NCBI GenBank assembly: GCA_947631625.1
Contig: CANRMA010000007.1
Location: 1 to 64,000, forward strand
DNA: 64,000 nucleotides
Direction of reading: 5' to 3'
From: an uncultured Lachnospiraceae bacterium
GTDB lineage: Bacteria; Bacillota; Clostridia; Lachnospirales; Lachnospiraceae
Made by a program: the position numbers and the translations under genes. The first letter of the stretch is position 1. Every line of letters begins with the position of its first letter. This document shows positions 1 to 64,000 of this stretch, piece after piece. A model generated the notes under the pieces. The model worked only from the letters and a program-made list of their open reading frames with translations. It had not been told where the DNA came from and did not search any database.

Positions 1-131
1 GAATAGAAGGAATAAGAAAGCTAAACATTGACGCTGAAATGCAGCAGAAGGCAGAGGAAGAAGGTATAGACTGGTATACGTATTGGCCCGACTTGGAGGA
101 AGTTATTGTCAGGGAGGCAGGCGAGTATTAG
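1..131 (+). CDS. C-terminal fragment of an unrecognised protein
   Basis: An open frame enters from the left edge (first full codon at 3) and runs 42 codons to TAG at 129-131. The visible tail is acidic and rich in Glu, with a Trp/Tyr patch (DWYTYWPDLEE). It is too short to assign a family. Codon use resembles the neighbouring genes. A 7-bp inverted repeat (112-118 with 131-137) spans the stop codon and could be a weak termination hairpin, but no T-run follows directly. Confidence 0.6.
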   Translation, partial: IEGIRKLNIDAEMQQKAEEEGIDWYTYWPDLEEVIVREAGEY

Positions 132-492
132 CCTCCCTATGCCTAGGTTAGTTTTTCTGCCGATATACCCATATAAGATGTTGGAATAAAATACCGGAAT
201 TAAAGCACATTCAGAGCAGGGAGTAGTTTTTAATCCTTTCCAGCTTCCCGGCAGTCAATCCTAAGAAGATACCTTTTCTTAAAATTTTTGAAAGCATTTC
301 AATCAGTTCTTTCTGCCCTATCCACAATATGTTACAGGTTTTTCTGTCTCCGCTCCGCTTCGGTCGTCACAGAGTCTAAGGGCAAACTCATTTGCTATAA
401 ATTTACGGCTATGTATGGCATTTTCAAGGGTTTGCAGACTTTTTGAAGATAAAATATAACGGTTATTAAATGATAAGAAATAGGTCTTATCA
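132..492. other. Non-coding stretch, no gene seen
   Basis: About 360 bases between the partial gene and the first repeat relic. A 71-codon frame on the minus strand (318-533) starts inside the repeat relic, lacks a ribosome binding site and resembles no family I know, so it is not called. No promoter or structured RNA was recognised. Confidence 0.5.
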
Positions 493-527
493 GAATTTAC
501 GTTTTGAGAATGAGTTTTGCAATTATA
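493..527 (+). repeat. Solo right end of the palindromic element (relic)
   Basis: The stretch ACGTTTTGAGAATGAGTTTTGCAATTAT-like (about 500-527) matches the right terminus of copy G near 63145-63170 (ACGTTGAGAACGAGTTTTG). The rest of the element is missing. It directly abuts the direct repeat of intact copy A, so it looks like an older, eroded insertion with a younger copy beside it. Confidence 0.45.
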
Positions 528-540
528 TAACATATAAAAT

Positions 541-748
541 AGTTAATTGCGAAACTATGATATACGTTATCAGGATTGTGCAGATTTAACAAAACCTTTG
601 CAGGCCGCTTTCGCTGCGTTGAGCCTCGCAACGGTGCTAAGGCTGCAAAATACGCAGCCTAAGAACCGGCGGGCTCAGAGCGCCTGCAATGGTATTTGTT
701 AAATCTGTACAATCAATATACGTTGAGAGAGAGTTTCGCAAATGCCTA
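541..748 (+). repeat. Palindromic MITE-like element, copy A (full length)
   Basis: Full-length copy of about 208 bp. The left terminus TTAATTGCGAAAC and right terminus GTTTCGCAAATGCC are inverted repeats. The arms contain complementary blocks (GATTGTGCAGATTTAAC left, GTTAAATCTGTACAATC right) and TTGCAGGC/GCCTGCAA. The centre folds as GGCTGC-AAAATAC-GCAGCC. The copy is bounded by an exact 14-bp direct repeat, ATAACATATAAAAT, at 527-540 and 749-762, consistent with a target-site duplication. It carries no transposase. Its right end lies 27 nt before the start of the S66 peptidase gene. Confidence 0.85.
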
Positions 749-775
749 ATAACATATAAAATTAAGAAAGGATGA

Positions 776-1810
776 ATGCGGCAAAAAATGAGATATCCGG
801 AATTTTTACAACAGAACGGGACAATAGGCTTCGTGGCGCCCTCTTTTGGGTGTGCCTCGCAGCCTTATAAGAGTGCGTTTTTAAACGCGCAGAAGAAATG
901 GGAGAAAGACGGGTTCAGGCTTAGGCTTGGACCTAATTGTTATGTGGAAAAAGGAATAGGCATAAGCAATACGCCGCGTCTTTGCGCAAAGGAGCTTGTG
1001 GAGTTTTACTGTGATGAAGAAAGCGACTGCCTGATTTCCTGCGGCGGCGGAGAACTGATGTGCGAAATTTTGGATTATGTCGATTTTGACAGGATAAAGA
1101 AAGCGCCGCCCAAGTGGTATATGGGATATTCGGACAATACCAATATGACTTTTCTGCTCACTACCATATGCGATACAGCGGCAATCTATGGGCCCTGCGC
1201 GGCAGCTTTTGGCATGGAGCCCGCGCATCCGGCGATAGACGACGCTATGGCGCTGCTTTGCGGGAAGAAACTTGAATTTGAAGGCTATGATAAGTGGGAA
1301 AAAGAAGCTTTAAAAAACGAAGAAAATCCGCTTGCGCCTTACAATGTGACGGAGCCCTCAAAAGTCAGATGTTTTCCCGATGAAAAAGTGGCTTTTGGCG
1401 GCAGGCTGCTTGGCGGCTGTATGGACTGTCTGGTGAATCTGCTTGGCACGAAATATGATAACACCTGTAATTTTATTGAAAAATATAAAGACGACGGCAT
1501 ACTCTGGTTTTTGGAGGCGTGTGATCTGAATGTAATGGGAATACGCCGGGCAATGTGGCAAATGGAACATGCGGGTTGGTTTAAGCATTGCAGCGGTTTT
1601 ATCATAGGCAGGCCGTTATGTCATGGTCAGGAGCTTATGGGACTTGACCAGTACCGGGCTGTGTATGAGGTGGTTAAAAAATATGACGTTCCCGTAGTTA
1701 TGGATGCGGACATAGGACATATTCCGCCCATGATGCCGCTCATAAGCGGAAGCATGGCACGCATACAGGCGCAGGACGGAAAATACAGCGTGAGCATGGA
1801 GCTTAGATAG
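776..1810 (+). CDS. LD-carboxypeptidase / MccF-like serine peptidase (family S66)
   Basis: 344 residues, the usual length for S66 peptidases, with no signal peptide, so cytosolic. The family cleaves the L,D bond of tetrapeptides from recycled peptidoglycan or, in MccF, inactivates microcin C-type nucleotide peptides. The start reads YPEFLQQNGTIGFVAPSFG, typical of the family. The catalytic set is visible: nucleophile Ser119 in GYSDNT, Glu247 in FLEACD and His315 in DIGHIPPMMPL. AGAAAGG lies 5 nt before ATG 776; an in-frame ATG at 788 is too far from it. The closest relatives by feel are the MccF-like clostridial branch, so a self-immunity role is possible, but no microcin genes are nearby. 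It is transcribed alone behind repeat copy A. Confidence 0.9.
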   Translation: MRQKMRYPEFLQQNGTIGFVAPSFGCASQPYKSAFLNAQKKWEKDGFRLRLGPNCYVEKGIGISNTPRLCAKELVEFYCDEESDCLISCGGGELMCEILDYVDFDRIKKAPPKWYMGYSDNTNMTFLLTTICDTAAIYGPCAAAFGMEPAHPAIDDAMALLCGKKLEFEGYDKWEKEALKNEENPLAPYNVTEPSKVRCFPDEKVAFGGRLLGGCMDCLVNLLGTKYDNTCNFIEKYKDDGILWFLEACDLNVMGIRRAMWQMEHAGWFKHCSGFIIGRPLCHGQELMGLDQYRAVYEVVKKYDVPVVMDADIGHIPPMMPLISGSMARIQAQDGKYSVSMELR

Positions 1811-1920
1811 ATAACGGCAAACTGATATATTTTAATCAAACTTTCGTTTATGAAAATGAAAGTCGCAATATACTTTATATTTATATAATAGTTGTATATT
1901 ATTGATTGGGGTAAATTAAT

Positions 1921-2032
1921 AAGATAGTGTAAATATAAAATAGTGCAAATATAAGATAGTGCAAATATAAGATAGTGCAAATATAAGATAGTGCAAATAT
2001 AAGATAGCGCAAATATAAGATAGTGTAAATTA
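1921..2032. repeat. 16-bp tandem array, 7 units
   Basis: Seven head-to-tail units of AAGATAGTGCAAATAT with a few substitutions, exact 16-bp period, ending in degenerate copies near 2060. There are no unique spacers between units. It lies between the S66 gene and the GH5 gene, just upstream of the GH5 promoter candidate. The antisense frame 1627-2082 (LYLHYLIFALSYICTI repeats) is only a translation of this array. Confidence 0.9.
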
Positions 2033-2076
2033 TAAGATGTAAATTTAGAGGGTGTATTATAGGGTGTAAATTTATA

Positions 2077-2105
2077 GTGCAATAAGAATTGGAATTGTGT
2101 ATAAT
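2077..2105 (+). promoter_or_regulatory. Possible sigma-A promoter for the GH5 gene
   Basis: A perfect -10 TATAAT at 2100-2105 has a poor -35 (GTGCAA, 2077-2082) at 17-nt spacing. It sits about 70 nt before the GH5 start codon and directly after the 16-bp tandem array. Confidence 0.3.
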
Positions 2106-2173
2106 GTTTTTATGATCATATTTAGTTGCAGAGACTCTAAAAATGTATATTGAAAAGTATTGGGGGGAATGAC

Positions 2174-3196
2174 ATGGACTTAAAACGCGGGCTTAATTTC
2201 GGCGGATATTTGTCGCAGTGCGAGCACACATTGGAGCATTATCGGACTTTTATATCTGAGGAAGATGTGCAAAAAGTCGCAGGTTGGGGCTTTGACCATA
2301 TAAGGCTGCCTGTGGATTATGAGGTATTGGAGTGTGAGGACGGTTCCGAATATGAAGAGGGACTTGCCTTTGTGGACAATTTTATGGATTGGTGTAAGAA
2401 CGCGGGCATTGATGTAGTGTTGGATCTGCATAAGGCTTACGGCTATGATTTTAATGATGCCGGCGATTCTGATAAGAATAATCTTTTTACGGATGAAGGG
2501 CTGAAGCAGAGATTTATAAATCTGTGGGGGCGTATCGCAAGGCGTTATGGCGGCAGGGATCATGTGGCCTTTGAACTTTTAAACGAGGTGGTAGAGGAGG
2601 AAAATGCTCTGCTCTGGAATGAACTGATCGGCATGGCTATGAAAGAGATCAGAAAATACGCGCCTGACACGCCTGTCATATATGGCGGTATACAGTGGAA
2701 CAGCGCCAGAACGCTTAAACTTTTGGATAAGCCTGCGGATAAAAACGTGATCTATACATTTCATATGTATGAGCCTCTTATTTTTACTCATCAGAAAGCG
2801 TACTGGGTGCCGAATATGCCTGAGGATATGGATGTTTTTTATCCCTCTGACATGGACTATTACAGGGAAATATCGAAAATAATAGGCTATAAGGGCAAGG
2901 ACGTGGTTGTGGCCCGCAGCAAAAGTATGGGGCCTGAATTTTTGACCGAAATGGTCAAAGAGGCGGTGGACGCGGCCGGGGCGGCAGGCGTAAGGCTGTA
3001 CTGCGGTGAATTTGGAGTAATAGACAGGGCTCCGGTCGAAGACACGCTCAGGTGGTTTGAGGATATAATGAAGGTGTTTGCAGAGTATGACATACACTTC
3101 GCTGTGTGGACTTATAAAAATATGGATTTCGGGCTGACTGAAGAACACTATGACAGCGTCAGGGAGCCGCTTATCAAGATGCTTACCGCAAAATGA
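2174..3196 (+). CDS. Cytosolic glycoside hydrolase family 5 (endoglucanase-like)
   Basis: 340 residues forming a single GH5 (beta/alpha)8 barrel that probably hydrolyses beta-1,4-linked gluco- or manno-oligosaccharides. The N-terminus starts straight into the barrel (LKRGLNFGGYLSQ). The acid/base pair is Asn137-Glu138 (LLNEVVEE) and the nucleophile Glu279 (YCGEFGV). The start is set at ATG 2174, 6 nt after GGGGGGA; an in-frame upstream start at 2150 has no such site. There is no signal peptide, membrane segment or carbohydrate-binding module, so it should act inside the cell on imported oligosaccharides, matching the cytosolic phosphorylase and GH3 elsewhere in the window. Exact substrate is not readable from sequence. 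Confidence 0.9.
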   Translation: MDLKRGLNFGGYLSQCEHTLEHYRTFISEEDVQKVAGWGFDHIRLPVDYEVLECEDGSEYEEGLAFVDNFMDWCKNAGIDVVLDLHKAYGYDFNDAGDSDKNNLFTDEGLKQRFINLWGRIARRYGGRDHVAFELLNEVVEEENALLWNELIGMAMKEIRKYAPDTPVIYGGIQWNSARTLKLLDKPADKNVIYTFHMYEPLIFTHQKAYWVPNMPEDMDVFYPSDMDYYREISKIIGYKGKDVVVARSKSMGPEFLTEMVKEAVDAAGAAGVRLYCGEFGVIDRAPVEDTLRWFEDIMKVFAEYDIHFAVWTYKNMDFGLTEEHYDSVREPLIKMLTAK

Positions 3197-3246
3197 TGAT
3201 CTGAAAAGATTACAGATAAATGACAAAACATATCGGGGGAGTTTTT

Positions 3247-3420
3247 ATGATACCTAATGATCCGTTTATGCTTCTTAGTTTTGTAAATCTTAAGCTTAGA
3301 GATTTTTATTCAAGTCTCGAGTCCATGTGTGACGATATGGATATCGACAGGGAAGAGATTGTCGGCAAACTGTCCAAGATTGACCGCTATTACGATAAGG
3401 ATAAGAACCAATTTGTGTAG
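3247..3420 (+). CDS. DUF4250 family small protein
   Basis: 57 residues, the usual size of DUF4250 (pattern PNDPFMLLSFVNLKLRD ... CDD...DREE). The start is ATG 3247 after CGGGGGA (spacing 6), which fixes it against an upstream in-frame ATG at 3220. It is a charged, soluble small protein of unknown function, common in clostridia. It follows the GH5 gene by 50 nt and could share its transcript. Confidence 0.85.
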   Translation: MIPNDPFMLLSFVNLKLRDFYSSLESMCDDMDIDREEIVGKLSKIDRYYDKDKNQFV

Positions 3421-3448
3421 TGTTGAAAACATGTTCAGGTTCGGCGCC

Positions 3449-3534
3449 CGGGCACGCAGCGCGAGCGCGCCTGCAAAGGTTTTGTTAAATCCGTACAATA
3501 CAGGTAACGTATATCATAGTTTCGCAATTGCCTA
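3449..3534 (-). repeat. Palindromic element, copy B (half element, inverted)
   Basis: The reverse complement of this stretch reads as the left terminus of the family (TAGGCAATTGCGAAAC, then ATGATATACGTTACC, ATTGTACGGATTTAAC, AAAACCTTTGCAGGC). It contains the left arm and part of the centre; the other arm is missing. The outer end lies 32 nt before the start of the lipoprotein gene at 3567. Confidence 0.8.
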
Positions 3535-3566
3535 TGTGAAATAATAATAAAAAGGATCGTAAAGCT

Positions 3567-4793
3567 ATGAAAATGAAGGTTGTTAAAAGATTATGCATGG
3601 CATGTCTGATGTTTATGTTGGGCGGCTTATGTGCCTGTGCGAAAGCAGACAGCGTAAATACGGAAAGTACAAATGTGATAAATGATGCTGAGAATAACAA
3701 TCAGGATAACGATGAGAATGACGCTGAGGCCAACGGCGGCGCACGGAAAGAAAATGACATAAATGAAGACGGTGATAAATCCGAAGCGGCAGGAAGTATT
3801 GATATCACGAATACGGTAACAGACGGAAACTATGATTACGAACAGGCCGAAACAGGAGAAGACGCTGACGGCAAAAAAAGCGCTGCAGGAATTAATGCTG
3901 ACAGCGCTGAGAACGACGCAGACGGCACGGCGGAAGAATTTTCATATGCGAAACTTAAGACGCTTAAATTTTCTTTTCTTAGTGGAGCAGGCGGTTGGAG
4001 CACGGATCTTGATATAAGCGAAGACGGATCTTTTGCGGGACTTTATCATGATTCGGATATGGGTTCAACCGGAAACGGCTATCCGAACGGAACGATATAC
4101 TGGTGTAATTTTACGGGAAAATTCGGGGAACTGGAAAAGGTTGACGATCTGACCTATAAGACGCAGATAGAGGACATTCAGTATATAAATGAGCCGGGAA
4201 CGAGTGAGATATTGGACGGAACCTTATATGAATATACGGAAGTATACGGGTTGGAAGATGCGAAGGATATTATTTTTTATCTGCCCGGAACGAAGATAAA
4301 GGACCTTCCCGAAGGTTATCTTTCATGGGTGCAGATGACTTTAAATGATCTGAGCAGCGGTGAGCAGATGGACGAGCTTCCGTATGTCGGCCTGTATAAT
4401 GAAAATAAGGAAGAAGGCTTTTACAGTGTGAATTACGCCGAGAAGTATCTTGAAGATCTCGCATACACTGCGGACGTTGCAAAAGGCTATAATATCACAC
4501 TTGAAAACGAAAATCTTACGAAAGACGAGTATGAACAAAATGCCAAGGCTCTCTATGATCTGTGGGATTACAGTCTTAATCAGTTGTGGAGCGTGTTAAA
4601 GATCGTGCTTCCTTATGATGAGATGAATAAGCTTACGGAAGAACAGCGTAAATGGATAGCCGATAAACAAAAAGTTATGGATAAGGCGGAATCGGACAGT
4701 CCGGACTCCTCAAAAGCAGCGGCATACAGCTATATTAAAGGAGCGGAATATACGCAAGAAAGAGTGTATGAACTTGTGGAAATTATAAAATGA
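3567..4793 (+). CDS. Lipoprotein with C-terminal LprI-like (DUF1311) domain
   Basis: 408 residues. A lipoprotein signal (basic MKMKVVKR, hydrophobic stretch, L-C-A-C with Cys24) predicts anchoring to the outer face of the membrane. Residues about 25-125 are a low-complexity acidic/Asn-rich linker. A middle domain of about 150 residues is unassigned. The last 110 residues (LYDLWDYSLNQLWSVL ... LTEEQRKWIADKQ) match the DUF1311/LprI pattern; this family includes lysozyme-inhibitor-like proteins, so a role at the cell wall is possible but inferred. RBS AAAGGATC precedes ATG 3567; an ATG two codons on is an alternative. It sits behind repeat copy B. Confidence 0.75.
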   Translation: MKMKVVKRLCMACLMFMLGGLCACAKADSVNTESTNVINDAENNNQDNDENDAEANGGARKENDINEDGDKSEAAGSIDITNTVTDGNYDYEQAETGEDADGKKSAAGINADSAENDADGTAEEFSYAKLKTLKFSFLSGAGGWSTDLDISEDGSFAGLYHDSDMGSTGNGYPNGTIYWCNFTGKFGELEKVDDLTYKTQIEDIQYINEPGTSEILDGTLYEYTEVYGLEDAKDIIFYLPGTKIKDLPEGYLSWVQMTLNDLSSGEQMDELPYVGLYNENKEEGFYSVNYAEKYLEDLAYTADVAKGYNITLENENLTKDEYEQNAKALYDLWDYSLNQLWSVLKIVLPYDEMNKLTEEQRKWIADKQKVMDKAESDSPDSSKAAAYSYIKGAEYTQERVYELVEIIK

Positions 4794-4866
4794 CCGCAAT
4801 TATAAAATGATTGCATTTCATAAGCTGACGCGGATATATTAAAAATGTATGCAGGAGAACGCTAAG

Positions 4867-6663
4867 TTGTCGGGAACAGTTAAAGTAACGGTTTTTTATG
4901 ATAATAAAAATAAAATAGAATGTTCAAAGGCAATGGAGCTGTTTCACGATATAAATATGACACTAATGTCAACTTTATTGAAGAATGTGCCGATGACGGG
5001 AGAATTCTGCGGCGGACGCGGAGTGTGCGGAAGGTGCAGGCTGCTTTTTACGGAAGGCGCGCCTGCGCCTACAGCTTTGGACAGAAAGTTTTTTACTCCG
5101 GAAAAGCTTCGTGAAGGTTGGCGGTTGGCCTGTGCGGCAAAGCCGAAGAGTGACTGTTGTATACGTGTGGATTTTTTAAATACGGGTGAAATAGATATAG
5201 TTACCGCGGTGGCAGCCGTCGGGGAAAAGAGCGGATATTCACAAAATTTTGACCAATACGGTCAACTAAATCAACCAAGTCTGCCAAGCCAACTAAGTCA
5301 ACCGAGTCAACCAAGTCTGCCAAGCCAACTAAGTCAACCGAATCGGCCAAGGCAATCAAGCCAACCGGGTCAGCCCGGTCAATCAAGCCATGCGGCAGCT
5401 TCGTTTGAATCACAATATATAATAGCAACAGATCTCGGAACGACCACAATAGCCATGCAGCTTATGGATATGGAAAGCGGTGAGGTTATAGACACTTACT
5501 GCGCGATGAATCCTCAAAGAAGATATGGCGCCGACGTTTTATCCAGGATAAAAGCGGCGGAAGAGGGCTGCGCCGGGGAAATGAAAGACAGCGTATGGGA
5601 AGTTATTGGCGCGGGCGTTGAGCGTTTTGGCGAGTTAAATATGCATGGCAAAACCGTAAACATATGTTGTATGTGCATTGCGGGAAATACTGTAATGACG
5701 CATATTTTGATGGGGCTTAGCGCCAAAGGGCTTGGAAAGAGCCCGTTTACTCCTGAAGAACTCGGACTGCAGCAATGCAGGGCGCCCGGGCATGATTTTC
5801 CGGTGTATATAGCTCCGGGTATATCGGCTTTCGTGGGCGGCGATATAGCGGCAGGGCTTTATCATTGCGGACTGCCGGGAATTTCGCATTTGGAAAAGGA
5901 CGGGGAGAAAATAAATGAAGACGCTGTTCTTTTCATAGACCTAGGCACAAACGGAGAGATGGCTATAGCGGACCGAAACGGCGTAATAGCGACCGCGGCT
6001 GCCGCAGGGCCTGCTTTTGAGGGCGGCGTGGGCGCGCGGATTATAGGAAGCGATATGGTTAAGATCACGGCGCTGCTTTTAAGGCGTGGGATCATTGATG
6101 AGACAGGGCTTTTGGCTGATGAATACTTTGATGAGGGAGTCTGGGTCGCGCTTCCTGCGGCGGGCAGCATGAGCGGCGTACAGACAGCGCATGATCCGGG
6201 CAGCGCGGGCGATGTATCAGCAGCGGACGGTCCGTATCGTATGCAGGCTTTATATGAAACATATGGATACGATCCTCATATGGATATGACATTGCACATT
6301 ACGCAGGCTGACATACGCTCGCTGCAGATGGCGAAGGCGGCCGTCAGGGCAGGCATTGAGATCTTGTGCAGCAGGGCGGACAACAGTAAGGTAGGTCGGG
6401 TCTTCCTTGCAGGAGGTTTTGGGTATTATCTGGATACAGATGACGCCGTGGATATAGGTCTTTTGCCTGAAAAATTCCGGGACTGCACAGTCTCAGTAGG
6501 CAACACATCGCTTGCCGGGGCTTTTGACATAGGCAGGGGGCTGTGGCAGGGACGCATTGACGCCTCGGCTTTAAGCCAAAGACTTTCTAAAGTGAAGGTC
6601 ATAAATCTGGCCGGGGAGAAGGACTTTGAAAAAAAGTATATCGGCAGCATGAATTTCCCGTAA
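4867..6663 (+). CDS. 2Fe-2S ferredoxin / ASKHA-domain protein (RACo-like, DUF4445)
   Basis: 598 residues. An N-terminal plant-type [2Fe-2S] domain carries Cys48, Cys54, Cys57 (CGGRGVCGRC) and Cys89. A Gln/Pro/Ser linker (about 135-178) is built from an in-frame DNA repeat. The rest is an ASKHA ATPase: phosphate loop ATDLGTTTIAMQL, MNPQRRYGADVLSRI, CIAGNTVMTH, DLGTNGEMAI and GPAFEGGVGARIIGSDM. Relatives (RACo) use ATP to drive reduction of corrinoid cofactors of methyltransferases. No corrinoid protein or methyltransferase is nearby, so the client is unknown. Start: AGGAGA at 4853-4858 sits 8 nt before TTG 4867, whereas the in-frame ATG 4849 has no such site, so TTG is preferred. Cytosolic. 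Confidence 0.85.
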   Translation: MSGTVKVTVFYDNKNKIECSKAMELFHDINMTLMSTLLKNVPMTGEFCGGRGVCGRCRLLFTEGAPAPTALDRKFFTPEKLREGWRLACAAKPKSDCCIRVDFLNTGEIDIVTAVAAVGEKSGYSQNFDQYGQLNQPSLPSQLSQPSQPSLPSQLSQPNRPRQSSQPGQPGQSSHAAASFESQYIIATDLGTTTIAMQLMDMESGEVIDTYCAMNPQRRYGADVLSRIKAAEEGCAGEMKDSVWEVIGAGVERFGELNMHGKTVNICCMCIAGNTVMTHILMGLSAKGLGKSPFTPEELGLQQCRAPGHDFPVYIAPGISAFVGGDIAAGLYHCGLPGISHLEKDGEKINEDAVLFIDLGTNGEMAIADRNGVIATAAAAGPAFEGGVGARIIGSDMVKITALLLRRGIIDETGLLADEYFDEGVWVALPAAGSMSGVQTAHDPGSAGDVSAADGPYRMQALYETYGYDPHMDMTLHITQADIRSLQMAKAAVRAGIEILCSRADNSKVGRVFLAGGFGYYLDTDDAVDIGLLPEKFRDCTVSVGNTSLAGAFDIGRGLWQGRIDASALSQRLSKVKVINLAGEKDFEKKYIGSMNFP

Positions 6664-6696
6664 GAGATAAGATGGCAGTTATGATGAACAAAGCAG

Positions 6697-6745
6697 GGCC
6701 GTTGAAGGGCCGGGTTTTATATCATCGTAACGGCCATATTTTATT
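6697..6745 (+). terminator. Possible terminator after the RACo-like gene
   Basis: GGCCGTT (6697-6703) pairs with AACGGCC (6729-6735), followed by ATATTTTATT. The stem is strong but the loop is long and the T-run interrupted. Confidence 0.4.
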
Positions 6746-6851
6746 ACATTCGCATTGATCTGTATAATAAGGTTATGTTAAGGTTTGACTGCTTTTTGGT
6801 TAAGAAATCTCTGTTAAGATGTTTTTAAGATGTAAATACAACTGATCCGGG

Positions 6852-7052
6852 TAATTGCGAAACTATGATTTACGTTATCGGGATTGTACAAATTTAACAA
6901 AACCTTGCAGGCACGCTTGCGCTGCATTGAGCGCAGTAGCGGCGCTAAGCTCGAAAATACCTCGCTAAGCGCCGACGCGCTCAGAGCGCCTGCAATGGTG
7001 TTTGTTAAATCTGTACAATCAATATACGTTGAGAGAGTTTCGCAAATGCCTG
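6852..7052 (+). repeat. Palindromic element, copy C (full length)
   Basis: Termini TAATTGCGAAAC and GTTTCGCAAATGCCTG; arms ATTGTACAAATTTAAC and GTTAAATCTGTACAAT. The central hairpin differs from other copies (GGCGCT-A-AGC ... GCT-A-AGCGCC) yet keeps the stem and the AAAATAC loop. Imperfect direct repeats flank it: ACTGATC at 6841-6847 and ACTGCTC from 7053. The right end is about 26 nt before the DUF975 gene. The plus frame 6884-7099 inside it is not considered coding. Confidence 0.85.
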
Positions 7053-7077
7053 ACTGCTCAACAGAAAGGAGTACATC

Positions 7078-7920
7078 ATGTGGAATAGAAAAGACTTAAA
7101 ACAAAAGGCCAAAGAGGCTCTCAGACGAAACTATTGGAAGGCAGTCCTGGTGTCATTTATGCTTTTGATCATAGGAGATTCTTATGTTCCTGCGGCGACG
7201 GCGTCGGGAGGGGGAAACAGAGGCAGTACGGAATATACCGAGGAGAATGCGGCTGATGACAAAACAGGCGTTGACGTAGAAGTGGAAACATATGTTCGAT
7301 CGGACAAAGGAGAATATCTTGAGACCGATAATGTGAATGACGGACATATCCGTGTTATTATTATAGCGGCGTTGATTGTTGTTTTTATGGCCGTGTTTGT
7401 ACTGGCGGTATTATTTGACGCATTTTTGTTTGATCCGCTGATAGTAGGGGGAAAGCGTTTCATGTTAAAATGTATTGAAGATAAAAGCGATGTTGCGGAA
7501 GTGACATATATGTTCGATCATTCATATTTAAACTGCGTAAAGACGATGTTCTTCCGTGAACTGCATATATTTTTGTGGTGTCTGCTGTTTATAATTCCCG
7601 GCATATACAAAAAATATCAGTATTATATGGTGGAATACATTCTTGCCTTAAATCCGGATATGCCTTATAAAGAAGTTCTTGATCTGAGCGCTGAGATGAT
7701 GGAAGGACATAAGTGGAATGCATTTGTGCTGGATCTGTCTTTTATCGGTTGGCATATACTTGGTTTGATGACATGCGGATTATTGGAGATATTTTATGTG
7801 CAGCCCTACTCAAAACTGACACGCGCGTCACTTTTTTGCGAACTTGAAAAAAACAATGAAGAAAAAACGGCGGCAGTAACAGAAGTAAACAGTTTTATAA
7901 GCAACAGTTTTAATAGTTAA
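7078..7920 (+). CDS. DUF975 family integral membrane protein
   Basis: 280 residues. The N-terminus (LKQKAKEALRRNYWKAVLVSF) is the DUF975 signature, followed by a first membrane segment, an external charged loop (about 42-90) and three or more further helices (about 91-120, 160-180, 220-245). The C-terminal part (FIIPGIYKKYQYYMVEY ... YKEVLDLSAEMMEGHKW) is also typical. Function of the family is unknown; members lie in the cytoplasmic membrane of clostridia. Start ATG 7078 follows AGAAAGGAG with normal spacing. Its stop codon (7918-7920) lies inside repeat copy D, so the last codons may have been altered by that insertion. The preceding leader is occupied by copy C. Confidence 0.85.
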   Translation: MWNRKDLKQKAKEALRRNYWKAVLVSFMLLIIGDSYVPAATASGGGNRGSTEYTEENAADDKTGVDVEVETYVRSDKGEYLETDNVNDGHIRVIIIAALIVVFMAVFVLAVLFDAFLFDPLIVGGKRFMLKCIEDKSDVAEVTYMFDHSYLNCVKTMFFRELHIFLWCLLFIIPGIYKKYQYYMVEYILALNPDMPYKEVLDLSAEMMEGHKWNAFVLDLSFIGWHILGLMTCGLLEIFYVQPYSKLTRASLFCELEKNNEEKTAAVTEVNSFISNSFNS

Positions 7921-8123
7921 TTGCGAAACTATGATTTACGTTATCGGTATTGTACAAATTTAACAAAACCCTTGCAGGCACGCTTGCGCTGCATTGAGTC
8001 TCGCAGCGGTACTAAAGCTGCAAAATACGCAGCTTAAGTGCCGGCGGCCTCAGAGCGCCTGCAATGGTGTTTGTTAAATCTGTACAATCAATATACGTTG
8101 AGGGATAGTTTCGCAATCACCTG
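7913..8123 (+). repeat. Palindromic element, copy D (full length)
   Basis: Termini AGTTAATTGCGAAAC and GTTTCGCAATCACCTG, arms as in the family, centre AAGCTGC-AAAATAC-GCAGCTT. A 9-bp direct repeat ACAGTTTTA is present at 7904-7912 and 8124-8132. The left end supplies the stop codon of the DUF975 gene, and the right end is 27 nt before the response regulator start. Confidence 0.85.
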
Positions 8124-8150
8124 ACAGTTTTATAAAAGTGAGGGAGTAAG

Positions 8151-8837
8151 ATGTCATATAAGATTTTGATTGTGGACGATGAAGCGGAAATACGTGATCT
8201 GCTCAGGCTTTATTTGGAAAAGGACGGGTATGAGACAGAGGAAGCGGGCGACGGCGCGGAGGCATTGGAAATACTTGGCAGGATGGAAGCGGATCTTGTG
8301 ATACTGGACATAATGATGCCGGGAATTGACGGATACCGTGTGCTTAAGAACATCAGGGAGAAAAATAACATACCCGTTATAATCCTTTCGGCCAAAAGCG
8401 ATGACGGGGATAAGATACTCGGTCTTGACCTCGGCGCGGATGATTATATAACCAAACCTTTTAAGCCGCTTGAAGCCGTGGCCAGGGTAAATTCCAATAT
8501 ACGAAGGTTTTATTCGCTTGGCGGCGGTAAGCAGAAGCAGCCGGCTATGTTGTGTGTGCGGGATCTTAAGTTGGACCTGAACGCCTGCATTTTGAATAAA
8601 GGCGATAAAAAAATAGAGCTTACCTCTGTGGAATTTAAGATAATGAAGCTTTTTATGGAAAATCCGGGCAGGGTTTTTACCAAGCAGCAGATATTTGAGC
8701 AGGGATGGGAAGATGAGTATTATGCCGCCGATAACAATATAATGGTGTGTATCAGCAAGCTTCGCGCCAAACTTGGCGGAAATGCAAACGAATATATTAA
8801 GACCATACGCGGTCTGGGCTATCGCCTTGAGGAGTAG
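8151..8837 (+). CDS. OmpR/VanR-family response regulator
   Basis: 228 residues. Receiver domain 1-120 with acidic pocket VDDEAE, phosphoacceptor Asp53 (LVILDIMMPGIDG) and Lys in YITKPFKP. Winged-helix output domain about 130-228 (LTSVEFKIMKLF ... DNNIMVCISKLRAKLG ... IRGLGYRLEE). It acts as a DNA-binding regulator activated by the sensor kinase encoded 106 nt downstream. The start follows GTGAGGGAG. Full length for the family. Regulated genes are not identifiable; the neighbouring polysaccharide deacetylase is a reasonable candidate in view of VanR-like systems. Confidence 0.95.
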   Translation: MSYKILIVDDEAEIRDLLRLYLEKDGYETEEAGDGAEALEILGRMEADLVILDIMMPGIDGYRVLKNIREKNNIPVIILSAKSDDGDKILGLDLGADDYITKPFKPLEAVARVNSNIRRFYSLGGGKQKQPAMLCVRDLKLDLNACILNKGDKKIELTSVEFKIMKLFMENPGRVFTKQQIFEQGWEDEYYAADNNIMVCISKLRAKLGGNANEYIKTIRGLGYRLEE

Positions 8838-8910
8838 CGGCAGACTAAGGTTGCGGCGATTGCCCGGAGGAGTAGCAGACTAAGGTTACGGCAACCGTCC
8901 GGAGAAGTGG
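8831..8910. repeat. Two-copy direct repeat over the response-regulator stop
   Basis: GGAGTAGCGGCAGACTAAGG (8831-8850) recurs as GGAGTAGCAGACTAAGG after about 40 bp, with similar following sequence (GTTGCGGC.. and GTTACGGC..). It looks like a local duplication that copied the last codons and stop of the regulator into the spacer before the kinase gene. Confidence 0.6.
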
Positions 8911-8943
8911 CGTCAGCCGGGGGTATGGAAAAGGAGGATACAT

Positions 8944-10146
8944 ATGGAGCGGACTTCCGTACAGGAGAGCGTGCAGTCGCTGAAATGGTTTTTGATACGG
9001 CGGTTTTTGATGATAATGCTATTTATTTTTATAAGCGAGGAACTTCTGAACGCATTTTACAGACTGTATCTGGTTCCCTTTTTACAGAAAATTCTGGATC
9101 TGGAGATTCTTACCGTCAGAACCGATGAAGGCAATATATTGATGCTTCTTTTTGAAATAGTCGCAATACTGCTGCTGTCGTTTCTGCCGGATAATATATC
9201 CGGGATCCTGCAGTCGGTGTTCGGAATAAAGATAAATGCCGGATTTGGCGTTTATATAACTTCGCCTTTATTAAAGGGGCAGCCGCAGTTTGTTGTCAGT
9301 TTATACAGAATAGCGGTTATATTCATATTCGGCGTACTGCTTTTGATCGCGCTTCTGCCCTATGTTATATCCGCTTATTGGTATTACGGGAGCGTTTCTT
9401 CCAAAGTTGCCGAACTGCTTAAGGCGCAGGAAGAACAGAAAGCGGAATATGACAGGCAGCGCAGCCTGCTCTTATCGGATATAGCCCATGACATAAAAAC
9501 TCCCGTGACGACCGTATGCGGTTATGCGAGAGCGTTGGCTGATGATGTTGTCGCAGATGAAAATAAAAGAAAAGACTACCTTAAAGCGATATATAATAAA
9601 TCCCTGCGGGTAGACGAACTTATAAATCTTTTGTTCGAATATGTCAAGCTGGACAGCAGCGGTTTTAAGCTCCATAAGGAAAATGCGGACCTGTGCGAAC
9701 TGCTCAGGGAAAATATAGCCCTGATCTATTCCGATTTTGAAGAAAAGAAAATACAGCCTGATATCAACATACCTGAAAAAGAAATACTCTTTGAAATGGA
9801 CAGGGTTCAGCTTGGGCGGGCTGTAACGAATATATTGACCAATGCGGTCAAATACGGCGCCGAGAATACTAAGGTAAAAATATCATTGTATGAAAATGCT
9901 CAGGCAGTTTTTCCGGTGAAAATAGTCATAGCGGACAATGCGGCTTCGATTGATGATGAGCTTGCCGCGCATATTTTTGAACCTTTTTCCCGCGGAGACA
10001 AAGCCAGGAGCAGCATGGGAGGCAGCGGTCTGGGGCTGAGCATTGCCTATAAGATCGTAAAAATGCACGGTGGGGAACTTACTCTTGAACGGAAATGCAA
10101 TGACGGTTATGCCAAGGCTTTTGTTATAACTTTACCAAAAAGGTGA
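8944..10146 (+). CDS. Membrane sensor histidine kinase, partner of the preceding regulator
   Basis: 400 residues. Membrane helices near 15-35, 60-80 and 118-145, the last leading into a short HAMP-like coil (about 145-175). Dimerisation/phosphoacceptor motif LLSDIAHDIKTP with His182. ATPase domain: N box RAVTNILTNAVKYG, G2 box GGSGLGLSIAYKIV. The G1 box reads IADNAASI where kinases usually have DNG-G or DxGxG, so both glycines are replaced; binding may be changed. AAGGAGG lies 6 nt before ATG 8944. The extracellular part is moderate in size and has no recognised ligand domain. Confidence 0.9.
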   Translation: MERTSVQESVQSLKWFLIRRFLMIMLFIFISEELLNAFYRLYLVPFLQKILDLEILTVRTDEGNILMLLFEIVAILLLSFLPDNISGILQSVFGIKINAGFGVYITSPLLKGQPQFVVSLYRIAVIFIFGVLLLIALLPYVISAYWYYGSVSSKVAELLKAQEEQKAEYDRQRSLLLSDIAHDIKTPVTTVCGYARALADDVVADENKRKDYLKAIYNKSLRVDELINLLFEYVKLDSSGFKLHKENADLCELLRENIALIYSDFEEKKIQPDINIPEKEILFEMDRVQLGRAVTNILTNAVKYGAENTKVKISLYENAQAVFPVKIVIADNAASIDDELAAHIFEPFSRGDKARSSMGGSGLGLSIAYKIVKMHGGELTLERKCNDGYAKAFVITLPKR

Positions 10147-10211
10147 CGGACTGATAATAAAATAAGCGGTAAGGGCATATATATAATTGAATAGTGACCG
10201 GGAGCAGACTT

Positions 10212-10946
10212 ATGAACAAACGTAAAGTGCGGCTTTTTATTTTTGCTGTGATACTTGCTGTAAGTCTGCTTTTTTATTGCCTTGGAAGAGCTCATACAGG
10301 CAGAGCGGTTATGAGGCCCGCGGCCAAAGAGACTAAGACGCAGGACAGTATAAGTGTAGAGAGGGTAATGGTAAAAGACTATGGCGAACTTCCCAAAAAG
10401 ATCGCGCTTACTTTTGACGACGGCCCGCATCCGCGCTATACGGAGCAACTTCTGGACGGGTTGAAAAAAAGGGGAGTGAAAGCCACGTTTTTTGTGACCG
10501 GGGAACATGCCAGTCTGCATCCTGACATCATCGAGCGCATGAGCAGTGAAGGACATCTTATCGGCAATCATACTTACAGCCATATACAGCTTGGTTCAAA
10601 TAATAAAGAAGAATTCAAAAAACAGTTAGTTGAAACTAACAAAGTGATAAGTGAAATTACGGGAAAGGAGGTACTGTATGTACGTCCCCCTTACGGTTCG
10701 TGGGATAAAAATTTTGAGACCCAGTTAAATATGTTTCCCGTGCTCTGGACGATAGACCCGCTTGACTGGTGCTCGACCAATCCGGCCAGAACGTCTTATA
10801 AAGTGGTATCCAAGGCGGAAGAAAACGATATAATACTCATGCATGATTATTATGAAACTACCGTAACCGCAGCATTGGACATAGTTGACAAATTGCAGGA
10901 AAAAGGGTTTGAATTTGTTACGGTGGATGAACTGATGTTTGATTGA
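10212..10946 (+). CDS. Membrane-anchored polysaccharide deacetylase (NodB domain, CE4)
   Basis: 244 residues. An N-terminal helix (about 6-24) anchors the protein with the catalytic domain outside. NodB motifs: TFDDGPH with Asp69-Asp70, metal ligands His120 and His124 in GNHTYSH, RPPYGSW, WTIDPLDW and LMHDYYET. The family removes N-acetyl groups from peptidoglycan or other surface GlcNAc polymers. The start is ATG 10212, 7 nt after GGGAG; the in-frame GTG at 10194 has no site. Located 65 nt behind the kinase gene, it may be part of or controlled by the two-component operon. Confidence 0.9.
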   Translation: MNKRKVRLFIFAVILAVSLLFYCLGRAHTGRAVMRPAAKETKTQDSISVERVMVKDYGELPKKIALTFDDGPHPRYTEQLLDGLKKRGVKATFFVTGEHASLHPDIIERMSSEGHLIGNHTYSHIQLGSNNKEEFKKQLVETNKVISEITGKEVLYVRPPYGSWDKNFETQLNMFPVLWTIDPLDWCSTNPARTSYKVVSKAEENDIILMHDYYETTVTAALDIVDKLQEKGFEFVTVDELMFD

Positions 10947-10949
10947 TAA

Positions 10950-10994
10950 GTAAAACTGTATAAATTACAGCGTGAAATTTAGGCAGTTTTTTAC
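10950..10994 (+). terminator. Possible terminator after the deacetylase gene
   Basis: GTAAAACTG (10950-10958) can pair with CAGTTTTTTAC (10984-10994) with a small bulge, giving a hairpin with T-run in the descending arm. Long loop, so modest support. Confidence 0.35.
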
Positions 10995-11083
10995 ACCCTG
11001 TAATTAATGTATCCGCCTTTATTTTGTGATAGAATATATTTGGAGTATTTTTATGTATTTAATATTACATAGGGGGTAAGAAA

Positions 11084-14000
11084 TTGAAAAAAGCTAAAAA
11101 ACACAGTAACAGGTTAATGGCAGTGCTTTTAAGTATGGCTATGATATTAACGTCCATACTGCCGGGCATTACTGTTTATGCGAATGAGCCGACAGGCGAA
11201 GCCGTGGTTTCGGAGTCGGAGCAGGCGGCGGACGGTGATGAAACGTTGGATAAAAACACTGCAGGAGATTCCGCTTCGGATGACGGGACCGCAGAAGAAG
11301 AGGTCTCGGGCACCGAAAGCGCGGATGGGACAGGCTCACAAGAGGGAGACTCGCAGGAGACTGAAACCGGAAGTCAGGATGGCGAAGACCCGGTCGGATC
11401 CGGTTCGGAAGATGAGGTCCCCGGGACCGAAAACTCCGGCGATGCTGTCTCTGACGGTATAGAGGCAGGTGAAGAAGGCGAAGGACCCTCAGAAGATGAA
11501 GGGCTTTCGGAAGATGAAGAACTTTTAGAAGATGAAGGACTTTTAGAAGGTGAAGAACTTTCGGAAGATGAAGAACTTTCGGAGGGTGAGGAACTTTCGG
11601 AAGAAGAAGCTGCAGCCAAGACCAAGACAATTACGTCAAATGTAAAGGTTGATGGCTTTTCGGCTGTCGGCGGATGGAATGAAAGCATCTATGCCGAGAT
11701 AAGCGGAGTAAAAGATACCGACGTCAGCGAAGTAAGCTATTCAGGAACCATGAACGGAAAACTTTCAGGCGACGACTTTAAATATCTTGTAAGAGAGAGC
11801 GGGGGGGGCGTTAGGATCGATATTCCGGGTCTTAAAGCAGGTACTTATACTCTTACGGTCAAAGTCGGAGTCAGCACACTGACCGGATCCGATATCAAGG
11901 TTACCGCATATGACCGTTCGGGTTTTGCCCATTTTGACCCGAAAAGCAGCAATCACAATTATTCTGCGGGCGTCGGCGCCTATAAAAACGACGGTACATT
12001 AAAAGATAATGCGATCATCCTTTATGTTACGGATGAGAATAAAAATGATGTAGAGGTTCAGAGTAAAGACGGTACTAAGGTTAAAGGTATCGGTAATATC
12101 TTAAACTCAGTAGGACAGAATACCGGCAGCGGGAAAACGAGCAACGGCGGCACAAAGCCTAATACTAATAATGATATCATTAAGAAGCTTGCCAAGGACG
12201 GCACACCGCTTGTAGTCAGATTTATAGGCACGGTATCCGAAACAGGGCTTTATGAAAGGGGTACTTATAATGCAGCATCGGAAGGTCTTATCGACGGACT
12301 TACGGCTTACAATTCAACGGATTACGGCGGTTCCGTAGGCGATAACGGACATATGGCGCGTATCCAGTCAGGTAAAGATATCACGCTTGAAGGCATTGGT
12401 TATGATGCCACAATAGACGGTTGGGGCTTTCATTATATAGCCCAGTCTTCAGACCCTGATCTGGGAAAGAGTTTTGAAGTAAGGAACCTTACATTTATCA
12501 ATACGCCCGAAGACGCCGTAGGTATGGAAGGACAGCAGGTAAGCGCTAATACAAGTTCCAAATTAAGCGCAAGCGTTGAACATTGTTGGATTCATAACAA
12601 TGAATTGTACTGTCCGCATATTTCGAGTCCGGCGGAGTCGGACAAGGGTGAAGGCGACGGTTCGGTTGATTTTAAACGTGGGCAGTATTTTACATGCAGC
12701 TATAACTATTTTGACAGCTGCCACAAGACCAACCTTGTAGGTTCTGCAGACACCAGTCTTCAGTTTAACCTGACATATCATCACAATTACTGGTATATGT
12801 GTAAGGCAAGGGGACCTCTTACCCGTAACGCCAACGTACATATGTATAACAATGTATTTGATATGCAGACTGACTATGCGATGAATACGAGAGCCAATGC
12901 ATATATATTCTCGGAGTATAACATGTTTTATGCATGTAAGAGCCCTCAGGCGGTCGAAAGCGGCGCTATCAAGAGTTATAATGACTCAATTGCCAGCGTG
13001 ATATGGAATAAGGGTGAACCGGGAACCGTCGTTACAAATAAAAGTGATTATGTACCGAATAACTGTCAGTTCCAGGCGGAAGGGATCAAGTATGATAAGT
13101 TTGATACTGATTCTTCTCTTTCTTATATTCCGTCAGGTAATTATGAACTTCAGACTGATTTTACCGATCTCAGACAGGTCATAGCCGCGCAGACCGGCGC
13201 GCAGGAGAGGACTCCGATGTCTGCCGGGAGTATCGGCAAGAGTGAATATTCGGTGATTTCAAGATATGTAAGCAGTCCGGTTGATGTAAATATCAACGGT
13301 GGCAGTGAGACGACCCTTACACCCGGGAAGATATCCAAAACCGGCTATGCGTTTAAGGTAAATGGTGAATTTGATGTGGAGATAGAGTACGATTCTGCTG
13401 CCAAGGTCAGCGGCGTGCTTGTAAATGACGAAGGGGCGAACTTATGTTCGGGAAGCGGTACCGTGACAAATCTGCCTGAGGGCAGTTACATGATACAGCC
13501 GGAGACTTTCCAACCCGGCGATCCTGCAAAGGGAACAATAGCCGTATTTAAAGAAACAAATGTTAAGAGTATTAAGATCGCTCCCCATGATCCTAATAAA
13601 CATTATCATACATGGGAGTTGGATAAGGATGCTTCAACTGCTGCAACATGTACCGGGGGAGGCAAAAATGTATATAAATGTTCCGATCCTTCCTGTGACG
13701 ACAAGGCGGCGGTAAAAGAAGAAACAGTTCCGGCGTTGGGACATTCCTATGGAGCATGGGTGGTCGATAAGGCTGCAACCGATACGGAAGAAGGTTCAAA
13801 GCATCGTGAGTGTACAAGATGCGGTGATAAGCAGACGGAAACAATACCTGTCGGCGGCGGAAGCGGAAGCGGAACCGGCGGCACAGGCGGCGGAGTTACT
13901 GTCGCGGGAGATTATGTATTGTATTTTGAAGGCATGAAAGAGAATGATCCGGATGATTTCTTTACGGTTAATGGAAGCTACTCAAATTCAAAAGGTTCCG

Positions 14001-17000
14001 CAACGATAGGAGATAAAACCTATACGGATTGTTTGAAGATGGAGAGCAAGACGGAGATATCATTTGAATGTAATGAGGGTGCCTCTCTTGAGCTTGTTTT
14101 TGCATCCGGTGAGACAGGTAAGACAGTAAAAGTAGACGGTGATGAATGCACTACGGATGATCAGGCGCATGTAAAGATAGAAAATCTTGCCGCAGGCATA
14201 CATAAGATAACCAAAAAAGACGGTATAAATCTGTTTTATGCCGCAGTAACCAACCCGGGTTCAGAGGAAGTATATTATACGCTTTCATTTGAATATAATT
14301 ATGACGATTCGCCCGACGCCAAAGAAGCGCAGGTTCTTGCCGGGACAACATATGAATCCGTTTCGGCAATGGTTCCCGCTTCTTTTACCAGAAGCGGATA
14401 TACGCTGAGCGATCTGTATACTGATATTGACTGTACGAATAAAGTGGCATATCCGTACACGGTAAGCGGCGATGCAAGATTTTATGCCGTATGGAAAGAA
14501 GGAGATAAGCCTGATGTACCTGTATACTCCCTTATTTTTAATGAAATGGGAGGTTCGGCAGTAGCGACGGTCAGGATATCGGCGTCGGATACATATGTTA
14601 TAACACAGAGATCCACCAGAGAAGGTTATGTATTCGCAGGCTGGTATGATGCGCCTGAAGGCGGTAATCCTGTAACCAGAATAATCGGTTCCGAACTGAC
14701 AGGAAACTATACGGTTTACGCTCACTGGAATTTGGTGGATAAAACGCTTCTTTCTCTGGATTGTTCAAAGGATCTTGAAGGAAAAGGCACGACTCCGAAC
14801 AGTAAAGGCGAATTTAACATTACGTCAAAAACCGAAGTCAACGGCTTTACGATATATGCTCTTGAAGGTGGAGTCGGCACAGCCGGAAGTGAAAATCCTA
14901 AATACTATATGACGGTTAAAGACGGAGGTTTATATACTAACGGTGTAAGGATTACTGATACAAGCATTCAGGGCAATGAAGACGGGCTTTTAAAAGTAAT
15001 AGAGTTTACCACTGAAGGCCCGGGCGCGCTGAATGTTGAAATGGCATTGTCGGGCCAGGCCGAAGCGGGAAAGACATATAAGCTTGCGCTTGAGAAAAAA
15101 GGCGCCGATGCTTCTTCAAAGATCACACAGAACATAGATACGGGCAAGACAAAAACTACTAAAGAATTTGATATAAGTGAGGCAGGAACCTGGTATCTGT
15201 ATGCAGAGGGCGATAAAGGCGTAGTTTATTACAGTATGAAGTTCACGCAGCCGCAGTATACGATCATGTGGGAATCCGCGCATGGCAGCGGTAAATTTGA
15301 CACTGCCGTTAAAATGGCAGGAGACAGTATAGTCCTTCCCGAGTGTACTGCCGATGCAGGCTACATATTCAAAGGCTGGTCATTGGACGGAACGACTCTT
15401 CTTGAGGGCGGCGCTTATACCGTAGATCCCGATGATGCGACAGGCGGGGTGATAACGCTTACGGCGGTATATGATACAGATCCCGATTATATTCCCGATG
15501 TAAATGCCGGTCTTGTCATAGTAGGCCTTGAGAAAGAGTATGATTATACGGGCGCAAAAATAGTTCCCGATATCGGAGTTGTTGATTACAATATCGGAAA
15601 AGGCAGGCTTCTGACGGCAGGCGTCGATTACACTGTCAAATATAAGAACAATGTAAAAGAAACCAAAGTATCCGGAAAGAAAGCGGAAGTCATAGTGACC
15701 GGTAAAGGCAACTATACAGGGAAAGATGCCAAACAAACGTTCGATATCATAGCCGCAGGGAATGCGACTGTTGCAGAGGGTGTAGACTTAGCGGATCTTA
15801 AAGGCGCTAAGATCAATAAGATAGCTTCGGTAACTTATAACGGACAGGCGCAGTATCCGGATTTTGAACTTAAGTTAAAAGGACAGAGCAGCTTTGTAAA
15901 ATATGTTTATGATAATGATGTGAGCAGTGAAAATTACGGTAAGTATTATACCGTTTCAGACGGTCAGAAGACATATATAAACGCAAACGTTGCTTTGTCA
16001 AATAATAAGAATAAAGGCACCGCGGCCATTCTTTTAACAGGTAAGAAAAACGGCGCCAAGGTTACGTCCGTTAAAAAGACATTTAAGATAACGCCTGCGG
16101 ATATAAGCAGCGCAACGGTAGAGATACTAGGTAACGCAGCGGCGGAATATTCCGTAAAAGGCGCTGTGCTCAACAAAGAAGACATAAGCGTTAAATTAGC
16201 TGTCAAAGTCGGCGAAGAAAGTAAAGAGATCGTGCTTAGGAACGGTACAGACTATACTGTTAAATACAGTTCCAATAAAAAGGCAAGCGTAAGAGGCGTG
16301 GGCGCGAAAGGAACGCTTACGATCGTAGGTAAAGGCAATTTTAAGAGCAAAGCCAAGCCGAAGGAATTCGCTATTGAAAAGCTTGATATGTCTAAGCTTA
16401 AGGTCAGCGCAGTAACCGCTTATGACGGTATAAAAGCAGGCAAAGTAAAAGCTACGGTACTTGATACACAGGGTAACATACTTAAAGCTTCACAATATAC
16501 GGTTAAAGTATATAAAGAAGGCGAGGACCAAACAAAGACAGAAGTCGGTAAGAACGATGTCCTTAAAGCAAAAGACGTGATCTATGTGCAGGCCGCGGCT
16601 AAGGATAATAATAATCTTACCGGAGAGACTTCAAAGGACGGTACCGCCTTTACGGTAGGAAGTAACATCAGCAAAGCCAAATTTACTTTAAATAAAGATA
16701 AGACAATAAACAAAGCGGCTAAGGTATATACAGGAAGTGAGATCAGGCTGACAAACGCCGACCTGAAAGTGACCGTTAAAGTAAAGGGCAGTAAAACTCC
16801 CAAGACGCTTACAATGGGAACAGATTATGAAATCGTTGAATACACCAATAATATCAATAAAGGAACTGCTGTTGCGGTAATACGCGGTATAGGCGATTAC
16901 AGCGGAACTAAGACCTTTAGATTTAAGATAGTTCCTAAGAATATGGCGCTTGAGAAGGACGGAGCGCTCTGGGACGATATCGAAGATGTGTTCGGTGGCA

Positions 17001-17035
17001 TCATTTCAAATATTTTCGGCTCTATTGACACTTAA
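11084..17035 (+). CDS. Giant secreted pectate lyase (PL1) with repeat modules
   Basis: 1983 residues, TTG start after AGGGGGTAAG. Signal peptide 1-33 (cut near VYA/NE). Residues 36-185 are acidic low complexity, including six-residue LSEDEE-type repeats from an 18-nt DNA array (about 11480-11610). The PL1 right-handed beta-helix covers about 290-700: TIDGWGFHY, VEHCWIHNN (vWiDH position) and RGPLTR, the RxPxxR motif with the catalytic Arg. Residues 835-920 hold a His/Cys motif pair (HTWELDKDAS, CTRCGD). InlB-type beta-repeats lie near 1066-1215 and 1390-1470, then several MBG/YDG-like repeats (DYTVKYKNN, GKGNYTGK) to about 1950. No LPXTG or S-layer motif; retention on the surface is unproven. 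It would cut polygalacturonate outside the cell. Confidence 0.9.
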   Translation: MKKAKKHSNRLMAVLLSMAMILTSILPGITVYANEPTGEAVVSESEQAADGDETLDKNTAGDSASDDGTAEEEVSGTESADGTGSQEGDSQETETGSQDGEDPVGSGSEDEVPGTENSGDAVSDGIEAGEEGEGPSEDEGLSEDEELLEDEGLLEGEELSEDEELSEGEELSEEEAAAKTKTITSNVKVDGFSAVGGWNESIYAEISGVKDTDVSEVSYSGTMNGKLSGDDFKYLVRESGGGVRIDIPGLKAGTYTLTVKVGVSTLTGSDIKVTAYDRSGFAHFDPKSSNHNYSAGVGAYKNDGTLKDNAIILYVTDENKNDVEVQSKDGTKVKGIGNILNSVGQNTGSGKTSNGGTKPNTNNDIIKKLAKDGTPLVVRFIGTVSETGLYERGTYNAASEGLIDGLTAYNSTDYGGSVGDNGHMARIQSGKDITLEGIGYDATIDGWGFHYIAQSSDPDLGKSFEVRNLTFINTPEDAVGMEGQQVSANTSSKLSASVEHCWIHNNELYCPHISSPAESDKGEGDGSVDFKRGQYFTCSYNYFDSCHKTNLVGSADTSLQFNLTYHHNYWYMCKARGPLTRNANVHMYNNVFDMQTDYAMNTRANAYIFSEYNMFYACKSPQAVESGAIKSYNDSIASVIWNKGEPGTVVTNKSDYVPNNCQFQAEGIKYDKFDTDSSLSYIPSGNYELQTDFTDLRQVIAAQTGAQERTPMSAGSIGKSEYSVISRYVSSPVDVNINGGSETTLTPGKISKTGYAFKVNGEFDVEIEYDSAAKVSGVLVNDEGANLCSGSGTVTNLPEGSYMIQPETFQPGDPAKGTIAVFKETNVKSIKIAPHDPNKHYHTWELDKDASTAATCTGGGKNVYKCSDPSCDDKAAVKEETVPALGHSYGAWVVDKAATDTEEGSKHRECTRCGDKQTETIPVGGGSGSGTGGTGGGVTVAGDYVLYFEGMKENDPDDFFTVNGSYSNSKGSATIGDKTYTDCLKMESKTEISFECNEGASLELVFASGETGKTVKVDGDECTTDDQAHVKIENLAAGIHKITKKDGINLFYAAVTNPGSEEVYYTLSFEYNYDDSPDAKEAQVLAGTTYESVSAMVPASFTRSGYTLSDLYTDIDCTNKVAYPYTVSGDARFYAVWKEGDKPDVPVYSLIFNEMGGSAVATVRISASDTYVITQRSTREGYVFAGWYDAPEGGNPVTRIIGSELTGNYTVYAHWNLVDKTLLSLDCSKDLEGKGTTPNSKGEFNITSKTEVNGFTIYALEGGVGTAGSENPKYYMTVKDGGLYTNGVRITDTSIQGNEDGLLKVIEFTTEGPGALNVEMALSGQAEAGKTYKLALEKKGADASSKITQNIDTGKTKTTKEFDISEAGTWYLYAEGDKGVVYYSMKFTQPQYTIMWESAHGSGKFDTAVKMAGDSIVLPECTADAGYIFKGWSLDGTTLLEGGAYTVDPDDATGGVITLTAVYDTDPDYIPDVNAGLVIVGLEKEYDYTGAKIVPDIGVVDYNIGKGRLLTAGVDYTVKYKNNVKETKVSGKKAEVIVTGKGNYTGKDAKQTFDIIAAGNATVAEGVDLADLKGAKINKIASVTYNGQAQYPDFELKLKGQSSFVKYVYDNDVSSENYGKYYTVSDGQKTYINANVALSNNKNKGTAAILLTGKKNGAKVTSVKKTFKITPADISSATVEILGNAAAEYSVKGAVLNKEDISVKLAVKVGEESKEIVLRNGTDYTVKYSSNKKASVRGVGAKGTLTIVGKGNFKSKAKPKEFAIEKLDMSKLKVSAVTAYDGIKAGKVKATVLDTQGNILKASQYTVKVYKEGEDQTKTEVGKNDVLKAKDVIYVQAAAKDNNNLTGETSKDGTAFTVGSNISKAKFTLNKDKTINKAAKVYTGSEIRLTNADLKVTVKVKGSKTPKTLTMGTDYEIVEYTNNINKGTAVAVIRGIGDYSGTKTFRFKIVPKNMALEKDGALWDDIEDVFGGIISNIFGSIDT

Positions 17036-17094
17036 GCCCAAGTTTGATAAAGTAAATGGAAGAAAGCCGGGAGATCGTTTCAAAGGATTTATGG

Positions 17095-17132
17095 AACGCC
17101 CTTTGCTGATTGTATCGGCACAGGGCGTTTTC
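17095..17132 (+). terminator. Terminator between pectate lyase gene and valS
   Basis: AACGCCCT (17095-17102) pairs with AGGGCGTT (17122-17129) followed by TTC. Good stem, short T-run. There is no T-box: the space before valS is only 126 nt and lacks the conserved T-box sequences. Confidence 0.55.
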
Positions 17133-17161
17133 ATAATATGGGAAAGGAGACTTTTACCTTA

Positions 17162-19891
17162 ATGAGCAGAGAACTTGCAAAGACATACGACCCAAAGGGC
17201 ATAGAAGACAGAATATATAAGAGGTGGCTCGATAAAAAGTATTTCCATGCGGAAGTTGACAGGACGAAGAAACCTTTTACCATAGTCATTCCGCCGCCGA
17301 ATATCACGGGGCAGCTTCACATGGGACATGCGCTTGACAACACCATGCAGGACATACTTATACGCTTTAAGAGGATGCAGGGCTATAACGCGCTCTGGCA
17401 GCCCGGAACCGATCATGCTTCCATTGCGACAGAGGTGCGTATCATTGAGAAGCTCAAAGAAGAAGGTATCTCCAAAGAAGATCTTGGACGGGAAGGTTTT
17501 CTCGAAAGAGCCTGGGAGTGGAAAAAGGAATACGGCGGACGTATAATAGAACAGCTTAAAAAACTGGGTTCTTCCTGCGACTGGGACAGAGAGCGTTTTA
17601 CAATGGACGAAGGCTGTAACCGCGCGGTTACGGAAGTCTTTTGCAAGATGCATGAAAAAGGCTGGATATATAAGGGCAGCAGAATAATAAACTGGTGTCC
17701 GGTCTGCAATACTTCCATCTCCGACGCAGAGGTGGAATATGAGGAGCAGGCGGGCCATTTATGGCACATTAAATATCCGTTGGTGGATGAAAACGGAGAA
17801 CCGAGCAAAACGGAATTTCTGGAATTTGCCACTACCCGTCCGGAGACTATGCTTGGCGATACCGCGGTAGCGATAAATCCTAATGATGAAAGATACGCTC
17901 ATTTAAAGGGCAGACAGGTCTGGCTTCCCATCGTAAACAAGGCTATTCCTGTCGTTGAAGACGATTATGTGGATATGGAGTTTGGAACCGGCGTGGTTAA
18001 GATCACTCCCGCCCATGACCCCAACGACTTTGAGGTCGGCAAGCGTCATGATCTGCCTGAGATAAACATAATGAACGACGATGCGACGATAAATGCAAAC
18101 GGCGGGAAATATGAGGGACTGGATCGTTATGAGGCAAGAAAACAGATAGTCGAAGAACTCAAAGCCGAAGGCCTTTTGGTAAAGATAGAAGACTATTCCC
18201 ACAATGTCGGAACGCATGACCGCTGCAAGACTACCATTGAACCGTTAATAAAAAAACAATGGTTCGTTAAAATGGACGAGCTTATAAAGCCTGCCATAAA
18301 AGCGGTAAAGGACGGCGAGATAAAGCTTGTTCCCGAAAGAATGAACAAGATATATTTTAACTGGACCGATAATATAAGAGACTGGTGCATAAGCCGTCAG
18401 TTATGGTGGGGACACAGAATTCCCGCATATTATTGCGATAAATGCGGTGAGATCGTCGTGGCCGCCAAGGCTCCGTCGGTATGTCCTAAGTGCGGCGACA
18501 CGCGCTTTACGCAGGATCCGGACACATTGGATACATGGTTTTCTTCGGCGCTCTGGCCTTTTTCCACACTGGGTTGGCCGGATAAGACGGAGGATCTGGA
18601 TTATTTTTATCCGACGGACGTGCTTGTTACGGGTTATGACATTATCTTTTTCTGGGTCATCCGTATGATATTCTCAGGTTATGAAAACATGAACGAAAAA
18701 CCGTTTAGCACCGTGCTTTTCCACGGACTCATTAGGGATTCGCAGGGCAGAAAGATGAGTAAATCTCTCGGTAACGGTATAGATCCGCTCGAGATCATAG
18801 ACAAGTATGGCGCCGATGCGCTGAGGCTTACGCTTATCACGGGAAATGCTCCGGGCAACGACATGCGTTTCTATTATGAGAGGGTGGAAGCCAACCGCAA
18901 TTTTGCCAACAAGGTATGGAACGCTTCACGTTTTATAATGATGAATATGGACGAGGAAGAAAATCCTGCCGCCGGGACGGAAGCGGCACTTTCAGGAACT
19001 AAAGACGGGGAAGTTTCATATGATGAGATAAAGGACAGTTTGGAGCCTGCGGATAAATGGATAATATCCACGTTAAATACCCTTATCAGGGATGTTACCG
19101 ATAACATGGAGCATTATGAGCTTGGCATAGCGGTCCAGAAAGTTTATGATTTTATATGGGATGAGTTCTGCGATTGGTATATAGAAATGGTCAAACCCCG
19201 TCTTTATGCCAAAGACGAAGGTAATGAAACCGGCAGAAAAGCAGCGCTTTGGACGCTTAAAAATGTGCTCATAGACGCGTTGAAGCTGCTTCACCCTTAC
19301 ATGCCTTTTATAACCGAAGAGATTTTCTGCAATATTCAGAACGAGGAAGAGTCCATTATGATATCCGACTGGCCGGTTTATTCTGATGATAAGAAGTTTG
19401 AGAAAGAAGAGACTGCGATCAATCTGATAAAAGAGGCAGTGCGCGGCATACGTAACGCTCGCACTCAGATGAATGTGGCTCCGAGCAGGAAGGCGGCCGT
19501 ATTTGTAGTCAGCGACAAAGAGGAAGTTCGAAATGTATTTGAAGACGGAAAGATTTTCTTCGCTTCGCTTGCGTCTGCATCGTCGGTAACGGTTCAGACT
19601 GATAGAAGCGGTATAGCTGAAGATGCGGTATCGGTCGTAGTTCCCGATGCGACGGTTTATATTCCGTTCACGGAATTGGTTGACATAAATCAGGAGATCG
19701 AGAGGCTTAAGAAAGAACAGAAGCGTCTGGAAGGCGAACTTGCGCGCGTAAACGGTATGCTTGGCAACGAACGTTTCATCTCCAAAGCTCCAGAGGCTAA
19801 GATCAATGAAGAAAAAGAAAAATTAAAGAAATACACACAGATGATGGAGCAGGTAAAAGAGAGACTTGCACAGCTGGTCGTTTTGTTATAG
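17162..19891 (+). CDS. valS: Valyl-tRNA synthetase
   Basis: 909 residues, a full-length class I synthetase that charges tRNA-Val in the cytosol. HIGH motif HMGH at about 53, editing (CP1) domain in the first half, zinc-ribbon-like CDKCGEIV ... CPKCGD, KMSKS motif at about 531 ([12 protein letters not shown]), anticodon-binding domain and a C-terminal coiled coil ([18 protein letters not shown]) typical of ValRS. AAGGAGA lies 11 nt before ATG 17162; the in-frame ATG at 17138 precedes that site and is rejected. It is followed by the FapA-family gene after 36 nt. Confidence 0.98.
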
Positions 19892-19927
19892 AATAGAGAT
19901 AAAGGTCAACAGGGGGAGGTGAGTCAC

Positions 19928-21436
19928 GTGGTAACAAGTTTTTCGGAAGAGCAGTTAGACAGGCTGAAAAGCGCCATGGCCAAATTACAGGAAACTATGA
20001 GCGCGCCCGGAGAGGAACCGGAAGAGGAGATTGTCGAGGAAGAGATAGACAGTGTCTTATCCAAGGGTACATATCTGAGGGTTACTGAAGATGAGATGGA
20101 AGCGTGGCTGTATCTTGAGCCGCCTGAACCCGGTGTGACTTATGAAAAAAGAGATTTGATCGACTATCTTGAAAGACACGGCGTAGTGGAAGGATATCAT
20201 CAGTCCAACCTTTCGGCCATGATCAAGAAGCGCGTGTACAACAGGGAGATCCTTGTTGCGCGGGGACGCGAGATACAGGATGGAGCAGACGGTTATTTTG
20301 AATATCTTTTTACGCCTGAGGAATACGGCGTTCCCAAGGTAAGGGAAGACGGTTCCGTAGATTATACCAATATGAGCGCGCTGCAGAATGTTAAGGCGGG
20401 ACAGAAGGTCGCGATATATCATCAGGCCATTCAGTCCGTTGACGGCTGTACGGTGCTCGGCACTGTAATGAAGGGAAAAATGTACCGTGATCTGCCGCCT
20501 ATGCGCGGAAAAGGCATAAGGCGTGAAGATGAGGTGTATTATGCCCAGAATGACGGTAAGATAGAAGTTAAAGACGGTAAGATAGATATACAGAATGTCC
20601 ATGAGATTTCCGGCGATGTGGATATGATCATCGGAAAAGTGGAATTTTTCGGGGATATCATTATCTATGGCAATGTTGAAGAGGGAGTTACGATCCGCGC
20701 CGGAAGGAATATAGAGATCCACGGCTCGACGAGCCTTGCAAATCTCTATGCGGGCGGGGATATCGTGCTTTCACGCGGCATCCAGGGCGGCAATAAATCC
20801 AAGGTTTCCGCAAGGGGAAGCGTGTATGCGGACTTTATAGAGCATACGACGGTAGAGGCAGGCGGAACGGTGCAGGCCAATATTTTCATGAATTCAAATA
20901 TATATGCCAAGGATAAAGTTATAGCGACAGGTAAAAAAGGCGCGATCATCGGAGGCTATATCGACGCTATCAGAGGAGTGGAAGCCAGCAACGCAGGCAA
21001 TGACGTAGAGTTAAGGACCATTATCCACTGCGGTTATGAGGCTCAGACCCACGAGAAGCTTCTGCAGGTCAAACGTAAGGAAACAGAGATCAAAGCCAAG
21101 ATAGCGGAGTTGGTTGATTCCATGACCGACGCGCTGCGTGAGAAACGTATGCGCGGCTCCAATACTTCCGCCGAAACCGAGAGACGGCTGAATGAATGGA
21201 ATAAATTAAAAGACAAATATTTCATTGAGTTGGATGATATAGACAAAGACAGAGTCAGTCTTGAAGATCTGGTTGAGCGGAGCCGTGGAGCGGAGATCAA
21301 GATAGACGGTAATATATACAGGGGCGTTATCATATGCATAAATGCGGAACAGATGGTGGTTGAGCGCAACACGTGCTTTATGAAATATAACGCCAATAAA
21401 GGATTGATAGAGGGCAGTGTCATCATACATGACTGA
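19928..21436 (+). CDS. FapA family protein (DUF342)
   Basis: 502 residues. N-terminal acidic/coiled segment (1-45), a domain of about 50-150, then the DUF342 beta-helix signature (DVDMIIGKVEFFGDIIIYGNV, EEGVTIRAGRNIEIHG, ANLYAGGDIVLSRGI, AKDKVIATGKKGAIIGG) and a C-terminal coiled coil (about 375-450) plus small beta-domain. Members are named after a flagellar assembly protein but most have unknown cytosolic roles. GTG 19928 follows GGGGGAGG by 8 nt; the in-frame GTG 19919 overlaps that site. Its 3' end overlaps folC by 8 nt, so the two are translationally coupled. No flagellar genes are near. Confidence 0.85.
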   Translation: MVTSFSEEQLDRLKSAMAKLQETMSAPGEEPEEEIVEEEIDSVLSKGTYLRVTEDEMEAWLYLEPPEPGVTYEKRDLIDYLERHGVVEGYHQSNLSAMIKKRVYNREILVARGREIQDGADGYFEYLFTPEEYGVPKVREDGSVDYTNMSALQNVKAGQKVAIYHQAIQSVDGCTVLGTVMKGKMYRDLPPMRGKGIRREDEVYYAQNDGKIEVKDGKIDIQNVHEISGDVDMIIGKVEFFGDIIIYGNVEEGVTIRAGRNIEIHGSTSLANLYAGGDIVLSRGIQGGNKSKVSARGSVYADFIEHTTVEAGGTVQANIFMNSNIYAKDKVIATGKKGAIIGGYIDAIRGVEASNAGNDVELRTIIHCGYEAQTHEKLLQVKRKETEIKAKIAELVDSMTDALREKRMRGSNTSAETERRLNEWNKLKDKYFIELDDIDKDRVSLEDLVERSRGAEIKIDGNIYRGVIICINAEQMVVERNTCFMKYNANKGLIEGSVIIHD

Positions 21437-22754
21437 TTTGCTTGAGACTTATGAAGAAATAGAAAAATATATTCTGGATATTCCCGGATTTACTGATAAA
21501 AACAGTCCGGAAGATACGGAATGTTTTTTGGAGTGTATGGGAAGTCCGGATTGGAAAGTCAAGACTATCCACGTAGCGGGCACAAACGGAAAAGGTTCTG
21601 TTTGTGCTTATTTGCGTTCTATACTGCGTGAAGCGGGATTTTCCACAGGTATGTTTACTTCGCCGCATCTGGTAAGTATGCGCGAGCGTTTTGTAATAAA
21701 TGACGATATGGTTTCCGAAGAAGATTTTGTATGGGCCTTTAAAAGTGTGGCGGGAAAGCTTGAGACCATGCCGGACAGACTTCGTAAGAAGGGTTATCAT
21801 CCCACCTTTTTTGAGTATCTTTTTTTTATGGCGATCGAACTTTTTTCCCGTTATAAAGTGGAATATATGATACTGGAAACAGGGCTTGGAGGTAGGTTAG
21901 ACGCAACTAACGCGGTAAAACATAAAGATATATGCGCCATTACGTCCATAGGCTATGATCATATGGAATATCTGGGAGATACTCTTGCCGAAATAGCGAC
22001 AGAAAAAGCGGGGATTTTTCGTAAAAACGTTCCTGCCGTCTTTATGGACAAAAGAAATGAAGTGACGCAGGTTCTGGCCGGGGCTGCCGGGCAGGCGGGC
22101 GCGCAGGCAGTCATAGTATCGCCTGAGGCGATAAAAGAAGTAAATAGTAGTCATAAAACTATTGATTTTTCTTTCCAATCAAATTATTATGGTTATATTA
22201 GGTTTAGTGTGCCTACTATTGCATTATATCAGGTTGAAAATGTATCGCTTGCAGTTTCAGTGATTGAAAACCTTCCCGACAGGGAATATATAACAAGAGA
22301 GCATTTGATAAACGGCGTGAGGAAAATGCGTTGGGAAGGAAGAATGGAAGAGATCGGGCCGTCGGTTTATCTGGACGGGGCGCACAATACCGACGGAATG
22401 CAGGCCTTTTTGCAGACTGTATCGCAGGATGGCTGCAAAGGAAAGAGGCGTTTGCTTTTTTCCATGGTAAAAGATAAACAGTACCGCGAGGTTATGGATA
22501 TGATCGCAGCCTCAGGACTGTTTGATATGATCGGCGTGGTGGCATTGCAGGGTAAAAGAGCTTTGCCGGCGCGGGATATGGCGGATTATTTCAGACAATA
22601 TACAGGATTACACACAAAAATATACGAAAATTTGGACAGCGCCATGACTGATATGACGGAAGGGCGTGGGGAGGCAGACAGAGTGTATATTGTCGGTTCA
22701 TTATATTTGGCGGGCGAAGTAAAAGCCCTTTTAAGGAGGACCTCTCATGATTAA
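21429..22754 (+). CDS. folC: Folylpolyglutamate synthase / dihydrofolate synthase
   Basis: 441 residues, a Mur-ligase-type ATP-dependent enzyme that adds glutamate to folates (and, in bifunctional forms, joins dihydropteroate and glutamate). P-loop HVAGTNGKGSVCAYL, substrate loop TSPHLVSMRERF, LETGLGGRLDATN, SIGYDHMEYLGDTL, ATEKAGIFRKNVP and DGAHNTDGMQAF are all present. ATG 21429 overlaps the end of the FapA-family gene, while its own last codons overlap the following 48-codon gene, indicating a tight operon. Confidence 0.95.
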   Translation: MTDLLETYEEIEKYILDIPGFTDKNSPEDTECFLECMGSPDWKVKTIHVAGTNGKGSVCAYLRSILREAGFSTGMFTSPHLVSMRERFVINDDMVSEEDFVWAFKSVAGKLETMPDRLRKKGYHPTFFEYLFFMAIELFSRYKVEYMILETGLGGRLDATNAVKHKDICAITSIGYDHMEYLGDTLAEIATEKAGIFRKNVPAVFMDKRNEVTQVLAGAAGQAGAQAVIVSPEAIKEVNSSHKTIDFSFQSNYYGYIRFSVPTIALYQVENVSLAVSVIENLPDREYITREHLINGVRKMRWEGRMEEIGPSVYLDGAHNTDGMQAFLQTVSQDGCKGKRRLLFSMVKDKQYREVMDMIAASGLFDMIGVVALQGKRALPARDMADYFRQYTGLHTKIYENLDSAMTDMTEGRGEADRVYIVGSLYLAGEVKALLRRTSHD

Positions 22755-22893
22755 TTTTGAAGAAGAATTGAAGAAATTTCATCCAAGTCTTGAAGTTGAA
22801 GATGCCGAGGAAGCAATTTATAATCAGGACATGACGGATATGGCGGATCTGATGGTAAAAGTTTTGAAGGAATCCAAGACGGTAAAAGAATAG
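22747..22893 (+). CDS. Small acidic protein overlapping the end of folC
   Basis: 48 residues (MINFEEELKKFHPSLEVEDA ... DMADLMVKVLKESKTVKE). AAGGAGGA at 22734-22741 gives an ideal ribosome binding site for ATG 22747, and the gene overlaps folC by 8 nt in another frame. Strongly charged, helical, no Cys or membrane segment. I do not recognise a family, but the site, overlap and codon pattern make it a real gene. It lies between folC and the TPR gene in one operon; function unknown. Confidence 0.75.
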   Translation: MINFEEELKKFHPSLEVEDAEEAIYNQDMTDMADLMVKVLKESKTVKE

Positions 22894-22906
22894 GGGATAG
22901 TCATAA

Positions 22907-24331
22907 ATGAGATGTTATAATTGCGGGTGTACCCTGTCTGAACATGATTTTTGCACCAGCTGCGGCGCGGACGTGTCCCTCTATAAGAAGATAATATACA
23001 TTTCCAACAGATTTTATAACGATGGTTTGGATAAGGCAAGCGTCAGGGATCTAAGCGGTGCTGTTTCAAGTTTGAGACAGTGTTTGAAATTTAATAAAAA
23101 TAATGTGGAAGCAAGAAATCTGCTCGGACTGGTTTACTTTGAGACCGGCGAGGTCGTAGCGGCGCTCAGCGAGTGGGTCATAAGCAAGAATCTTCAGCCT
23201 AAGAAGAACATTGCGGATGATTATATCAATATGATACAGACTAATCCGGCCAGACTGGATACGATAAACCAGACGATCAAAAAGTATAACCAGGCGCTGA
23301 CCTACTGCAATCAGGAGAGTCTGGATCTGGCTGTCATACAGCTCAAGAAGGTTTTGTCGCTGAATCCTAAATTCGTGCGCGCGCATCAGCTGTTGGCGCT
23401 GCTTTATATAAACAGCGAAGAATGGGAAAAGGCCAAAAGAGAGCTTACAAAATGTATTCAGATAGATACGAACAATACAATGACGCTTCTTTACATGAAA
23501 GAAGTCGATGAGATGCTCACGCCCGAAGAAGGCGTGAAGACCAAGAATAAAAAAACCGTACAGACGGAAGAGGTTGTAAAATACCAGAGCGGAAATGAAA
23601 CCATAATACAGCCCATGAATGTTAAGGAAGGCAAAGGCGTAGGCTCGCTTCTCAATCTGGGAATAGGCATACTTATAGGTATCGCGATAGCCGTCTGTCT
23701 TATTCTTCCGGCGAGGATACAGGCTGAGAAAGCTACGATAGACGATAAACTCCGTACGGTGAGCGAACAGTCCGATGCAAAGACAGCCACCATAGATGAG
23801 CTTGAGCAGGAACTTAACAGTCTTAAAGATGAAAAAGCTGCATTAGAGCAGGATATAGCCGCTTTTACCGGCAGAGACGGAAGTATACAGACTTACGATA
23901 TCCTTATAAACGCTGCGGATGCATATCTGACGGAACCTGAGAATGTGGCGGCTGTAGCGGATTATCTGGACGAGATAGATAATATGCCTGAAGATGCGGA
24001 TACGGAGAAATCCGAGGCGTTTGAGAAGCTGTATAACACACTCCTTGCATTAGTGGGACCGTCTGCGGCGGATTCTTACTACAATGCGGGATATGAAGAT
24101 TATAAACGTGAGGATTACGAGGCGGCCATCCCCAATCTGGAAAAAGCGTCGCTGTATGATGAACACAACGGAGAGGCGTTATATTACCTGGCAAACTGTT
24201 ACAATAATGTGGGCCGCACCGAAGAGGCGATCGAAGCATACAACAAGGTTATAGAGCAGTTCCCGGGAACTGTGAAAGCTACCAAGTCGTCAGCAGCGTT
24301 GGCGGAGCTTGAGGCCGGAACGAACAATTAG
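22907..24331 (+). CDS. Zinc-ribbon and TPR membrane protein
   Basis: 474 residues. N-terminal zinc ribbon with two CxxC pairs (CYNCGC ... CTSCGA), then TPR helices (about 30-200; AVSSLRQCLKFNKNNVEARNL, VIQLKKVLSLNPKFVRAH). A membrane helix at about 245-268 (LLNLGIGILIGIAIAVCLIL) is followed by an outside coiled coil (about 275-315) and a second TPR block (about 395-470; YEAAIPNLEKASLYD, EEAIEAYNKVIEQFPG). The layout, repeats on both sides of the membrane, suggests a scaffold joining cytosolic and extracytoplasmic partners; this is inference. Third or fourth gene of the folC operon, closed by a clear terminator. Confidence 0.85.
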   Translation: MRCYNCGCTLSEHDFCTSCGADVSLYKKIIYISNRFYNDGLDKASVRDLSGAVSSLRQCLKFNKNNVEARNLLGLVYFETGEVVAALSEWVISKNLQPKKNIADDYINMIQTNPARLDTINQTIKKYNQALTYCNQESLDLAVIQLKKVLSLNPKFVRAHQLLALLYINSEEWEKAKRELTKCIQIDTNNTMTLLYMKEVDEMLTPEEGVKTKNKKTVQTEEVVKYQSGNETIIQPMNVKEGKGVGSLLNLGIGILIGIAIAVCLILPARIQAEKATIDDKLRTVSEQSDAKTATIDELEQELNSLKDEKAALEQDIAAFTGRDGSIQTYDILINAADAYLTEPENVAAVADYLDEIDNMPEDADTEKSEAFEKLYNTLLALVGPSAADSYYNAGYEDYKREDYEAAIPNLEKASLYDEHNGEALYYLANCYNNVGRTEEAIEAYNKVIEQFPGTVKATKSSAALAELEAGTNN

Positions 24332-24360
24332 ATAAATTTATATATCGAGACACCAAAGAA

Positions 24361-24390
24361 AGAGAACAAGGGTTTCCTTGTTCTCTTTTT
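24361..24390 (+). terminator. Rho-independent terminator of the folC-TPR operon
   Basis: AGAGAACAAGG (24361-24371), loop of four, CCTTGTTCTCT (24376-24386), then TTTT. An 11-bp perfect stem with T-run. Confidence 0.9.
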
Positions 24391-24417
24391 CTATGAGCAT
24401 GAAAGGAGTCTGATGAT

Positions 24418-24726
24418 ATGGATGAGGATTTTAAGGTTATTGACAATTACCTTATGATAAGGATGCCGGACGAGATCGATCATCATAAATCGATTTATAT
24501 AAGTAAAATGGCGGACAAGTTTATAATAAATGAACAGGTGGGTAACGTAGTGTTTGATTTTGAAAGAACTGTGTTTATGGACAGTTCGGGAATAGGGATC
24601 ATTGTAGGAAGATATAAGAAGATTTCGATTTTTGGAGGTAAGGTGTTTGCGATAAATGCGGACAGGCAGATAAAAAGGATATTGCAGTTATCAGGTTTAC
24701 ATAAGATGGTTGAGATCATGGAATGA
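24418..24726 (+). CDS. spoIIAA: Anti-sigma F factor antagonist
   Basis: 102 residues, single STAS domain. The phosphorylatable serine lies in FMDSSGIGI (Ser57). In the forespore the dephosphorylated form binds SpoIIAB and frees sigma-F. RBS AAAGGAG precedes ATG 24418. Size and gene order (AA, AB, sigF) match Bacillus and Clostridium. Confidence 0.95.
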   Translation: MDEDFKVIDNYLMIRMPDEIDHHKSIYISKMADKFIINEQVGNVVFDFERTVFMDSSGIGIIVGRYKKISIFGGKVFAINADRQIKRILQLSGLHKMVEIME

Positions 24727-24768
24727 GAACAATGGAAATAAATATAAAATTTTGAAAGGGTGGAAAAT

Positions 24769-25254
24769 ATGATAGAGATAGTGAGCGTAAAACGGGATAC
24801 ACAGGTTAAAAATGAAATGCGGCTTGAGTTTAAGGCAATTTCCGAGAACGAGGCGTTTGCAAGGACTGCGGTGGCCGCGTTTGTAACGCAGTTAAATCCC
24901 ACTTTGGAAGAGATCTCGGATATTAAGACGGCTGTATCCGAGGCGGTTACCAATGCCATCATTCATGGATATGAGGGTATGGAGAATTACGATAACAGGG
25001 TATGGCTTAGCTGTTTTATCAAAAACGATGTGTTGGATGTTGAGGTTCGCGACAGCGGCGTGGGGATTGAAAATATTGAAAAGGCGATGCAGCCTCTTTT
25101 TACAACGAAACCACAGCTGGACCGTTCGGGTATGGGGTTCTCTTTTATGGAGGCGTTTATGGATGATCTGGAAGTCATTTCCGAGCCCGGACACGGGACA
25201 AGCGTACATATGGTTAAAAAGCTTGGAACCGCTTCATGGATAGAGGAGGAGTGA
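24769..25254 (+). CDS. spoIIAB: Anti-sigma F factor, serine kinase
   Basis: 161 residues, GHKL ATPase that holds sigma-F inactive and phosphorylates SpoIIAA. N box EAVTNAIIHGYEG, G1 DSGVGIEN, G2 DRSGMGFSFMEAF are all intact. Start ATG 24769 lies 6 nt after AAAGGGTGG; the GTG at 24760 overlaps that site. It is 42 nt behind spoIIAA. Confidence 0.95.
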   Translation: MIEIVSVKRDTQVKNEMRLEFKAISENEAFARTAVAAFVTQLNPTLEEISDIKTAVSEAVTNAIIHGYEGMENYDNRVWLSCFIKNDVLDVEVRDSGVGIENIEKAMQPLFTTKPQLDRSGMGFSFMEAFMDDLEVISEPGHGTSVHMVKKLGTASWIEEE

Positions 25255-25335
25255 CGGGCGATTGGATATACGGGTCTATAGGTTGACCTTCAAAATAACC
25301 TAAATACTTATTATGTAAGGAGTATCAGCGCATCT

Positions 25336-26112
25336 ATGGAAGAAACTGCCTTATTGATTGAACGTTCACAGGCAGGAGATAAAGAAGCAAGAGAGAAACT
25401 TATAGAGGAAAATCTGGGTCTGGTAAGGCATATAGTAAAAAGATTTCTGGACAGGGGCTATGATGCCGAGGATCTGTTTCAGATAGGCTGCATAGGTCTT
25501 ATGAAAGCAATTGATAAATTTGATCTTAGTTTTGATGTGAAATTTTCAACGTATGCAGTTCCAATGATACAGGGGGAGATCAAACGCTTCCTGCGCGACG
25601 ACGGTATGGTCAAGGTGAGCCGCACGCTTAAGGAGAACGGGTGGAAGATCAGGCAGGCTGCGGAAAAACTGGCGCATCTGTTAGGCAGGGATGCAACGCT
25701 TAATGAGTTGTCAAATGAGACAGGGCTTAGCAAAGAAGATATTGTCATGGCATTGGACGCCAATGTGGAAGTGGAATCCATATACAAATCCGTCTATCAG
25801 TCGGACGGCAATGAAATATATCTGGTTGACCAGGTGGTCGGTGAAGCAGGCGGCGTGGGACGCTCTGTTCTGGAAGGAAGTCTGCGCGGAAATAACGGAA
25901 GCTGTGAAGATACGGAAAAAGAAAAACTTCTAAATCATATGCTTTTGGAACAGTTGCTTGACGGGCTTGACACAAAGGAGAGAGAGCTTATTGATCTAAG
26001 GTATTTTCAGGATAAGACGCAGGTTGAAGTTGCCAAAAGGCTTGGAATAAGTCAGGTTCAGGTAAGCCGTATGGAGAAGAAGATATTGATCAATCTTAGA
26101 AAAGTTTTGTAG
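25336..26112 (+). CDS. sigF: RNA polymerase sigma-F factor, forespore specific
   Basis: 258 residues. Region 2 (AEDLFQIGCIGLMKAIDKFD ... FSTYAVPMIQGEIKRFLRDD), region 3 (VSRTLKENGWKIRQAAEKL) and region 4 with HTH VAKRLGISQVQVSRMEKKI. Directs the first forespore gene set in sporulation. A Gly-rich loop (EAGGVGRSVLEGSLRGNNGS) between regions 3 and 4 is longer than in B. subtilis sigma-F. AAGGAG lies 13 nt before ATG 25336, a long spacing that could lower translation. Last gene of the operon; an 81-nt gap separates it from spoIIAB. Confidence 0.95.
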   Translation: MEETALLIERSQAGDKEAREKLIEENLGLVRHIVKRFLDRGYDAEDLFQIGCIGLMKAIDKFDLSFDVKFSTYAVPMIQGEIKRFLRDDGMVKVSRTLKENGWKIRQAAEKLAHLLGRDATLNELSNETGLSKEDIVMALDANVEVESIYKSVYQSDGNEIYLVDQVVGEAGGVGRSVLEGSLRGNNGSCEDTEKEKLLNHMLLEQLLDGLDTKERELIDLRYFQDKTQVEVAKRLGISQVQVSRMEKKILINLRKVL

Positions 26113-26122
26113 TTAAAACAGA

Positions 26123-26146
26123 CGGCAGGCCTGTCGGAGCCTGCCG
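26123..26146. terminator. Hairpin between convergent sigF and DUF3892 genes
   Basis: CGGCAGGC (26123-26130) pairs with GCCTGCCG (26139-26146), an 8-bp GC stem. No T-run follows on plus; on minus TCTGTTTTAACT follows. It may end transcripts from both sides. Confidence 0.45.
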
Positions 26147-26189
26147 CCCGGCGCTTTCCCGGAAGATACGCGGCAGTCCTGAAACGACG

Positions 26190-26483
26190 TCAGCCTGATA
26201 TGGAAGGAAGGTTGCCAAGATTGTTTCCTTCAGTGCCGTCCGGAATGGTCTTTAGATATTCGCTGTCTTTTCTGTGCGCGATACCGACGCCCTTGATTTC
26301 CCCTGCTTTGGCGAGATCGACGCCTTCCTGTTTAGATACCGTGCGGCCGTCAGAAAGCTGATATCCGGTTATGCGTCCGCTGCTTTTGACAAGACCGACT
26401 ATATCTTTTGCGTCGCTTTTGGGAGTCGGAATATCGTCTAAAGTGTTCTTTGCAAGTGATGCGGTAAATTCTTTATTATCCAT
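26190..26483 (-). CDS. DUF3892 domain small protein
   Basis: 97 residues. The second half, GRITGYQLSDGRTVSKQEGV ... GIAHRKDSEYLKTIPDG, is the DUF3892 signature, a family of small clostridial proteins of unknown role. ATG 26483 follows AAGGAG (spacing about 11); an in-frame ATG 14 codons upstream precedes that site and is rejected. Soluble, basic. Its leader carries repeat copy E about 35 nt upstream of the start. Confidence 0.85.
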   Translation of the reverse strand: MDNKEFTASLAKNTLDDIPTPKSDAKDIVGLVKSSGRITGYQLSDGRTVSKQEGVDLAKAGEIKGVGIAHRKDSEYLKTIPDGTEGNNLGNLPSISG

Positions 26484-26518
26484 TTTAATTGTTGTCTCCT
26501 TATTATTTTGTTTCGTAA

Positions 26519-26637
26519 CAGGCAATTGCGAAACGCTGATTTACATCTTTGAGATTGTGCAGATTTAACAAAACCCTTGCAGGCCGCTTTCGCTGCGTTG
26601 AACGATATACGTTGAGAGAGTGTTTCGAAATTGCCTA
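26519..26637 (+). repeat. Palindromic element, copy E (internally deleted)
   Basis: Both termini are intact, CAGGCAATTGCGAAAC and GTTTCGAAATTGCCTA, but the centre and most of the right arm are lost between about 26603 and 26604. Flanking direct repeat TTGTTTCGTAA (26508-26518) and TTGTTTAGTAA (26638-26648), 10 of 11 identical. This copy defines the element ends best. It lies in the leader of the minus-strand DUF3892 gene. Confidence 0.85.
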
Positions 26638-26794
26638 TTGTTTAGTAAATAGCTATATTTATATTACCGGGCGGCAGGCATGGAATATAGCTAGTCGGTT
26701 AAATTTATGAAATATATTATGGCAGGATGTGGGTTGAATTATTCATTGATAATATACTTATTGCGCTAAATTAGGAATAACTTTATTTACAGCC

Positions 26795-26961
26795 AAGCTA
26801 TGGCAGTTTGTAGCCAAATTTTTGCACTTCACAACTAAGCTTTTACACTTTATAGCAAGCTTCTACACTTGGCAGTCAAATACCTACACTTTACAGCCAA
26901 GCTTTTACACTTGTCAGGCAAGTTTCTGCATTTTACAACATAAATTTTACATTTTACAACA
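26795..26961. repeat. Degenerate 21-bp tandem array, 8 units
   Basis: About eight units near AAGCTTTTACACTTTACAGC plus one base, period 21 bp (one unit 20), diverged by point changes. Located about 90 bp before the GHKL kinase gene in otherwise featureless AT-rich DNA (26649-27052). A 21-bp period equals two DNA turns, so repeated sites would lie on one face. Confidence 0.75.
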
Positions 26962-27052
26962 TTTTCTATATTTAATCGGGCGCGTTTTATATATAATTAA
27001 ATTGGCGGTATTTCGTATGCCGGTTTGTGTAAGGTATGCATGAAAAATACGT

Positions 27053-28450
27053 ATGAAAATGGTGAAAAGAATGATAATACCTGATTTTTATTGGAATTTA
27101 CTGTCGCAGACAGCCAATGTCCTTCATATTTTTGTCGGAGCATATTTTTATTATCGGCTTGTATTTCCTTTTCTTCCTAAAAAAAGAAGCAGCATTTGGG
27201 TGGGATTGGTTTACATAACTGTGCTGATGATATTTTTTATTGCGCCCGTTGATATAAACGGAAGCGTGGGTGATGCGATAGTTTCGGCAGTGATATTTGC
27301 CACAATGTATTTTCCGGATAAAAAGGACATATGGAAGAAACTGTTTCTTGCGGTAACCGTTTATCTGACGGAATGGATAACATGGGGACCGGTCTCTTTT
27401 TTACTTGATATATTTACGAAAATACTGCTCTATATTCCCGGTACCGCGGGCGAAGGTTACGTGTCTTTTGCGGCGACAGCGGCGCTTGAAATGTTAAGTA
27501 TAATTTTTGAAGTTTTGTCGAAGTTCGTTTTTATAAAATTATTTCATAAAATATACATTTACAAGGACGAGCCTATGACTAAGGCGGAAGCAATTTTCAT
27601 ACTTGTGCCGTTTATTTCGTTTGCTTCGGGAAGATGGGTGTTCAGATATTTCATAGATGTATATGCGATGGACGTAAAGCAGTATTTATGGGTAAATCAT
27701 CGCGGCTATGATATAATATTGCTCGTCTATCAGTTTATGGCCTTTGCGGGAATGCTTACCGTTATTAAGGTATATCAGGATATTAAGGCGGCAAAAAGGC
27801 AGGAGAAGGAAGAGGCCGTGCTTTTAAGGCAGGCTGAGGATATGGAGCGGCATATAAATGAAGTTGAAGAATTATACAAAGATATAAGAGGGCTTAAGCA
27901 CGATATGAGAAATCATGTGACGGTCCTTGAGAAGCTTTGCGGGGAAAATGAGGAAGCCCTGAGCTATGTCGAGAGACTCAAAGACAGCATAGATGAAACG
28001 GCTTTGGGAGATATAAAAAGCGGAAACCCCATCACAGATATCATTTTAAAAGAGAAACAAAAAGCGGCGGACGATCTCGGCATAGGATGCAGCTTAGATT
28101 TCCGTTATCCTAACGTCGATAACGCAGAGTTCAATGTCTTTGATATAAGCATAATAATCAATAATGCGCTGGACAACGCCATAGAGGGAGCGTCCGAGTG
28201 TGAAAAGGGGCATGTTTATTTTTCCTCTTTTCTTAAAAACAATGCTTACATATTGGAGATACGCAACAGTATTGCATATAAGAGGATAATTGATGAAAGA
28301 TGCGGCCTGCCTGTTTCAACCAAACAGGAAAGCGGACATGGCTTCGGACTTTTCAACATAAGAAAAACGTCGCAAAAATACCGCGGCGATATTGAAATAG
28401 AGCAAAGTGATGATGAGTTCATATTGACTGTAATGTTGATGATGCAGTAA
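27053..28450 (+). CDS. Orphan GHKL-type membrane sensor kinase (AgrC-like)
   Basis: 465 residues. Six or seven membrane helices span about 15-240 without a large loop, as in AgrC/peptide-sensing kinases. A coiled coil (about 245-285) leads to the phosphoacceptor region YKDIRGLKHDMRNHV, then N box IIINNALDNAIEG and a glycine box GHGFGLFNI. Such kinases usually pair with LytTR response regulators, but none is adjacent, nor is an autoinducer peptide gene. The start is uncertain: ATG 27053 and ATG 27071 both have only weak sites upstream. It is monocistronic. Confidence 0.85.
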   Translation: MKMVKRMIIPDFYWNLLSQTANVLHIFVGAYFYYRLVFPFLPKKRSSIWVGLVYITVLMIFFIAPVDINGSVGDAIVSAVIFATMYFPDKKDIWKKLFLAVTVYLTEWITWGPVSFLLDIFTKILLYIPGTAGEGYVSFAATAALEMLSIIFEVLSKFVFIKLFHKIYIYKDEPMTKAEAIFILVPFISFASGRWVFRYFIDVYAMDVKQYLWVNHRGYDIILLVYQFMAFAGMLTVIKVYQDIKAAKRQEKEEAVLLRQAEDMERHINEVEELYKDIRGLKHDMRNHVTVLEKLCGENEEALSYVERLKDSIDETALGDIKSGNPITDIILKEKQKAADDLGIGCSLDFRYPNVDNAEFNVFDISIIINNALDNAIEGASECEKGHVYFSSFLKNNAYILEIRNSIAYKRIIDERCGLPVSTKQESGHGFGLFNIRKTSQKYRGDIEIEQSDDEFILTVMLMMQ

Positions 28451-28518
28451 TATATATAGTAGAAAATAATATACGCAGAATATGTAAAACGAAATGTCTC
28501 TGTATTTCTGTAACGTAA

Positions 28519-28534
28519 GAATCTGTGCAGATTC
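28519..28534. promoter_or_regulatory. Palindrome upstream of the MoxR operon
   Basis: GAATCTG-TG-CAGATTC, a 7-bp perfect inverted repeat 63 nt before the MoxR start. It could be an operator or small hairpin; no cognate regulator is apparent. Confidence 0.3.
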
Positions 28535-28596
28535 GTAATCCTTAATCACAGTTTAACAATTACCTACCATTATATCATTCGGAGGAATTCAGTCTG

Positions 28597-29526
28597 ATGT
28601 ATCAGGAAAAACTTATCGACATTCAGAATGAAGTAAATCATGTATTAAAAGGCAAGGAAATCATAGTGCGCAAGGTGCTGGCGGCGATGCTTGGAGGCGG
28701 GCACATTCTGATGGAAGATATCCCGGGGGTGGGCAAGACCACGCTTGCGACTACTTTTGCAAGAGCGCTGTCGCTCGATCATCACAGGGTGCAGTTTACG
28801 CCGGACGTGCTGCCAAGCGATATACTGGGTTTTTCCATGTATAATAATAAAAGCGGCGAGTTTGAATTCCGCGAGGGAGCGGTCTTTTGCAATCTTTTTC
28901 TGGCCGATGAGATAAACAGGACTTCGCCTAAGACGCAGTCGGCGCTGTTAGAGGTTATGGAGGAGCGGCAGGTGAGCATTGAGGGCGAGACCAGAAAGCT
29001 TGAGGAGCCTTTTATAGTTATAGCGACGCAGAACCCGACAGGTTCTTCGGGTACGCAGATGCTGCCTGATTCGCAGCTTGACCGCTTCCTTATACGTTTA
29101 TCAATGGGCTACCCTGCGCATCAGTCAGAGGTTGCCATGTTAAAAGATGAGGTCTGGAAACAGGTTTCTTCAGTAAGACAGGTTCTGTCTCTTGAAGAGT
29201 TTCAGGCGCTGCGCGAGGAGACGGAGAAGGTTTTTGTGCATGATGCGATTTATGAATATATAGTCTCTCTGGTCGAGACCACAAGGATACATCCGCTTTT
29301 TGCCGTGGGCGCAAGTCCCAGGGGCGGGATAGCGTTGCTTCGTATGTCGAGGGCGATGGCGTTTATTGAAGGCAGGGATTTTGTGACGGCGCAGGATGTG
29401 CAGAGCGTCGTTGCGGATGTACTCGGACACCGCGTTAAACTTGGCGCAAAGGCGCGCGCCGAGGGCAAGGATTTATTTTCGTGTATGCAGGAACTGATCT
29501 TAAGCGTGAAAAGTCCCCGCTGTTAG
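28597..29526 (+). CDS. MoxR family AAA+ ATPase
   Basis: 309 residues. Walker A PGVGKTTLA (Lys47), Walker B LFLADEINRT, sensor 1 IATQNPTG, sensor 2 SPRGGIALLR. MoxR ATPases work as chaperones with DUF58 proteins. Ideal RBS CGGAGGAA before ATG 28597. First gene of a three-gene operon with DUF58 and transglutaminase membrane proteins, a widely conserved set of uncertain job, thought to remodel envelope or secreted proteins. Confidence 0.95.
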   Translation: MYQEKLIDIQNEVNHVLKGKEIIVRKVLAAMLGGGHILMEDIPGVGKTTLATTFARALSLDHHRVQFTPDVLPSDILGFSMYNNKSGEFEFREGAVFCNLFLADEINRTSPKTQSALLEVMEERQVSIEGETRKLEEPFIVIATQNPTGSSGTQMLPDSQLDRFLIRLSMGYPAHQSEVAMLKDEVWKQVSSVRQVLSLEEFQALREETEKVFVHDAIYEYIVSLVETTRIHPLFAVGASPRGGIALLRMSRAMAFIEGRDFVTAQDVQSVVADVLGHRVKLGAKARAEGKDLFSCMQELILSVKSPRC

Positions 29527-29596
29527 ATCGTGACATTCCGGGTTATTGTAAGGAGATCGCAGTTAAGATCCGACTTATATACGGATCGATGTTTTG

Positions 29597-30682
29597 ATGA
29601 GTATACGGCTCATATTGGATTGGATTATGGAAGAAAAAATACGTTTTAAACTCAGGCCGTTCGGGCTGATGAATTATCTGTTTACCGCTGCCATTGTCGT
29701 TTTTCTCTATGGCTTTTTCCGGAGTTATTTTCTTTTATTGTTGATAATTATAATGTCGGCGTGTCTTGTCATTTCGATAGCAGGTGTTATTATAATGGGC
29801 AAAAATGTGACTGCCGAACTTGGCATAGGTAAGGACAGGACGGTCTGCGGCGAAGAGACGATAATGGAGCTCAGGCTGCAAAACCCGACATGGACGGCGG
29901 CGCTTAAGGGCGAGGTCAGGCTTTCCATGTCCAATACTTTTCTGGAGAACGGCGCGGAGTGGACGGCGCAGCTGCCGGTTAAGATGCGCGGTAAAAGCAT
30001 GCTCAGGCTGCCGCTTCGCTTTGAGGATATCGGCAGATATATTATAGGCAGCGACCGTTTGCAGGTGTGCGATATGCTTGGGATCGTGTGTCTGGAGAAA
30101 AGAATGAATATCTCCTGCGAGGTCTTTGCGCTGCCGCCTGAGACAGCCGACGCAGAGTTTCCCGATATATCGGGATTGACCGACAAGGCGGCGCAGACGG
30201 ACGAGAGTTCCAAAAAAGGCAGCGATCACAGCGAGGTCAGCGATATCAGGGAGTATGCCGCCGGCGACAGACTGCGCGACATACACTGGAAAATATCGGC
30301 AAGACAGGGTAAGCTCATGGTCAAGGAGCGGGTTTCGGTCGCGGGGAGCGAGATGGTGATCCTGCTAAATTTTGTGAGGAATGATGAACTTGCGCAGAAA
30401 ATTCTTAAACTGGGAATTGTATATGCCAAAAGCTTTATAAGACAGCGGCTTGCGGTATGTATCCTGTGTTGGAACAATGCGGATCATTGTTTTGAAAAGT
30501 ATGGCTGTGCGGCGGACGAGGAGTTAGTCAGGGCTTACCATGACATTTTAAAAACGCCGCTTTCTCTTCGGACAGGCGGGGATATTTACAGGTACATGGC
30601 AAATACTTTTCCGTATACGGACGCATATCTTGACATAGGCGCGCATGGAGGGGAAGCGGGGGCCCTGTTGTATGAAAAGTGA
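29597..30682 (+). CDS. DUF58 domain membrane protein
   Basis: 361 residues. Two membrane helices at about 25-65, then a cytosolic or surface beta domain and the DUF58 motif (SEVSDIREYAAGDRLRDIHW-K) at about 210-240, followed by a VWA-like fold. It is the usual partner of MoxR. The start is not firmly set: ATG 29597 lacks a near ribosome binding site, and ATG 29627 is an alternative. 70 nt separate it from moxR and 27 nt from the next gene. Confidence 0.9.
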   Translation: MSIRLILDWIMEEKIRFKLRPFGLMNYLFTAAIVVFLYGFFRSYFLLLLIIIMSACLVISIAGVIIMGKNVTAELGIGKDRTVCGEETIMELRLQNPTWTAALKGEVRLSMSNTFLENGAEWTAQLPVKMRGKSMLRLPLRFEDIGRYIIGSDRLQVCDMLGIVCLEKRMNISCEVFALPPETADAEFPDISGLTDKAAQTDESSKKGSDHSEVSDIREYAAGDRLRDIHWKISARQGKLMVKERVSVAGSEMVILLNFVRNDELAQKILKLGIVYAKSFIRQRLAVCILCWNNADHCFEKYGCAADEELVRAYHDILKTPLSLRTGGDIYRYMANTFPYTDAYLDIGAHGGEAGALLYEK

Positions 30683-30709
30683 CGTACAAAGCAGATTGCG
30701 GAGGTCGGC

Positions 30710-33061
30710 GTGAAGGAACAAAAAAGAGGGATGATCAAACAGAATAAAGTGTATCCGTCAAAGGGGATAACGGTGGATCTGTCTTCTTTTTATGATGAGG
30801 AAGACCGCAGGCATACGCTTTTTCTTAAGGGCGCGCTTGTATATCTGGTCGTAATGGGCGCGATCGGGTGTTTTCTGTCTGCGCTTGATATGGAGTATTC
30901 CGCGCCTGTACTGAATGTATCCGTTTTTATCTTTTCCATGTTCAGTGTGTCGCTTTACTATAATAAGGTGTGGGAAAAGTGTGGATATCTCATATTGCTG
31001 CTGCTTCTTATATGGACGGGAAGCGCTCTGGGGAATTATGTAAACAGCGGCTTTTATGCTATAGCGAATGCGATATCGGAACGCGCGGCAGTATTTTTTG
31101 ACACAAGCGCAATGAGAAGTTACGGCGAACAGGTGGGCAACAGGTATGCGGCCGTGACGGTCTCGATGTGCTTTATAGGCTGTGTGTGCTGCGTTATTGC
31201 CAATATACTTATTTCCCGCAGGATGCGCTATAGAATGGCGGCTTTTATAAGTGTGGGACTGCTGCTCATACCGATATATTTGGAGCGGGAGCCGGATATA
31301 ATATACGCGGTTATGCTTATTACGGGCATTATTTCGGTTTACATAATAAAAGAGGGCGGCCATTATAAACTGACGTCGGACAATAAAGTGTATGAATTTG
31401 AGCACAAAGAGCGAAAGATCAGTTATGTGTATTCGGCTAAGACAATGGCTCAGGTGATGGCGGTGGTATTGACGATAAACGTAATCATTATCGGTTTATC
31501 GTATATTTTTTATCCTGAGGAAGAATATTCTTATGGAGGGAGAATGAGCGGCTTAAAAGAAAGCACTTTGGATACGGTCGAAAACATTTCCATACTGGGT
31601 ATCATGGGCTTATTTAATTTTTATCCGAGCAATGGCGGACTGACTAACGGCACTCTGGGCGGAGTAAGTTCGGTAAGGCTGGACCTTGAGACGGACCTGA
31701 CTGTCGAGTTTGCGCCGTATTCGGACGAGAGGATCTATTTAAAAACTTTTGAAGGAGGAACCTATAACCCTTACGGTAACAGTTGGAGCAGACTGACCGA
31801 CGCAAACGGCAGGATTATGATCGAAAAAGACGAAGACGCCGCAAGACTTAAGGAAAACTATGAAGACGGCGCGGCTTATTCCGCCAAAGGAGTCATCAAA
31901 ATAAAAAATGTCGCGGCGGCGGCAGGCGTATATCTGCCTTATTATTCCGAAGATACCGACAAGATAATATATCCGGGCCGGATTGAAGAATATGTATTTT
32001 ATCCCCGCCTGTACGGGGGCGTGGCGGCGCAGGAGAGTCCTGAGGCCGACGATATCGAAACAGAACAGAAAAGTCCTGAGGCCACAGAGCGATGGCTTGA
32101 TGTTCCGGAGCAGAACAGGGAAGTGATAGCGGAATTTGTAAAAGAAGCGGGGCTTAAGCCCGGAGACCCGGACGAAGCGGTCAGAGGGCTTGCGTCGTAT
32201 TATCAGGAAAACATACCTTACACGCTGCGGCCGGGAATGACCCCTTACAGGAAAGATTTTGTGAATTATTTTCTGTCGGAAAATAAGAGGGGCTACTGCG
32301 CTCATTTTGCCAGCGCCGCCACGCTGATATTCAGATATCTGGGTATTCCGGCAAGATATGTGGAGGGCTACGCGATCGATCCGGCCGATATAGCGGGGCG
32401 GGGAGAGATAATAGAGGACGCCGTGTATGAGGATTATTACGACGGCTATTCGCCGCTTATGACAAATGCGGTCGTGTCTGTGGACGCGACGGACGCCAAC
32501 GCCCATGCATGGGTGGAGATTTATGATGAAAAAGAAGGTTGGATAGTAGCGGACGTAACGCCCGTCTCATACGAAGAAGAGCCCGGCGAGAGCCTTTGGC
32601 AGCGGCTTATGGATTTCCTCGGCGGAGGAACCGACGATGATGCGGAAGCGGGAAGCGACAACGAAGATGACGCCGCCACAGGGCTTGACGAACGTACCAG
32701 ACAGCTGTATGCAAGGATATTGGCAGGACTGGCCGTAATATTCACGATCGCATTTACAGGTCGCATTATCATAAAAAAAGCCATAGCTTTAAATAATTAC
32801 AGAAAACTTGACTTAAACGGCAGACTGATAGTCAGATACCGGAATTATATAGAGAAAATCGCAGGAAGACAAAAAGAATTGACTAATATGGTCAATTACG
32901 AAGAACAGATATCCTGGCTTATTTCTAACGGATACTGGAAAATTGACCAAAGCAAAGCAAAAGAATACAGGGCAATACTTGAAAAAGCGGGCTTTTCCAA
33001 CGAAACCGTGTCGGAAGAAGAATTTAAAAAATTATTGCGCTTGTTGACTGTGCGGATTTAA
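30710..33061 (+). CDS. Membrane transglutaminase-like protein (TgpA type)
   Basis: 783 residues. Five or six helices at about 38-215 and one near 245; a large extracytoplasmic domain with a papain-like transglutaminase core: Cys530 (KRGYCAHFASA), His599 (NAHAWVEI), Asp615 (IVADVTP), so the triad is complete. A further helix lies at about 665-685 with a cytosolic DUF4129-like tail. GTG 30710 follows GGAGG by 5 nt. Last gene of the MoxR-DUF58 operon. Its final codons and stop (ATT TAA, 33056-33061) lie in repeat copy F, so the native C-terminus may have been changed. Confidence 0.9.
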   Translation: MKEQKRGMIKQNKVYPSKGITVDLSSFYDEEDRRHTLFLKGALVYLVVMGAIGCFLSALDMEYSAPVLNVSVFIFSMFSVSLYYNKVWEKCGYLILLLLLIWTGSALGNYVNSGFYAIANAISERAAVFFDTSAMRSYGEQVGNRYAAVTVSMCFIGCVCCVIANILISRRMRYRMAAFISVGLLLIPIYLEREPDIIYAVMLITGIISVYIIKEGGHYKLTSDNKVYEFEHKERKISYVYSAKTMAQVMAVVLTINVIIIGLSYIFYPEEEYSYGGRMSGLKESTLDTVENISILGIMGLFNFYPSNGGLTNGTLGGVSSVRLDLETDLTVEFAPYSDERIYLKTFEGGTYNPYGNSWSRLTDANGRIMIEKDEDAARLKENYEDGAAYSAKGVIKIKNVAAAAGVYLPYYSEDTDKIIYPGRIEEYVFYPRLYGGVAAQESPEADDIETEQKSPEATERWLDVPEQNREVIAEFVKEAGLKPGDPDEAVRGLASYYQENIPYTLRPGMTPYRKDFVNYFLSENKRGYCAHFASAATLIFRYLGIPARYVEGYAIDPADIAGRGEIIEDAVYEDYYDGYSPLMTNAVVSVDATDANAHAWVEIYDEKEGWIVADVTPVSYEEEPGESLWQRLMDFLGGGTDDDAEAGSDNEDDAATGLDERTRQLYARILAGLAVIFTIAFTGRIIIKKAIALNNYRKLDLNGRLIVRYRNYIEKIAGRQKELTNMVNYEEQISWLISNGYWKIDQSKAKEYRAILEKAGFSNETVSEEEFKKLLRLLTVRI

Positions 33062-33210
33062 CAAAACCCTTGCAGGCCGCTTTCGCTGCATTGAGCCACG
33101 CAACGGTGCTAAGGCTGCAAAATACGCAGCCTAAGAACCGGCGGGCTCAGAGCGCCTGCAAGGGTTTTGTTAAATCTGCACAGTCAATATACGTTAAATG
33201 CGTTTTGCCT
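33026..33210 (+). repeat. Palindromic element, copy F (eroded ends)
   Basis: Arms (TGTGCGGATTTAAC and GTTAAATCTGCACAG), TTGCAGGC/GCCTGCAA and the centre GGCTGC-AAAATAC-GCAGCC match copy A closely, but the termini are shortened (ATTGCGC on the left, GCGTTTTGCCTG on the right). GAATTT occurs at 33020-33025 and 33211-33216. It lies between convergent genes and supplies the stop codon of the transglutaminase gene. The plus frame 33070-33327 is a translation of it. Confidence 0.75.
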
Positions 33211-33243
33211 GAATTTGTAAACTTTGATAAAGTCTTGCAATTC

Positions 33244-34617
33244 TTATGCAGGTGCATTGTCCTTTTTGATCTTCTCATAAAGACCGTCGATGGTCATTTT
33301 TATATCTTCGTTTTTCATGGTTTTTAGAAGATATCCGGCGGGCTTTAAATCTCTTACTTTGCTTACGCTTTCCTTATCGCCCCTGCCTGTCAGGAAGACG
33401 ACGGGGATATCGGCCATTTCCTCGTCCGAACGGATCATCTCCAAAGCCTGCCTGCCGTCGCAGATAGGCATATCGTAATCCAGAATTATCATATCCGGCT
33501 TATGCCTGCCTATGCATTTAAGAGCGGAAGCGGCCGAGCCGGCAAGGACTACGTCGTAGTCGCCGCTTAATAACATTTTCATGCCATGCTGGACAGTGTC
33601 CGAGTCGTCCACGACTAAGATCTGCGGCTTCTTTTCTATGTGGGCTTTTTCCAGATAATGTTTTATTTCCCTGGTCGCATTCTCCGCGGAAATGGTGATG
33701 TCGAAATCTTCGTCCACATCCTTGCTCGGAACCAACATACAGAAACCGAAGTAACCGTCTCCCGTGTTAAACAAAAGGCTGTATTCGGGAGTCTGCATAT
33801 CGAAAAAGTTTAAAAACTGGTCATATGTAAGCAGACTTTCTTTTTCCAGACCGACCAGTCCGAGAGTGGGAAAAGCCGATATGATGGTCTCCATAAACTG
33901 TATGGAAATGTAACGCGCGGCGTTGATGATAAGGTCGTCTATGCCGTTAAAGCGTATTTCCAACATCTGACCTATCGTATTTATCAAAAATTCCTCTTCA
34001 TATATCAGTATCACATCATGTTCGGTGCCCCTTTCGGTACTATATGACAGTTTATAAAAAAGCGCGGTGCCGAAATTCTCTCCGCCGTACTGGTCGCTGA
34101 CGATGCGGGTGTCCAGTCTGAACATACCGTTGAGCACTTTTATTATCGTATGCTCAAGGGCGTTTATTACTTCTTCGGGGGGAAGGTTGCCCCACTTGCT
34201 CTTGCGTCCGCCTATCGTTTTGCCGACGATCTCACAATCTTCCGTCAGGGTATGCGCAGTCATCCAGCCTATGCATACGCCCAGAAAATGCCTTACGGAA
34301 TCCAAAGAACAGTTAGTCTCTGCTAACTCAAGCTCCAGAGAGGCAAGGGTCTTGTTTTTAAATGTATCATGCAGCCGTTTATGGAGAGTATAGCCTTCGA
34401 AGCCGATCGACTGCATATATTCCTCTTCCCTTGCGAAATGTTCCGTCACATGATATTTGAAATATTTGATGCCTTCCGTGCTTATCCAGTCTTTATTGTT
34501 TTCGTCTTTACTCATATTGAGCAGCCTTTTCATAATGGAAAAAAGCTGTTTATGGTCCTTATCGATAAAATCCACTCCTATGTTGAAGCGTTCACGCCAT
34601 TCAGGTTTTTCGTTCAT
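33244..34617 (-). CDS. Bacteriohemerythrin fused to a receiver domain
   Basis: 457 residues, soluble. Residues 1-135 are hemerythrin with every di-iron ligand: His22 (DKDHKQLF), His60-x3-Glu64 (HFARE), His79-x3-His83 (HKRLH) and H-x4-D (TAHTLTED). Residues about 150-325 form a middle domain that faintly recalls CheX-like phosphatases; uncertain. Residues about 333-455 are a receiver: VVDDSDT, phosphoacceptor IILDYDMPICDG, FLTGRG, Lys in YLLKTMK. The product probably couples oxygen (or NO) binding to phosphorelay. ATG 34617 follows AGGAGG; the upstream extension to 34686 has no site. Monocistronic, no kinase adjacent. Confidence 0.85.
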   Translation of the reverse strand: MNEKPEWRERFNIGVDFIDKDHKQLFSIMKRLLNMSKDENNKDWISTEGIKYFKYHVTEHFAREEEYMQSIGFEGYTLHKRLHDTFKNKTLASLELELAETNCSLDSVRHFLGVCIGWMTAHTLTEDCEIVGKTIGGRKSKWGNLPPEEVINALEHTIIKVLNGMFRLDTRIVSDQYGGENFGTALFYKLSYSTERGTEHDVILIYEEEFLINTIGQMLEIRFNGIDDLIINAARYISIQFMETIISAFPTLGLVGLEKESLLTYDQFLNFFDMQTPEYSLLFNTGDGYFGFCMLVPSKDVDEDFDITISAENATREIKHYLEKAHIEKKPQILVVDDSDTVQHGMKMLLSGDYDVVLAGSAASALKCIGRHKPDMIILDYDMPICDGRQALEMIRSDEEMADIPVVFLTGRGDKESVSKVRDLKPAGYLLKTMKNEDIKMTIDGLYEKIKKDNAPA

Positions 34618-34861
34618 AATGTACCTCCTGCCATAGTAAAAATATGGTGATAATGTGTGAATTGCGCGCTGCAGAACTCCCGTCATAACAGATAAGAGTC
34701 CGGCGGCGTTTATGTCGGTTATGTCTTAGCGGTATGTCAGACTATATATGTTTTTATGTACATTCGTCTATAGTATAGCATAAATTATCTGAAATGGAAT
34801 GATTTTTTTGTGTAAGATTTATGCAGGATTACTGTAGGTGGGTCCGGGCAGGATTACGCTG

Positions 34862-34890
34862 TTGACATGACATTGTAAACAGGATATAAT
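34862..34890 (+). promoter_or_regulatory. Consensus sigma-A promoter for the DegV gene
   Basis: TTGACA (34862-34867), 17-nt spacer, TATAAT (34885-34890), both hexamers perfect. It lies 90 nt before the DegV start, giving a leader of about 80 nt. The rest of the 362-base gap 34618-34979 contains a 10-bp repeat (GCAGGATTAC twice, about 34822-34860) and nothing else recognised. Confidence 0.9.
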
Positions 34891-34979
34891 ATCATCTATA
34901 GCCTTAAAACGGGCTATTTTGTAATGTAATGAAAGTTTTTTGCATATCGCAAATATGATGTCCAATGAGGTAAAACAGC

Positions 34980-35819
34980 GTGAAATGTAGGATTGTTGCG
35001 GATTCGTCCGCAAATGTATTTGAAAGAGAAGGAGTTGACTTTGTCAGTGTTCCGTTGAAGGTCGTGACAGCTGAGAGAGAATTCCCTGATATAAAAGGAA
35101 CGGATATTGCTGAAATGCTGTCTTACCTTCAGGACTATGTCGGCAATTCGGGAACGTCATGCCCGCACATGTTGGACTGGATAAAAGCGTTCGGAGACGC
35201 CGATACGATTTTGGCGGTAACGATCACCAGCGGGCTTTCCAACAGTTTTTCAACCGCGATGCATGCAAAAGCAAGTTATAAAGCTTCCCATAAAAACGCC
35301 AATATTTTAATAGTGGATTCTTTGTCTGCGGGACCGGAGCTTGAGCTTATAATAGAAAAAATGGAAGACGTAGTCAAAGCGGGACTCAGTTTTAAGGAAA
35401 TGTCACAGGAAGTGACAAAATACTGCAGGACGACACATACATTGTTTGCGCTTAAAAATCTGGATAATCTGGCAAGAAATAAAAGAGTCAGCCCGGCAGC
35501 GGCCCGTATCGCGGCGGTTTTCGGAGTCAGGATCGTAGGAAAGGCCAACAGCGAAGGCGCCATGCAGGTATTACATAAAAGCCGCGGTGAGTCGCAGGCG
35601 GTTGCAAGTATTTATGAGGAAATGTTAAAATACGGGTACAACGGTGGAAAGGTAAGGTTGGCGCATTGTTTTAATCCCCAGATAGCTCAGAGCCTTTCCG
35701 ATCTTGTGCATAAGGATTACCCGGATGCGGATGTACGTATCACCCATTGTACCGCGCTGTGCAGCTTTTATGCTGAAAAAGGCGGTTTAATGGTCGGCTA
35801 TGAAGGCGAGGATATATAG
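34980..35819 (+). CDS. DegV family fatty-acid-binding protein
   Basis: 279 residues, the normal DegV length. N-terminal CRIVADSSAN, the lipid-site loop TSCPHMLDWIKAF, ITSGLSNSFSTAM and the C-terminal domain ending in GGLMVGYEGE. DegV/FakB proteins bind fatty acids and, with FakA kinase, feed exogenous acids into phospholipid synthesis; no fakA is here. GTG 34980 follows GAGGT by 8 nt. It has its own strong promoter and ends in a convergent hairpin with ohrR. Confidence 0.9.
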   Translation: MKCRIVADSSANVFEREGVDFVSVPLKVVTAEREFPDIKGTDIAEMLSYLQDYVGNSGTSCPHMLDWIKAFGDADTILAVTITSGLSNSFSTAMHAKASYKASHKNANILIVDSLSAGPELELIIEKMEDVVKAGLSFKEMSQEVTKYCRTTHTLFALKNLDNLARNKRVSPAAARIAAVFGVRIVGKANSEGAMQVLHKSRGESQAVASIYEEMLKYGYNGGKVRLAHCFNPQIAQSLSDLVHKDYPDADVRITHCTALCSFYAEKGGLMVGYEGEDI

Positions 35820-35850
35820 GGAACAGATTCATGATAATGAATCTGTTCCC
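35819..35850. terminator. 32-nt palindrome between convergent DegV and ohrR genes
   Basis: GGGAACAGATTCAT, loop GATA, ATGAATCTGTTCCC: a perfect 14-bp stem starting at the DegV stop codon and ending 5 nt before the ohrR stop. No T-run on either side, so it may protect 3' ends or terminate both transcripts. Confidence 0.55.
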
Positions 35851-35854
35851 AGAT

Positions 35855-36292
35855 TCAGGACATTTTGTCCAGTAATTCATATAGAAGCTTATATAAAGTC
35901 GTTGCCTCTTTTTCTGACATATCGACACAGGAGGAAAGCTTATCGGGAATATGTACGGCCCGTTCTTTCAGCTCTTCGCCGGCCTCGGTGATGGAGACTA
36001 TAAGACTTCGCTCATCATCCTTGGATCGATTGCGCACAATGTATTTTTTGCTTTCAAGTTTTTTCAGCACCGGCGTAAGAGTGCCCGAATCCAGATAAAG
36101 GAATTCTCCCAGTTCTTTTACGGTAAGCTGCTTTTGCTCCCACAGGACCATCATGGTAATGTACTGCGTATAGGTAAGATCCAATTCGTCAAGATACGGT
36201 TTATATCTGCGTATGATCTCCTTGGAACAGGCATAGAGAGGAAAACACAGCTGATTTTTTAATTTTAAGCGATCATATTTATTATCCGACAC
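35855..36292 (-). CDS. ohrR: OhrR-type MarR-family peroxide-sensing repressor
   Basis: 145 residues. N-terminal CFPLYACSKEIIRRYKPYLD with sensor Cys16, and LDLTYTQYITMMVLWE, are hallmarks of OhrR rather than general MarR proteins. Winged helix: TVKELGEFLYLDSGTLTPVL, wing RSKDDERSLIV. Organic peroxides oxidise the Cys and release DNA. GTG 36292 follows AGGAG. The gene lies 59 nt downstream of the peroxidase gene, same strand, so one transcript from the boxed promoter at 36951-36979 would give autoregulation. Confidence 0.88.
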   Translation of the reverse strand: MSDNKYDRLKLKNQLCFPLYACSKEIIRRYKPYLDELDLTYTQYITMMVLWEQKQLTVKELGEFLYLDSGTLTPVLKKLESKKYIVRNRSKDDERSLIVSITEAGEELKERAVHIPDKLSSCVDMSEKEATTLYKLLYELLDKMS

Positions 36293-36325
36293 AAAATCAC
36301 AACTCCTTGCTATTATTATTCCCGT

Positions 36326-36343
36326 CAGGCAATGGTGAAACCC
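36326..36343 (+). repeat. Possible solo end of the palindromic element
   Basis: CAGGCAATGGTGAAACCC resembles the copy E terminus CAGGCAATTGCGAAACGC with few mismatches, and lies 33 nt from the ohrR start, as copy E does from its gene. A very short match, so chance is possible. Confidence 0.3.
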
Positions 36344-36351
36344 GTAAGCCT

Positions 36352-36897
36352 TTACAACAGCTGCGCCACCTTTGCTTCCACTTCCGCCATATCCGCAGTA
36401 GGCTCGAAACGCTCTATAACATTGCCGTCACGGTCGATCAAGAACTTGGTGAAATTCCATTTAATATCGCTGTTGCCCGCATAACCGGGATCTATTCTGT
36501 TAAGCGCGCTCTCCAACATGGGCGTTAAAGGGTGATCGGGATCAAAACCCGCAAAACTTTTCTGAGACTTTAAATAAGTGAATAAAGGGCAGGCGTTGTC
36601 GCCGTTTACTTCTATCTTGGAAAAAATGGGAAAAGTTATGCCGTATCTGGAATCACAGAAGCTCACTATCTCCTGATTGCTTCCGGGAGCCTGATGTCCG
36701 AACTGATTGCACGGAAAATCCAAGATCATGAAACCGCTGCCTTCATACTTTTCAAACATGTCCTGAAGAGCGTCGTACTGCGGTGTAAAGCCGCACTCGG
36801 TTGCGGAATTGATGATCAGGAGCACTTTTCCCGCATAGTCTTTAAGAGAAGTTTCAACCCCGTAAGCGTCTTCTACTTTGTAATCATAAATATTCAT
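36352..36897 (-). CDS. Glutathione peroxidase family thiol peroxidase
   Basis: 181 residues. NSATECGFTPQY with peroxidatic Cys35 (Cys type, not selenocysteine), FPCNQFGHQAPG with a second Cys and conserved Gln, and KWNFTKFLID with the active-site Trp-Asn. Bacterial members usually reduce peroxides with thioredoxin. GGAGG lies 8 nt before ATG 36897; an ATG two codons upstream is too close to the site. It has a consensus promoter and OhrR-like boxes, so it probably fills the place that Ohr has elsewhere: removing organic peroxide in an anaerobe. Confidence 0.93.
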   Translation of the reverse strand: MNIYDYKVEDAYGVETSLKDYAGKVLLIINSATECGFTPQYDALQDMFEKYEGSGFMILDFPCNQFGHQAPGSNQEIVSFCDSRYGITFPIFSKIEVNGDNACPLFTYLKSQKSFAGFDPDHPLTPMLESALNRIDPGYAGNSDIKWNFTKFLIDRDGNVIERFEPTADMAEVEAKVAQLL

Positions 36898-36921
36898 ATC
36901 CATATCCTCCGTTTCTCTCCA

Positions 36922-36951
36922 CAAAATTTAATTGCACACAATTTAATTTCA
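36922..36951 (-). promoter_or_regulatory. Two adjacent OhrR-type operator boxes
   Basis: On the minus strand TGAAATTAAATTGTG (36937-36951) is directly followed by TGCAATTAAATTTTG (36922-36936). Each matches 12 of 15 positions of the OhrR box TACAATTAAATTGTA as I recall it from Bacillus. They start at the promoter's -10 element and cover the transcription start, an ideal repressor position. Confidence 0.7.
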
Positions 36952-36979
36952 TTATACACGTTATATCCATAATTGTCAA
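36951..36979 (-). promoter_or_regulatory. Consensus sigma-A promoter of the peroxidase-ohrR unit
   Basis: Minus strand: TTGACA (36979-36974), 17-nt spacer, TATAAT (36956-36951). Both hexamers are perfect; 54 nt to the start codon. Confidence 0.9.
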
Positions 36980-37144
36980 TACATAAAAACGCCGCTTCTT
37001 TAAATTAAAGCCTCTGATTTTAAAGTTTCTATTGCAACTTATATGAAAAATCGTTAAAATAAATTGAGATACTGTTAAATTGGCATGGCAAAGCCTGTGT
37101 TTTGGCATAAATGTCCGATACAGAGAAAGGCACGGTAATTTATT

Positions 37145-38815
37145 ATGAAAGATGGAAGAAATAAAAGGATTCTGCATCTTGGCAGAAAGGTGAGCGTAGT
37201 CGTGGCAGGACTGTTCATTATCAGTATGGCTGTGGTGCTTCAGCTTACCGTATCAATGTTTAAGAAATTGACTACAAGTATGCTTGAAGATCAGTGTGTA
37301 ACCGGAACCAATGTACTGGAGAACGAACTTAAGAGTTATACTTCGCAGCTGACGGATCCGACGCAGATGCTTGATTCGCTGAAAGAAGAGTTGGGCTGTG
37401 AATTTACGATCTTTAAAGGCGATGTCCGTGCTTATACCACGATCTTACAGGACGGCGAACGGGCGGTAGGCACGAAGCTTTCGGACAATATAGCCTCTAT
37501 CGTTATAGATAAGGGGCAGGCTTATGTGGGCGAGGCTGAGATCCTCGGAGAAGACCACCTTTGTTCGTATGTTCCTACATTTAATGAAAACGGTGAAGTT
37601 GACGGTTTGCTGTTCGCCGGAATATCTATGGAGGAAGCTTCCGAGCAGACCAATAAAACGATAGCGGCGGCGGTTGGACTGGGCGCCTGTCTGATCGTTA
37701 TAAGCGTTCTGTTGCTTGCGTTATATGTGAAACATACGGTTACAAGACCTTTGGACAAACTTACCGAGTTGGCGCAGACAATGGAAAAGGGTGATCTTGG
37801 AAACCGAAATAAAGTAAAATCGACCGCGGAAAGCATTCATTCTCATGATGAGATAGGTTTCCTGGCGCATACTTTTGAAAATACGATGATAAGACTGAAT
37901 GATTACATAGGAGAGATCGCCACGGTGCTTCAGTCTATAGCGCAGGGAGATCTTACGGTCGGAACCAGGCTTGATTATGTGGGCGATTTTATAGAGATAA
38001 AAGAGTCTCTTAATGATATTCTGGATAAGCTCAACAGCACAATGTCGCAGATCATAGAAAGCTCTGATCAGGTCACGAACGGGGCGGAGCAGATGGCGAT
38101 CGGGGCTACCGCCTTAAGTCAGGGCGCGGTCGAGCAGGCAAGCTCCGTGGAAGATCTTGAGAGAAATATGAATGATATTTCAGAGCAGGTAGGAGCAACC
38201 GCCGAAAATGCCGTACATGCCAACAATCAGGTGATTTCGGTAAGCGAGGAGATCATGGACAGCAATGTTAAGATGCAGGAAATGATCCGCGCCATGCAGG
38301 ATATTAACGACAGTTCCAATGAGATCGGCAAGATAATCAAAACTATTGAAAATATATCCGCACAGACCAATATACTGGCCCTTAACGCAGCAGTAGAGGC
38401 TGCGCGCGCGGGAGAGGCGGGCAAAGGCTTTGCGGTCGTAGCCGAAGAGGTAAGAGAGTTGGCAAGCAAGAGCACCGAGGCATCCAAGACCACTGCCGCT
38501 TTGATAGAGCATTCCATAGAAGCGGTGGAGCATGGTACGAAGATAGCCAACGAAACCGCCTCAAGGCTTACGTCGGTCGTTTCGGGCGCTAACGAGATTG
38601 TTGAGGTTACCAATAAGATTGCGGACGCGGCGCGTACTCAGGCTGATTTCGTATTCCAGGTCAAAGAACAGATCAGCCAGATATCAAGCGTAGTCCAGAC
38701 TAACTCGGCGACCGCGGAAGAGAGCGCGGCAACGAGCCAACAGCTCAGCCAACAGGCAAGCACGCTCAGGAAGCTTATCAGTATGTTCAGATTGAATACC
38801 AGGTATCTTAACTGA
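37145..38815 (+). CDS. Methyl-accepting chemotaxis protein with extracellular Cache-like domain
   Basis: 556 residues. Membrane helices about 16-36 and 175-198 enclose a sensor domain of about 135 residues ([16 protein letters not shown] ... [19 protein letters not shown]), typical of single-Cache receptors for small organic ligands. HAMP segments follow (about 199-255 and 260-310), then a coiled signalling domain with hairpin tip [21 protein letters not shown] methyl-receptor without a C-terminal pentapeptide tether. It implies a chemotaxis system, although no che genes are in this window. Start ATG 37145; AAAGG lies rather far upstream. Confidence 0.9.
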
Positions 38816-38890
38816 ACTGCCTGAATCAACTGAGTCGGCTGACCGGATTAGTTGACACTAATTGATTAAATTTAAAAAATATATAAAGAA

Positions 38891-38924
38891 TAAAAAGAGG
38901 CATACCCGCAAAGGCATGCCTCTT
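38891..38924 (-). terminator. Terminator of the cellobiose phosphorylase gene
   Basis: Minus strand AAGAGGCAT (38924-38916) pairs with ATGCCTCTT (38903-38895), followed by TTTA. An element-like scrap TAATTGCGAAAC (38925-38936) adjoins it. Confidence 0.75.
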
Positions 38925-38947
38925 AATTGCGAAACGTATTCCTGTTG

Positions 38948-41383
38948 TTATCCCATAGTAACGACCACGTCATACTGAGTCTTTCCTTTTTCATAAGGAA
39001 TTACGCAGCCTTCAACGGTCTTACCGTCTACAGTGATGTTCTTTACGCCTTTTTCTACATGATCGGGGTTTACGACTTTGATATTGTAAACGCCCTCGCG
39101 GAACTTTCTGGTAATCTCAAAATCACCGAAATCCGAAGGAACGCATGGATTTACGGACAGTCCTTTGTGCGTAGGGTATACTCCCAGGATGTACTGTGAT
39201 ATATTTACGAAAGTCCATGCCGCGGTACCCGTAAGCCAGCTGTTCTTGGCTTCGCCGTGGAATTTGGCGTCCTTACCGGCAATCATCTGTGAGTATACAT
39301 ATGGCTCCGTTCTGTGTATCTCGCTTATTTCTTCGACGTAAGCGGGGCAGGTCTTTTGATATATCTCAAAGGCGCGGCTGCCTCGGCCTATCACTGTCTC
39401 CGCAATGGATACCCAGGGATTGTTATGGCAGAAGATACCTGCGTTTTCTTTGTATCCCGGCGGATATGACGAAATTTCGCCAAGTTCCAGATGATAGCGC
39501 GTATACGGCGGTTGGAGTATCATGATGCCGTATTTGGTATCGAGTTTTTCTTTAACGGAATCAAGGGCTTTTTGCGCAAGGCCGTTGTCTGTGCCTATAC
39601 CCGCAAGAACGCAGAAGCCCTGGGGTTCAATGTAGATCTGACCCTCGTCGCATTCTTTGGAACCTACTTTGCGGCTTTCGGCGTCATAGGCGCGGATGAA
39701 CCAGTCTCCGTCCCAACCGTCCTTGAGTACCGCCTGAGTCATAAGTTCCACTTCTTTTCTTGCGCGGGCAGCTTCTTCCGGCATATCCATAAGCTCTGCA
39801 AGCTGCGCATATTCTTCTCCGTATTTAACGAACATACCTGCGATAAATACCGACTCCGCCACGGGGCCTTCGCTTGGCCCGAAAGTCTGGAAGGATTCGC
39901 CCGGATGCTTGGAGAAGCAGTTTAAGTTCAGACAGTCGTTCCAGTCCGCGCGGCCGATAAGAGGCAGGTTGTGCGGACCTTTGTGATTGATTATATAGTC
40001 GAGCGAACGTTTAAGATGCTCCATAAGCGGCGCCGCTACTGACATATCGTTATCAAAAGGCACCATTTCCTTTAATATGGAGATATCGCCGCTCTCGCGC
40101 ACATAAGCGCTTGTTCCTGCGATGAGCCACAGAGGATCGTCGTTGAAACCGCTTCCGATATCGGAGTTGCCCTTCTTGGTAAGGGGCTGGTACTGATGAT
40201 ATGCGCTTCCGTCCTGAAACTGCGTGGAGGCGATATCGATTATCCTTTCTCTGGCGCGGTCCGGGATAAGATGTACGAAACCGAGCAGATCCTGACATGA
40301 ATCCCTAAAGCCCATGCCGCGGCCGATTCCCGATTCATAATAAGAAGCCGAACGTGACATGTTAAAAGTAACCATACACTGATACTGGTTCCAGATATTT
40401 ACCATTCTGTCAACCTTATCGTTGGAAGATTTGATCGTATATTTGGAAAGAAGACCGTCCCAGTATTCGCCAAGCTTTGCAAAAGCTTTGTCTACATCCT
40501 CGTCAGTCTGATATTTTTTTAACAAAGCATTGGCGGGCTTTTTGTTGATGACGTCCTGAGCTTCCCACTTGTCTTCTTCAGGATTTTCAACATAACCGAG
40601 CGCGAATACAAAAGATCTGCTCTCGTTGGGTTCAAGCGTTACATTGATCTGATGCGCCGCGATGGGAGACCAGCCGCTTGCCACGGAATTGCCGCACTTG
40701 CCGTTCTCTACAGCCTCAGGGTTGTCGGCGCCCCTGTATGCGCCCAGAAAATCGTCGCGGCTTGTGTCAAAACCGTCTATCGGAGCGTTTACGGAATATA
40801 CTGCGTAATGATTGCGGCGCTCGCGGTATTCGGTCTTATGATATATGGTGGAACCTATGACTTCGACTTCGCCGGTGCTTAAATTACGCTGGAAGTTCTT
40901 CATATCGTCGTCCGCATTCCACAGACACCATTCAACATATGAAAAGACGGTAAGCTGCTTGGTCTCGGAAGAATTGTTGGTGAGCTTAAGTCTGCTTATC
41001 TCACAGTTATCGTCCATAGGAACGAAGCTTAAAACGGAGGCCTCAACGCCGTTTTTGGAAGAGGTAAAGCGGCTGTAGCCGATGCCGTGGCGGCACTCAT
41101 AGGAGTCAAGCTCTGTTTTGACGGGCTGCCAGCCGGGATTCCATACGCAGCCGCCGTCTTTTATGTAGAAGTATTTTCCGTTCATGTCGGCAGGCACGTC
41201 ATTGTAACGGTACCTTGTGATGCGCAGAAGCTTCGCATCCTTGTAAAAACTGTAGCCGCCGCAGGTGTTGGATATAAGGCTGAAAAATTCATTGCAGCCA
41301 AGATAGTTTATCCAGGGGAGCGGGGTTTTGGGAGTGTTGATCACATATTCTTTGTTACTGTCGTCAAAATATCCAAATTTCAT
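38948..41383 (-). CDS. Cellobiose phosphorylase (GH94)
   Basis: 811 residues, identical in length to clostridial cellobiose phosphorylases as I know them, and starting with their signature ([40 protein letters not shown]). It splits cellobiose with phosphate to glucose-1-phosphate and glucose, saving ATP. The general acid Asp lies in [10 protein letters not shown]; the phosphate-site region [19 protein letters not shown] is present. No signal peptide: cytosolic. GGAGGG lies 12 nt before ATG 41383. Divergent from the lacI-type regulator, with a matching 16-bp operator in its leader. Cellodextrin phosphorylase is less likely given the length and N-terminus. Confidence 0.93.
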
Positions 41384-41440
41384 AATTCCAAAGTGCCCTC
41401 CATAATTTTAGTTGTTTTTCAGATGGTTCTGATGGTTTAA

Positions 41441-41456
41441 GAAAACGATTAAGTAA
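41441..41456. promoter_or_regulatory. LacI-type operator, copy 1
   Basis: GAAAACGATTAAGTAA, repeated exactly at 41695. Central CG with A/T flanks is characteristic of LacI/CcpA-type sites. It lies 58 nt before the cellobiose phosphorylase start, downstream of that gene's -10, where a bound repressor would block elongation. Confidence 0.6.
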
Positions 41457-41506
41457 ATTTTGGGAAAAACTTAAAATCCCTCAAAACCTGCATAAATGTA
41501 CTTTTG

Positions 41507-41535
41507 ATTATACAGAAGATGATCTGAAAAAACAA
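41507..41535 (-). promoter_or_regulatory. Promoter of the cellobiose phosphorylase gene
   Basis: Minus strand TTGTTT (41535-41530), 17-nt spacer, TATAAT (41512-41507). It gives a leader of about 120 nt that contains operator copy 1. Confidence 0.6.
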
Positions 41536-41694
41536 TATATTAATAAGAAAAAAATGATAATTTTTGGCACGGAAAAATATTATTCCAAAAAAGTATACAA
41601 AATAACGGAGCAAATATGTGAAATTTTACTGAAAATATAGAAAATGCCTAAAATATCTTGCAAATTTACGGGGAAAGTTTTATTATAAAACTAC

Positions 41695-41710
41695 GAAAAC
41701 GATTAAGTAA
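41695..41710. promoter_or_regulatory. LacI-type operator, copy 2
   Basis: Second exact GAAAACGATTAAGTAA, 239 bp from copy 1 edge to edge and about 85 bp upstream of the lacI-type gene's promoter. Two distant identical sites would allow repression by looping. The rest of the 459-base intergenic region is AT-rich with no other signal. Confidence 0.6.
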
Positions 41711-41792
41711 GCATTGCAGACTAATTGCAGACAATATGTATTGCAATTGCTGACAATATGTATTGCTTTACATTAAACTTTTAAAATTTTGT

Positions 41793-41820
41793 TTGACCTG
41801 ACTTTCTGAAAATGTATATT
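41793..41820 (+). promoter_or_regulatory. Promoter candidate of the LacI-family gene
   Basis: TTGACC (41793-41798), 16-nt spacer, TATATT (41815-41820); 22 nt to the start codon, so a very short leader. Confidence 0.5.
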
Positions 41821-41842
41821 TTGCGGACGGGGGAAAATCTAT

Positions 41843-42859
41843 ATGGTTTCATTAAAAGATATTTCGGCTGTCTGCGGGGTATCAGTAGCGACAGTCAGTA
41901 AGGCTTTGAACGGTCACAAGGACATCGGGGAATCGACCAAAAGACATATCAAGCAGGTCGCGGAGGAGATGGGTTATCTTCCCAATTCGGCGGCCAAAGC
42001 GCTTAAGACAAACCGCAGTTATAATATAGGAGTCCTTTTCGCGGACGAAGCGCACAACGGTCTTAAACATGATTATTTCGCTTCGGTGCTTGACAGCCTG
42101 AAGAAGACCGTCGAAGCCCACGGATATGATATGACTTTTATAAACTGCAGCAACGAAAGGCCTAACCGCACGAGTTATCTGAACCATGTGCGATACCGCG
42201 GTTTTGACGGAGTGGTCATAGCCTGTGTGGACTTTTACGACGATGAAGTGGCGGAGCTTATCAACAGCGATATACCGGTAGTTACGATCGATCATCTTTT
42301 TGACAACAGGATAGCGGTGATATCGGACAATGTTCAGGGCATGAAAGACCTTCTTACATATATATATGAGATGGGACACAGGAAGGTCGCTTATATATGC
42401 GGCAACGACACTTCGGTAACCAGAAACCGGCTGACGTCTTTTTACAGGACGGCCGAGGAACTTCATATGGAAGTGCCGGATTCATATGTCGTACATGGCT
42501 CATACAGAGATATTGACAAGGCGGAAGAGGCTACGGAACAACTTCTGGGGCTTGACGATCCGCCCACCTGCATCATTTATCCTGATGATTTCTCCTGCTT
42601 TGGGGGGTTAAATGTCATCAAGAAGTTGGGCTTAAAAGTCCCTGACGATATTTCCATTGCAGGATATGACGGGATCATGATAGGCAGCTATATAGAGCCG
42701 CAGCTTACCACGCTTAAACAGAATACGGACAGTATAGGGAGTCAGGCGGGCGAGAAGATAATAAGCCTGATAGAGAAACCCAGGACTACCGTCATCGAAC
42801 CTGTTATAATAAGCGGTGAGGTATGTAATGGAGAGACCGTCGGAAAAGCGGTCCGGTGA
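41843..42859 (+). CDS. LacI-family transcriptional regulator of the cellobiose locus
   Basis: 338 residues. N-terminal HTH LKDISAVCGVSVATVSKALNG with hinge helix (LPNSAAKALKTNRS), then a periplasmic-binding-protein-like sugar domain (YNIGVLFADE ... DGVVIACVD ... ISIAGYDGIMIGSYIEPQLTT). Divergent from cellobiose phosphorylase and upstream of a sugar ABC transporter, with twin 16-bp operators between; probably senses cellobiose or a derivative. RBS GGGGGA, spacing 9. Confidence 0.93.
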   Translation: MVSLKDISAVCGVSVATVSKALNGHKDIGESTKRHIKQVAEEMGYLPNSAAKALKTNRSYNIGVLFADEAHNGLKHDYFASVLDSLKKTVEAHGYDMTFINCSNERPNRTSYLNHVRYRGFDGVVIACVDFYDDEVAELINSDIPVVTIDHLFDNRIAVISDNVQGMKDLLTYIYEMGHRKVAYICGNDTSVTRNRLTSFYRTAEELHMEVPDSYVVHGSYRDIDKAEEATEQLLGLDDPPTCIIYPDDFSCFGGLNVIKKLGLKVPDDISIAGYDGIMIGSYIEPQLTTLKQNTDSIGSQAGEKIISLIEKPRTTVIEPVIISGEVCNGETVGKAVR

Positions 42860-43001
42860 GAAGGATTTTATATTTGCTATTATTTTTGATCTTTCATATA
42901 AATGACATGTTGACGCCCCATAACGGCTTATATATGCGTATATGTGAAGAATCAGATTTAATATAAAAAATAACTTAACTAAAATCAAGGGAGGAAAAGT
43001 A

Positions 43002-44489
43002 ATGAAGAAAAAAGCTATTAGCGTATTACTTACCGCAGCTATGTTAAGCACAATGCTTACGGCATGCGGCGGCAACGCAGACACACAGGCTCCTGCAGAT
43101 ACAACTGCGCCTGCAGACACAACAGCGGAAGCGCCTGCAGACACGACAGCAGAAGCGCCTGCGGACACAACTGCGGAGGCACCTGCAGATACCGCAGTAG
43201 ATACGGCAGATGAGGGTAAAGTCCTTAACATTTACTGTTGGAACGATGAGTTCAAGAGACGTGTTGAAGACCACTATCCGGGATATGAGAAAGACGCATC
43301 CGATCAGTCCAAGGGAAGCATCGGCGATATCACCGTAGCTTGGAACATCACGCCTAATGATGACAACGCTTATCAGAACAATCTTGATGAGACTTTGTTA
43401 AATCAGGAAAGCGCAGCAGCAGACGACAAGATCGATATCTTCCTTATCGAGGCTGACTATGCGCTTAAATATGTAGACAGCGATTACTCAATGCCTGTTG
43501 CTGATTTAGGCATCACAGACGCTGATCTTGCTAATCAGTATCAGTATACCAAGGACGTTGTTACGGATTCCAACGGAACATTGAAGGGTCTTTCATGGCA
43601 GGGCTGCCCCGGCGTTATGTTCTACAACCGTGAAGTAGCTAAGGAAGTTCTTGGAACAGACGATCCTGATGAAGTTCAGGAATATGTAAAAGACTGGGAT
43701 ACATTCTATGAGACGGCTGCAACCATGAAGGACGCAGGCTACAAAATGGTATCTACGGTAAACGATACATATCGTGTATATTCCAACAACGTAACCTCTA
43801 AGTGGGTTGTTGACGGTAAAGTAAATATCGATGAGAATATCTCAAAATGGGTTGAAGATTCAAAGGCTATGGTAGACGCAGGCGAGACTACTACCGCAGA
43901 ACTTTGGAGCGATGACTGGAGCAAAGGTTTCTATCCTGAAGGAAAAGTATTCGCATACTTTGGACCCGCTTGGTTAGTAAACTTCTCAATGGCAGCAGAT
44001 CAGCCCGGTTCAATCGGTAACTCAGGAAACTGGGGCGCAGCTACAGGTCCTCAGGGCTTCTTCTGGGGGGGCACATGGATCTGCGCAGCTACAGGTACCG
44101 ATAACGTAAACACCATCAAAGACATTATGCTTAAACTTACAACTGACGAAGAGATCATGACAGACATCGTTATCAAAGACGACGACTTTGTAAACAACAA
44201 ACCTGCTATGGAAGCTTTAGCAAGCGGCGAGAAGAAAGTTACCGGCGAGGACGGTTCAGAAGTTGAATACAGCAGCAAGATCCTTGGCGGACAGAATCCT
44301 CTTCCTATGTACTGCGCAGGCGCAGGCAGCATCGACCTTTCCAACCTGAGCAACTACGATCAGGGCTGTAACGAAGAGTTCCAGAACGCTATGAAGAACT
44401 ACTTCGACGGAAATGCTACATATGAAGAAGCATTAGAACTGTTTAATACAGCTATAGTTGAGAAATATCCTGAGTTGACAGTTGAATAA
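43002..44489 (+). CDS. Sugar ABC transporter substrate-binding lipoprotein
   Basis: 495 residues. Lipoprotein signal with Cys22 (STMLTACGG), then a linker of three to four APADTTAE repeats coded by a 24-nt in-frame array (about 43090-43200), then a family 1 extracellular binding domain (VLNIYCWNDEFKRRVEDHYP ... FAYFGPAWLVNF ... GFFWGGTWICAATG). It captures oligosaccharide outside the membrane; cello-oligosaccharides are likely from context. Excellent RBS AGGGAGG. Separated from the permease genes by a strong hairpin that may lower their expression relative to this gene. Confidence 0.93.
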   Translation: MKKKAISVLLTAAMLSTMLTACGGNADTQAPADTTAPADTTAEAPADTTAEAPADTTAEAPADTAVDTADEGKVLNIYCWNDEFKRRVEDHYPGYEKDASDQSKGSIGDITVAWNITPNDDNAYQNNLDETLLNQESAAADDKIDIFLIEADYALKYVDSDYSMPVADLGITDADLANQYQYTKDVVTDSNGTLKGLSWQGCPGVMFYNREVAKEVLGTDDPDEVQEYVKDWDTFYETAATMKDAGYKMVSTVNDTYRVYSNNVTSKWVVDGKVNIDENISKWVEDSKAMVDAGETTTAELWSDDWSKGFYPEGKVFAYFGPAWLVNFSMAADQPGSIGNSGNWGAATGPQGFFWGGTWICAATGTDNVNTIKDIMLKLTTDEEIMTDIVIKDDDFVNNKPAMEALASGEKKVTGEDGSEVEYSSKILGGQNPLPMYCAGAGSIDLSNLSNYDQGCNEEFQNAMKNYFDGNATYEEALELFNTAIVEKYPELTVE

Positions 44490-44576
44490 TTCATAGTGTG
44501 AACAGTCATTGATTATGTGAGATCATTTATTATATGAATAATTCATTGTTAAAAGTTTAACAAAGGATGATAATTG

Positions 44577-44608
44577 CCCGCCTGCCTTATTGGGCAGGCG
44601 GGATTTTT
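44577..44608 (+). terminator. Terminator/attenuator between binding protein and permeases
   Basis: CCCGCCTGCC (44577-44586), loop TTATTG, GGCAGGCGGG (44593-44602), then ATTTTTA. A 10-bp GC-rich stem inside one transport operon, 44 nt before the first permease start; partial read-through would favour excess binding protein. Confidence 0.85.
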
Positions 44609-44645
44609 AAACATCATATGTTTTTTGTATGAATGGAGGGTGGAT

Positions 44646-45557
44646 ATGAAGACTGCTAAGAAAGGGAAGGTTGTACGGTATAATAAGTGGGGTTATATAT
44701 TTTTGATACCGTTTGTGGTAGTATACATATTGTTTCAGCTTATTCCGCTGATCAGTACGGTTTATAACAGTTTTTATGAGAATTATCGTTCGGGTCTGAC
44801 TCAGATCGGACCGAATTTTGTCGGTCTTGAAAATTACAAGACGATATTCGCCAACGGCGATATGCTTTTATATACTAAGAATACAATGATAATGTGGTTA
44901 ATGGGCTTTGTGCCTCAGATCATAGTTTCACTGCTTTTGGCTTCATGGTTTTCCAATCCGAGCTTAAGGCTTAAGGGACAGAGATTTTTTAAGACGGTAA
45001 TATACCTGCCCAATCTTATCATGGCTTCCGCTTTTTCAATGTTATTCTTTACATTGTTTGCAGACGGCGGCCCGATAAACTCCATGCTGATACAGGCGGG
45101 GATACTTTCAGAGCCTTTCAGATTTATGTCAAATGCATGGAGCGTAAGAACGCTTATAGCGTTTATGAACTTTTTAATGTGGTTTGGAAATACAACCATC
45201 CTGCTGATGGCCGGCATGATGGGTATAGATACATCGCTCTTTGAAGCCGCCGAGGTGGACGGAGCAACTTCAAGACAGGTATTTTTCAGGATAACGATGC
45301 CTCTGCTGCGGCCTATTCTGGTTTATGTGGCTATCACATCACTGATAGGCGGTCTGCAGATGTTCGATGTTCCTCAGATCCTGACAAACGGTACAGGTGA
45401 GCCGATGCGTTCATCGATGACCCTTATCATGTATCTGAACAAACACCTGTTCAGCAAGAACTATGGACTTGGCGGTGCGCTTTCGGTAGTATTGTTCATC
45501 ATCACCGGAATTCTCAGCCTTATCGTATTTAAGTTCACAACCAAGAAACCGGATTAA
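44646..45557 (+). CDS. Sugar ABC transporter permease, MalF type
   Basis: 303 residues with six membrane helices (first at about 21-42) and the cytosolic EAA loop FEAAEVDGATSRQVFFRITM that contacts the ATPase. ATG 44646 follows GGAGGG; the frame extends upstream to 44574 through the terminator hairpin, which is rejected as coding. Partner of the next gene. Confidence 0.93.
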   Translation: MKTAKKGKVVRYNKWGYIFLIPFVVVYILFQLIPLISTVYNSFYENYRSGLTQIGPNFVGLENYKTIFANGDMLLYTKNTMIMWLMGFVPQIIVSLLLASWFSNPSLRLKGQRFFKTVIYLPNLIMASAFSMLFFTLFADGGPINSMLIQAGILSEPFRFMSNAWSVRTLIAFMNFLMWFGNTTILLMAGMMGIDTSLFEAAEVDGATSRQVFFRITMPLLRPILVYVAITSLIGGLQMFDVPQILTNGTGEPMRSSMTLIMYLNKHLFSKNYGLGGALSVVLFIITGILSLIVFKFTTKKPD

Positions 45558-45571
45558 GGGGGGATAATGAG

Positions 45572-46447
45572 ATGAATAAAGGAGTACCAAAAGTAGAAAA
45601 AGGTCTGGGCATTACAGCAAGGCGCGCGATCGCATATGTCGTGCTTGTATTGATCTCAATATTGTGCCTGTTCTGGTTCTATGTGTTATTTATCAATGCT
45701 ACAAGAACGCATGCGGATCTGACCAGAGGTTTTACCGCCATACCAAGCACCAACTTATGGAATAACTGGAAAAATCTGAGCGCAGGAAGAGCGGCGTCGG
45801 CGCTGCCTATCTGGAACGGTCTGTTCAACAGCTTTTTGATAGCGGGCTGCAGCGCCATACTGTGTACTTACTTCTCTGCAATGACTGCATATGCCATTCA
45901 TGTATATGATTTTAAATTAAAGAAAGTAATGTTTACATTCATACTTATGATAATGATGATACCTACACAGGTAACCGCCCTTGGTTTCCTGCAGTTGATC
46001 GGCAGGATGGGTTTAAATGACTCGTTCATTCCGCTCATAGTTCCGGCGATAGCCTCTCCGAGCACATTCTTTTATATGAAACAGTACATGGAGAGCGCGC
46101 TTCCGCTTTCACTTGTAGAAGCGGCGCGTATCGACGGTTCGGGCGAATTCAGGACTTTCAATACGATAGTTGCGCCTATCATGAAACCCGCCATAGCGGT
46201 ACAGGCGATCTTCAGTTTCGTAGCAAGTTGGAACAATTACTTCACTCCGGCTCTCGTGCTTAAGACCGATACCAAGAAGACGCTGCCTATACTTATTGCG
46301 CAGCTTCGAAGCGCCGACTGGCTGAAATTCGATATGGGTCAGGTTTACACGATGATCGCATTCTCTATCTTACCGGTAATAATCGTATATCTGTTCCTGT
46401 CTAAGTTCATTGTGCAGGGCGTTGCAATGGGTAGTGTTAAGGGTTGA
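45572..46447 (+). CDS. Sugar ABC transporter permease, MalG type
   Basis: 291 residues, six helices, EAA loop LVEAARIDGSGEFRTFNTIV. RBS GGGGGATAATGAG. It lies 14 nt behind the MalF-type gene. No ATPase gene follows; such importers in Firmicutes often share a single MsmK-like ATPase encoded elsewhere. Confidence 0.93.
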   Translation: MNKGVPKVEKGLGITARRAIAYVVLVLISILCLFWFYVLFINATRTHADLTRGFTAIPSTNLWNNWKNLSAGRAASALPIWNGLFNSFLIAGCSAILCTYFSAMTAYAIHVYDFKLKKVMFTFILMIMMIPTQVTALGFLQLIGRMGLNDSFIPLIVPAIASPSTFFYMKQYMESALPLSLVEAARIDGSGEFRTFNTIVAPIMKPAIAVQAIFSFVASWNNYFTPALVLKTDTKKTLPILIAQLRSADWLKFDMGQVYTMIAFSILPVIIVYLFLSKFIVQGVAMGSVKG

Positions 46448-46516
46448 TATATAACGTGTGTTATTTTATTGATCTGCGGTCCGGAATTAAATAATATACG
46501 ATATTTAATTAGCGTA

Positions 46517-46563
46517 AATGCCTATCGGGGAGAGGTTGACGTACCCGGTAGGCATTGCTTTTG
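46517..46563 (+). terminator. Terminator of the ABC transporter operon
   Basis: AATGCCTATCGGG (46517-46529) pairs with CCCGGTAGGCATT (46544-46556, one G-T pair), followed by GCTTTTG. The AT-rich rest of the gap to 46742 has imperfect GATTAAGAATATT repeats only. Confidence 0.7.
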
Positions 46564-46742
46564 TGTTGGGGGCGCGCGGACCAACGGCAGGGATTAAGAA
46601 TATTTGATTAAGGATACTTGATTAAGAATATTGGCGATTAAATTTATTAGCATACGCAGGAGAAATATGTTATAATTAATTTAGAATGATTTTAATAAAA
46701 TTCATTTGAATAAAATGTTTTACCGGAGCGGAGGCGTTGCAG

Positions 46743-48161
46743 ATGTTTATCGGAAGGGAGCGCGAATTAAGGTCTTTGCAGGAGTTGTATGACAAAGACG
46801 GTTTTGGAATGACGATCGTCTATGGCAGGAGGCGTATTGGCAAGTCTACGCTGATTGCAGAATTTATTAAAGATAAGAAAGCGATTTTTTATACTGCCAC
46901 AAAAGTCGGAGCGCAGAGAAATCTTGAACTGTTTTCCAAACAGGCGGCAGAAGTGTTGGACCCTGTGGTTAGTAACGCGGTGTTTGAAACATACGAAGCC
47001 GTTTTTGACTTTATAAGTAAAAAAATGCCGCCGGAAAAGTTGATCATTGTGATAGACGAACTGCCATACTGGGCTGAAAAAGACGAAGCCCTGCTTTCCG
47101 TTATTCAGAAATATATTGACACAGAATGGAAAGACAGGCAGCTTATGATCATACTGTGCGGTTCTTCGCTCAGCTTTATGGAAAACAAAGTTATGAGCGA
47201 AAAAAGCCCGCTGTTTGGCAGGAGAGATTCGCAGATCAAACTGGAAGCTTTTCCTTACAGGGATGCGGCTCTTTTTGTGCCGGAATATTCGGCAGAGGAT
47301 AAGGCAATCTGCTACGGAATAACAGGCGGCGTCGCCAAATACCTTTCCATGCTTGACGGAGGCAAGAGTCTTGACGATAATATAAAGAGACTGTTTTTTT
47401 GCACGGACGGCTATTTATATGACGAGACACGGAACCTGCTGACACAGGAGTTTTCGGATATTACATTGGTGAATAACATTATCGAGCAGATTGCGTCCGG
47501 CGAAAACACGGTCAATAATATTGCGGCGAAAGTGCGTGAAAAAGAGCCGACTGTGCTTTATTCTCTTGACAAACTCATAAGCGTCGGTCTTGTGGAAAAG
47601 AAGAAATGTATTACGGAGGAGAAAAACAGAAAGAAAACGCAGTATGTATTAAAGGATCATATGTTTAAATTCTGGTATGAATTTATCCCCAAGGCGCACA
47701 GTGTCATAGAACTGGGACAGGGTGATATCTATTATGAAAAAGCAGTGAAGCCGAAGCTGCATTCGTTTATGGGAAGCGTTTTTGAAGATATGTGCAGGTA
47801 TTATACGCTTGAGCAGGGCATTCAAGGCCATTTCGGAAGTTTTATCACACAGTCGGGCGCATGGTGGGGTACGGAATTGATAGAAAATGCCGATGGGGAA
47901 AAGTCACAGCAGTCGGCGGACATAGATATTGTGGCAATTTCAGAAACAGATAAGACTGCGGTGGTAGGAGAGTGCAAATTCAAGAATGAAAAAATTGATA
48001 AAGGAGTCTGCGACAACCTGTTGCGGAGGGCGCGTCTGCTCTCTCCCAAATACAAAGTTATCAAATATTTGTTTTTTTCATTGAGCGGATATACGGATTG
48101 GTTTGATGGGTTGGAAAATAAGGATGTGGTATTATTAACATTGGAGGATCTGTACGCGTAA
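46743..48161 (+). CDS. AAA-type ATPase with DUF234-like C-terminus
   Basis: 472 residues. P-loop YGRRRIGKSTLIAEF, Walker B-like IIVIDELPYWAE, sensor-like LCGSSLSFME, then a winged-helix segment (about 255-300) and a C-terminal domain with SADIDIVAISETDKTAVVGE-CKF, an Asp ... Glu-x-Lys pattern as in PD-(D/E)XK nucleases. This archaeal/bacterial ATPase class is common and of unknown role. ATG 46743 is preferred (GGAG 9 nt upstream) over TTG 46737. It sits between the transporter and GH3 genes without obvious link to sugar use, 43 nt before GH3. Confidence 0.85.
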   Translation: MFIGRERELRSLQELYDKDGFGMTIVYGRRRIGKSTLIAEFIKDKKAIFYTATKVGAQRNLELFSKQAAEVLDPVVSNAVFETYEAVFDFISKKMPPEKLIIVIDELPYWAEKDEALLSVIQKYIDTEWKDRQLMIILCGSSLSFMENKVMSEKSPLFGRRDSQIKLEAFPYRDAALFVPEYSAEDKAICYGITGGVAKYLSMLDGGKSLDDNIKRLFFCTDGYLYDETRNLLTQEFSDITLVNNIIEQIASGENTVNNIAAKVREKEPTVLYSLDKLISVGLVEKKKCITEEKNRKKTQYVLKDHMFKFWYEFIPKAHSVIELGQGDIYYEKAVKPKLHSFMGSVFEDMCRYYTLEQGIQGHFGSFITQSGAWWGTELIENADGEKSQQSADIDIVAISETDKTAVVGECKFKNEKIDKGVCDNLLRRARLLSPKYKVIKYLFFSLSGYTDWFDGLENKDVVLLTLEDLYA

Positions 48162-48204
48162 TCACGAAATCTGCTGACACATAAACGAAAGGTGGGCACC
48201 CAAT

Positions 48205-51099
48205 ATGTCTGTATCGTCAACGAATTTTAAACTTGATATGGAGAAATATGCCGCACTGGCAAGGCAGGCCGCTGCCGAAGGCTGCGTGCTGCTTGAGAAT
48301 GAAAATAACGCGCTTCCGCTTAAGAAGGGCGATAAGGCGGCGGTGTTCGGCCGCAGCGCCTTTAATTATTATAAGAGCGGACTGGGCTCCGGCGGTCTGG
48401 TAAATACCAGGTATACGGTAAGTATTTTGGACGCGCTTAAAGATAATAACGATATTGCGTTAAATAAAGAACTGCTTGACATATATGAAGAGTGGATAAA
48501 AGACAATCCGTATGATGAAGGCGAGGGTTGGGGCAGCGTGCCGTGGAGTCAGAAGGAAATGCCCGTTACTGACAGAATGCTTGAGATAGCCCATGAAGCT
48601 GACGTATCGCTTGTTTTTATCGGAAGGACGGCAGGAGAGGATCAGGACAACAGCGCCCAAGAAGGCAGCTTTCTGTTGACCCGGGAAGAAGAAAAGCTGA
48701 TAGCAGGCGTATGCGCAAATACTGACAGATGTGTCATAATTTTGAATGTCGGAAACATTATCGACATGAGTTTTGTGGAAAAATTTCATCCGCAGGCTGT
48801 GCTTTACGTATGGCAGGGCGGTCAGGAAGGCGGCAACGGGGCGCTTGATGTGTTGACCGGAAAAGTCAATCCGTGCGGCAGGCTTACAGATACGATCGCA
48901 AAGAGTATAGATGACTATCCTTCGACTGCTGATTTTGGCAGCGATGTGAGGAATTTCTATACGGAGGATATCTATGTCGGCTATCGGTATTTTGAGACTT
49001 TTGCAAAAGATAAGGTGCTGTATCCGTTCGGTTACGGTCTGTCCTATACGTCTTTTTCAATAGAAGGAAAGCTGACGCAGACGCTGGGTGAAGACTGCGG
49101 ACATGCGCAGGAGGATATGGCGGCGTCAGAGTCAGGCAATAATGCTGCAGAGAGTGAAGGGGCGGCGTCATCTGGCGGCGGAAAGTGTGTTATCGAGGCA
49201 GTCGTCAAGAATACGGGTACCTGCGCGGGCAGGGAAGTAGCGCAGGTTTATGTAAAAGTGCCGCAGGGCAGGCTTGGCAACCCGGTCAGGCGACTTGTAG
49301 CTTTTGCCAAAACAGCGGAGCTTGGCCCGGAAGAGGAAGAAAAAATAACATTAGTTATTGATAAATATACGCTTTCATCATACGACGACAGCGGGGTTAC
49401 CGGGCATAACAACTGTTATGTATTGGAAGAAGGCTGTTATGAATTTTATATCGGAGAAGATGTAAGAAGCGCGGTATTGTGCGGAAGTTTCAGACAGGAG
49501 TTGGAGGTGGTAGAGCAGCTTGAGCAGCAGCTTGCGCCTTCCAAAGCTTTTAAGCGGCTAAGGCCCGCTGTATTGACTCAAACTATAGATAAGGAAGAAA
49601 AGTTTGGAATAACAACCGAAGACGTACCGCTCAGGAACCGGTCGCTTACGGCAGCTTATTATGAAGATAAAGAGCAGGTAAAAGAGCTTGAATATACCGG
49701 GGATAAAGGTTATAAGCTTATAGATGTCCTTGACGGCAAGGTGTCTCTTCAGGATTTTACCGCGCAGCTTGACGACGACGATCTTATCAATATATTCCGC
49801 GGCGAGGGTATGTGCAGTATGCGCGTGACCGCGGGAACGGCTGCGGCCTTTGGCGGAGTGACTGATAAACTTGAAGGCTTTGGCATACCTGCGGCCTGCT
49901 GTTCGGACGGGCCTTCCGGCATAAGAATGGACTGCGGCAGTAAAGCTTTTTCCCTGCCGAACGGAACTGCGCTTGGCTGCACGTTTAATCGGGAACTGGT
50001 CTATGAGCTGTTTAAAATGCTTGGAACGGAGCTCAGGCTCAATAAGATCGACGCCCTGCTTGGGCCCGGAATGAACATACACCGTAATCCTTTAAACGGC
50101 AGGAATTTTGAGTATATATCCGAGGACCCTTATCTTACGGGAAAAATAGCGGCTTCTCAGATAGAGGCAATGGAGAGTGTCGGCATTGCGGGCACTATCA
50201 AGCATTTTTGCGCCAACAATCAGGAAAAAGAGCGAAGAAAGGCGGATTCCGTCGTTTCCGAGAGGGCGCTCCGCGAAATCTACCTTAAAGGTTTTGAAAT
50301 GGTAGTCAGAGAGGGAAAAGTCCGTTCAGTGATGACGACCTACGGCCCCGTGAACGGTATCTGGACGGCGGGCAATTATGAGCTGTGTACGAATATATTA
50401 AGAAAAGAGTGGGGCTTTGAAGGAATAGTGATGAGCGACTGGTGGGCGGAGGCCAATTATGAAGGTTCGGCACACTCGTCAAGAGATGTAAAGGCTCCGA
50501 TGGCAGGAGCGCAGAACGATTTATACATGTGCGTAAGGGATTCGGCTTCCAATCCGGAGAATGACGATATGAAAGAAAAGCTTGGGATCGGGTATATAAC
50601 CAGGGGACAGCTGCAGAGAAACGCCATGAATATATTGGGCTTCATATTAAAAAGCCCTTCCATCCTGCGTCTTGAGGGCAGACTTTCCCAAGAAGAGCAG
50701 GAAGCGCTCGATACTATGGCTTCGCAGCCCGATTCATTGACTGATCCGGTCTATTATGAAGCAGATGAAAAAACACACGAAATCGTGATCGACGGTTCCC
50801 TGCTTCACCCTAAGATGGGAGAAGCGGACGTATTCGGAATAAGAGTGAACAGATCAGGGGATTACAGTATCTCACTTTCACTTAAATCAGACCTGGGCGC
50901 TTTGGCGCAGCTGCCCATATCGGTCTTCCTTGACAATAACTTAAAAGGCACGGTCAGCATGACCGGAACGGAAGGCCGGGTCATAACAGAAAAGGTACGC
51001 CTTGGCGAACTCATAAACGAGATCAATAATTACATAAAGTTGTATTATGGGGCAAACGGGATAGTGATTAGTGAGATTGTGATAAAACCGGATGAATAA
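48205..51099 (+). CDS. Beta-glucosidase-like GH3 enzyme with swapped domain order
   Basis: 964 residues, no signal peptide, cytosolic. The usual C-terminal (alpha/beta) sandwich comes first (AAEGCVLLENENNALPLKKG ... GRTAGEDQD ... YPFGYGLSYTSF), then an Fn3-type domain and a Ser/Gly/Glu-rich insert (about 300-325), and the TIM barrel last (about 520-850), with KHFCANNQEKERR and nucleophile Asp in GIVMSDWW. This order is known from a few rumen clostridia such as Ruminococcus albus and Butyrivibrio. It would release glucose from short cello-oligosaccharides, in parallel with phosphorolysis. RBS AAAGGTGG. Confidence 0.92.
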   Translation: MSVSSTNFKLDMEKYAALARQAAAEGCVLLENENNALPLKKGDKAAVFGRSAFNYYKSGLGSGGLVNTRYTVSILDALKDNNDIALNKELLDIYEEWIKDNPYDEGEGWGSVPWSQKEMPVTDRMLEIAHEADVSLVFIGRTAGEDQDNSAQEGSFLLTREEEKLIAGVCANTDRCVIILNVGNIIDMSFVEKFHPQAVLYVWQGGQEGGNGALDVLTGKVNPCGRLTDTIAKSIDDYPSTADFGSDVRNFYTEDIYVGYRYFETFAKDKVLYPFGYGLSYTSFSIEGKLTQTLGEDCGHAQEDMAASESGNNAAESEGAASSGGGKCVIEAVVKNTGTCAGREVAQVYVKVPQGRLGNPVRRLVAFAKTAELGPEEEEKITLVIDKYTLSSYDDSGVTGHNNCYVLEEGCYEFYIGEDVRSAVLCGSFRQELEVVEQLEQQLAPSKAFKRLRPAVLTQTIDKEEKFGITTEDVPLRNRSLTAAYYEDKEQVKELEYTGDKGYKLIDVLDGKVSLQDFTAQLDDDDLINIFRGEGMCSMRVTAGTAAAFGGVTDKLEGFGIPAACCSDGPSGIRMDCGSKAFSLPNGTALGCTFNRELVYELFKMLGTELRLNKIDALLGPGMNIHRNPLNGRNFEYISEDPYLTGKIAASQIEAMESVGIAGTIKHFCANNQEKERRKADSVVSERALREIYLKGFEMVVREGKVRSVMTTYGPVNGIWTAGNYELCTNILRKEWGFEGIVMSDWWAEANYEGSAHSSRDVKAPMAGAQNDLYMCVRDSASNPENDDMKEKLGIGYITRGQLQRNAMNILGFILKSPSILRLEGRLSQEEQEALDTMASQPDSLTDPVYYEADEKTHEIVIDGSLLHPKMGEADVFGIRVNRSGDYSISLSLKSDLGALAQLPISVFLDNNLKGTVSMTGTEGRVITEKVRLGELINEINNYIKLYYGANGIVISEIVIKPDE

Positions 51100-51110
51100 A
51101 GTTATGAAGT

Positions 51111-51217
51111 AATTTTAATGCTTTTATTGATTTTAATGCTTTTAGCGATTTTAATGCTTTTAGTGATTTTAATGCTTTTAGTGGTTATAATACTTTAGTG
51201 ATTGTAATACTTTAGTT
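51111..51217. repeat. 18-bp tandem array, 6 units
   Basis: Six units of GATTTTAATGCTTTTAGT, the last two diverged (one of 17 bp). It begins 11 nt after the GH3 stop and ends 79 nt before the XRE stop, between convergent genes. No spacers. Confidence 0.85.
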
Positions 51218-51295
51218 GATTTTAATTTTTTAAATCTTTAACTATATTTATATATTACCAAAATTTTTTATTTAATCTGGGATATCCGCATCGGC

Positions 51296-51580
51296 TCACC
51301 TGCGTTTCATGGCATAAATAAGGTTGAGCAGAGCGGATATCTCTTCCTCAGTGAGTCCTGACAGGTCTATGTCATGTCTTTTTTCAAGTCCCAGAAGATA
51401 ATCGGTAGTGACCTTGAAAATTTTGGAGATGGATATAAGTATGTCATATGAGGGCATGCGTATACCCGTTTCATATGCGCTGATAACTGATTTGGTAAGC
51501 CCCAGTTTCTGTGCAAGCTGCGCCTGCGTCAATTGATTTTGAATCCGTAATGATTTTAAAACGTTTCCAAAGTCAACCAT
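51296..51580 (-). CDS. XRE-family HTH transcriptional regulator
   Basis: 94 residues. HTH at about 8-62 (LRIQNQLTQAQLAQKLGLTK-SVISAYETGIRMPSYD), then a short helical tail (LTEEEISALLNLIYAMKRR). RBS AGGAGG before ATG 51580. Divergent from the giant surface protein gene, whose promoter carries a palindrome; it is the obvious candidate regulator. Confidence 0.92.
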   Translation of the reverse strand: MVDFGNVLKSLRIQNQLTQAQLAQKLGLTKSVISAYETGIRMPSYDILISISKIFKVTTDYLLGLEKRHDIDLSGLTEEEISALLNLIYAMKRR

Positions 51581-51685
51581 GAGAATACCTCCTTTTCGAC
51601 CGTCTGTCGGATAATTTCGGCAGGCGTTATTCTGACGCCTTACCTTAGTCTACTATAAAGTATGTTTTCATAAGGTTGATAAAGT

Positions 51686-51705
51686 ATTTAGTTAGTTGAC
51701 TAAAT
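51686..51705. promoter_or_regulatory. Operator-like palindrome over the -35 of the surface protein promoter
   Basis: ATTTAGT (51686-51692), six-base spacer, ACTAAAT (51699-51705), perfect arms. It overlaps TTGACT at 51696-51701. The size and spacing suit a dimeric XRE-type regulator, encoded divergently 106 bp away. Confidence 0.6.
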
Positions 51706-51724
51706 GCGGTATTTGATATATAAT
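51696..51724 (+). promoter_or_regulatory. Sigma-A promoter of the giant surface protein gene
   Basis: TTGACT (51696-51701), 17-nt spacer, TATAAT (51719-51724); 41 nt to the start codon. Confidence 0.85.
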
Positions 51725-51764
51725 AAGTTGATTTTCAAAAAATATTACAAGGAGGATTATGAAA

Positions 51765-54700
51765 ATGGTGAAACACAAATTGCTTAAGCGTGTGCTTCCT
51801 ATGCTGTTAAGCGCATCTATGATGTTCCAGACGGTATCAGGCACAGCGCTCGCAGCAGAGATTGCGCCGGAAGCCGTATCGGCGCAGGAACAAAGTGATG
51901 AAACCGTTGCGACGTCCGAAGACGACGCGCAGGACGCAGTTGAAGCCGAAACTGCCGACGGCGCGCAGGACGCGGTTGAAACCGAAACTGCCGACGGCTC
52001 GCAGGACGCAGTTGAAGCCGAAACTGCCGATGGCTCACAGGACACCGCAGATGTCACTGATGCAGATGACGCAGACGGTAATGACAGCGCAACGGCAGAC
52101 AATACAGAAGATGCAGACGCCGCAGATGCAGACGCGGTTCTGGATGAAGAAGCGTCGGGTGGAGATTCACAGGGGGATCCGAGCCCGAAATCTGAGAATG
52201 AAGCGGCAAAGCTTCCCCAGGCTGTCATAAGTCTGGATAAAGAGGCGCTTAAGGAAGCAATTTCATACACGAATTATAAATATGATGAGATTGCGGGAAC
52301 ACTTACGGCGGATTATCATAGCATTAAGGATATTGAAGACCTTACGGAAAATATCAGTGGAGTCTTAAATAGTGAAGTTTATTCCAATTATTCATATAAA
52401 TATCCGCTCCAAGCTTATTATACAGACAGCGAAGGAAGCGAGATACCGCTTAATAAGAGCGATGACCTTAAGTACACATGGAAGGTAAAAGGCGCTGACG
52501 ACGCTTATACTGATATCAAAGCTACGGAAGGCGAGAAGGCGCAGCCTGATGCGGCAGGTTCGTACAGACTGGTCATTTCGGCAGATGCTAAAGAAGGATC
52601 ATATACGGCAGCTGATCCGGTAAACCTTGATCTGGAGATCAAGAAGTCTGTTATTACGGCGGAAGTTACGAATTTAAGCTTTGATTCTGCTGATAGCGCA
52701 GCAGAGGTAAAGAAAGCAAACGAGATCATAACGTTTTATGTAAACGGTGAAGAAGTTGACAGAGGAGAATATGAAGGCGAGGGAGAAGCGCAGAAGGTTG
52801 TATATAAAGGCGACTATATTTCAGGCGCGTCTCTTAATGTTGTAAATGCGGACGACGCTTCCAAGCTTAGCGACGCCGATCTTCTGAAAAAAGGCGTAAA
52901 CTACGTCATCGAGACGGAAGTTACCTTGAAAGATGATGTTAAGGCAAACTATGAAGCAGCCAAAGACTCTTTCAGGATAAGTTTGACCGGCTCAGTCAAT
53001 ACAACCATAGAAATTACATATAAAGATGAAGTATTGGTTGACGGCGCGGCTCCTGAGGTGATTTTTACCAAGACATATAACGGAGAGCCCGTAAATGCGG
53101 AAACTGACGTAAAAACCAAGTACACGGCCAAAGTGATATATGGCGAAGGCGATAATAAGAAAGAGGTTGCCGGAGCCGAAATCACGGGAACATGGTGTGT
53201 TCAGAATGGATTTTATTCAGGCTATTCGGATATAGATTATGAACCGACCGATGCAGGAGAGTACTATTACAAATTGAGTTATACTGACGCGGATAAGGCA
53301 TATGGCGATGCAGACCCCGTTTATCTGAAAGTCGTTATAAATAAGGTTTCTCTTGCAATCGAGCCTGTAATTGAAAATACTGAATTTTATTCAGGCATTA
53401 CTGCTGAAAACGTAGTAAAATACCTGGAAGCCAAAGTTTATGACGTTAGCGGTGAAACACCTGCCGAAAAAACGGTTGGTGAAAATTTCTGGGGCGCATA
53501 TAACGGCAAACCTTATGTACCTGTGTTTAAAGTGCAGAAAGGTACAAAAGCCGCAGCTGCAGAGTCTGTCACAACATGGGAAGATGTTGATGATGAGGAG
53601 AGGCTGACAATCAGCGCAGACGGTAATGTTTCTTACAGAGTTGTATTTGCGGATGAATTCGCGGCTTATAGTAAAGGCTATGACGGTCAAGATCGTAATG
53701 ATACACAGGATGTTGATTCCGTTAATTATTCTTTCAAGAATTATGAGGTTGTGACGACCGACGATATTAAGGATAAATATTCCAAAGCAATAACATTAAA
53801 AGCTGCTACGGAAGTTAAGATAAACGTTGACGGTCTGCTTAATGAAGGCGCAGGCGCAACGCTTGAGAACCCTGTCATTAAGACCTATGACGGTAAAGGG
53901 ATCTATACTTCAATAGCTGATTATAAGAAGGCGACAGTTACTAAAGCTGACGGCGCGGAAGCAACGTTTGCCAACGGCGAGCTTAAGTATGAGTGGCAGT
54001 CTAATTCCAGTGTTACGCTAGAGGAAGGAAAGCCTGTTGAAAATGATATTTGGAGAAGGGCAAACTATAATAATGTAGATATATGCGTAGCCCCTATGAA
54101 TGTAGGTGTATACAGACTTGCGATATCCTATACTGATGACACGAACGAGTCATACGCCGCTGAGCCTGCCTATGTATATTATGTAGTAAAACCTCAGGAT
54201 GTAAGAATAGTAATTAACGCTGAAACCGAGGCGTATGCCAAGGCAGATGCTCAGGTAGAGTCAACTTATGAGTTTATTCATAAATTACAAAATTCTAATG
54301 CAGAAGATAAGGCAACGTATTTTAGCCTTGAGGTATATCCCGTAACCGTTACGGAAGATGCGGAAGGTAATGCAAATGTTGTAAAAGGAGAAGCTCCTAT
54401 TGCAGAACTTACGGAAGCAGTGCGGGAAGAGTATTCAGGCGATTTGTACTACGATCCGGGATACTATTTCTATGTAGAGAAAAAATCAACTGTAGAAGGT
54501 AAGGATGTCTGGACCGGGATAGATACTGATTATGAGATTTATTTTGAAGTTAATGCCGAATACAGATTGGGCGTTGCTAATATTAATTACGACAGGAATT
54601 ATAATTTTGGCCGTAAGTATGATAAGTATAATAACATAGTAAATTATGACTATTATGCTAATGAGACGTCGGCCATTACCGTTAAAGCCACGGAAGGCAA

Positions 54701-57700
54701 AAAACTTAATGCTTATCTTACCGAAGATATCGACAAAGTGGTAAAGACCAAAGAGTATGATGGCCAACCGTTCGATGTTAATGCCATAAAACAGGCTGTA
54801 GTAGTCACACAAGAGGATGGAAAAACAGAAGTGACCGATCAGGTCAATATTGAATATTATCTTGTTACAGGTGATTTCAGTTCTAACGATCCTAATAAGT
54901 ATGAGTATGATGAGTGGTATCCCCTTGAAGGAGCGATCCACGCAGGCGAGTACAGGCTTGTAATAGAGGTGGCGACAGATGATACTTATATAGGAACCGG
55001 ATTTACTGATACAACACCTTATATTATTAACCAAAAGGAGCTTAAGATCACTCCCGTATTAAAAGACCCTGTTTATGCCGGAAGGTATGAAGATGATTAT
55101 GATATTATTATTGACCACTATGATGTTGAAGGCATTGTGGACGGAGATTCTGATGTTATTGATTACATCTATTGGGATTTATATAAACGCAGCGATTCAA
55201 CAGTGGTATCTTATAATACAATGCTTAAGAGCTCCGGAGAATACTATGTAGACGGTTCTGTTGAGTATGGTTATTATGAATATGAAGAGAACGGCTACTG
55301 GCATGAGGGATATTGGGACAGGGACTATAAGGCTGCAGTAGATCGTAAGACGTTTATTCCTACAAGAAAAGCAGCAACAATAGTAGAAAAAAATACAGAA
55401 ATTAAAGATGAGGCTGTATTGACTGATGGAGTCTATACGCATACGGTAACTACTAATGAGGCCGTTCCTTACAGTTATAAAGCTGAGTGGCCCAATGATT
55501 CTGATATAGTAACTAAGGACGGAGAGGCTCTTGAAGGCAATATATTGACGGCAAGACTCTATGCTCCGGAGGAATTTAAAGGCACTGATTATGAAGATGG
55601 AACTATAGATGCGGATACTCTGAACGCAATAGAGAAAAATTTTATTGCCAATAACAAAGGTTGGGTTATAAGTAGTTCAACAGGCGATTCCTCAAATTAC
55701 ATGTATCGCAATTTGGCGTATATCGACGTAGCCTTTGATGCGTCGGAGCATGACAAAAAAGAGTTCACGATCATGTGGGCTGCGGGTTATACCGAGAAAT
55801 ATGTGTTTGATTTTAGCAGCAGCTTGCTGCAGGCGGACTTTACCAAAGCCGAAGCGCCTAAATCAATATCTTTCAACGGACCGTCCAAGAAGATGGTTGT
55901 CGGTGATGCGCAGCAGCTTGATGTAAAGATCGCCAAGTTCCAGATGAATGACATTATCTGCCTGGATTATTCCGTAGATAACAGCAGTGTTTTATATGTT
56001 GACTCTAAGGGAAAAGTTACCGCATTGTCTAAAGGTAAAGCTACGGTAACTGTATATCCGAGCCGCCTTGTAAATGGCGTAAAGAAACATATCGACGGCG
56101 CCAAGACTGCTAAGGTAACGATCAATGTAGCCGACGTTGCAACAGTTAAGATTTCAAAACTTACCAATGTGAGAGTAGGCACAGATGATCCTCGGGTAAC
56201 CGTAAGCTATAAAAAGCCCGCTAACGGATATAAGAGAGAGATCTATATACTTGAAGGTAAGAAAAAGGTAGAAGATTTTGAATCTGAACTTAGTAAAGTA
56301 AAGAACGGCAACTACAGCGCATTTGTATATGCGGCAAGCCAGAATGGTGAACCGACTGACAAAAAAGGAGTAACTTCTCATGTAGCATGGGTTGACAGCC
56401 TTAAACTTAAACCGGGTGTTGAGTATACGCTATACCTGCGTAATGTAAGTAATGTTAGAAAAGTTGCCGGTTCCGAAACTGATACCGGCGTATGGGTATC
56501 ACTTTCCCATGCAGGTTCGGTTAAAACTTTCAAGACTACTAAACCTCAGGTTGAAGACTTAAGTTTATCCTTCCCGGATAATATATATTATGATGAAGAT
56601 TATGATGAATGGCATGCAGATTTCAAGGATAAGTCCGTACAGCTGCAGGTAGAAGCAAAGTTCAAGGCTAAATATACAGATTCAAATGTAGGTGATAGCG
56701 GATATATATGGAGATCGCTTCCGCTTTCTTCTGATTTAAAGAGAACATATGATGAGCCTAAGCTTCAATATAACATTTATGACTATGACCCTGAGAAAGA
56801 GGAAGAGATTTATAGCAAGTCCAATGATATTGCAAGCATTAACAATAAAGGTAAGATTACATTCAAGGGCGCAGGACATGTGTCTATCCGTGTGACGGAT
56901 ACAAAGAGCGGCATATATGAAGATATAGAACTGTATATCGAAGCTTCGCCCAACAGCATAACCGGTGGCGCTATTAAAATGAAAGTCGGCGACACAATAG
57001 ACCTTCGTGATTACCTTACATATAAGGAAAATAAGAAAAAGGTCGCAAATTATGCGCACCATACGCCAAGACTTGAGCTTGATAAAACATCGGATGCTAA
57101 CTTTAGTATTGATACTAGTACGGATGAATATGGTGATACATATGCTGCCTATATCATAGCGCTTAAACCTAATGCTACATTGGAACTCAAGGTCACCGAT
57201 AAAACCGTTAAGGCAAACGGCGGCGCTCCTGCAACAATAAAGATAACCACGAGTGCAATAGATCCTGTTAAAAAACTGAAGGCGGATACGGTTTATGACG
57301 ATCTGTTCAGAGTCAGATTCAGTTATCCTATATGTATAAACGAAGATGACGATAATGATCTGGCATTTAAGTATGAGCTTAAGGATGACAGAGGCAGCGT
57401 GATATGCAGTAAGATTGAAATTCCTGAGTACGCTAATGATTATGATAGCAAGACCAAAGAGTATATTTACTTAAAAGAGTTTAACTCAGGTGATTATCCG
57501 GCTATTAATATCCTGTCCAAGTATAAGCTGACTGTGACGGTAGTAAACTTAAACGGCGGCGGAGAGTCGAAGCCCGCTAATCTGAACATCAAGACTACCA
57601 ATATTGTTGCAAGTAAATGCGATGCGGATGATGGATATTGGGAGGATGATGGATATTGGGATGATAATGGAAATTGGAAGCCGGATTTGTATTGGATCGA

Positions 57701-58097
57701 CGGTTGGTATTATGGTAATACTGATATTAATGTGATTAACGGTACATGGAATGATACTTTGGAGAGTATGGAATATGATGGTCGGTCTCTTATATCCGGC
57801 AATATATACACACTTGACGTTCCGTTGGAAGGAGATCAGGATAATATTTGGGCAAGAATAAAAAAGACCGATACCCTCACATGGAAGAGCACCAATACCA
57901 AGGTTGCAACCGTAAAGGCTAATGCAGGTTCTTATACTGCTACATTTAAGGCGCTTAAAGCAGGAACAACAACCATTGAAGTTACCTCCAAAATCACTAA
58001 AAAAGTAATCGCAAGGTATGAGGTAACTGTAAGTGCAGTAGGTAATGCAGACGCTTACTATGGAGACAACGACGTTAGACAAACATTAAAGAGATAA
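51765..58097 (+). CDS. Giant secreted protein with Ig-like repeats
   Basis: 2110 residues. Signal peptide 1-31 (TALAA end). Residues 36-150 are acidic, with three 12-residue QDAVEAETADGS repeats from a 36-nt array. Then several MBG-like modules of about 150-200 residues, each with a KTYDGQP-type start and DAGEYRL-type end (to about 1350). A BIG2-like domain lies at about 1365-1450 (KGKVTALSKGKATVTVYP), an Fn3-like domain at about 1460-1590, further Ig-like units and a final BIG2-like unit (STNTKVATVKA ... GTTTIEV). Tyr/Trp/Asp-rich GYWEDDGYWDD near 1960. No catalytic domain or wall anchor seen. Start ATG 51765 is 9 nt after GGAGG; ATG 51759 is only 3 nt after it. Probably an adhesin or surface-layer component. 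Confidence 0.85.
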   Translation: MVKHKLLKRVLPMLLSASMMFQTVSGTALAAEIAPEAVSAQEQSDETVATSEDDAQDAVEAETADGAQDAVETETADGSQDAVEAETADGSQDTADVTDADDADGNDSATADNTEDADAADADAVLDEEASGGDSQGDPSPKSENEAAKLPQAVISLDKEALKEAISYTNYKYDEIAGTLTADYHSIKDIEDLTENISGVLNSEVYSNYSYKYPLQAYYTDSEGSEIPLNKSDDLKYTWKVKGADDAYTDIKATEGEKAQPDAAGSYRLVISADAKEGSYTAADPVNLDLEIKKSVITAEVTNLSFDSADSAAEVKKANEIITFYVNGEEVDRGEYEGEGEAQKVVYKGDYISGASLNVVNADDASKLSDADLLKKGVNYVIETEVTLKDDVKANYEAAKDSFRISLTGSVNTTIEITYKDEVLVDGAAPEVIFTKTYNGEPVNAETDVKTKYTAKVIYGEGDNKKEVAGAEITGTWCVQNGFYSGYSDIDYEPTDAGEYYYKLSYTDADKAYGDADPVYLKVVINKVSLAIEPVIENTEFYSGITAENVVKYLEAKVYDVSGETPAEKTVGENFWGAYNGKPYVPVFKVQKGTKAAAAESVTTWEDVDDEERLTISADGNVSYRVVFADEFAAYSKGYDGQDRNDTQDVDSVNYSFKNYEVVTTDDIKDKYSKAITLKAATEVKINVDGLLNEGAGATLENPVIKTYDGKGIYTSIADYKKATVTKADGAEATFANGELKYEWQSNSSVTLEEGKPVENDIWRRANYNNVDICVAPMNVGVYRLAISYTDDTNESYAAEPAYVYYVVKPQDVRIVINAETEAYAKADAQVESTYEFIHKLQNSNAEDKATYFSLEVYPVTVTEDAEGNANVVKGEAPIAELTEAVREEYSGDLYYDPGYYFYVEKKSTVEGKDVWTGIDTDYEIYFEVNAEYRLGVANINYDRNYNFGRKYDKYNNIVNYDYYANETSAITVKATEGKKLNAYLTEDIDKVVKTKEYDGQPFDVNAIKQAVVVTQEDGKTEVTDQVNIEYYLVTGDFSSNDPNKYEYDEWYPLEGAIHAGEYRLVIEVATDDTYIGTGFTDTTPYIINQKELKITPVLKDPVYAGRYEDDYDIIIDHYDVEGIVDGDSDVIDYIYWDLYKRSDSTVVSYNTMLKSSGEYYVDGSVEYGYYEYEENGYWHEGYWDRDYKAAVDRKTFIPTRKAATIVEKNTEIKDEAVLTDGVYTHTVTTNEAVPYSYKAEWPNDSDIVTKDGEALEGNILTARLYAPEEFKGTDYEDGTIDADTLNAIEKNFIANNKGWVISSSTGDSSNYMYRNLAYIDVAFDASEHDKKEFTIMWAAGYTEKYVFDFSSSLLQADFTKAEAPKSISFNGPSKKMVVGDAQQLDVKIAKFQMNDIICLDYSVDNSSVLYVDSKGKVTALSKGKATVTVYPSRLVNGVKKHIDGAKTAKVTINVADVATVKISKLTNVRVGTDDPRVTVSYKKPANGYKREIYILEGKKKVEDFESELSKVKNGNYSAFVYAASQNGEPTDKKGVTSHVAWVDSLKLKPGVEYTLYLRNVSNVRKVAGSETDTGVWVSLSHAGSVKTFKTTKPQVEDLSLSFPDNIYYDEDYDEWHADFKDKSVQLQVEAKFKAKYTDSNVGDSGYIWRSLPLSSDLKRTYDEPKLQYNIYDYDPEKEEEIYSKSNDIASINNKGKITFKGAGHVSIRVTDTKSGIYEDIELYIEASPNSITGGAIKMKVGDTIDLRDYLTYKENKKKVANYAHHTPRLELDKTSDANFSIDTSTDEYGDTYAAYIIALKPNATLELKVTDKTVKANGGAPATIKITTSAIDPVKKLKADTVYDDLFRVRFSYPICINEDDDNDLAFKYELKDDRGSVICSKIEIPEYANDYDSKTKEYIYLKEFNSGDYPAINILSKYKLTVTVVNLNGGGESKPANLNIKTTNIVASKCDADDGYWEDDGYWDDNGNWKPDLYWIDGWYYGNTDINVINGTWNDTLESMEYDGRSLISGNIYTLDVPLEGDQDNIWARIKKTDTLTWKSTNTKVATVKANAGSYTATFKALKAGTTTIEVTSKITKKVIARYEVTVSAVGNADAYYGDNDVRQTLKR

Positions 58098-58140
58098 TGA
58101 GCTGCAGATAAGCTTGAAGCATAGTAAGATATCAAATAAA

Positions 58141-58181
58141 AACAGCATTGAAAAGGGAAACCTTGACAATGCTGTTTTTTA
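58141..58181 (+). terminator. Terminator of the giant surface protein gene
   Basis: AACAGCATTG (58141-58150) pairs with CAATGCTGTT (58167-58176), inner AAGG/CCTT, then TTTT. Strong. Confidence 0.9.
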
Positions 58182-58274
58182 TGCGTTTTTAATGCATTTT
58201 TAATGCGTTTTAACAAACCATCTTCATTCCTGCAGTACGAGAATAGTAACATGCAGATTACAATGCAGATTAAC

Positions 58275-58554
58275 GCAGTATAACATGTATATTAAAATGC
58301 AGATTAAAAGCAGCATAATATGTAGGTCACAATACATATTAAGCACAGTATAACATTTAGATCACAATACAGATTAAAAGCAGTATAACATGTATATTAC
58401 AATACAGATTAAAAGCAGCATAACATGTATATTACAATACAGATTAAAAGCAGCATAACATGTATATTAAAATGCAGATTAAAAGCAGCATAACATGTAG
58501 ACCACAATGCAGATTAAAAGCAGTATAACATATAGATTAAAATATAGTTTAATA
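58275..58554. repeat. 35-bp tandem array, 8 units
   Basis: Units begin with GCAG(C/T)ATAACATGTATATT at 58275, 58310, 58345, 58380, 58415, 58450, 58485 and 58520: an exact 35-bp period with scattered substitutions. Partial units precede it from about 58250. No variable spacers, so not CRISPR. It lies before the Rpn-like gene. Confidence 0.92.
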
Positions 58555-58644
58555 GCTATATTGCTTTAAAGTAACATTGATGATAAAATAAATAGTACGG
58601 ATGGAGAGAATACGTTGTCGATTTTGTACAAGGAGGAATGAAAC

Positions 58645-59841
58645 ATGTATTCATCCGGGCAGAGAGAAATCGATAACTTATCCGGAAACAAGAAAACATC
58701 AATTGTGTCCATACCAAGCGAAATTGCGCAGAACTTAAAGGTGGCGGACGAAAACGCCGGTTATAAGTATGATGAGTCGGCAAGGAATTTTGTGGCTCAG
58801 AAACCGGTGTTGGGGTATATTTTAAAAAGCGCCCTTGACGAGTATGCAGAATACACAGTGCAGGAAATAGCGGAGAAGTTCATTGAAGGCGAGCCGGAGA
58901 TAAAAAGAGCAGCGGTCCATCAGGATCATCCGGATCAATCGTATCCATCGAACCAACCGTATCCATCGTACCAATCGTATCCATCGAACCAACCGTATCC
59001 ATCGTACCCATCGGATCAACCGTACTCAACGGATCAACCGTTTTATCAATCTTATCCTGATAAAAAATCAGGTTCTGAAATGATGAGCGGAGATGACAAG
59101 GTGGAAGGACTTCCTACCGTTGATAAATCCCAAAAGGACGGCACGGTTTATTATGACATCCGTTTCCTTGCGGCGCTTCCATTGAGTGGAGAACTGATTG
59201 AAATCTTTGTAAATGTGGAAATTCAAAGCGACGATACTCCCGGTTATCCGATCCCGAAGCGGGGAATATACTATGCGGCGAGAATGATATCCTCACAGCG
59301 GGGTACAATATTTAAAGATCAGGAGTATGGCAAGATTAAGAAAGTTGTCAGCATATGGATTTGTGAAGATACGGCAAATCTCCGTTCCGATACAATCAAC
59401 AGGTATTCATTTACTGAGAAGTGCATAAGAGGAGATTTACGTGAGAATAAAGAAGACTATGACCTGATGACGGTAGTGGTGCTGCGTCTTGGCAGCAAAG
59501 GAGAGAAAAGTGAAGATAACGCTATACGGCTTCTCAGCAAGATATTCTCCATAAATTTAAGCTATGATGAAAAACTTTATACACTGCAGAATGAGTTTAA
59601 GATCAGCGTTAGCAGGGAAATAAGCGAGGAGGTGCAGAACGTGTGCAATTTGAGTGCCGGGGTATATAATAAAGGATATAATTCAGGAATTTCAGCAGGA
59701 GAGATGAAAAAAGCCAGAGAAATGGCATATAAGCTTTATGATAAAGGAACGTCATGCGAAGAAATCGCAGATATGACCGAAGTCAGCATAGACACGATCC
59801 GTGAATGGCTTGAGGAGCGGGAAGAAATGCTTGTAAAATAG
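58645..59841 (+). CDS. Rpn-like PD-(D/E)XK nuclease family protein
   Basis: 398 residues. N-terminal segment (SIVSIPSEIAQNLKVADENA ... PVLGYILKSALDEYAEYTVQ), a Tyr/Pro/Ser/Gln linker at about 93-140 built from 12- to 24-nt DNA repeats, then a nuclease-like core: GTVYYDIRFLA ... IEIFVNVEIQSDD, giving Asp and Glu-x-Gln as in Rpn/transposase_31 proteins. The C-terminus has an HTH (GTSCEEIADMTEVSIDTIRE). Rpn proteins cleave DNA and promote RecA-independent recombination in E. coli; whether this one does is unproven. RBS AAGGAGGAA before ATG 58645. Monocistronic. Confidence 0.75.
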   Translation: MYSSGQREIDNLSGNKKTSIVSIPSEIAQNLKVADENAGYKYDESARNFVAQKPVLGYILKSALDEYAEYTVQEIAEKFIEGEPEIKRAAVHQDHPDQSYPSNQPYPSYQSYPSNQPYPSYPSDQPYSTDQPFYQSYPDKKSGSEMMSGDDKVEGLPTVDKSQKDGTVYYDIRFLAALPLSGELIEIFVNVEIQSDDTPGYPIPKRGIYYAARMISSQRGTIFKDQEYGKIKKVVSIWICEDTANLRSDTINRYSFTEKCIRGDLRENKEDYDLMTVVVLRLGSKGEKSEDNAIRLLSKIFSINLSYDEKLYTLQNEFKISVSREISEEVQNVCNLSAGVYNKGYNSGISAGEMKKAREMAYKLYDKGTSCEEIADMTEVSIDTIREWLEEREEMLVK

Positions 59842-59883
59842 CAGTCGAAGGACTCGTGAAGAAAAGAATAAAACAGGCTTAAT

Positions 59884-59914
59884 AAAAGGTGCGCAGTTTG
59901 TTGCGCACCTTTTT
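59884..59914. terminator. Bidirectional terminator between convergent genes
   Basis: AAAAGGTGCGCA (59884-59895), loop GTTTGT, TGCGCACCTTTT (59902-59913). 12-bp stem with A-run and T-run, so it works for both the Rpn-like gene and the chemoreceptor gene. Confidence 0.9.
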
Positions 59915-59932
59915 GACTGCTTTAGCTGCAAG

Positions 59933-61336
59933 CTATTTAGACATGATCTTAATGCTTGTCTCTTCTTTATCGCCTGTTGCCCGTATAACTTTTCTTAAGC
60001 CGTCCAACGCCTTCGTGAAGCGGCCGTAAGTCTCATAGGCCAGATTAAACTGGTTGAGAGCTTCTTCGCGGTCGTTATTGTCCTTGGCATTCCATGATGC
60101 GCAGGCGTAATCATGCAGCTGCCTGTGAAGAGCATACGCCTCTTTGAATGACGATGATCCGGTTATGCGTTCATCGGTCTGCGCCGCCATCCATTTACCG
60201 AATTTACAGCTTTCGGGGTTGTTTAACTGCGTGATCTTAAGCCTTTCAAAATCAGCCAGATTGTTATATAAACGCCACGTGAAGATAAGGTGATCGATCT
60301 CAAATACGGTTATCCAGTCAAGGGTTGTGATCTTGGAATTGTGCCTTGCCATATCGCTTCTTGCCCGGTCTATATCACGGGATATAAGGTAAAGATGTTC
60401 TCCCGTGCCAACGCACTCTTCGGACAGGACGTTATAACTGTCCGCAATGGAGTCGATCGACGAAACGAATTCTTTGGTCAGCGAAGACTGCGTATTGATC
60501 TCGCCGTAAATATTGTCTATCTCGGCGCTTATGGAATCAAGCTGTTCCGCCATTCCTGTAATGGATTCTATGGATTTGTGTACGCTTTCGTTGCCCATGC
60601 GAAGATGATCGGTAGTGGTGGTAACGGACTCATACAGCGTCGATATGCCGTCCATCAGCTCGGATACGTACTGTACCACATTTTCCGCTGAAGAAGTAGT
60701 ATTTGCGGAAAGATCCCTGATCTGGTTGGCGACTACGGCGAAGCCTCTGCCGGCGTCCCCGGCGCGTGCGGCTTCAATAGAAGCATTCAGCGCAAGAAGA
60801 CCGCTTTTACTGGCGATCTTTTTGACCATATCGATTATCTCGTTTATCTTTATGGCCTTTTCCCTGAAATCGGAAACCTGTTCACTGATCGAAAGCACCT
60901 GTTTGACTGATTCGTCAACGATATTAACGCTGCCTTGCATATCCCTGACTATATTCTGGGAGGTACTCATTGCATTATGCGCATTCCCCTGAATATTGGA
61001 AACGGCGCCCTGAATGCTCTGGATCGAGTCCTCAAGCTCCTGACTGGAGGTTCTCATGCCGCTTATGGCTTCCGTCTGTGCATCTACCTGTTCCAACATC
61101 TCTTTAACACAGGAACTGTCGCCGATTTTTTTCATTGAATCATTGAGCCGCATAACAAAATTATTGTTCGCCTTTAAAAATGCGTCCAACAATATGTTAT
61201 ATTTATCGGCAAGCTCCGTATCGTGAAAACCCGACACATCGATCTGAGAGAAATCGCCTTCTATCGCTTTATCCATAAATGACAGAAGCAGTTCTTTATC
61301 TTCATTATAAAAATTGGTTTGGCGCTTCTTTTGCAC
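59933..61336 (-). CDS. Soluble chemoreceptor with C-terminal CZB zinc-binding domain
   Basis: 467 residues, no membrane helix. Short N-terminal helical region, then a methyl-accepting signalling domain (about 85-330; tip [20 protein letters not shown]). The C-terminal CZB domain is complete by motif: His in [16 protein letters not shown], Cys in CKFGKWMAA, and two His in [11 protein letters not shown]. Such cytosolic receptors sense zinc or oxidants such as hypochlorous acid through the zinc-thiolate. GTG 61336 follows AGGGGG. Monocistronic; shares the bidirectional terminator with the Rpn-like gene. Confidence 0.9.
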
Positions 61337-61610
61337 TGATAATCCCCCTTGTTCGTATACAAAAGTTTACAATACCTATAATTTAGCATAACATATTTTT
61401 GTAAAAGATTAAACATTTTTATTAATATTTACATCAAAATTTACATCCAAGTTTTTGATATTTATAAAAAGATCAAAGTGAAAAGGTTAAACTCGAAAGT
61501 ATCAGAAAATGTTCATACATATTTGCAGAGAGAGGGGGGAGTGTGATAGAATATAAAAAGGATAAAACAGGCTGTTCCGTCAATATATAAAATAAGGAGC
61601 GATTTGCGAC

Positions 61611-62942
61611 ATGACGGGCGAGAATGTGAGGAATGCATTTATGAAAAAATCAATGAGAGTTATATTAACCCTTATAATAACACTAGTTATTATAACGCTT
61701 GCGGCGTGTGTTGAGCAAAAAGCTCAGGCTGCGCCCAAGGCTCAGGCGACGCAGCAGACAGGCGGTTCTGAACCGGAAGTTTTTATGCAGGATAAAATGG
61801 AAGTGCATTTCATAGATGTAGGTCAGGGAGATTCCACGCTGATAAAATGCGGCGATCATTCTATGCTGATAGACACGGGAGACGATACCAAGGGAACGGC
61901 AATTCAGAATTATTTAAAAAAGCAGTCTGTGAAAAAGTTGGATTATCTGATACTGACTCATCCGGATTCGGATCATATCGGAGGCGCGCCTGTTATTATT
62001 ACCAAATTTGAGATAAATAAAGTTTTTATTTCAAATTATGAAAAAGACAATAAAACTTATCGGAAGCTTATACAGGCGCTAGATGATAAAAAGCTGAGTT
62101 ATTCCACGCCAAAGGTGGGCTATGAGTTTAGTCTGGGCTCTGCAGCGGTTACCATACTTGCGCCTGATAAGGAGTATGATAACCCGAATGACGCTTCAAT
62201 CGCGCTGATAGTGAAGAACGGGGACAATAAGTTTTTATTTACGGGAGACGCTGAAGCAGAGGCCGAAAAAGACATTTCGAACAGCGGGTTTGACATAACT
62301 GCCGATGTGTATAAGGTGGGGCATCATGGAAGCAGAACTTCCACTTCGGCGGAGTTTATGCGTAAGGTTAAACCAAAGTACGCCGTAATAAGCTGTGCGG
62401 AGGGAAACTCATACGGGCATCCCCACGCGGAAACTTTAAATACGTTAAGGGCAAGGGGCGTTAAGCTGTACAGGACGGACGAGGAAGGAAGTATAATAGC
62501 CACATCTGACGGCAAAGATATTACATTCAATGTGCCGCCGTCTGACACATGGAACTCCGGAGAACCGACCGAAAGCAGCGCCAAGAGCTCCGGGGAATCG
62601 ACCGGAAGCAGCGCCAAGAGCTCTGGGGAATCGACCGGAAGCAGCGCCAAGAGCTCCGGGGAACCGACCGGAAGCAGCGCGGCTGCGGAATCTAAGACTG
62701 CGCAGGCGGGGGCGTCGGGAACAACGACTGTTCGTGACAGCGCGGCAGAAGTAAAAAAATCTCAGGTTCAGGAGAATGCGTCGGATACGTCTGAAATTAC
62801 ATATATTCTTAATGTAAAGACGAAGAAATTCCACAGACCTTCCTGCAGCAGTCTGCCGACCACTAACCGTAAAGACACGTCGGAAAGCAGAGACAGTGTG
62901 ATCGCGCAGGGATATGAGCCATGCAAAAGGTGTAACCCATAA
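61611..62942 (+). CDS. ComEC-type metallo-beta-lactamase lipoprotein
   Basis: 443 residues. A lipobox TLAAC and hydrophobic stretch point to a surface lipoprotein; counted from the internal ATG 61641 the Cys is residue 23, a standard length, so 61641 may be the true start (AGGA 9 nt upstream) although AAGGAG also lies 13 nt before ATG 61611. MBL core: VGQGDSTLI, THPDSDHIGG, FLFTGDAE, KVGHHGSRTSTS, AEGNSYGHPH, as in the ComEC/Rec2 nuclease-like domain. A linker of SSAKSSGEST repeats (33-nt DNA array, about 62560-62680) precedes a Cys-rich C-terminal domain (FHRPSCSS ... GYEPCKRCNP) that resembles Ada-type zinc sites. A secreted nuclease role is inferred. Confidence 0.85.
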   Translation: MTGENVRNAFMKKSMRVILTLIITLVIITLAACVEQKAQAAPKAQATQQTGGSEPEVFMQDKMEVHFIDVGQGDSTLIKCGDHSMLIDTGDDTKGTAIQNYLKKQSVKKLDYLILTHPDSDHIGGAPVIITKFEINKVFISNYEKDNKTYRKLIQALDDKKLSYSTPKVGYEFSLGSAAVTILAPDKEYDNPNDASIALIVKNGDNKFLFTGDAEAEAEKDISNSGFDITADVYKVGHHGSRTSTSAEFMRKVKPKYAVISCAEGNSYGHPHAETLNTLRARGVKLYRTDEEGSIIATSDGKDITFNVPPSDTWNSGEPTESSAKSSGESTGSSAKSSGESTGSSAKSSGEPTGSSAAAESKTAQAGASGTTTVRDSAAEVKKSQVQENASDTSEITYILNVKTKKFHRPSCSSLPTTNRKDTSESRDSVIAQGYEPCKRCNP

Positions 62943-62960
62943 AAAATATTTAATAACAAA

Positions 62961-63173
62961 TGAAGGTAATTGCAAAATTATGATTTACGTTATCGAGATT
63001 GTACAAATTTAACAAAACCTTACAGGCACGCTTGCGCTGCATTGAGTCTCGCAGCGGTACTAAAGCTGCAAAATACGCAGCTTAAGTGCCGGCGGCCTCA
63101 GAGCGCCTGCAATGGTGTTTGTTAAATCTGTACAATCAATATACGTTGAGAACGAGTTTTGCAATTATTTATG
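62961..63173 (+). repeat. Palindromic element, copy G (full length)
   Basis: Nearly identical to copy D in the centre (AAGCTGC-AAAATAC-GCAGCTT) and arms; termini GGTAATTGCAAAATTATG and GAGTTTTGCAATTATT have decayed a little. An 8-bp direct repeat ATAACAAA lies at 62953-62960 and 63174-63181. The right end is about 30 nt before the flavoprotein start. Confidence 0.85.
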
Positions 63174-63203
63174 ATAACAAACGTTATATAAGGAGGCAGA
63201 AAA

Positions 63204-63821
63204 ATGAATGTATTAATGGTAAACGGGAGTCCGAGAATTAACGGAAATACTTCTGTAGCGCTTAAAGAGATGGAAAAGGTTTTTGACAAAGAGGGAGTAA
63301 ATGTTGAAACGATCCAAATCGGTAATATGGATATAAGAAGCTGTATTGCATGTAATACCTGTTATAAAAAAGGAGAATGCGTATTTGATGATATTGTAAA
63401 TGAGACTGCGCCTAAATTTGAGGCCTGTGACGGGCTTGTAATAGCGAGTCCCGTTTATTATGGTTCAGCGAATGCAACCCTAGTGGCATTTTTGACCAGG
63501 CTTTTTTACAGTACGTCTTTTGATAAGACCATGAAAGTAGGCGCCAGCGTAGTTTGTGCAAGAAGGGGCGGACTGTCGGCGACTTTTGACGAGCTTAACA
63601 AGTTTTTTACGATAAGCGGTATGCCGGTAGCTTCAAGCCAGTATTGGAACAGCATACATGGCAGGGAAGCAGGGCAGGCGGCTGAAGATCTGGAAGGTCT
63701 GCAGACCATGAGAACACTGGCGGCCAATATGACGTTTCTTATGAAAAGCATAGCTCTTGGGAAAGAAAAGTACGGTCTTCCTGAGCGGGAAGAGTTTATC
63801 AGGACTAATTTTATTCGATAA
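63204..63821 (+). CDS. Flavodoxin-fold iron-sulfur-type NAD(P)H oxidoreductase
   Basis: 205 residues. FMN site MVNGSPRINGNTSVAL, then SCIACNTCYKKGECVFDD, a compact Cys cluster as in iron-sulfur flavoproteins, and ASPVYYGSANATLVAFLTRLF. Such proteins reduce quinones, oxygen species or aromatic compounds using FMN and, in Isf types, a [4Fe-4S] cluster. RBS AAGGAGG before ATG 63204. Cytosolic, monocistronic, behind repeat copy G. Confidence 0.9.
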   Translation: MNVLMVNGSPRINGNTSVALKEMEKVFDKEGVNVETIQIGNMDIRSCIACNTCYKKGECVFDDIVNETAPKFEACDGLVIASPVYYGSANATLVAFLTRLFYSTSFDKTMKVGASVVCARRGGLSATFDELNKFFTISGMPVASSQYWNSIHGREAGQAAEDLEGLQTMRTLAANMTFLMKSIALGKEKYGLPEREEFIRTNFIR

Positions 63822-63851
63822 CAATAGTTATTTTAAAAGCCGAGTGATGAT

Positions 63852-64000
63852 AAAGTAAAACATCAAACAAAACACAAAACCAAACACCAAACAACACCAA
63901 ACAACACAAAACCAAACACCAAACAACACCAAACAAAATACCAAACCAAACACCAAACCAAATACCAACCCAAATGCCGACAAAACATTAACCAGAACAT
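63852..64000. repeat. A/C-only tandem array running off the window
   Basis: From about 63858 the plus strand is made almost only of A and C, with irregular ACCAAACACCAAACAACACC units, reaching close to the right edge. Extreme strand asymmetry, no start codon or gene seen. Confidence 0.75.

Follow-up and report, generated by a model that had tools for sequence, protein, structure and literature searches.

Short repeats of Lachnospiraceae lie at a constant spacing from Shine-Dalgarno-like motifs and are probably moved by an IS1182-like transposase

How can a mobile element multiply to many copies in a compact bacterial genome and yet not disrupt its genes? This question is raised by a stretch of 64,000 nucleotides from an uncultured Lachnospiraceae bacterium (contig CANRMA010000007.1, hereafter the window), in which an initial annotation had listed seven copies of a short palindromic repeat. 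All seven are present in the window, and the family proves to be much larger than the window. The copies, their target duplications and the motifs near them are as follows.

541..748, + strand: MITE copy A, full length, termini 541-555 and 733-747; duplications 527-540 and 749-762 (14/14 identical); Shine-Dalgarno-like GAAAGG at 766-771, ATG at 776
about 3440..3534, - strand: MITE copy B, inverted truncated half, terminus 3519-3533; in its neighbourhood AAAAGGA at 3550-3556, then ATG at 3567
6849..7052, + strand: MITE copy C, full length; duplications 6841-6847 and 7053-7059 (6/7); GAAAGGAG at 7064-7071, then ATG at 7078
7915..8123, + strand: MITE copy D, full length, flanked by a DUF975 gene and a response-regulator gene; duplications 7904-7912 and 8124-8132 (9/9); GAGGGAG at 8140-8146, then ATG at 8151
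26520..26637, + strand: MITE copy E, internal deletion, both termini retained; duplications 26508-26518 and 26638-26648 (10/11); CTCCTTA (reverse Shine-Dalgarno-like) at 26496-26502
33026..33210, + strand: MITE copy F, structured interior 33045-33185, no termini recognised
62964..63171, + strand: MITE copy G, full length; duplications 62953-62960 and 63174-63181 (8/8); AAGGAGG at 63190-63196, then ATG at 63204

The duplications flanking copies A, D, G, E and C had been reported before and were re-found with the identities given above. The repeat is about 205 bp long, and its terminus, with up to two mismatches, has 187 matches in the genome versus 14 for a reversed control pattern. Its core has at least 70 matches in the draft genome at E<=1e-3, a lower bound with 150 of 439 candidates scored. 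Copy A folds at -102.9 kcal/mol, compared with -54.6 +/- 4.4 kcal/mol for its shuffles. We extracted 44 MITE copies and dropped three without recognisable termini; among the remaining 41, exact duplications of at least 8 bp flank 15 (0.05% of shuffled flank pairs) and near-exact duplications of at least 9 bp flank 31 (6.1% of shuffled pairs). Orthologous loci, whose comparison the initial annotation had suggested, were then examined around the gene that copies C and D flank; of 77 genomes in the genus, 71 have this gene. The 29 best loci from 70 other genomes were compared, with the window's own locus excluded. The intergenic gap where copy D sits is 230 bp here; in 28 of the 29 loci it measures between -32 and 98 bp, and in the remaining locus 172 bp without termini. 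Where copy C sits, the gap is 414 bp here, and 22 of the 24 measurable loci have gaps of 104-244 bp that lack termini, five of the 29 being unmeasurable. Both sites are therefore empty in most of the loci compared. The longest reading frame inside five window copies is at most 51 aa, an upper bound on their coding capacity. The repeats are thus short, multi-copy and non-coding, with inverted terminal repeats, target duplications, empty sites and, as described below, ends in common with a transposon; the duplications, the empty sites and the lack of coding capacity support the earlier view of them as non-autonomous, MITE-like elements.

A search for a transposase gene within the same termini, also proposed at the outset, was successful in the genomes of relatives, where the MITE ends bound a 1.75-kb transposon encoding a 485-aa DUF772/IS1182-like transposase. 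The transposon loci were taken from the best 80 of 228 relatives, and 91 transposase matches, less 18 without both ends and four with a repeated flank, left 69 transposon copies, mostly 1.73-1.81 kb in length. The ends common to MITE and transposon are 16 bp, T-AGGYNNTTGCGAAAC, and the sequence that the two share is limited to about these 16 bp. The outer base is a T before 69/69 and an A after 68/69 transposon copies, whereas the outermost T and A are retained in only 30/41 and 28/41 MITEs. The flanks were long enough for the duplication test in 65 of the 69 copies, of which 44 have exact duplications of at least 8 bp (0.16% when shuffled), with a mode of 11 bp. The transposase matches DUF772 (PF05598) at 45.8 bits, above the Pfam cut-off of 23.1, and its top NCBIfam match is IS1182, although at 68 bits it does not reach the curated cut-off of 270 for that model. 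It also matches IS5 models and, weakly and below the Pfam cut-off, DDE_Tnp_1. Residues D147, D288 and E427 are invariant among 19 transposase sequences and are candidate DDE residues, with the DDE_Tnp_1 match being sub-cut-off, and the predicted structure is poor (mean pLDDT 51). The transposase is found in five plasmid records, two of which (Roseburia and Butyrivibrio) cover at least 80% of its length, and has no match in phage records; the MITE has no match in the plasmid and phage collections.

The transposon and the MITEs both keep a constant spacing from Shine-Dalgarno-like motifs at their insertion sites. Such a motif is located 12-24 bp beyond the transposase-start end in 61/69 transposon copies, but beyond the other end in only 4/65. 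Among the 64 targets with flanks sufficient for the start-codon test, the motif starts 17.6 +/- 2.2 bp from the transposon end in 57, whereas a start codon, found for 51, varies more in its distance (sd 13); only 51/64 targets have an ORF of at least 60 aa starting within 12-69 bp. For MITEs of this genome, the motif is found on exactly one side in 31/41 and on both sides in none, with 1/41 in a wrong-sense control, and for MITEs of other species the figures are 32/36 and 2/36. No motif is present at the expected distance in 8/69 transposon copies, 10/41 MITEs here and 4/36 elsewhere. One could argue that ordinary MITEs land anywhere in AT-rich intergenic DNA and that a Shine-Dalgarno sequence is nearby by chance, genes being close; the targets are indeed AT-rich and apparently intergenic. 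We regard this explanation as very improbable. When positions are drawn at random from intergenic DNA of the window, only 12.6% have a motif 12-24 bp away on one side or the other, versus 76% for MITEs and, at one end, 88% for transposon copies; the motif is restricted to one side and one sense; and the gap between duplication and motif is exactly 5 bp in 27/39. The motif itself is also biased, since GAAAGG occurs in 37/64 transposon targets (58%) versus 63/314 leaders (20%; ORFs of at least 200 aa, same 26-base window), a background that takes in transposase genes and rough start calls. Among motif-bearing sequences only, the figures are 37/57 and 63/173.

The ends and targets also bear on which transposase moves the MITEs. 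Another enzyme with coincidentally the same end sequence might do so, the IS1182-like element being a bystander, and it must be admitted that only about 16 bp are in common and that the window's own genome, which is 81% complete, contains no intact transposon copy, the transposase gene being present there as a remnant only. MITE and transposon are nevertheless alike in their ends, in the kind of duplication, in the motif and in the distance to it. Furthermore, a 191-bp element of one species (L043 in genome G042) resembles, by eye, the transposon after a direct internal deletion, its start and end matching the transposon beyond the 16 bp. We therefore consider a bystander role improbable, and the MITEs are probably moved by the transposase encoded in relatives, which by its sequence would be an IS1182-like enzyme.

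Taken as a whole, we hold with high confidence that the MITEs are moved in trans by the 1.75-kb autonomous transposon, land beside a Shine-Dalgarno-like motif and contain a fold held by covariation. In the mechanism that we propose, the 485-aa transposase would recognise the 16-bp ends of MITE and transposon and land beside a Shine-Dalgarno-like motif, most often GAAAGG, which it may read as DNA. The motif-proximal cut would be placed some 5 bp away from the motif, with the distal cut lying another 9-13 bp outwards, and such placement would yield AT-rich duplications of variable length together with an intact ribosome-binding site. Sparing this site may make the insertions cheap for the host. 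The autonomous transposon would insert one way, with its transposase-start end facing the motif, and the MITEs in both orientations. In MITEs whose two ends differ in type, the transposase-start type faces the motif in 15 cases and the other type in five, and most MITEs carry one type at both ends; because of this split and these same-type ends, orientation control is weak in MITEs. The three-way-junction interior, finally, is a fold that compensatory changes maintain in different genera of Lachnospiraceae.

Several known systems resemble parts of this picture. RUP is regarded as a MITE, and we know of no Shine-Dalgarno distance rule for BOX or RUP. These are small interspersed repeats of the Streptococcus pneumoniae chromosome, as the cited part of the literature describes them (PMC3049150), and to that extent the MITEs studied here are similar; a point of difference is that the core here matches no Rfam family. 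MITE derivatives are tabulated for an IS1182-family element, for example ISMac2, in the cited section of another paper (PMC3852290). IS1272, assigned by others to the IS1182 family, replaces stem-loops, unlike canonical duplication-making transposition, according to the cited passage (PMC5678879), whereas the transposon here makes 9-13 bp duplications beside Shine-Dalgarno-like motifs. In targeting there is a likeness to TnGBS, ISLre2 and ISKra4, prokaryotic Mutator-like transposases, for which the cited passages report insertion 15-17 bp upstream of sigma-A promoters and ascribe orientation to asymmetry between the two ends (PMC3942029). Both groups insert at a fixed distance from an expression signal, but the signal there, as far as those passages go, is the -35 region of sigma-A promoters and here a Shine-Dalgarno-like motif. 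The enzymes also differ, since the transposase here matches DUF772 and the IS1182 and IS5 models, and Pfam and NCBIfam scans with a threshold of E<=0.001 gave no Mutator-like family for it. In the open-licence PMC literature we recognised no description of Shine-Dalgarno-directed insertion sequences or of this MITE, which does not prove their absence from print; the distance rule and the covarying three-way-junction core appear to be undescribed in the literature searched. The initial annotation, too, while correct in its reading of the elements, contained neither the insertion rule nor the conserved structured core.

This core, matched by model R2, lies in five window copies as follows.

599..698, - strand: structured core in copy A, the GNRA-loop strand being the minus strand
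6906..7004, - strand: structured core in copy C
7973..8073, - strand: structured core in copy D
33071..33170, - strand: structured core in copy F
63021..63121, - strand: structured core in copy G

The MITE interior shows a three-way-junction fold with double changes in 25 of 30 pairs, among 33 sequences of eight genera that were hand-picked from pattern-fitting copies and whose diversity is not that of a random sample. In the core alignment 93.3% of cells are paired, and the covariation score is 0.622 versus at most 0.133 in slid controls. The complementarity of the arms might alternatively be kept by DNA-level quasi-palindrome correction, that is, template switching between the arms, rather than by selection acting on an RNA fold. 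The elements are near-palindromic, and correction gives double changes without selection. Under correction, however, mismatches should vanish, yet a U-U mismatch, a bulged U and the GNRA loop each stay in 33/33 chosen sequences. Of 97 parsed copies, moreover, 95 have the GNRA form of the mini-hairpin loop on one and the same strand, the hairpin pattern having demanded GC on either side of the loop and three of 100 core copies having failed to fit. We therefore judge correction to be an unlikely account, though one that deserves some weight. The core fold may act as RNA.

A conserved covarying fold also invites the view that the repeats are cis-regulatory leader RNAs, similar to riboswitches or attenuators, placed before genes to regulate them and not by moving. 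In five of the seven window copies a start codon lies 26-33 bp beyond the element end, and in another genus five copies are, by eye, at the same place in two species. The target duplications and empty orthologous sites speak against this view, as do the many similar copies and the genes downstream of the window copies, which are unrelated to one another. Neither does orientation show any clear bias: the GNRA strand is the same as that of the gene in 14 MITEs here and opposite in 17, and in other species it is the same in 10 and opposite in 16 (26 of 36 elements), and this counts against the fold having a role in that gene's leader. A regulatory role for the core in leaders was thus thought unlikely, and we give very little credence to leader regulation as the origin of the repeats.

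The core does not belong to the transposon itself: in the 626 kb of the 80 named transposon loci, model R1 of the MITE has no match at E<=0.01. The core is found between different ends, GCGAAAC in the window's genus and two others and GGGGCTGTAAAAAA in another genus, and is confined to Lachnospiraceae among the samples searched, in which only 11 or 13 candidates per genome were scored with strict filters and copy numbers are lower bounds. Rfam gave no match for the whole window at gathering score and none for copy A at E<=1, and for 20 loci at E<=1 only three microRNA matches far under their gathering scores. We speculate, with rather less than even confidence, that the core may be a new class of structured RNA in Lachnospiraceae and itself a unit of selection, packaged between the ends of different transposons and delivered by a Shine-Dalgarno-reading transposase into transcribed leaders, where transcription of its strand would be harmless to the host gene.

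The covarying core is a candidate structured RNA, present many times over in the genomes of members of a common gut family and lacking an Rfam match. If our reading of the targets is true, the Shine-Dalgarno sequence would serve as a DNA landing mark for a transposase, and this would provide a second answer, beside the promoter-targeting TnGBS and ISLre2, to the question of how an element can become abundant in a compact bacterial genome while leaving its genes unbroken.

The near-palindromic repeat of about 205 bp, which we refer to as the MITE, occurs in the window in all seven copies claimed by the initial annotation, and the direct repeats reported there are borne out at base level.

Copies of the MITE in the window
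541-748: copy A
about 3440-3534: copy B, truncated and inverted
6849-7052: copy C
7915-8123: copy D
26520-26637: copy E, internally deleted
33026-33210: copy F, termini not recognisable
62964-63171: copy G

The whole draft genome containing the window (2.67 Mb, 81% complete) has 187 matches to the MITE terminus with at most 2 mismatches, compared with 14 for a reversed control pattern. It also has at least 70 matches at E<=1e-3 to the structured core described below, at least 59 of them above 60 bits; these are lower bounds, with 150 of 439 candidates scored. Other direct repeats in the window lie at 58237-58586, 1903-2046 and 26786-26961 (spacings of 35, 16 and 21 bp, respectively) and, within long open frames, at 11473-11616, 51921-52043 and 62552-62680 (18, 36 and 33 bp).

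Two kinds of evidence bear on mobility. Among 44 MITE copies extracted from this genome, 41 have both termini, and exact direct repeats 8 bp or longer surround 15 of the 41, compared with 0.05% of shuffled left-right pairs; near-exact repeats of at least 9 bp surround 31, compared with 6.1%. At some loci (L006, L008, L011, L018, L021, L032 and L039) a second element terminus immediately follows the target duplication, as though a further insertion had struck the duplicated site. Orthologous loci, where the initial annotation had proposed to look for empty sites, do contain them. We located these loci through a DUF975 protein whose gene lies between copies C and D. It is matched in 71 of the genus's 77 genomes, our own included, and we compared the best 29 with our own locus left out. 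At site D the gap of 230 bp in our genome compares with -32 to 98 bp across 28 of the 29, including one locus (L209) with a 70-bp gap and a terminus-like remnant; the exception has a 172-bp gap without termini. At site C the gap is 414 bp versus 104-244 bp, with termini absent, in 22 of 24 measurable loci; of the others, L202 has 840 bp without termini, and L187 carries its own MITE, with a different interior, just upstream of the same gene.

A transposase gene bounded by the same termini, also suggested earlier as something to look for, is found in relatives. The exact terminus is present in 43 of the 77 genomes, several times at contig ends; following the sequence inward from unpaired termini revealed an open frame of 485 aa at locus L077. 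Elements complete from one terminus to the other are 1755-1765 bp long in the genus (eight copies) and mostly 1.73-1.81 kb long at named loci. The protein matches DUF772 (PF05598) above cut-off and DDE_Tnp_1 below it. IS1182 elements are its nearest relatives by protein model, and since the best NCBIfam model, IS1182, scores 68 bits against the 270 required, we call it IS1182-like rather than place it within that family. Matches at E<=1e-20 occur in 12 of the 77 genomes; in our own genome the match is limited to the last 98 residues, beside a terminus. Among the best 80 of 228 relatives are carriers in Roseburia inulinivorans, Ruminococcus torques, Blautia massiliensis, Mediterraneibacter massiliensis, Lacrimispora xylanisolvens, Butyrivibrio and an Acetobacterium MAG. 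The transposon ends are asymmetric, position 6 being T in 68 of 69 at the end where the transposase gene begins and A in 66 of 69 at the other; T precedes the element in 69 of 69 and A follows it in 68 of 69. Smaller elements were also seen: one of 191 bp (L043, G042:C31, 1820-2010), transposon-like at both ends well past 16 bp, is apparently a direct internal deletion of an autonomous copy; another of 145 bp (L050, G055:C11, 1899-2043) has the same ends and an unrelated hairpin interior; and in L074 (G057:C24, 266-280) a lone terminus immediately precedes GGGAAAGGAG and a start codon, the rest of the element being absent.

The transposon follows an unusual landing rule. A Shine-Dalgarno-like motif (GGAG, AAAGG or AAGGA), read away from the element 12-24 bp outside its end, lies beyond the transposase-start end in 61 of 69 copies and beyond the other end in 4 of 65. 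In the long-flank set, 57 of 64 copies have a motif beginning 17.6 +/- 2.2 bp from the transposon, and the distance of the start codon, found in 51 of 64 by rough calls (an ORF at least 60 aa long beginning at 12-69 bp), has a standard deviation of 13. GAAAGG occurs in 37 of 64 targets; at equal window length, it occurs in 63 of 314 leaders belonging to ORFs 200 aa or longer, or in 63 of the 173 leaders having any of the motifs. For the 39 transposon copies in which a duplication is clear and a motif is present, the spacing of the two is exactly 5 bp in 27, and duplication length varies from 9 to 13 bp (mode 11); the motif-proximal cut is therefore the anchored one. The MITEs land likewise: 31 of 41 in our genome have the motif (on the left in 14, on the right in 17 and never at both ends), compared with 1 of 41 in the wrong sense and 12.6% of random intergenic positions. 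MITEs of other species have it in 32 of 36 cases, two other genera contributing six of the 36, compared with 2 of 36 in the wrong sense. Our main argument that one enzyme probably moves both is that transposon and MITEs share this rule, their ends and the kind of duplication.

In behaviour the nearest parallel is the TnGBS/ISLre2/ISKra4 group, which, in the excerpts of PMC3942029, targets sites 15-17 bp upstream of sigma-A promoters in an orientation attributed to the asymmetry of its ends. IS1272, an IS1182 element, replaces stem-loops according to excerpts of PMC5678879. Our searches of open-licence PMC papers turned up no description of Shine-Dalgarno-directed insertion.

The MITE interior contains a core predicted to fold as a three-way junction. 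In an alignment of 16 MITEs from nine species (60% mean column identity), double changes occur in 18 of 47 predicted pairs and pairing holds in 94.7% of cells, with a covariation score of 0.338 versus at most 0.065 for slid controls. Across genera the shared part is this core of about 100 nt; a set of 33 chosen cores from eight genera shows double changes in 25 of 30 pairs, pairing in 93.3% of cells and a covariation of 0.622 versus at most 0.133 for slid controls. Palindromes can undergo correction at the DNA level, and such correction is the serious rival explanation for the pairing of the arms, weakened by a U-U mismatch and a GNRA loop that, like a bulged U, are each invariant across the 33 cores. 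In 95 of 97 parsed copies, one strand of the mini-hairpin loop reads GNRA. Rfam has no match to the core or the window repeats at its gathering scores.

A covariance model built on the 140 inner positions of the MITE matches 74 of the 77 genomes of the genus and 29 of 295 sampled across the order, all from the same family (13 genera). A core-only model matches 30 of the 295, which are 30 of 48 sampled Lachnospiraceae genomes, none of 247 from other families of the order, and 4 of 299 across the phylum, all Lachnospiraceae. Outside the genus the outer parts vary. Genomes G364 and G361 keep GCGAAAC ends, except for copy L219 of G361. In G355 (L268-L271, L230) the core sits inside repeats with quite different, GGGGCTGTAAAAAA-type ends and no target duplication clear by eye. 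In another genus of the family, g18, there are no common ends, each copy having its own self-complementary arms, and five core copies occupy, by eye, the same place in two species (L252/L261, L222/L260, L254/L264, L257/L263, L258/L265). Two g18 copies (L227, L220) have short GGGACGG-rich repeats beside the core, which may resemble RAYT-associated palindromes.

Of 31 copies in our genome, 14 have the GNRA loop on the gene's own strand and 17 on the other; elsewhere the figures are 10 and 16 of 26. Without a clear bias, a classical leader regulator is unlikely. The fold may instead serve the element's own spread, or insulate in either orientation. For movement itself, we propose that transposase from autonomous copies would bind both transposon and MITE ends, cut about 5 bp from a GAAAGG-like sequence and again 9-13 bp further out, and join the element at the cut site, repair yielding the duplication. 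Since the Shine-Dalgarno sequence would lie downstream of the cut, the gene would retain its ribosome-binding site, and the resulting low cost of insertion to the host would account for the scores of copies per genome.
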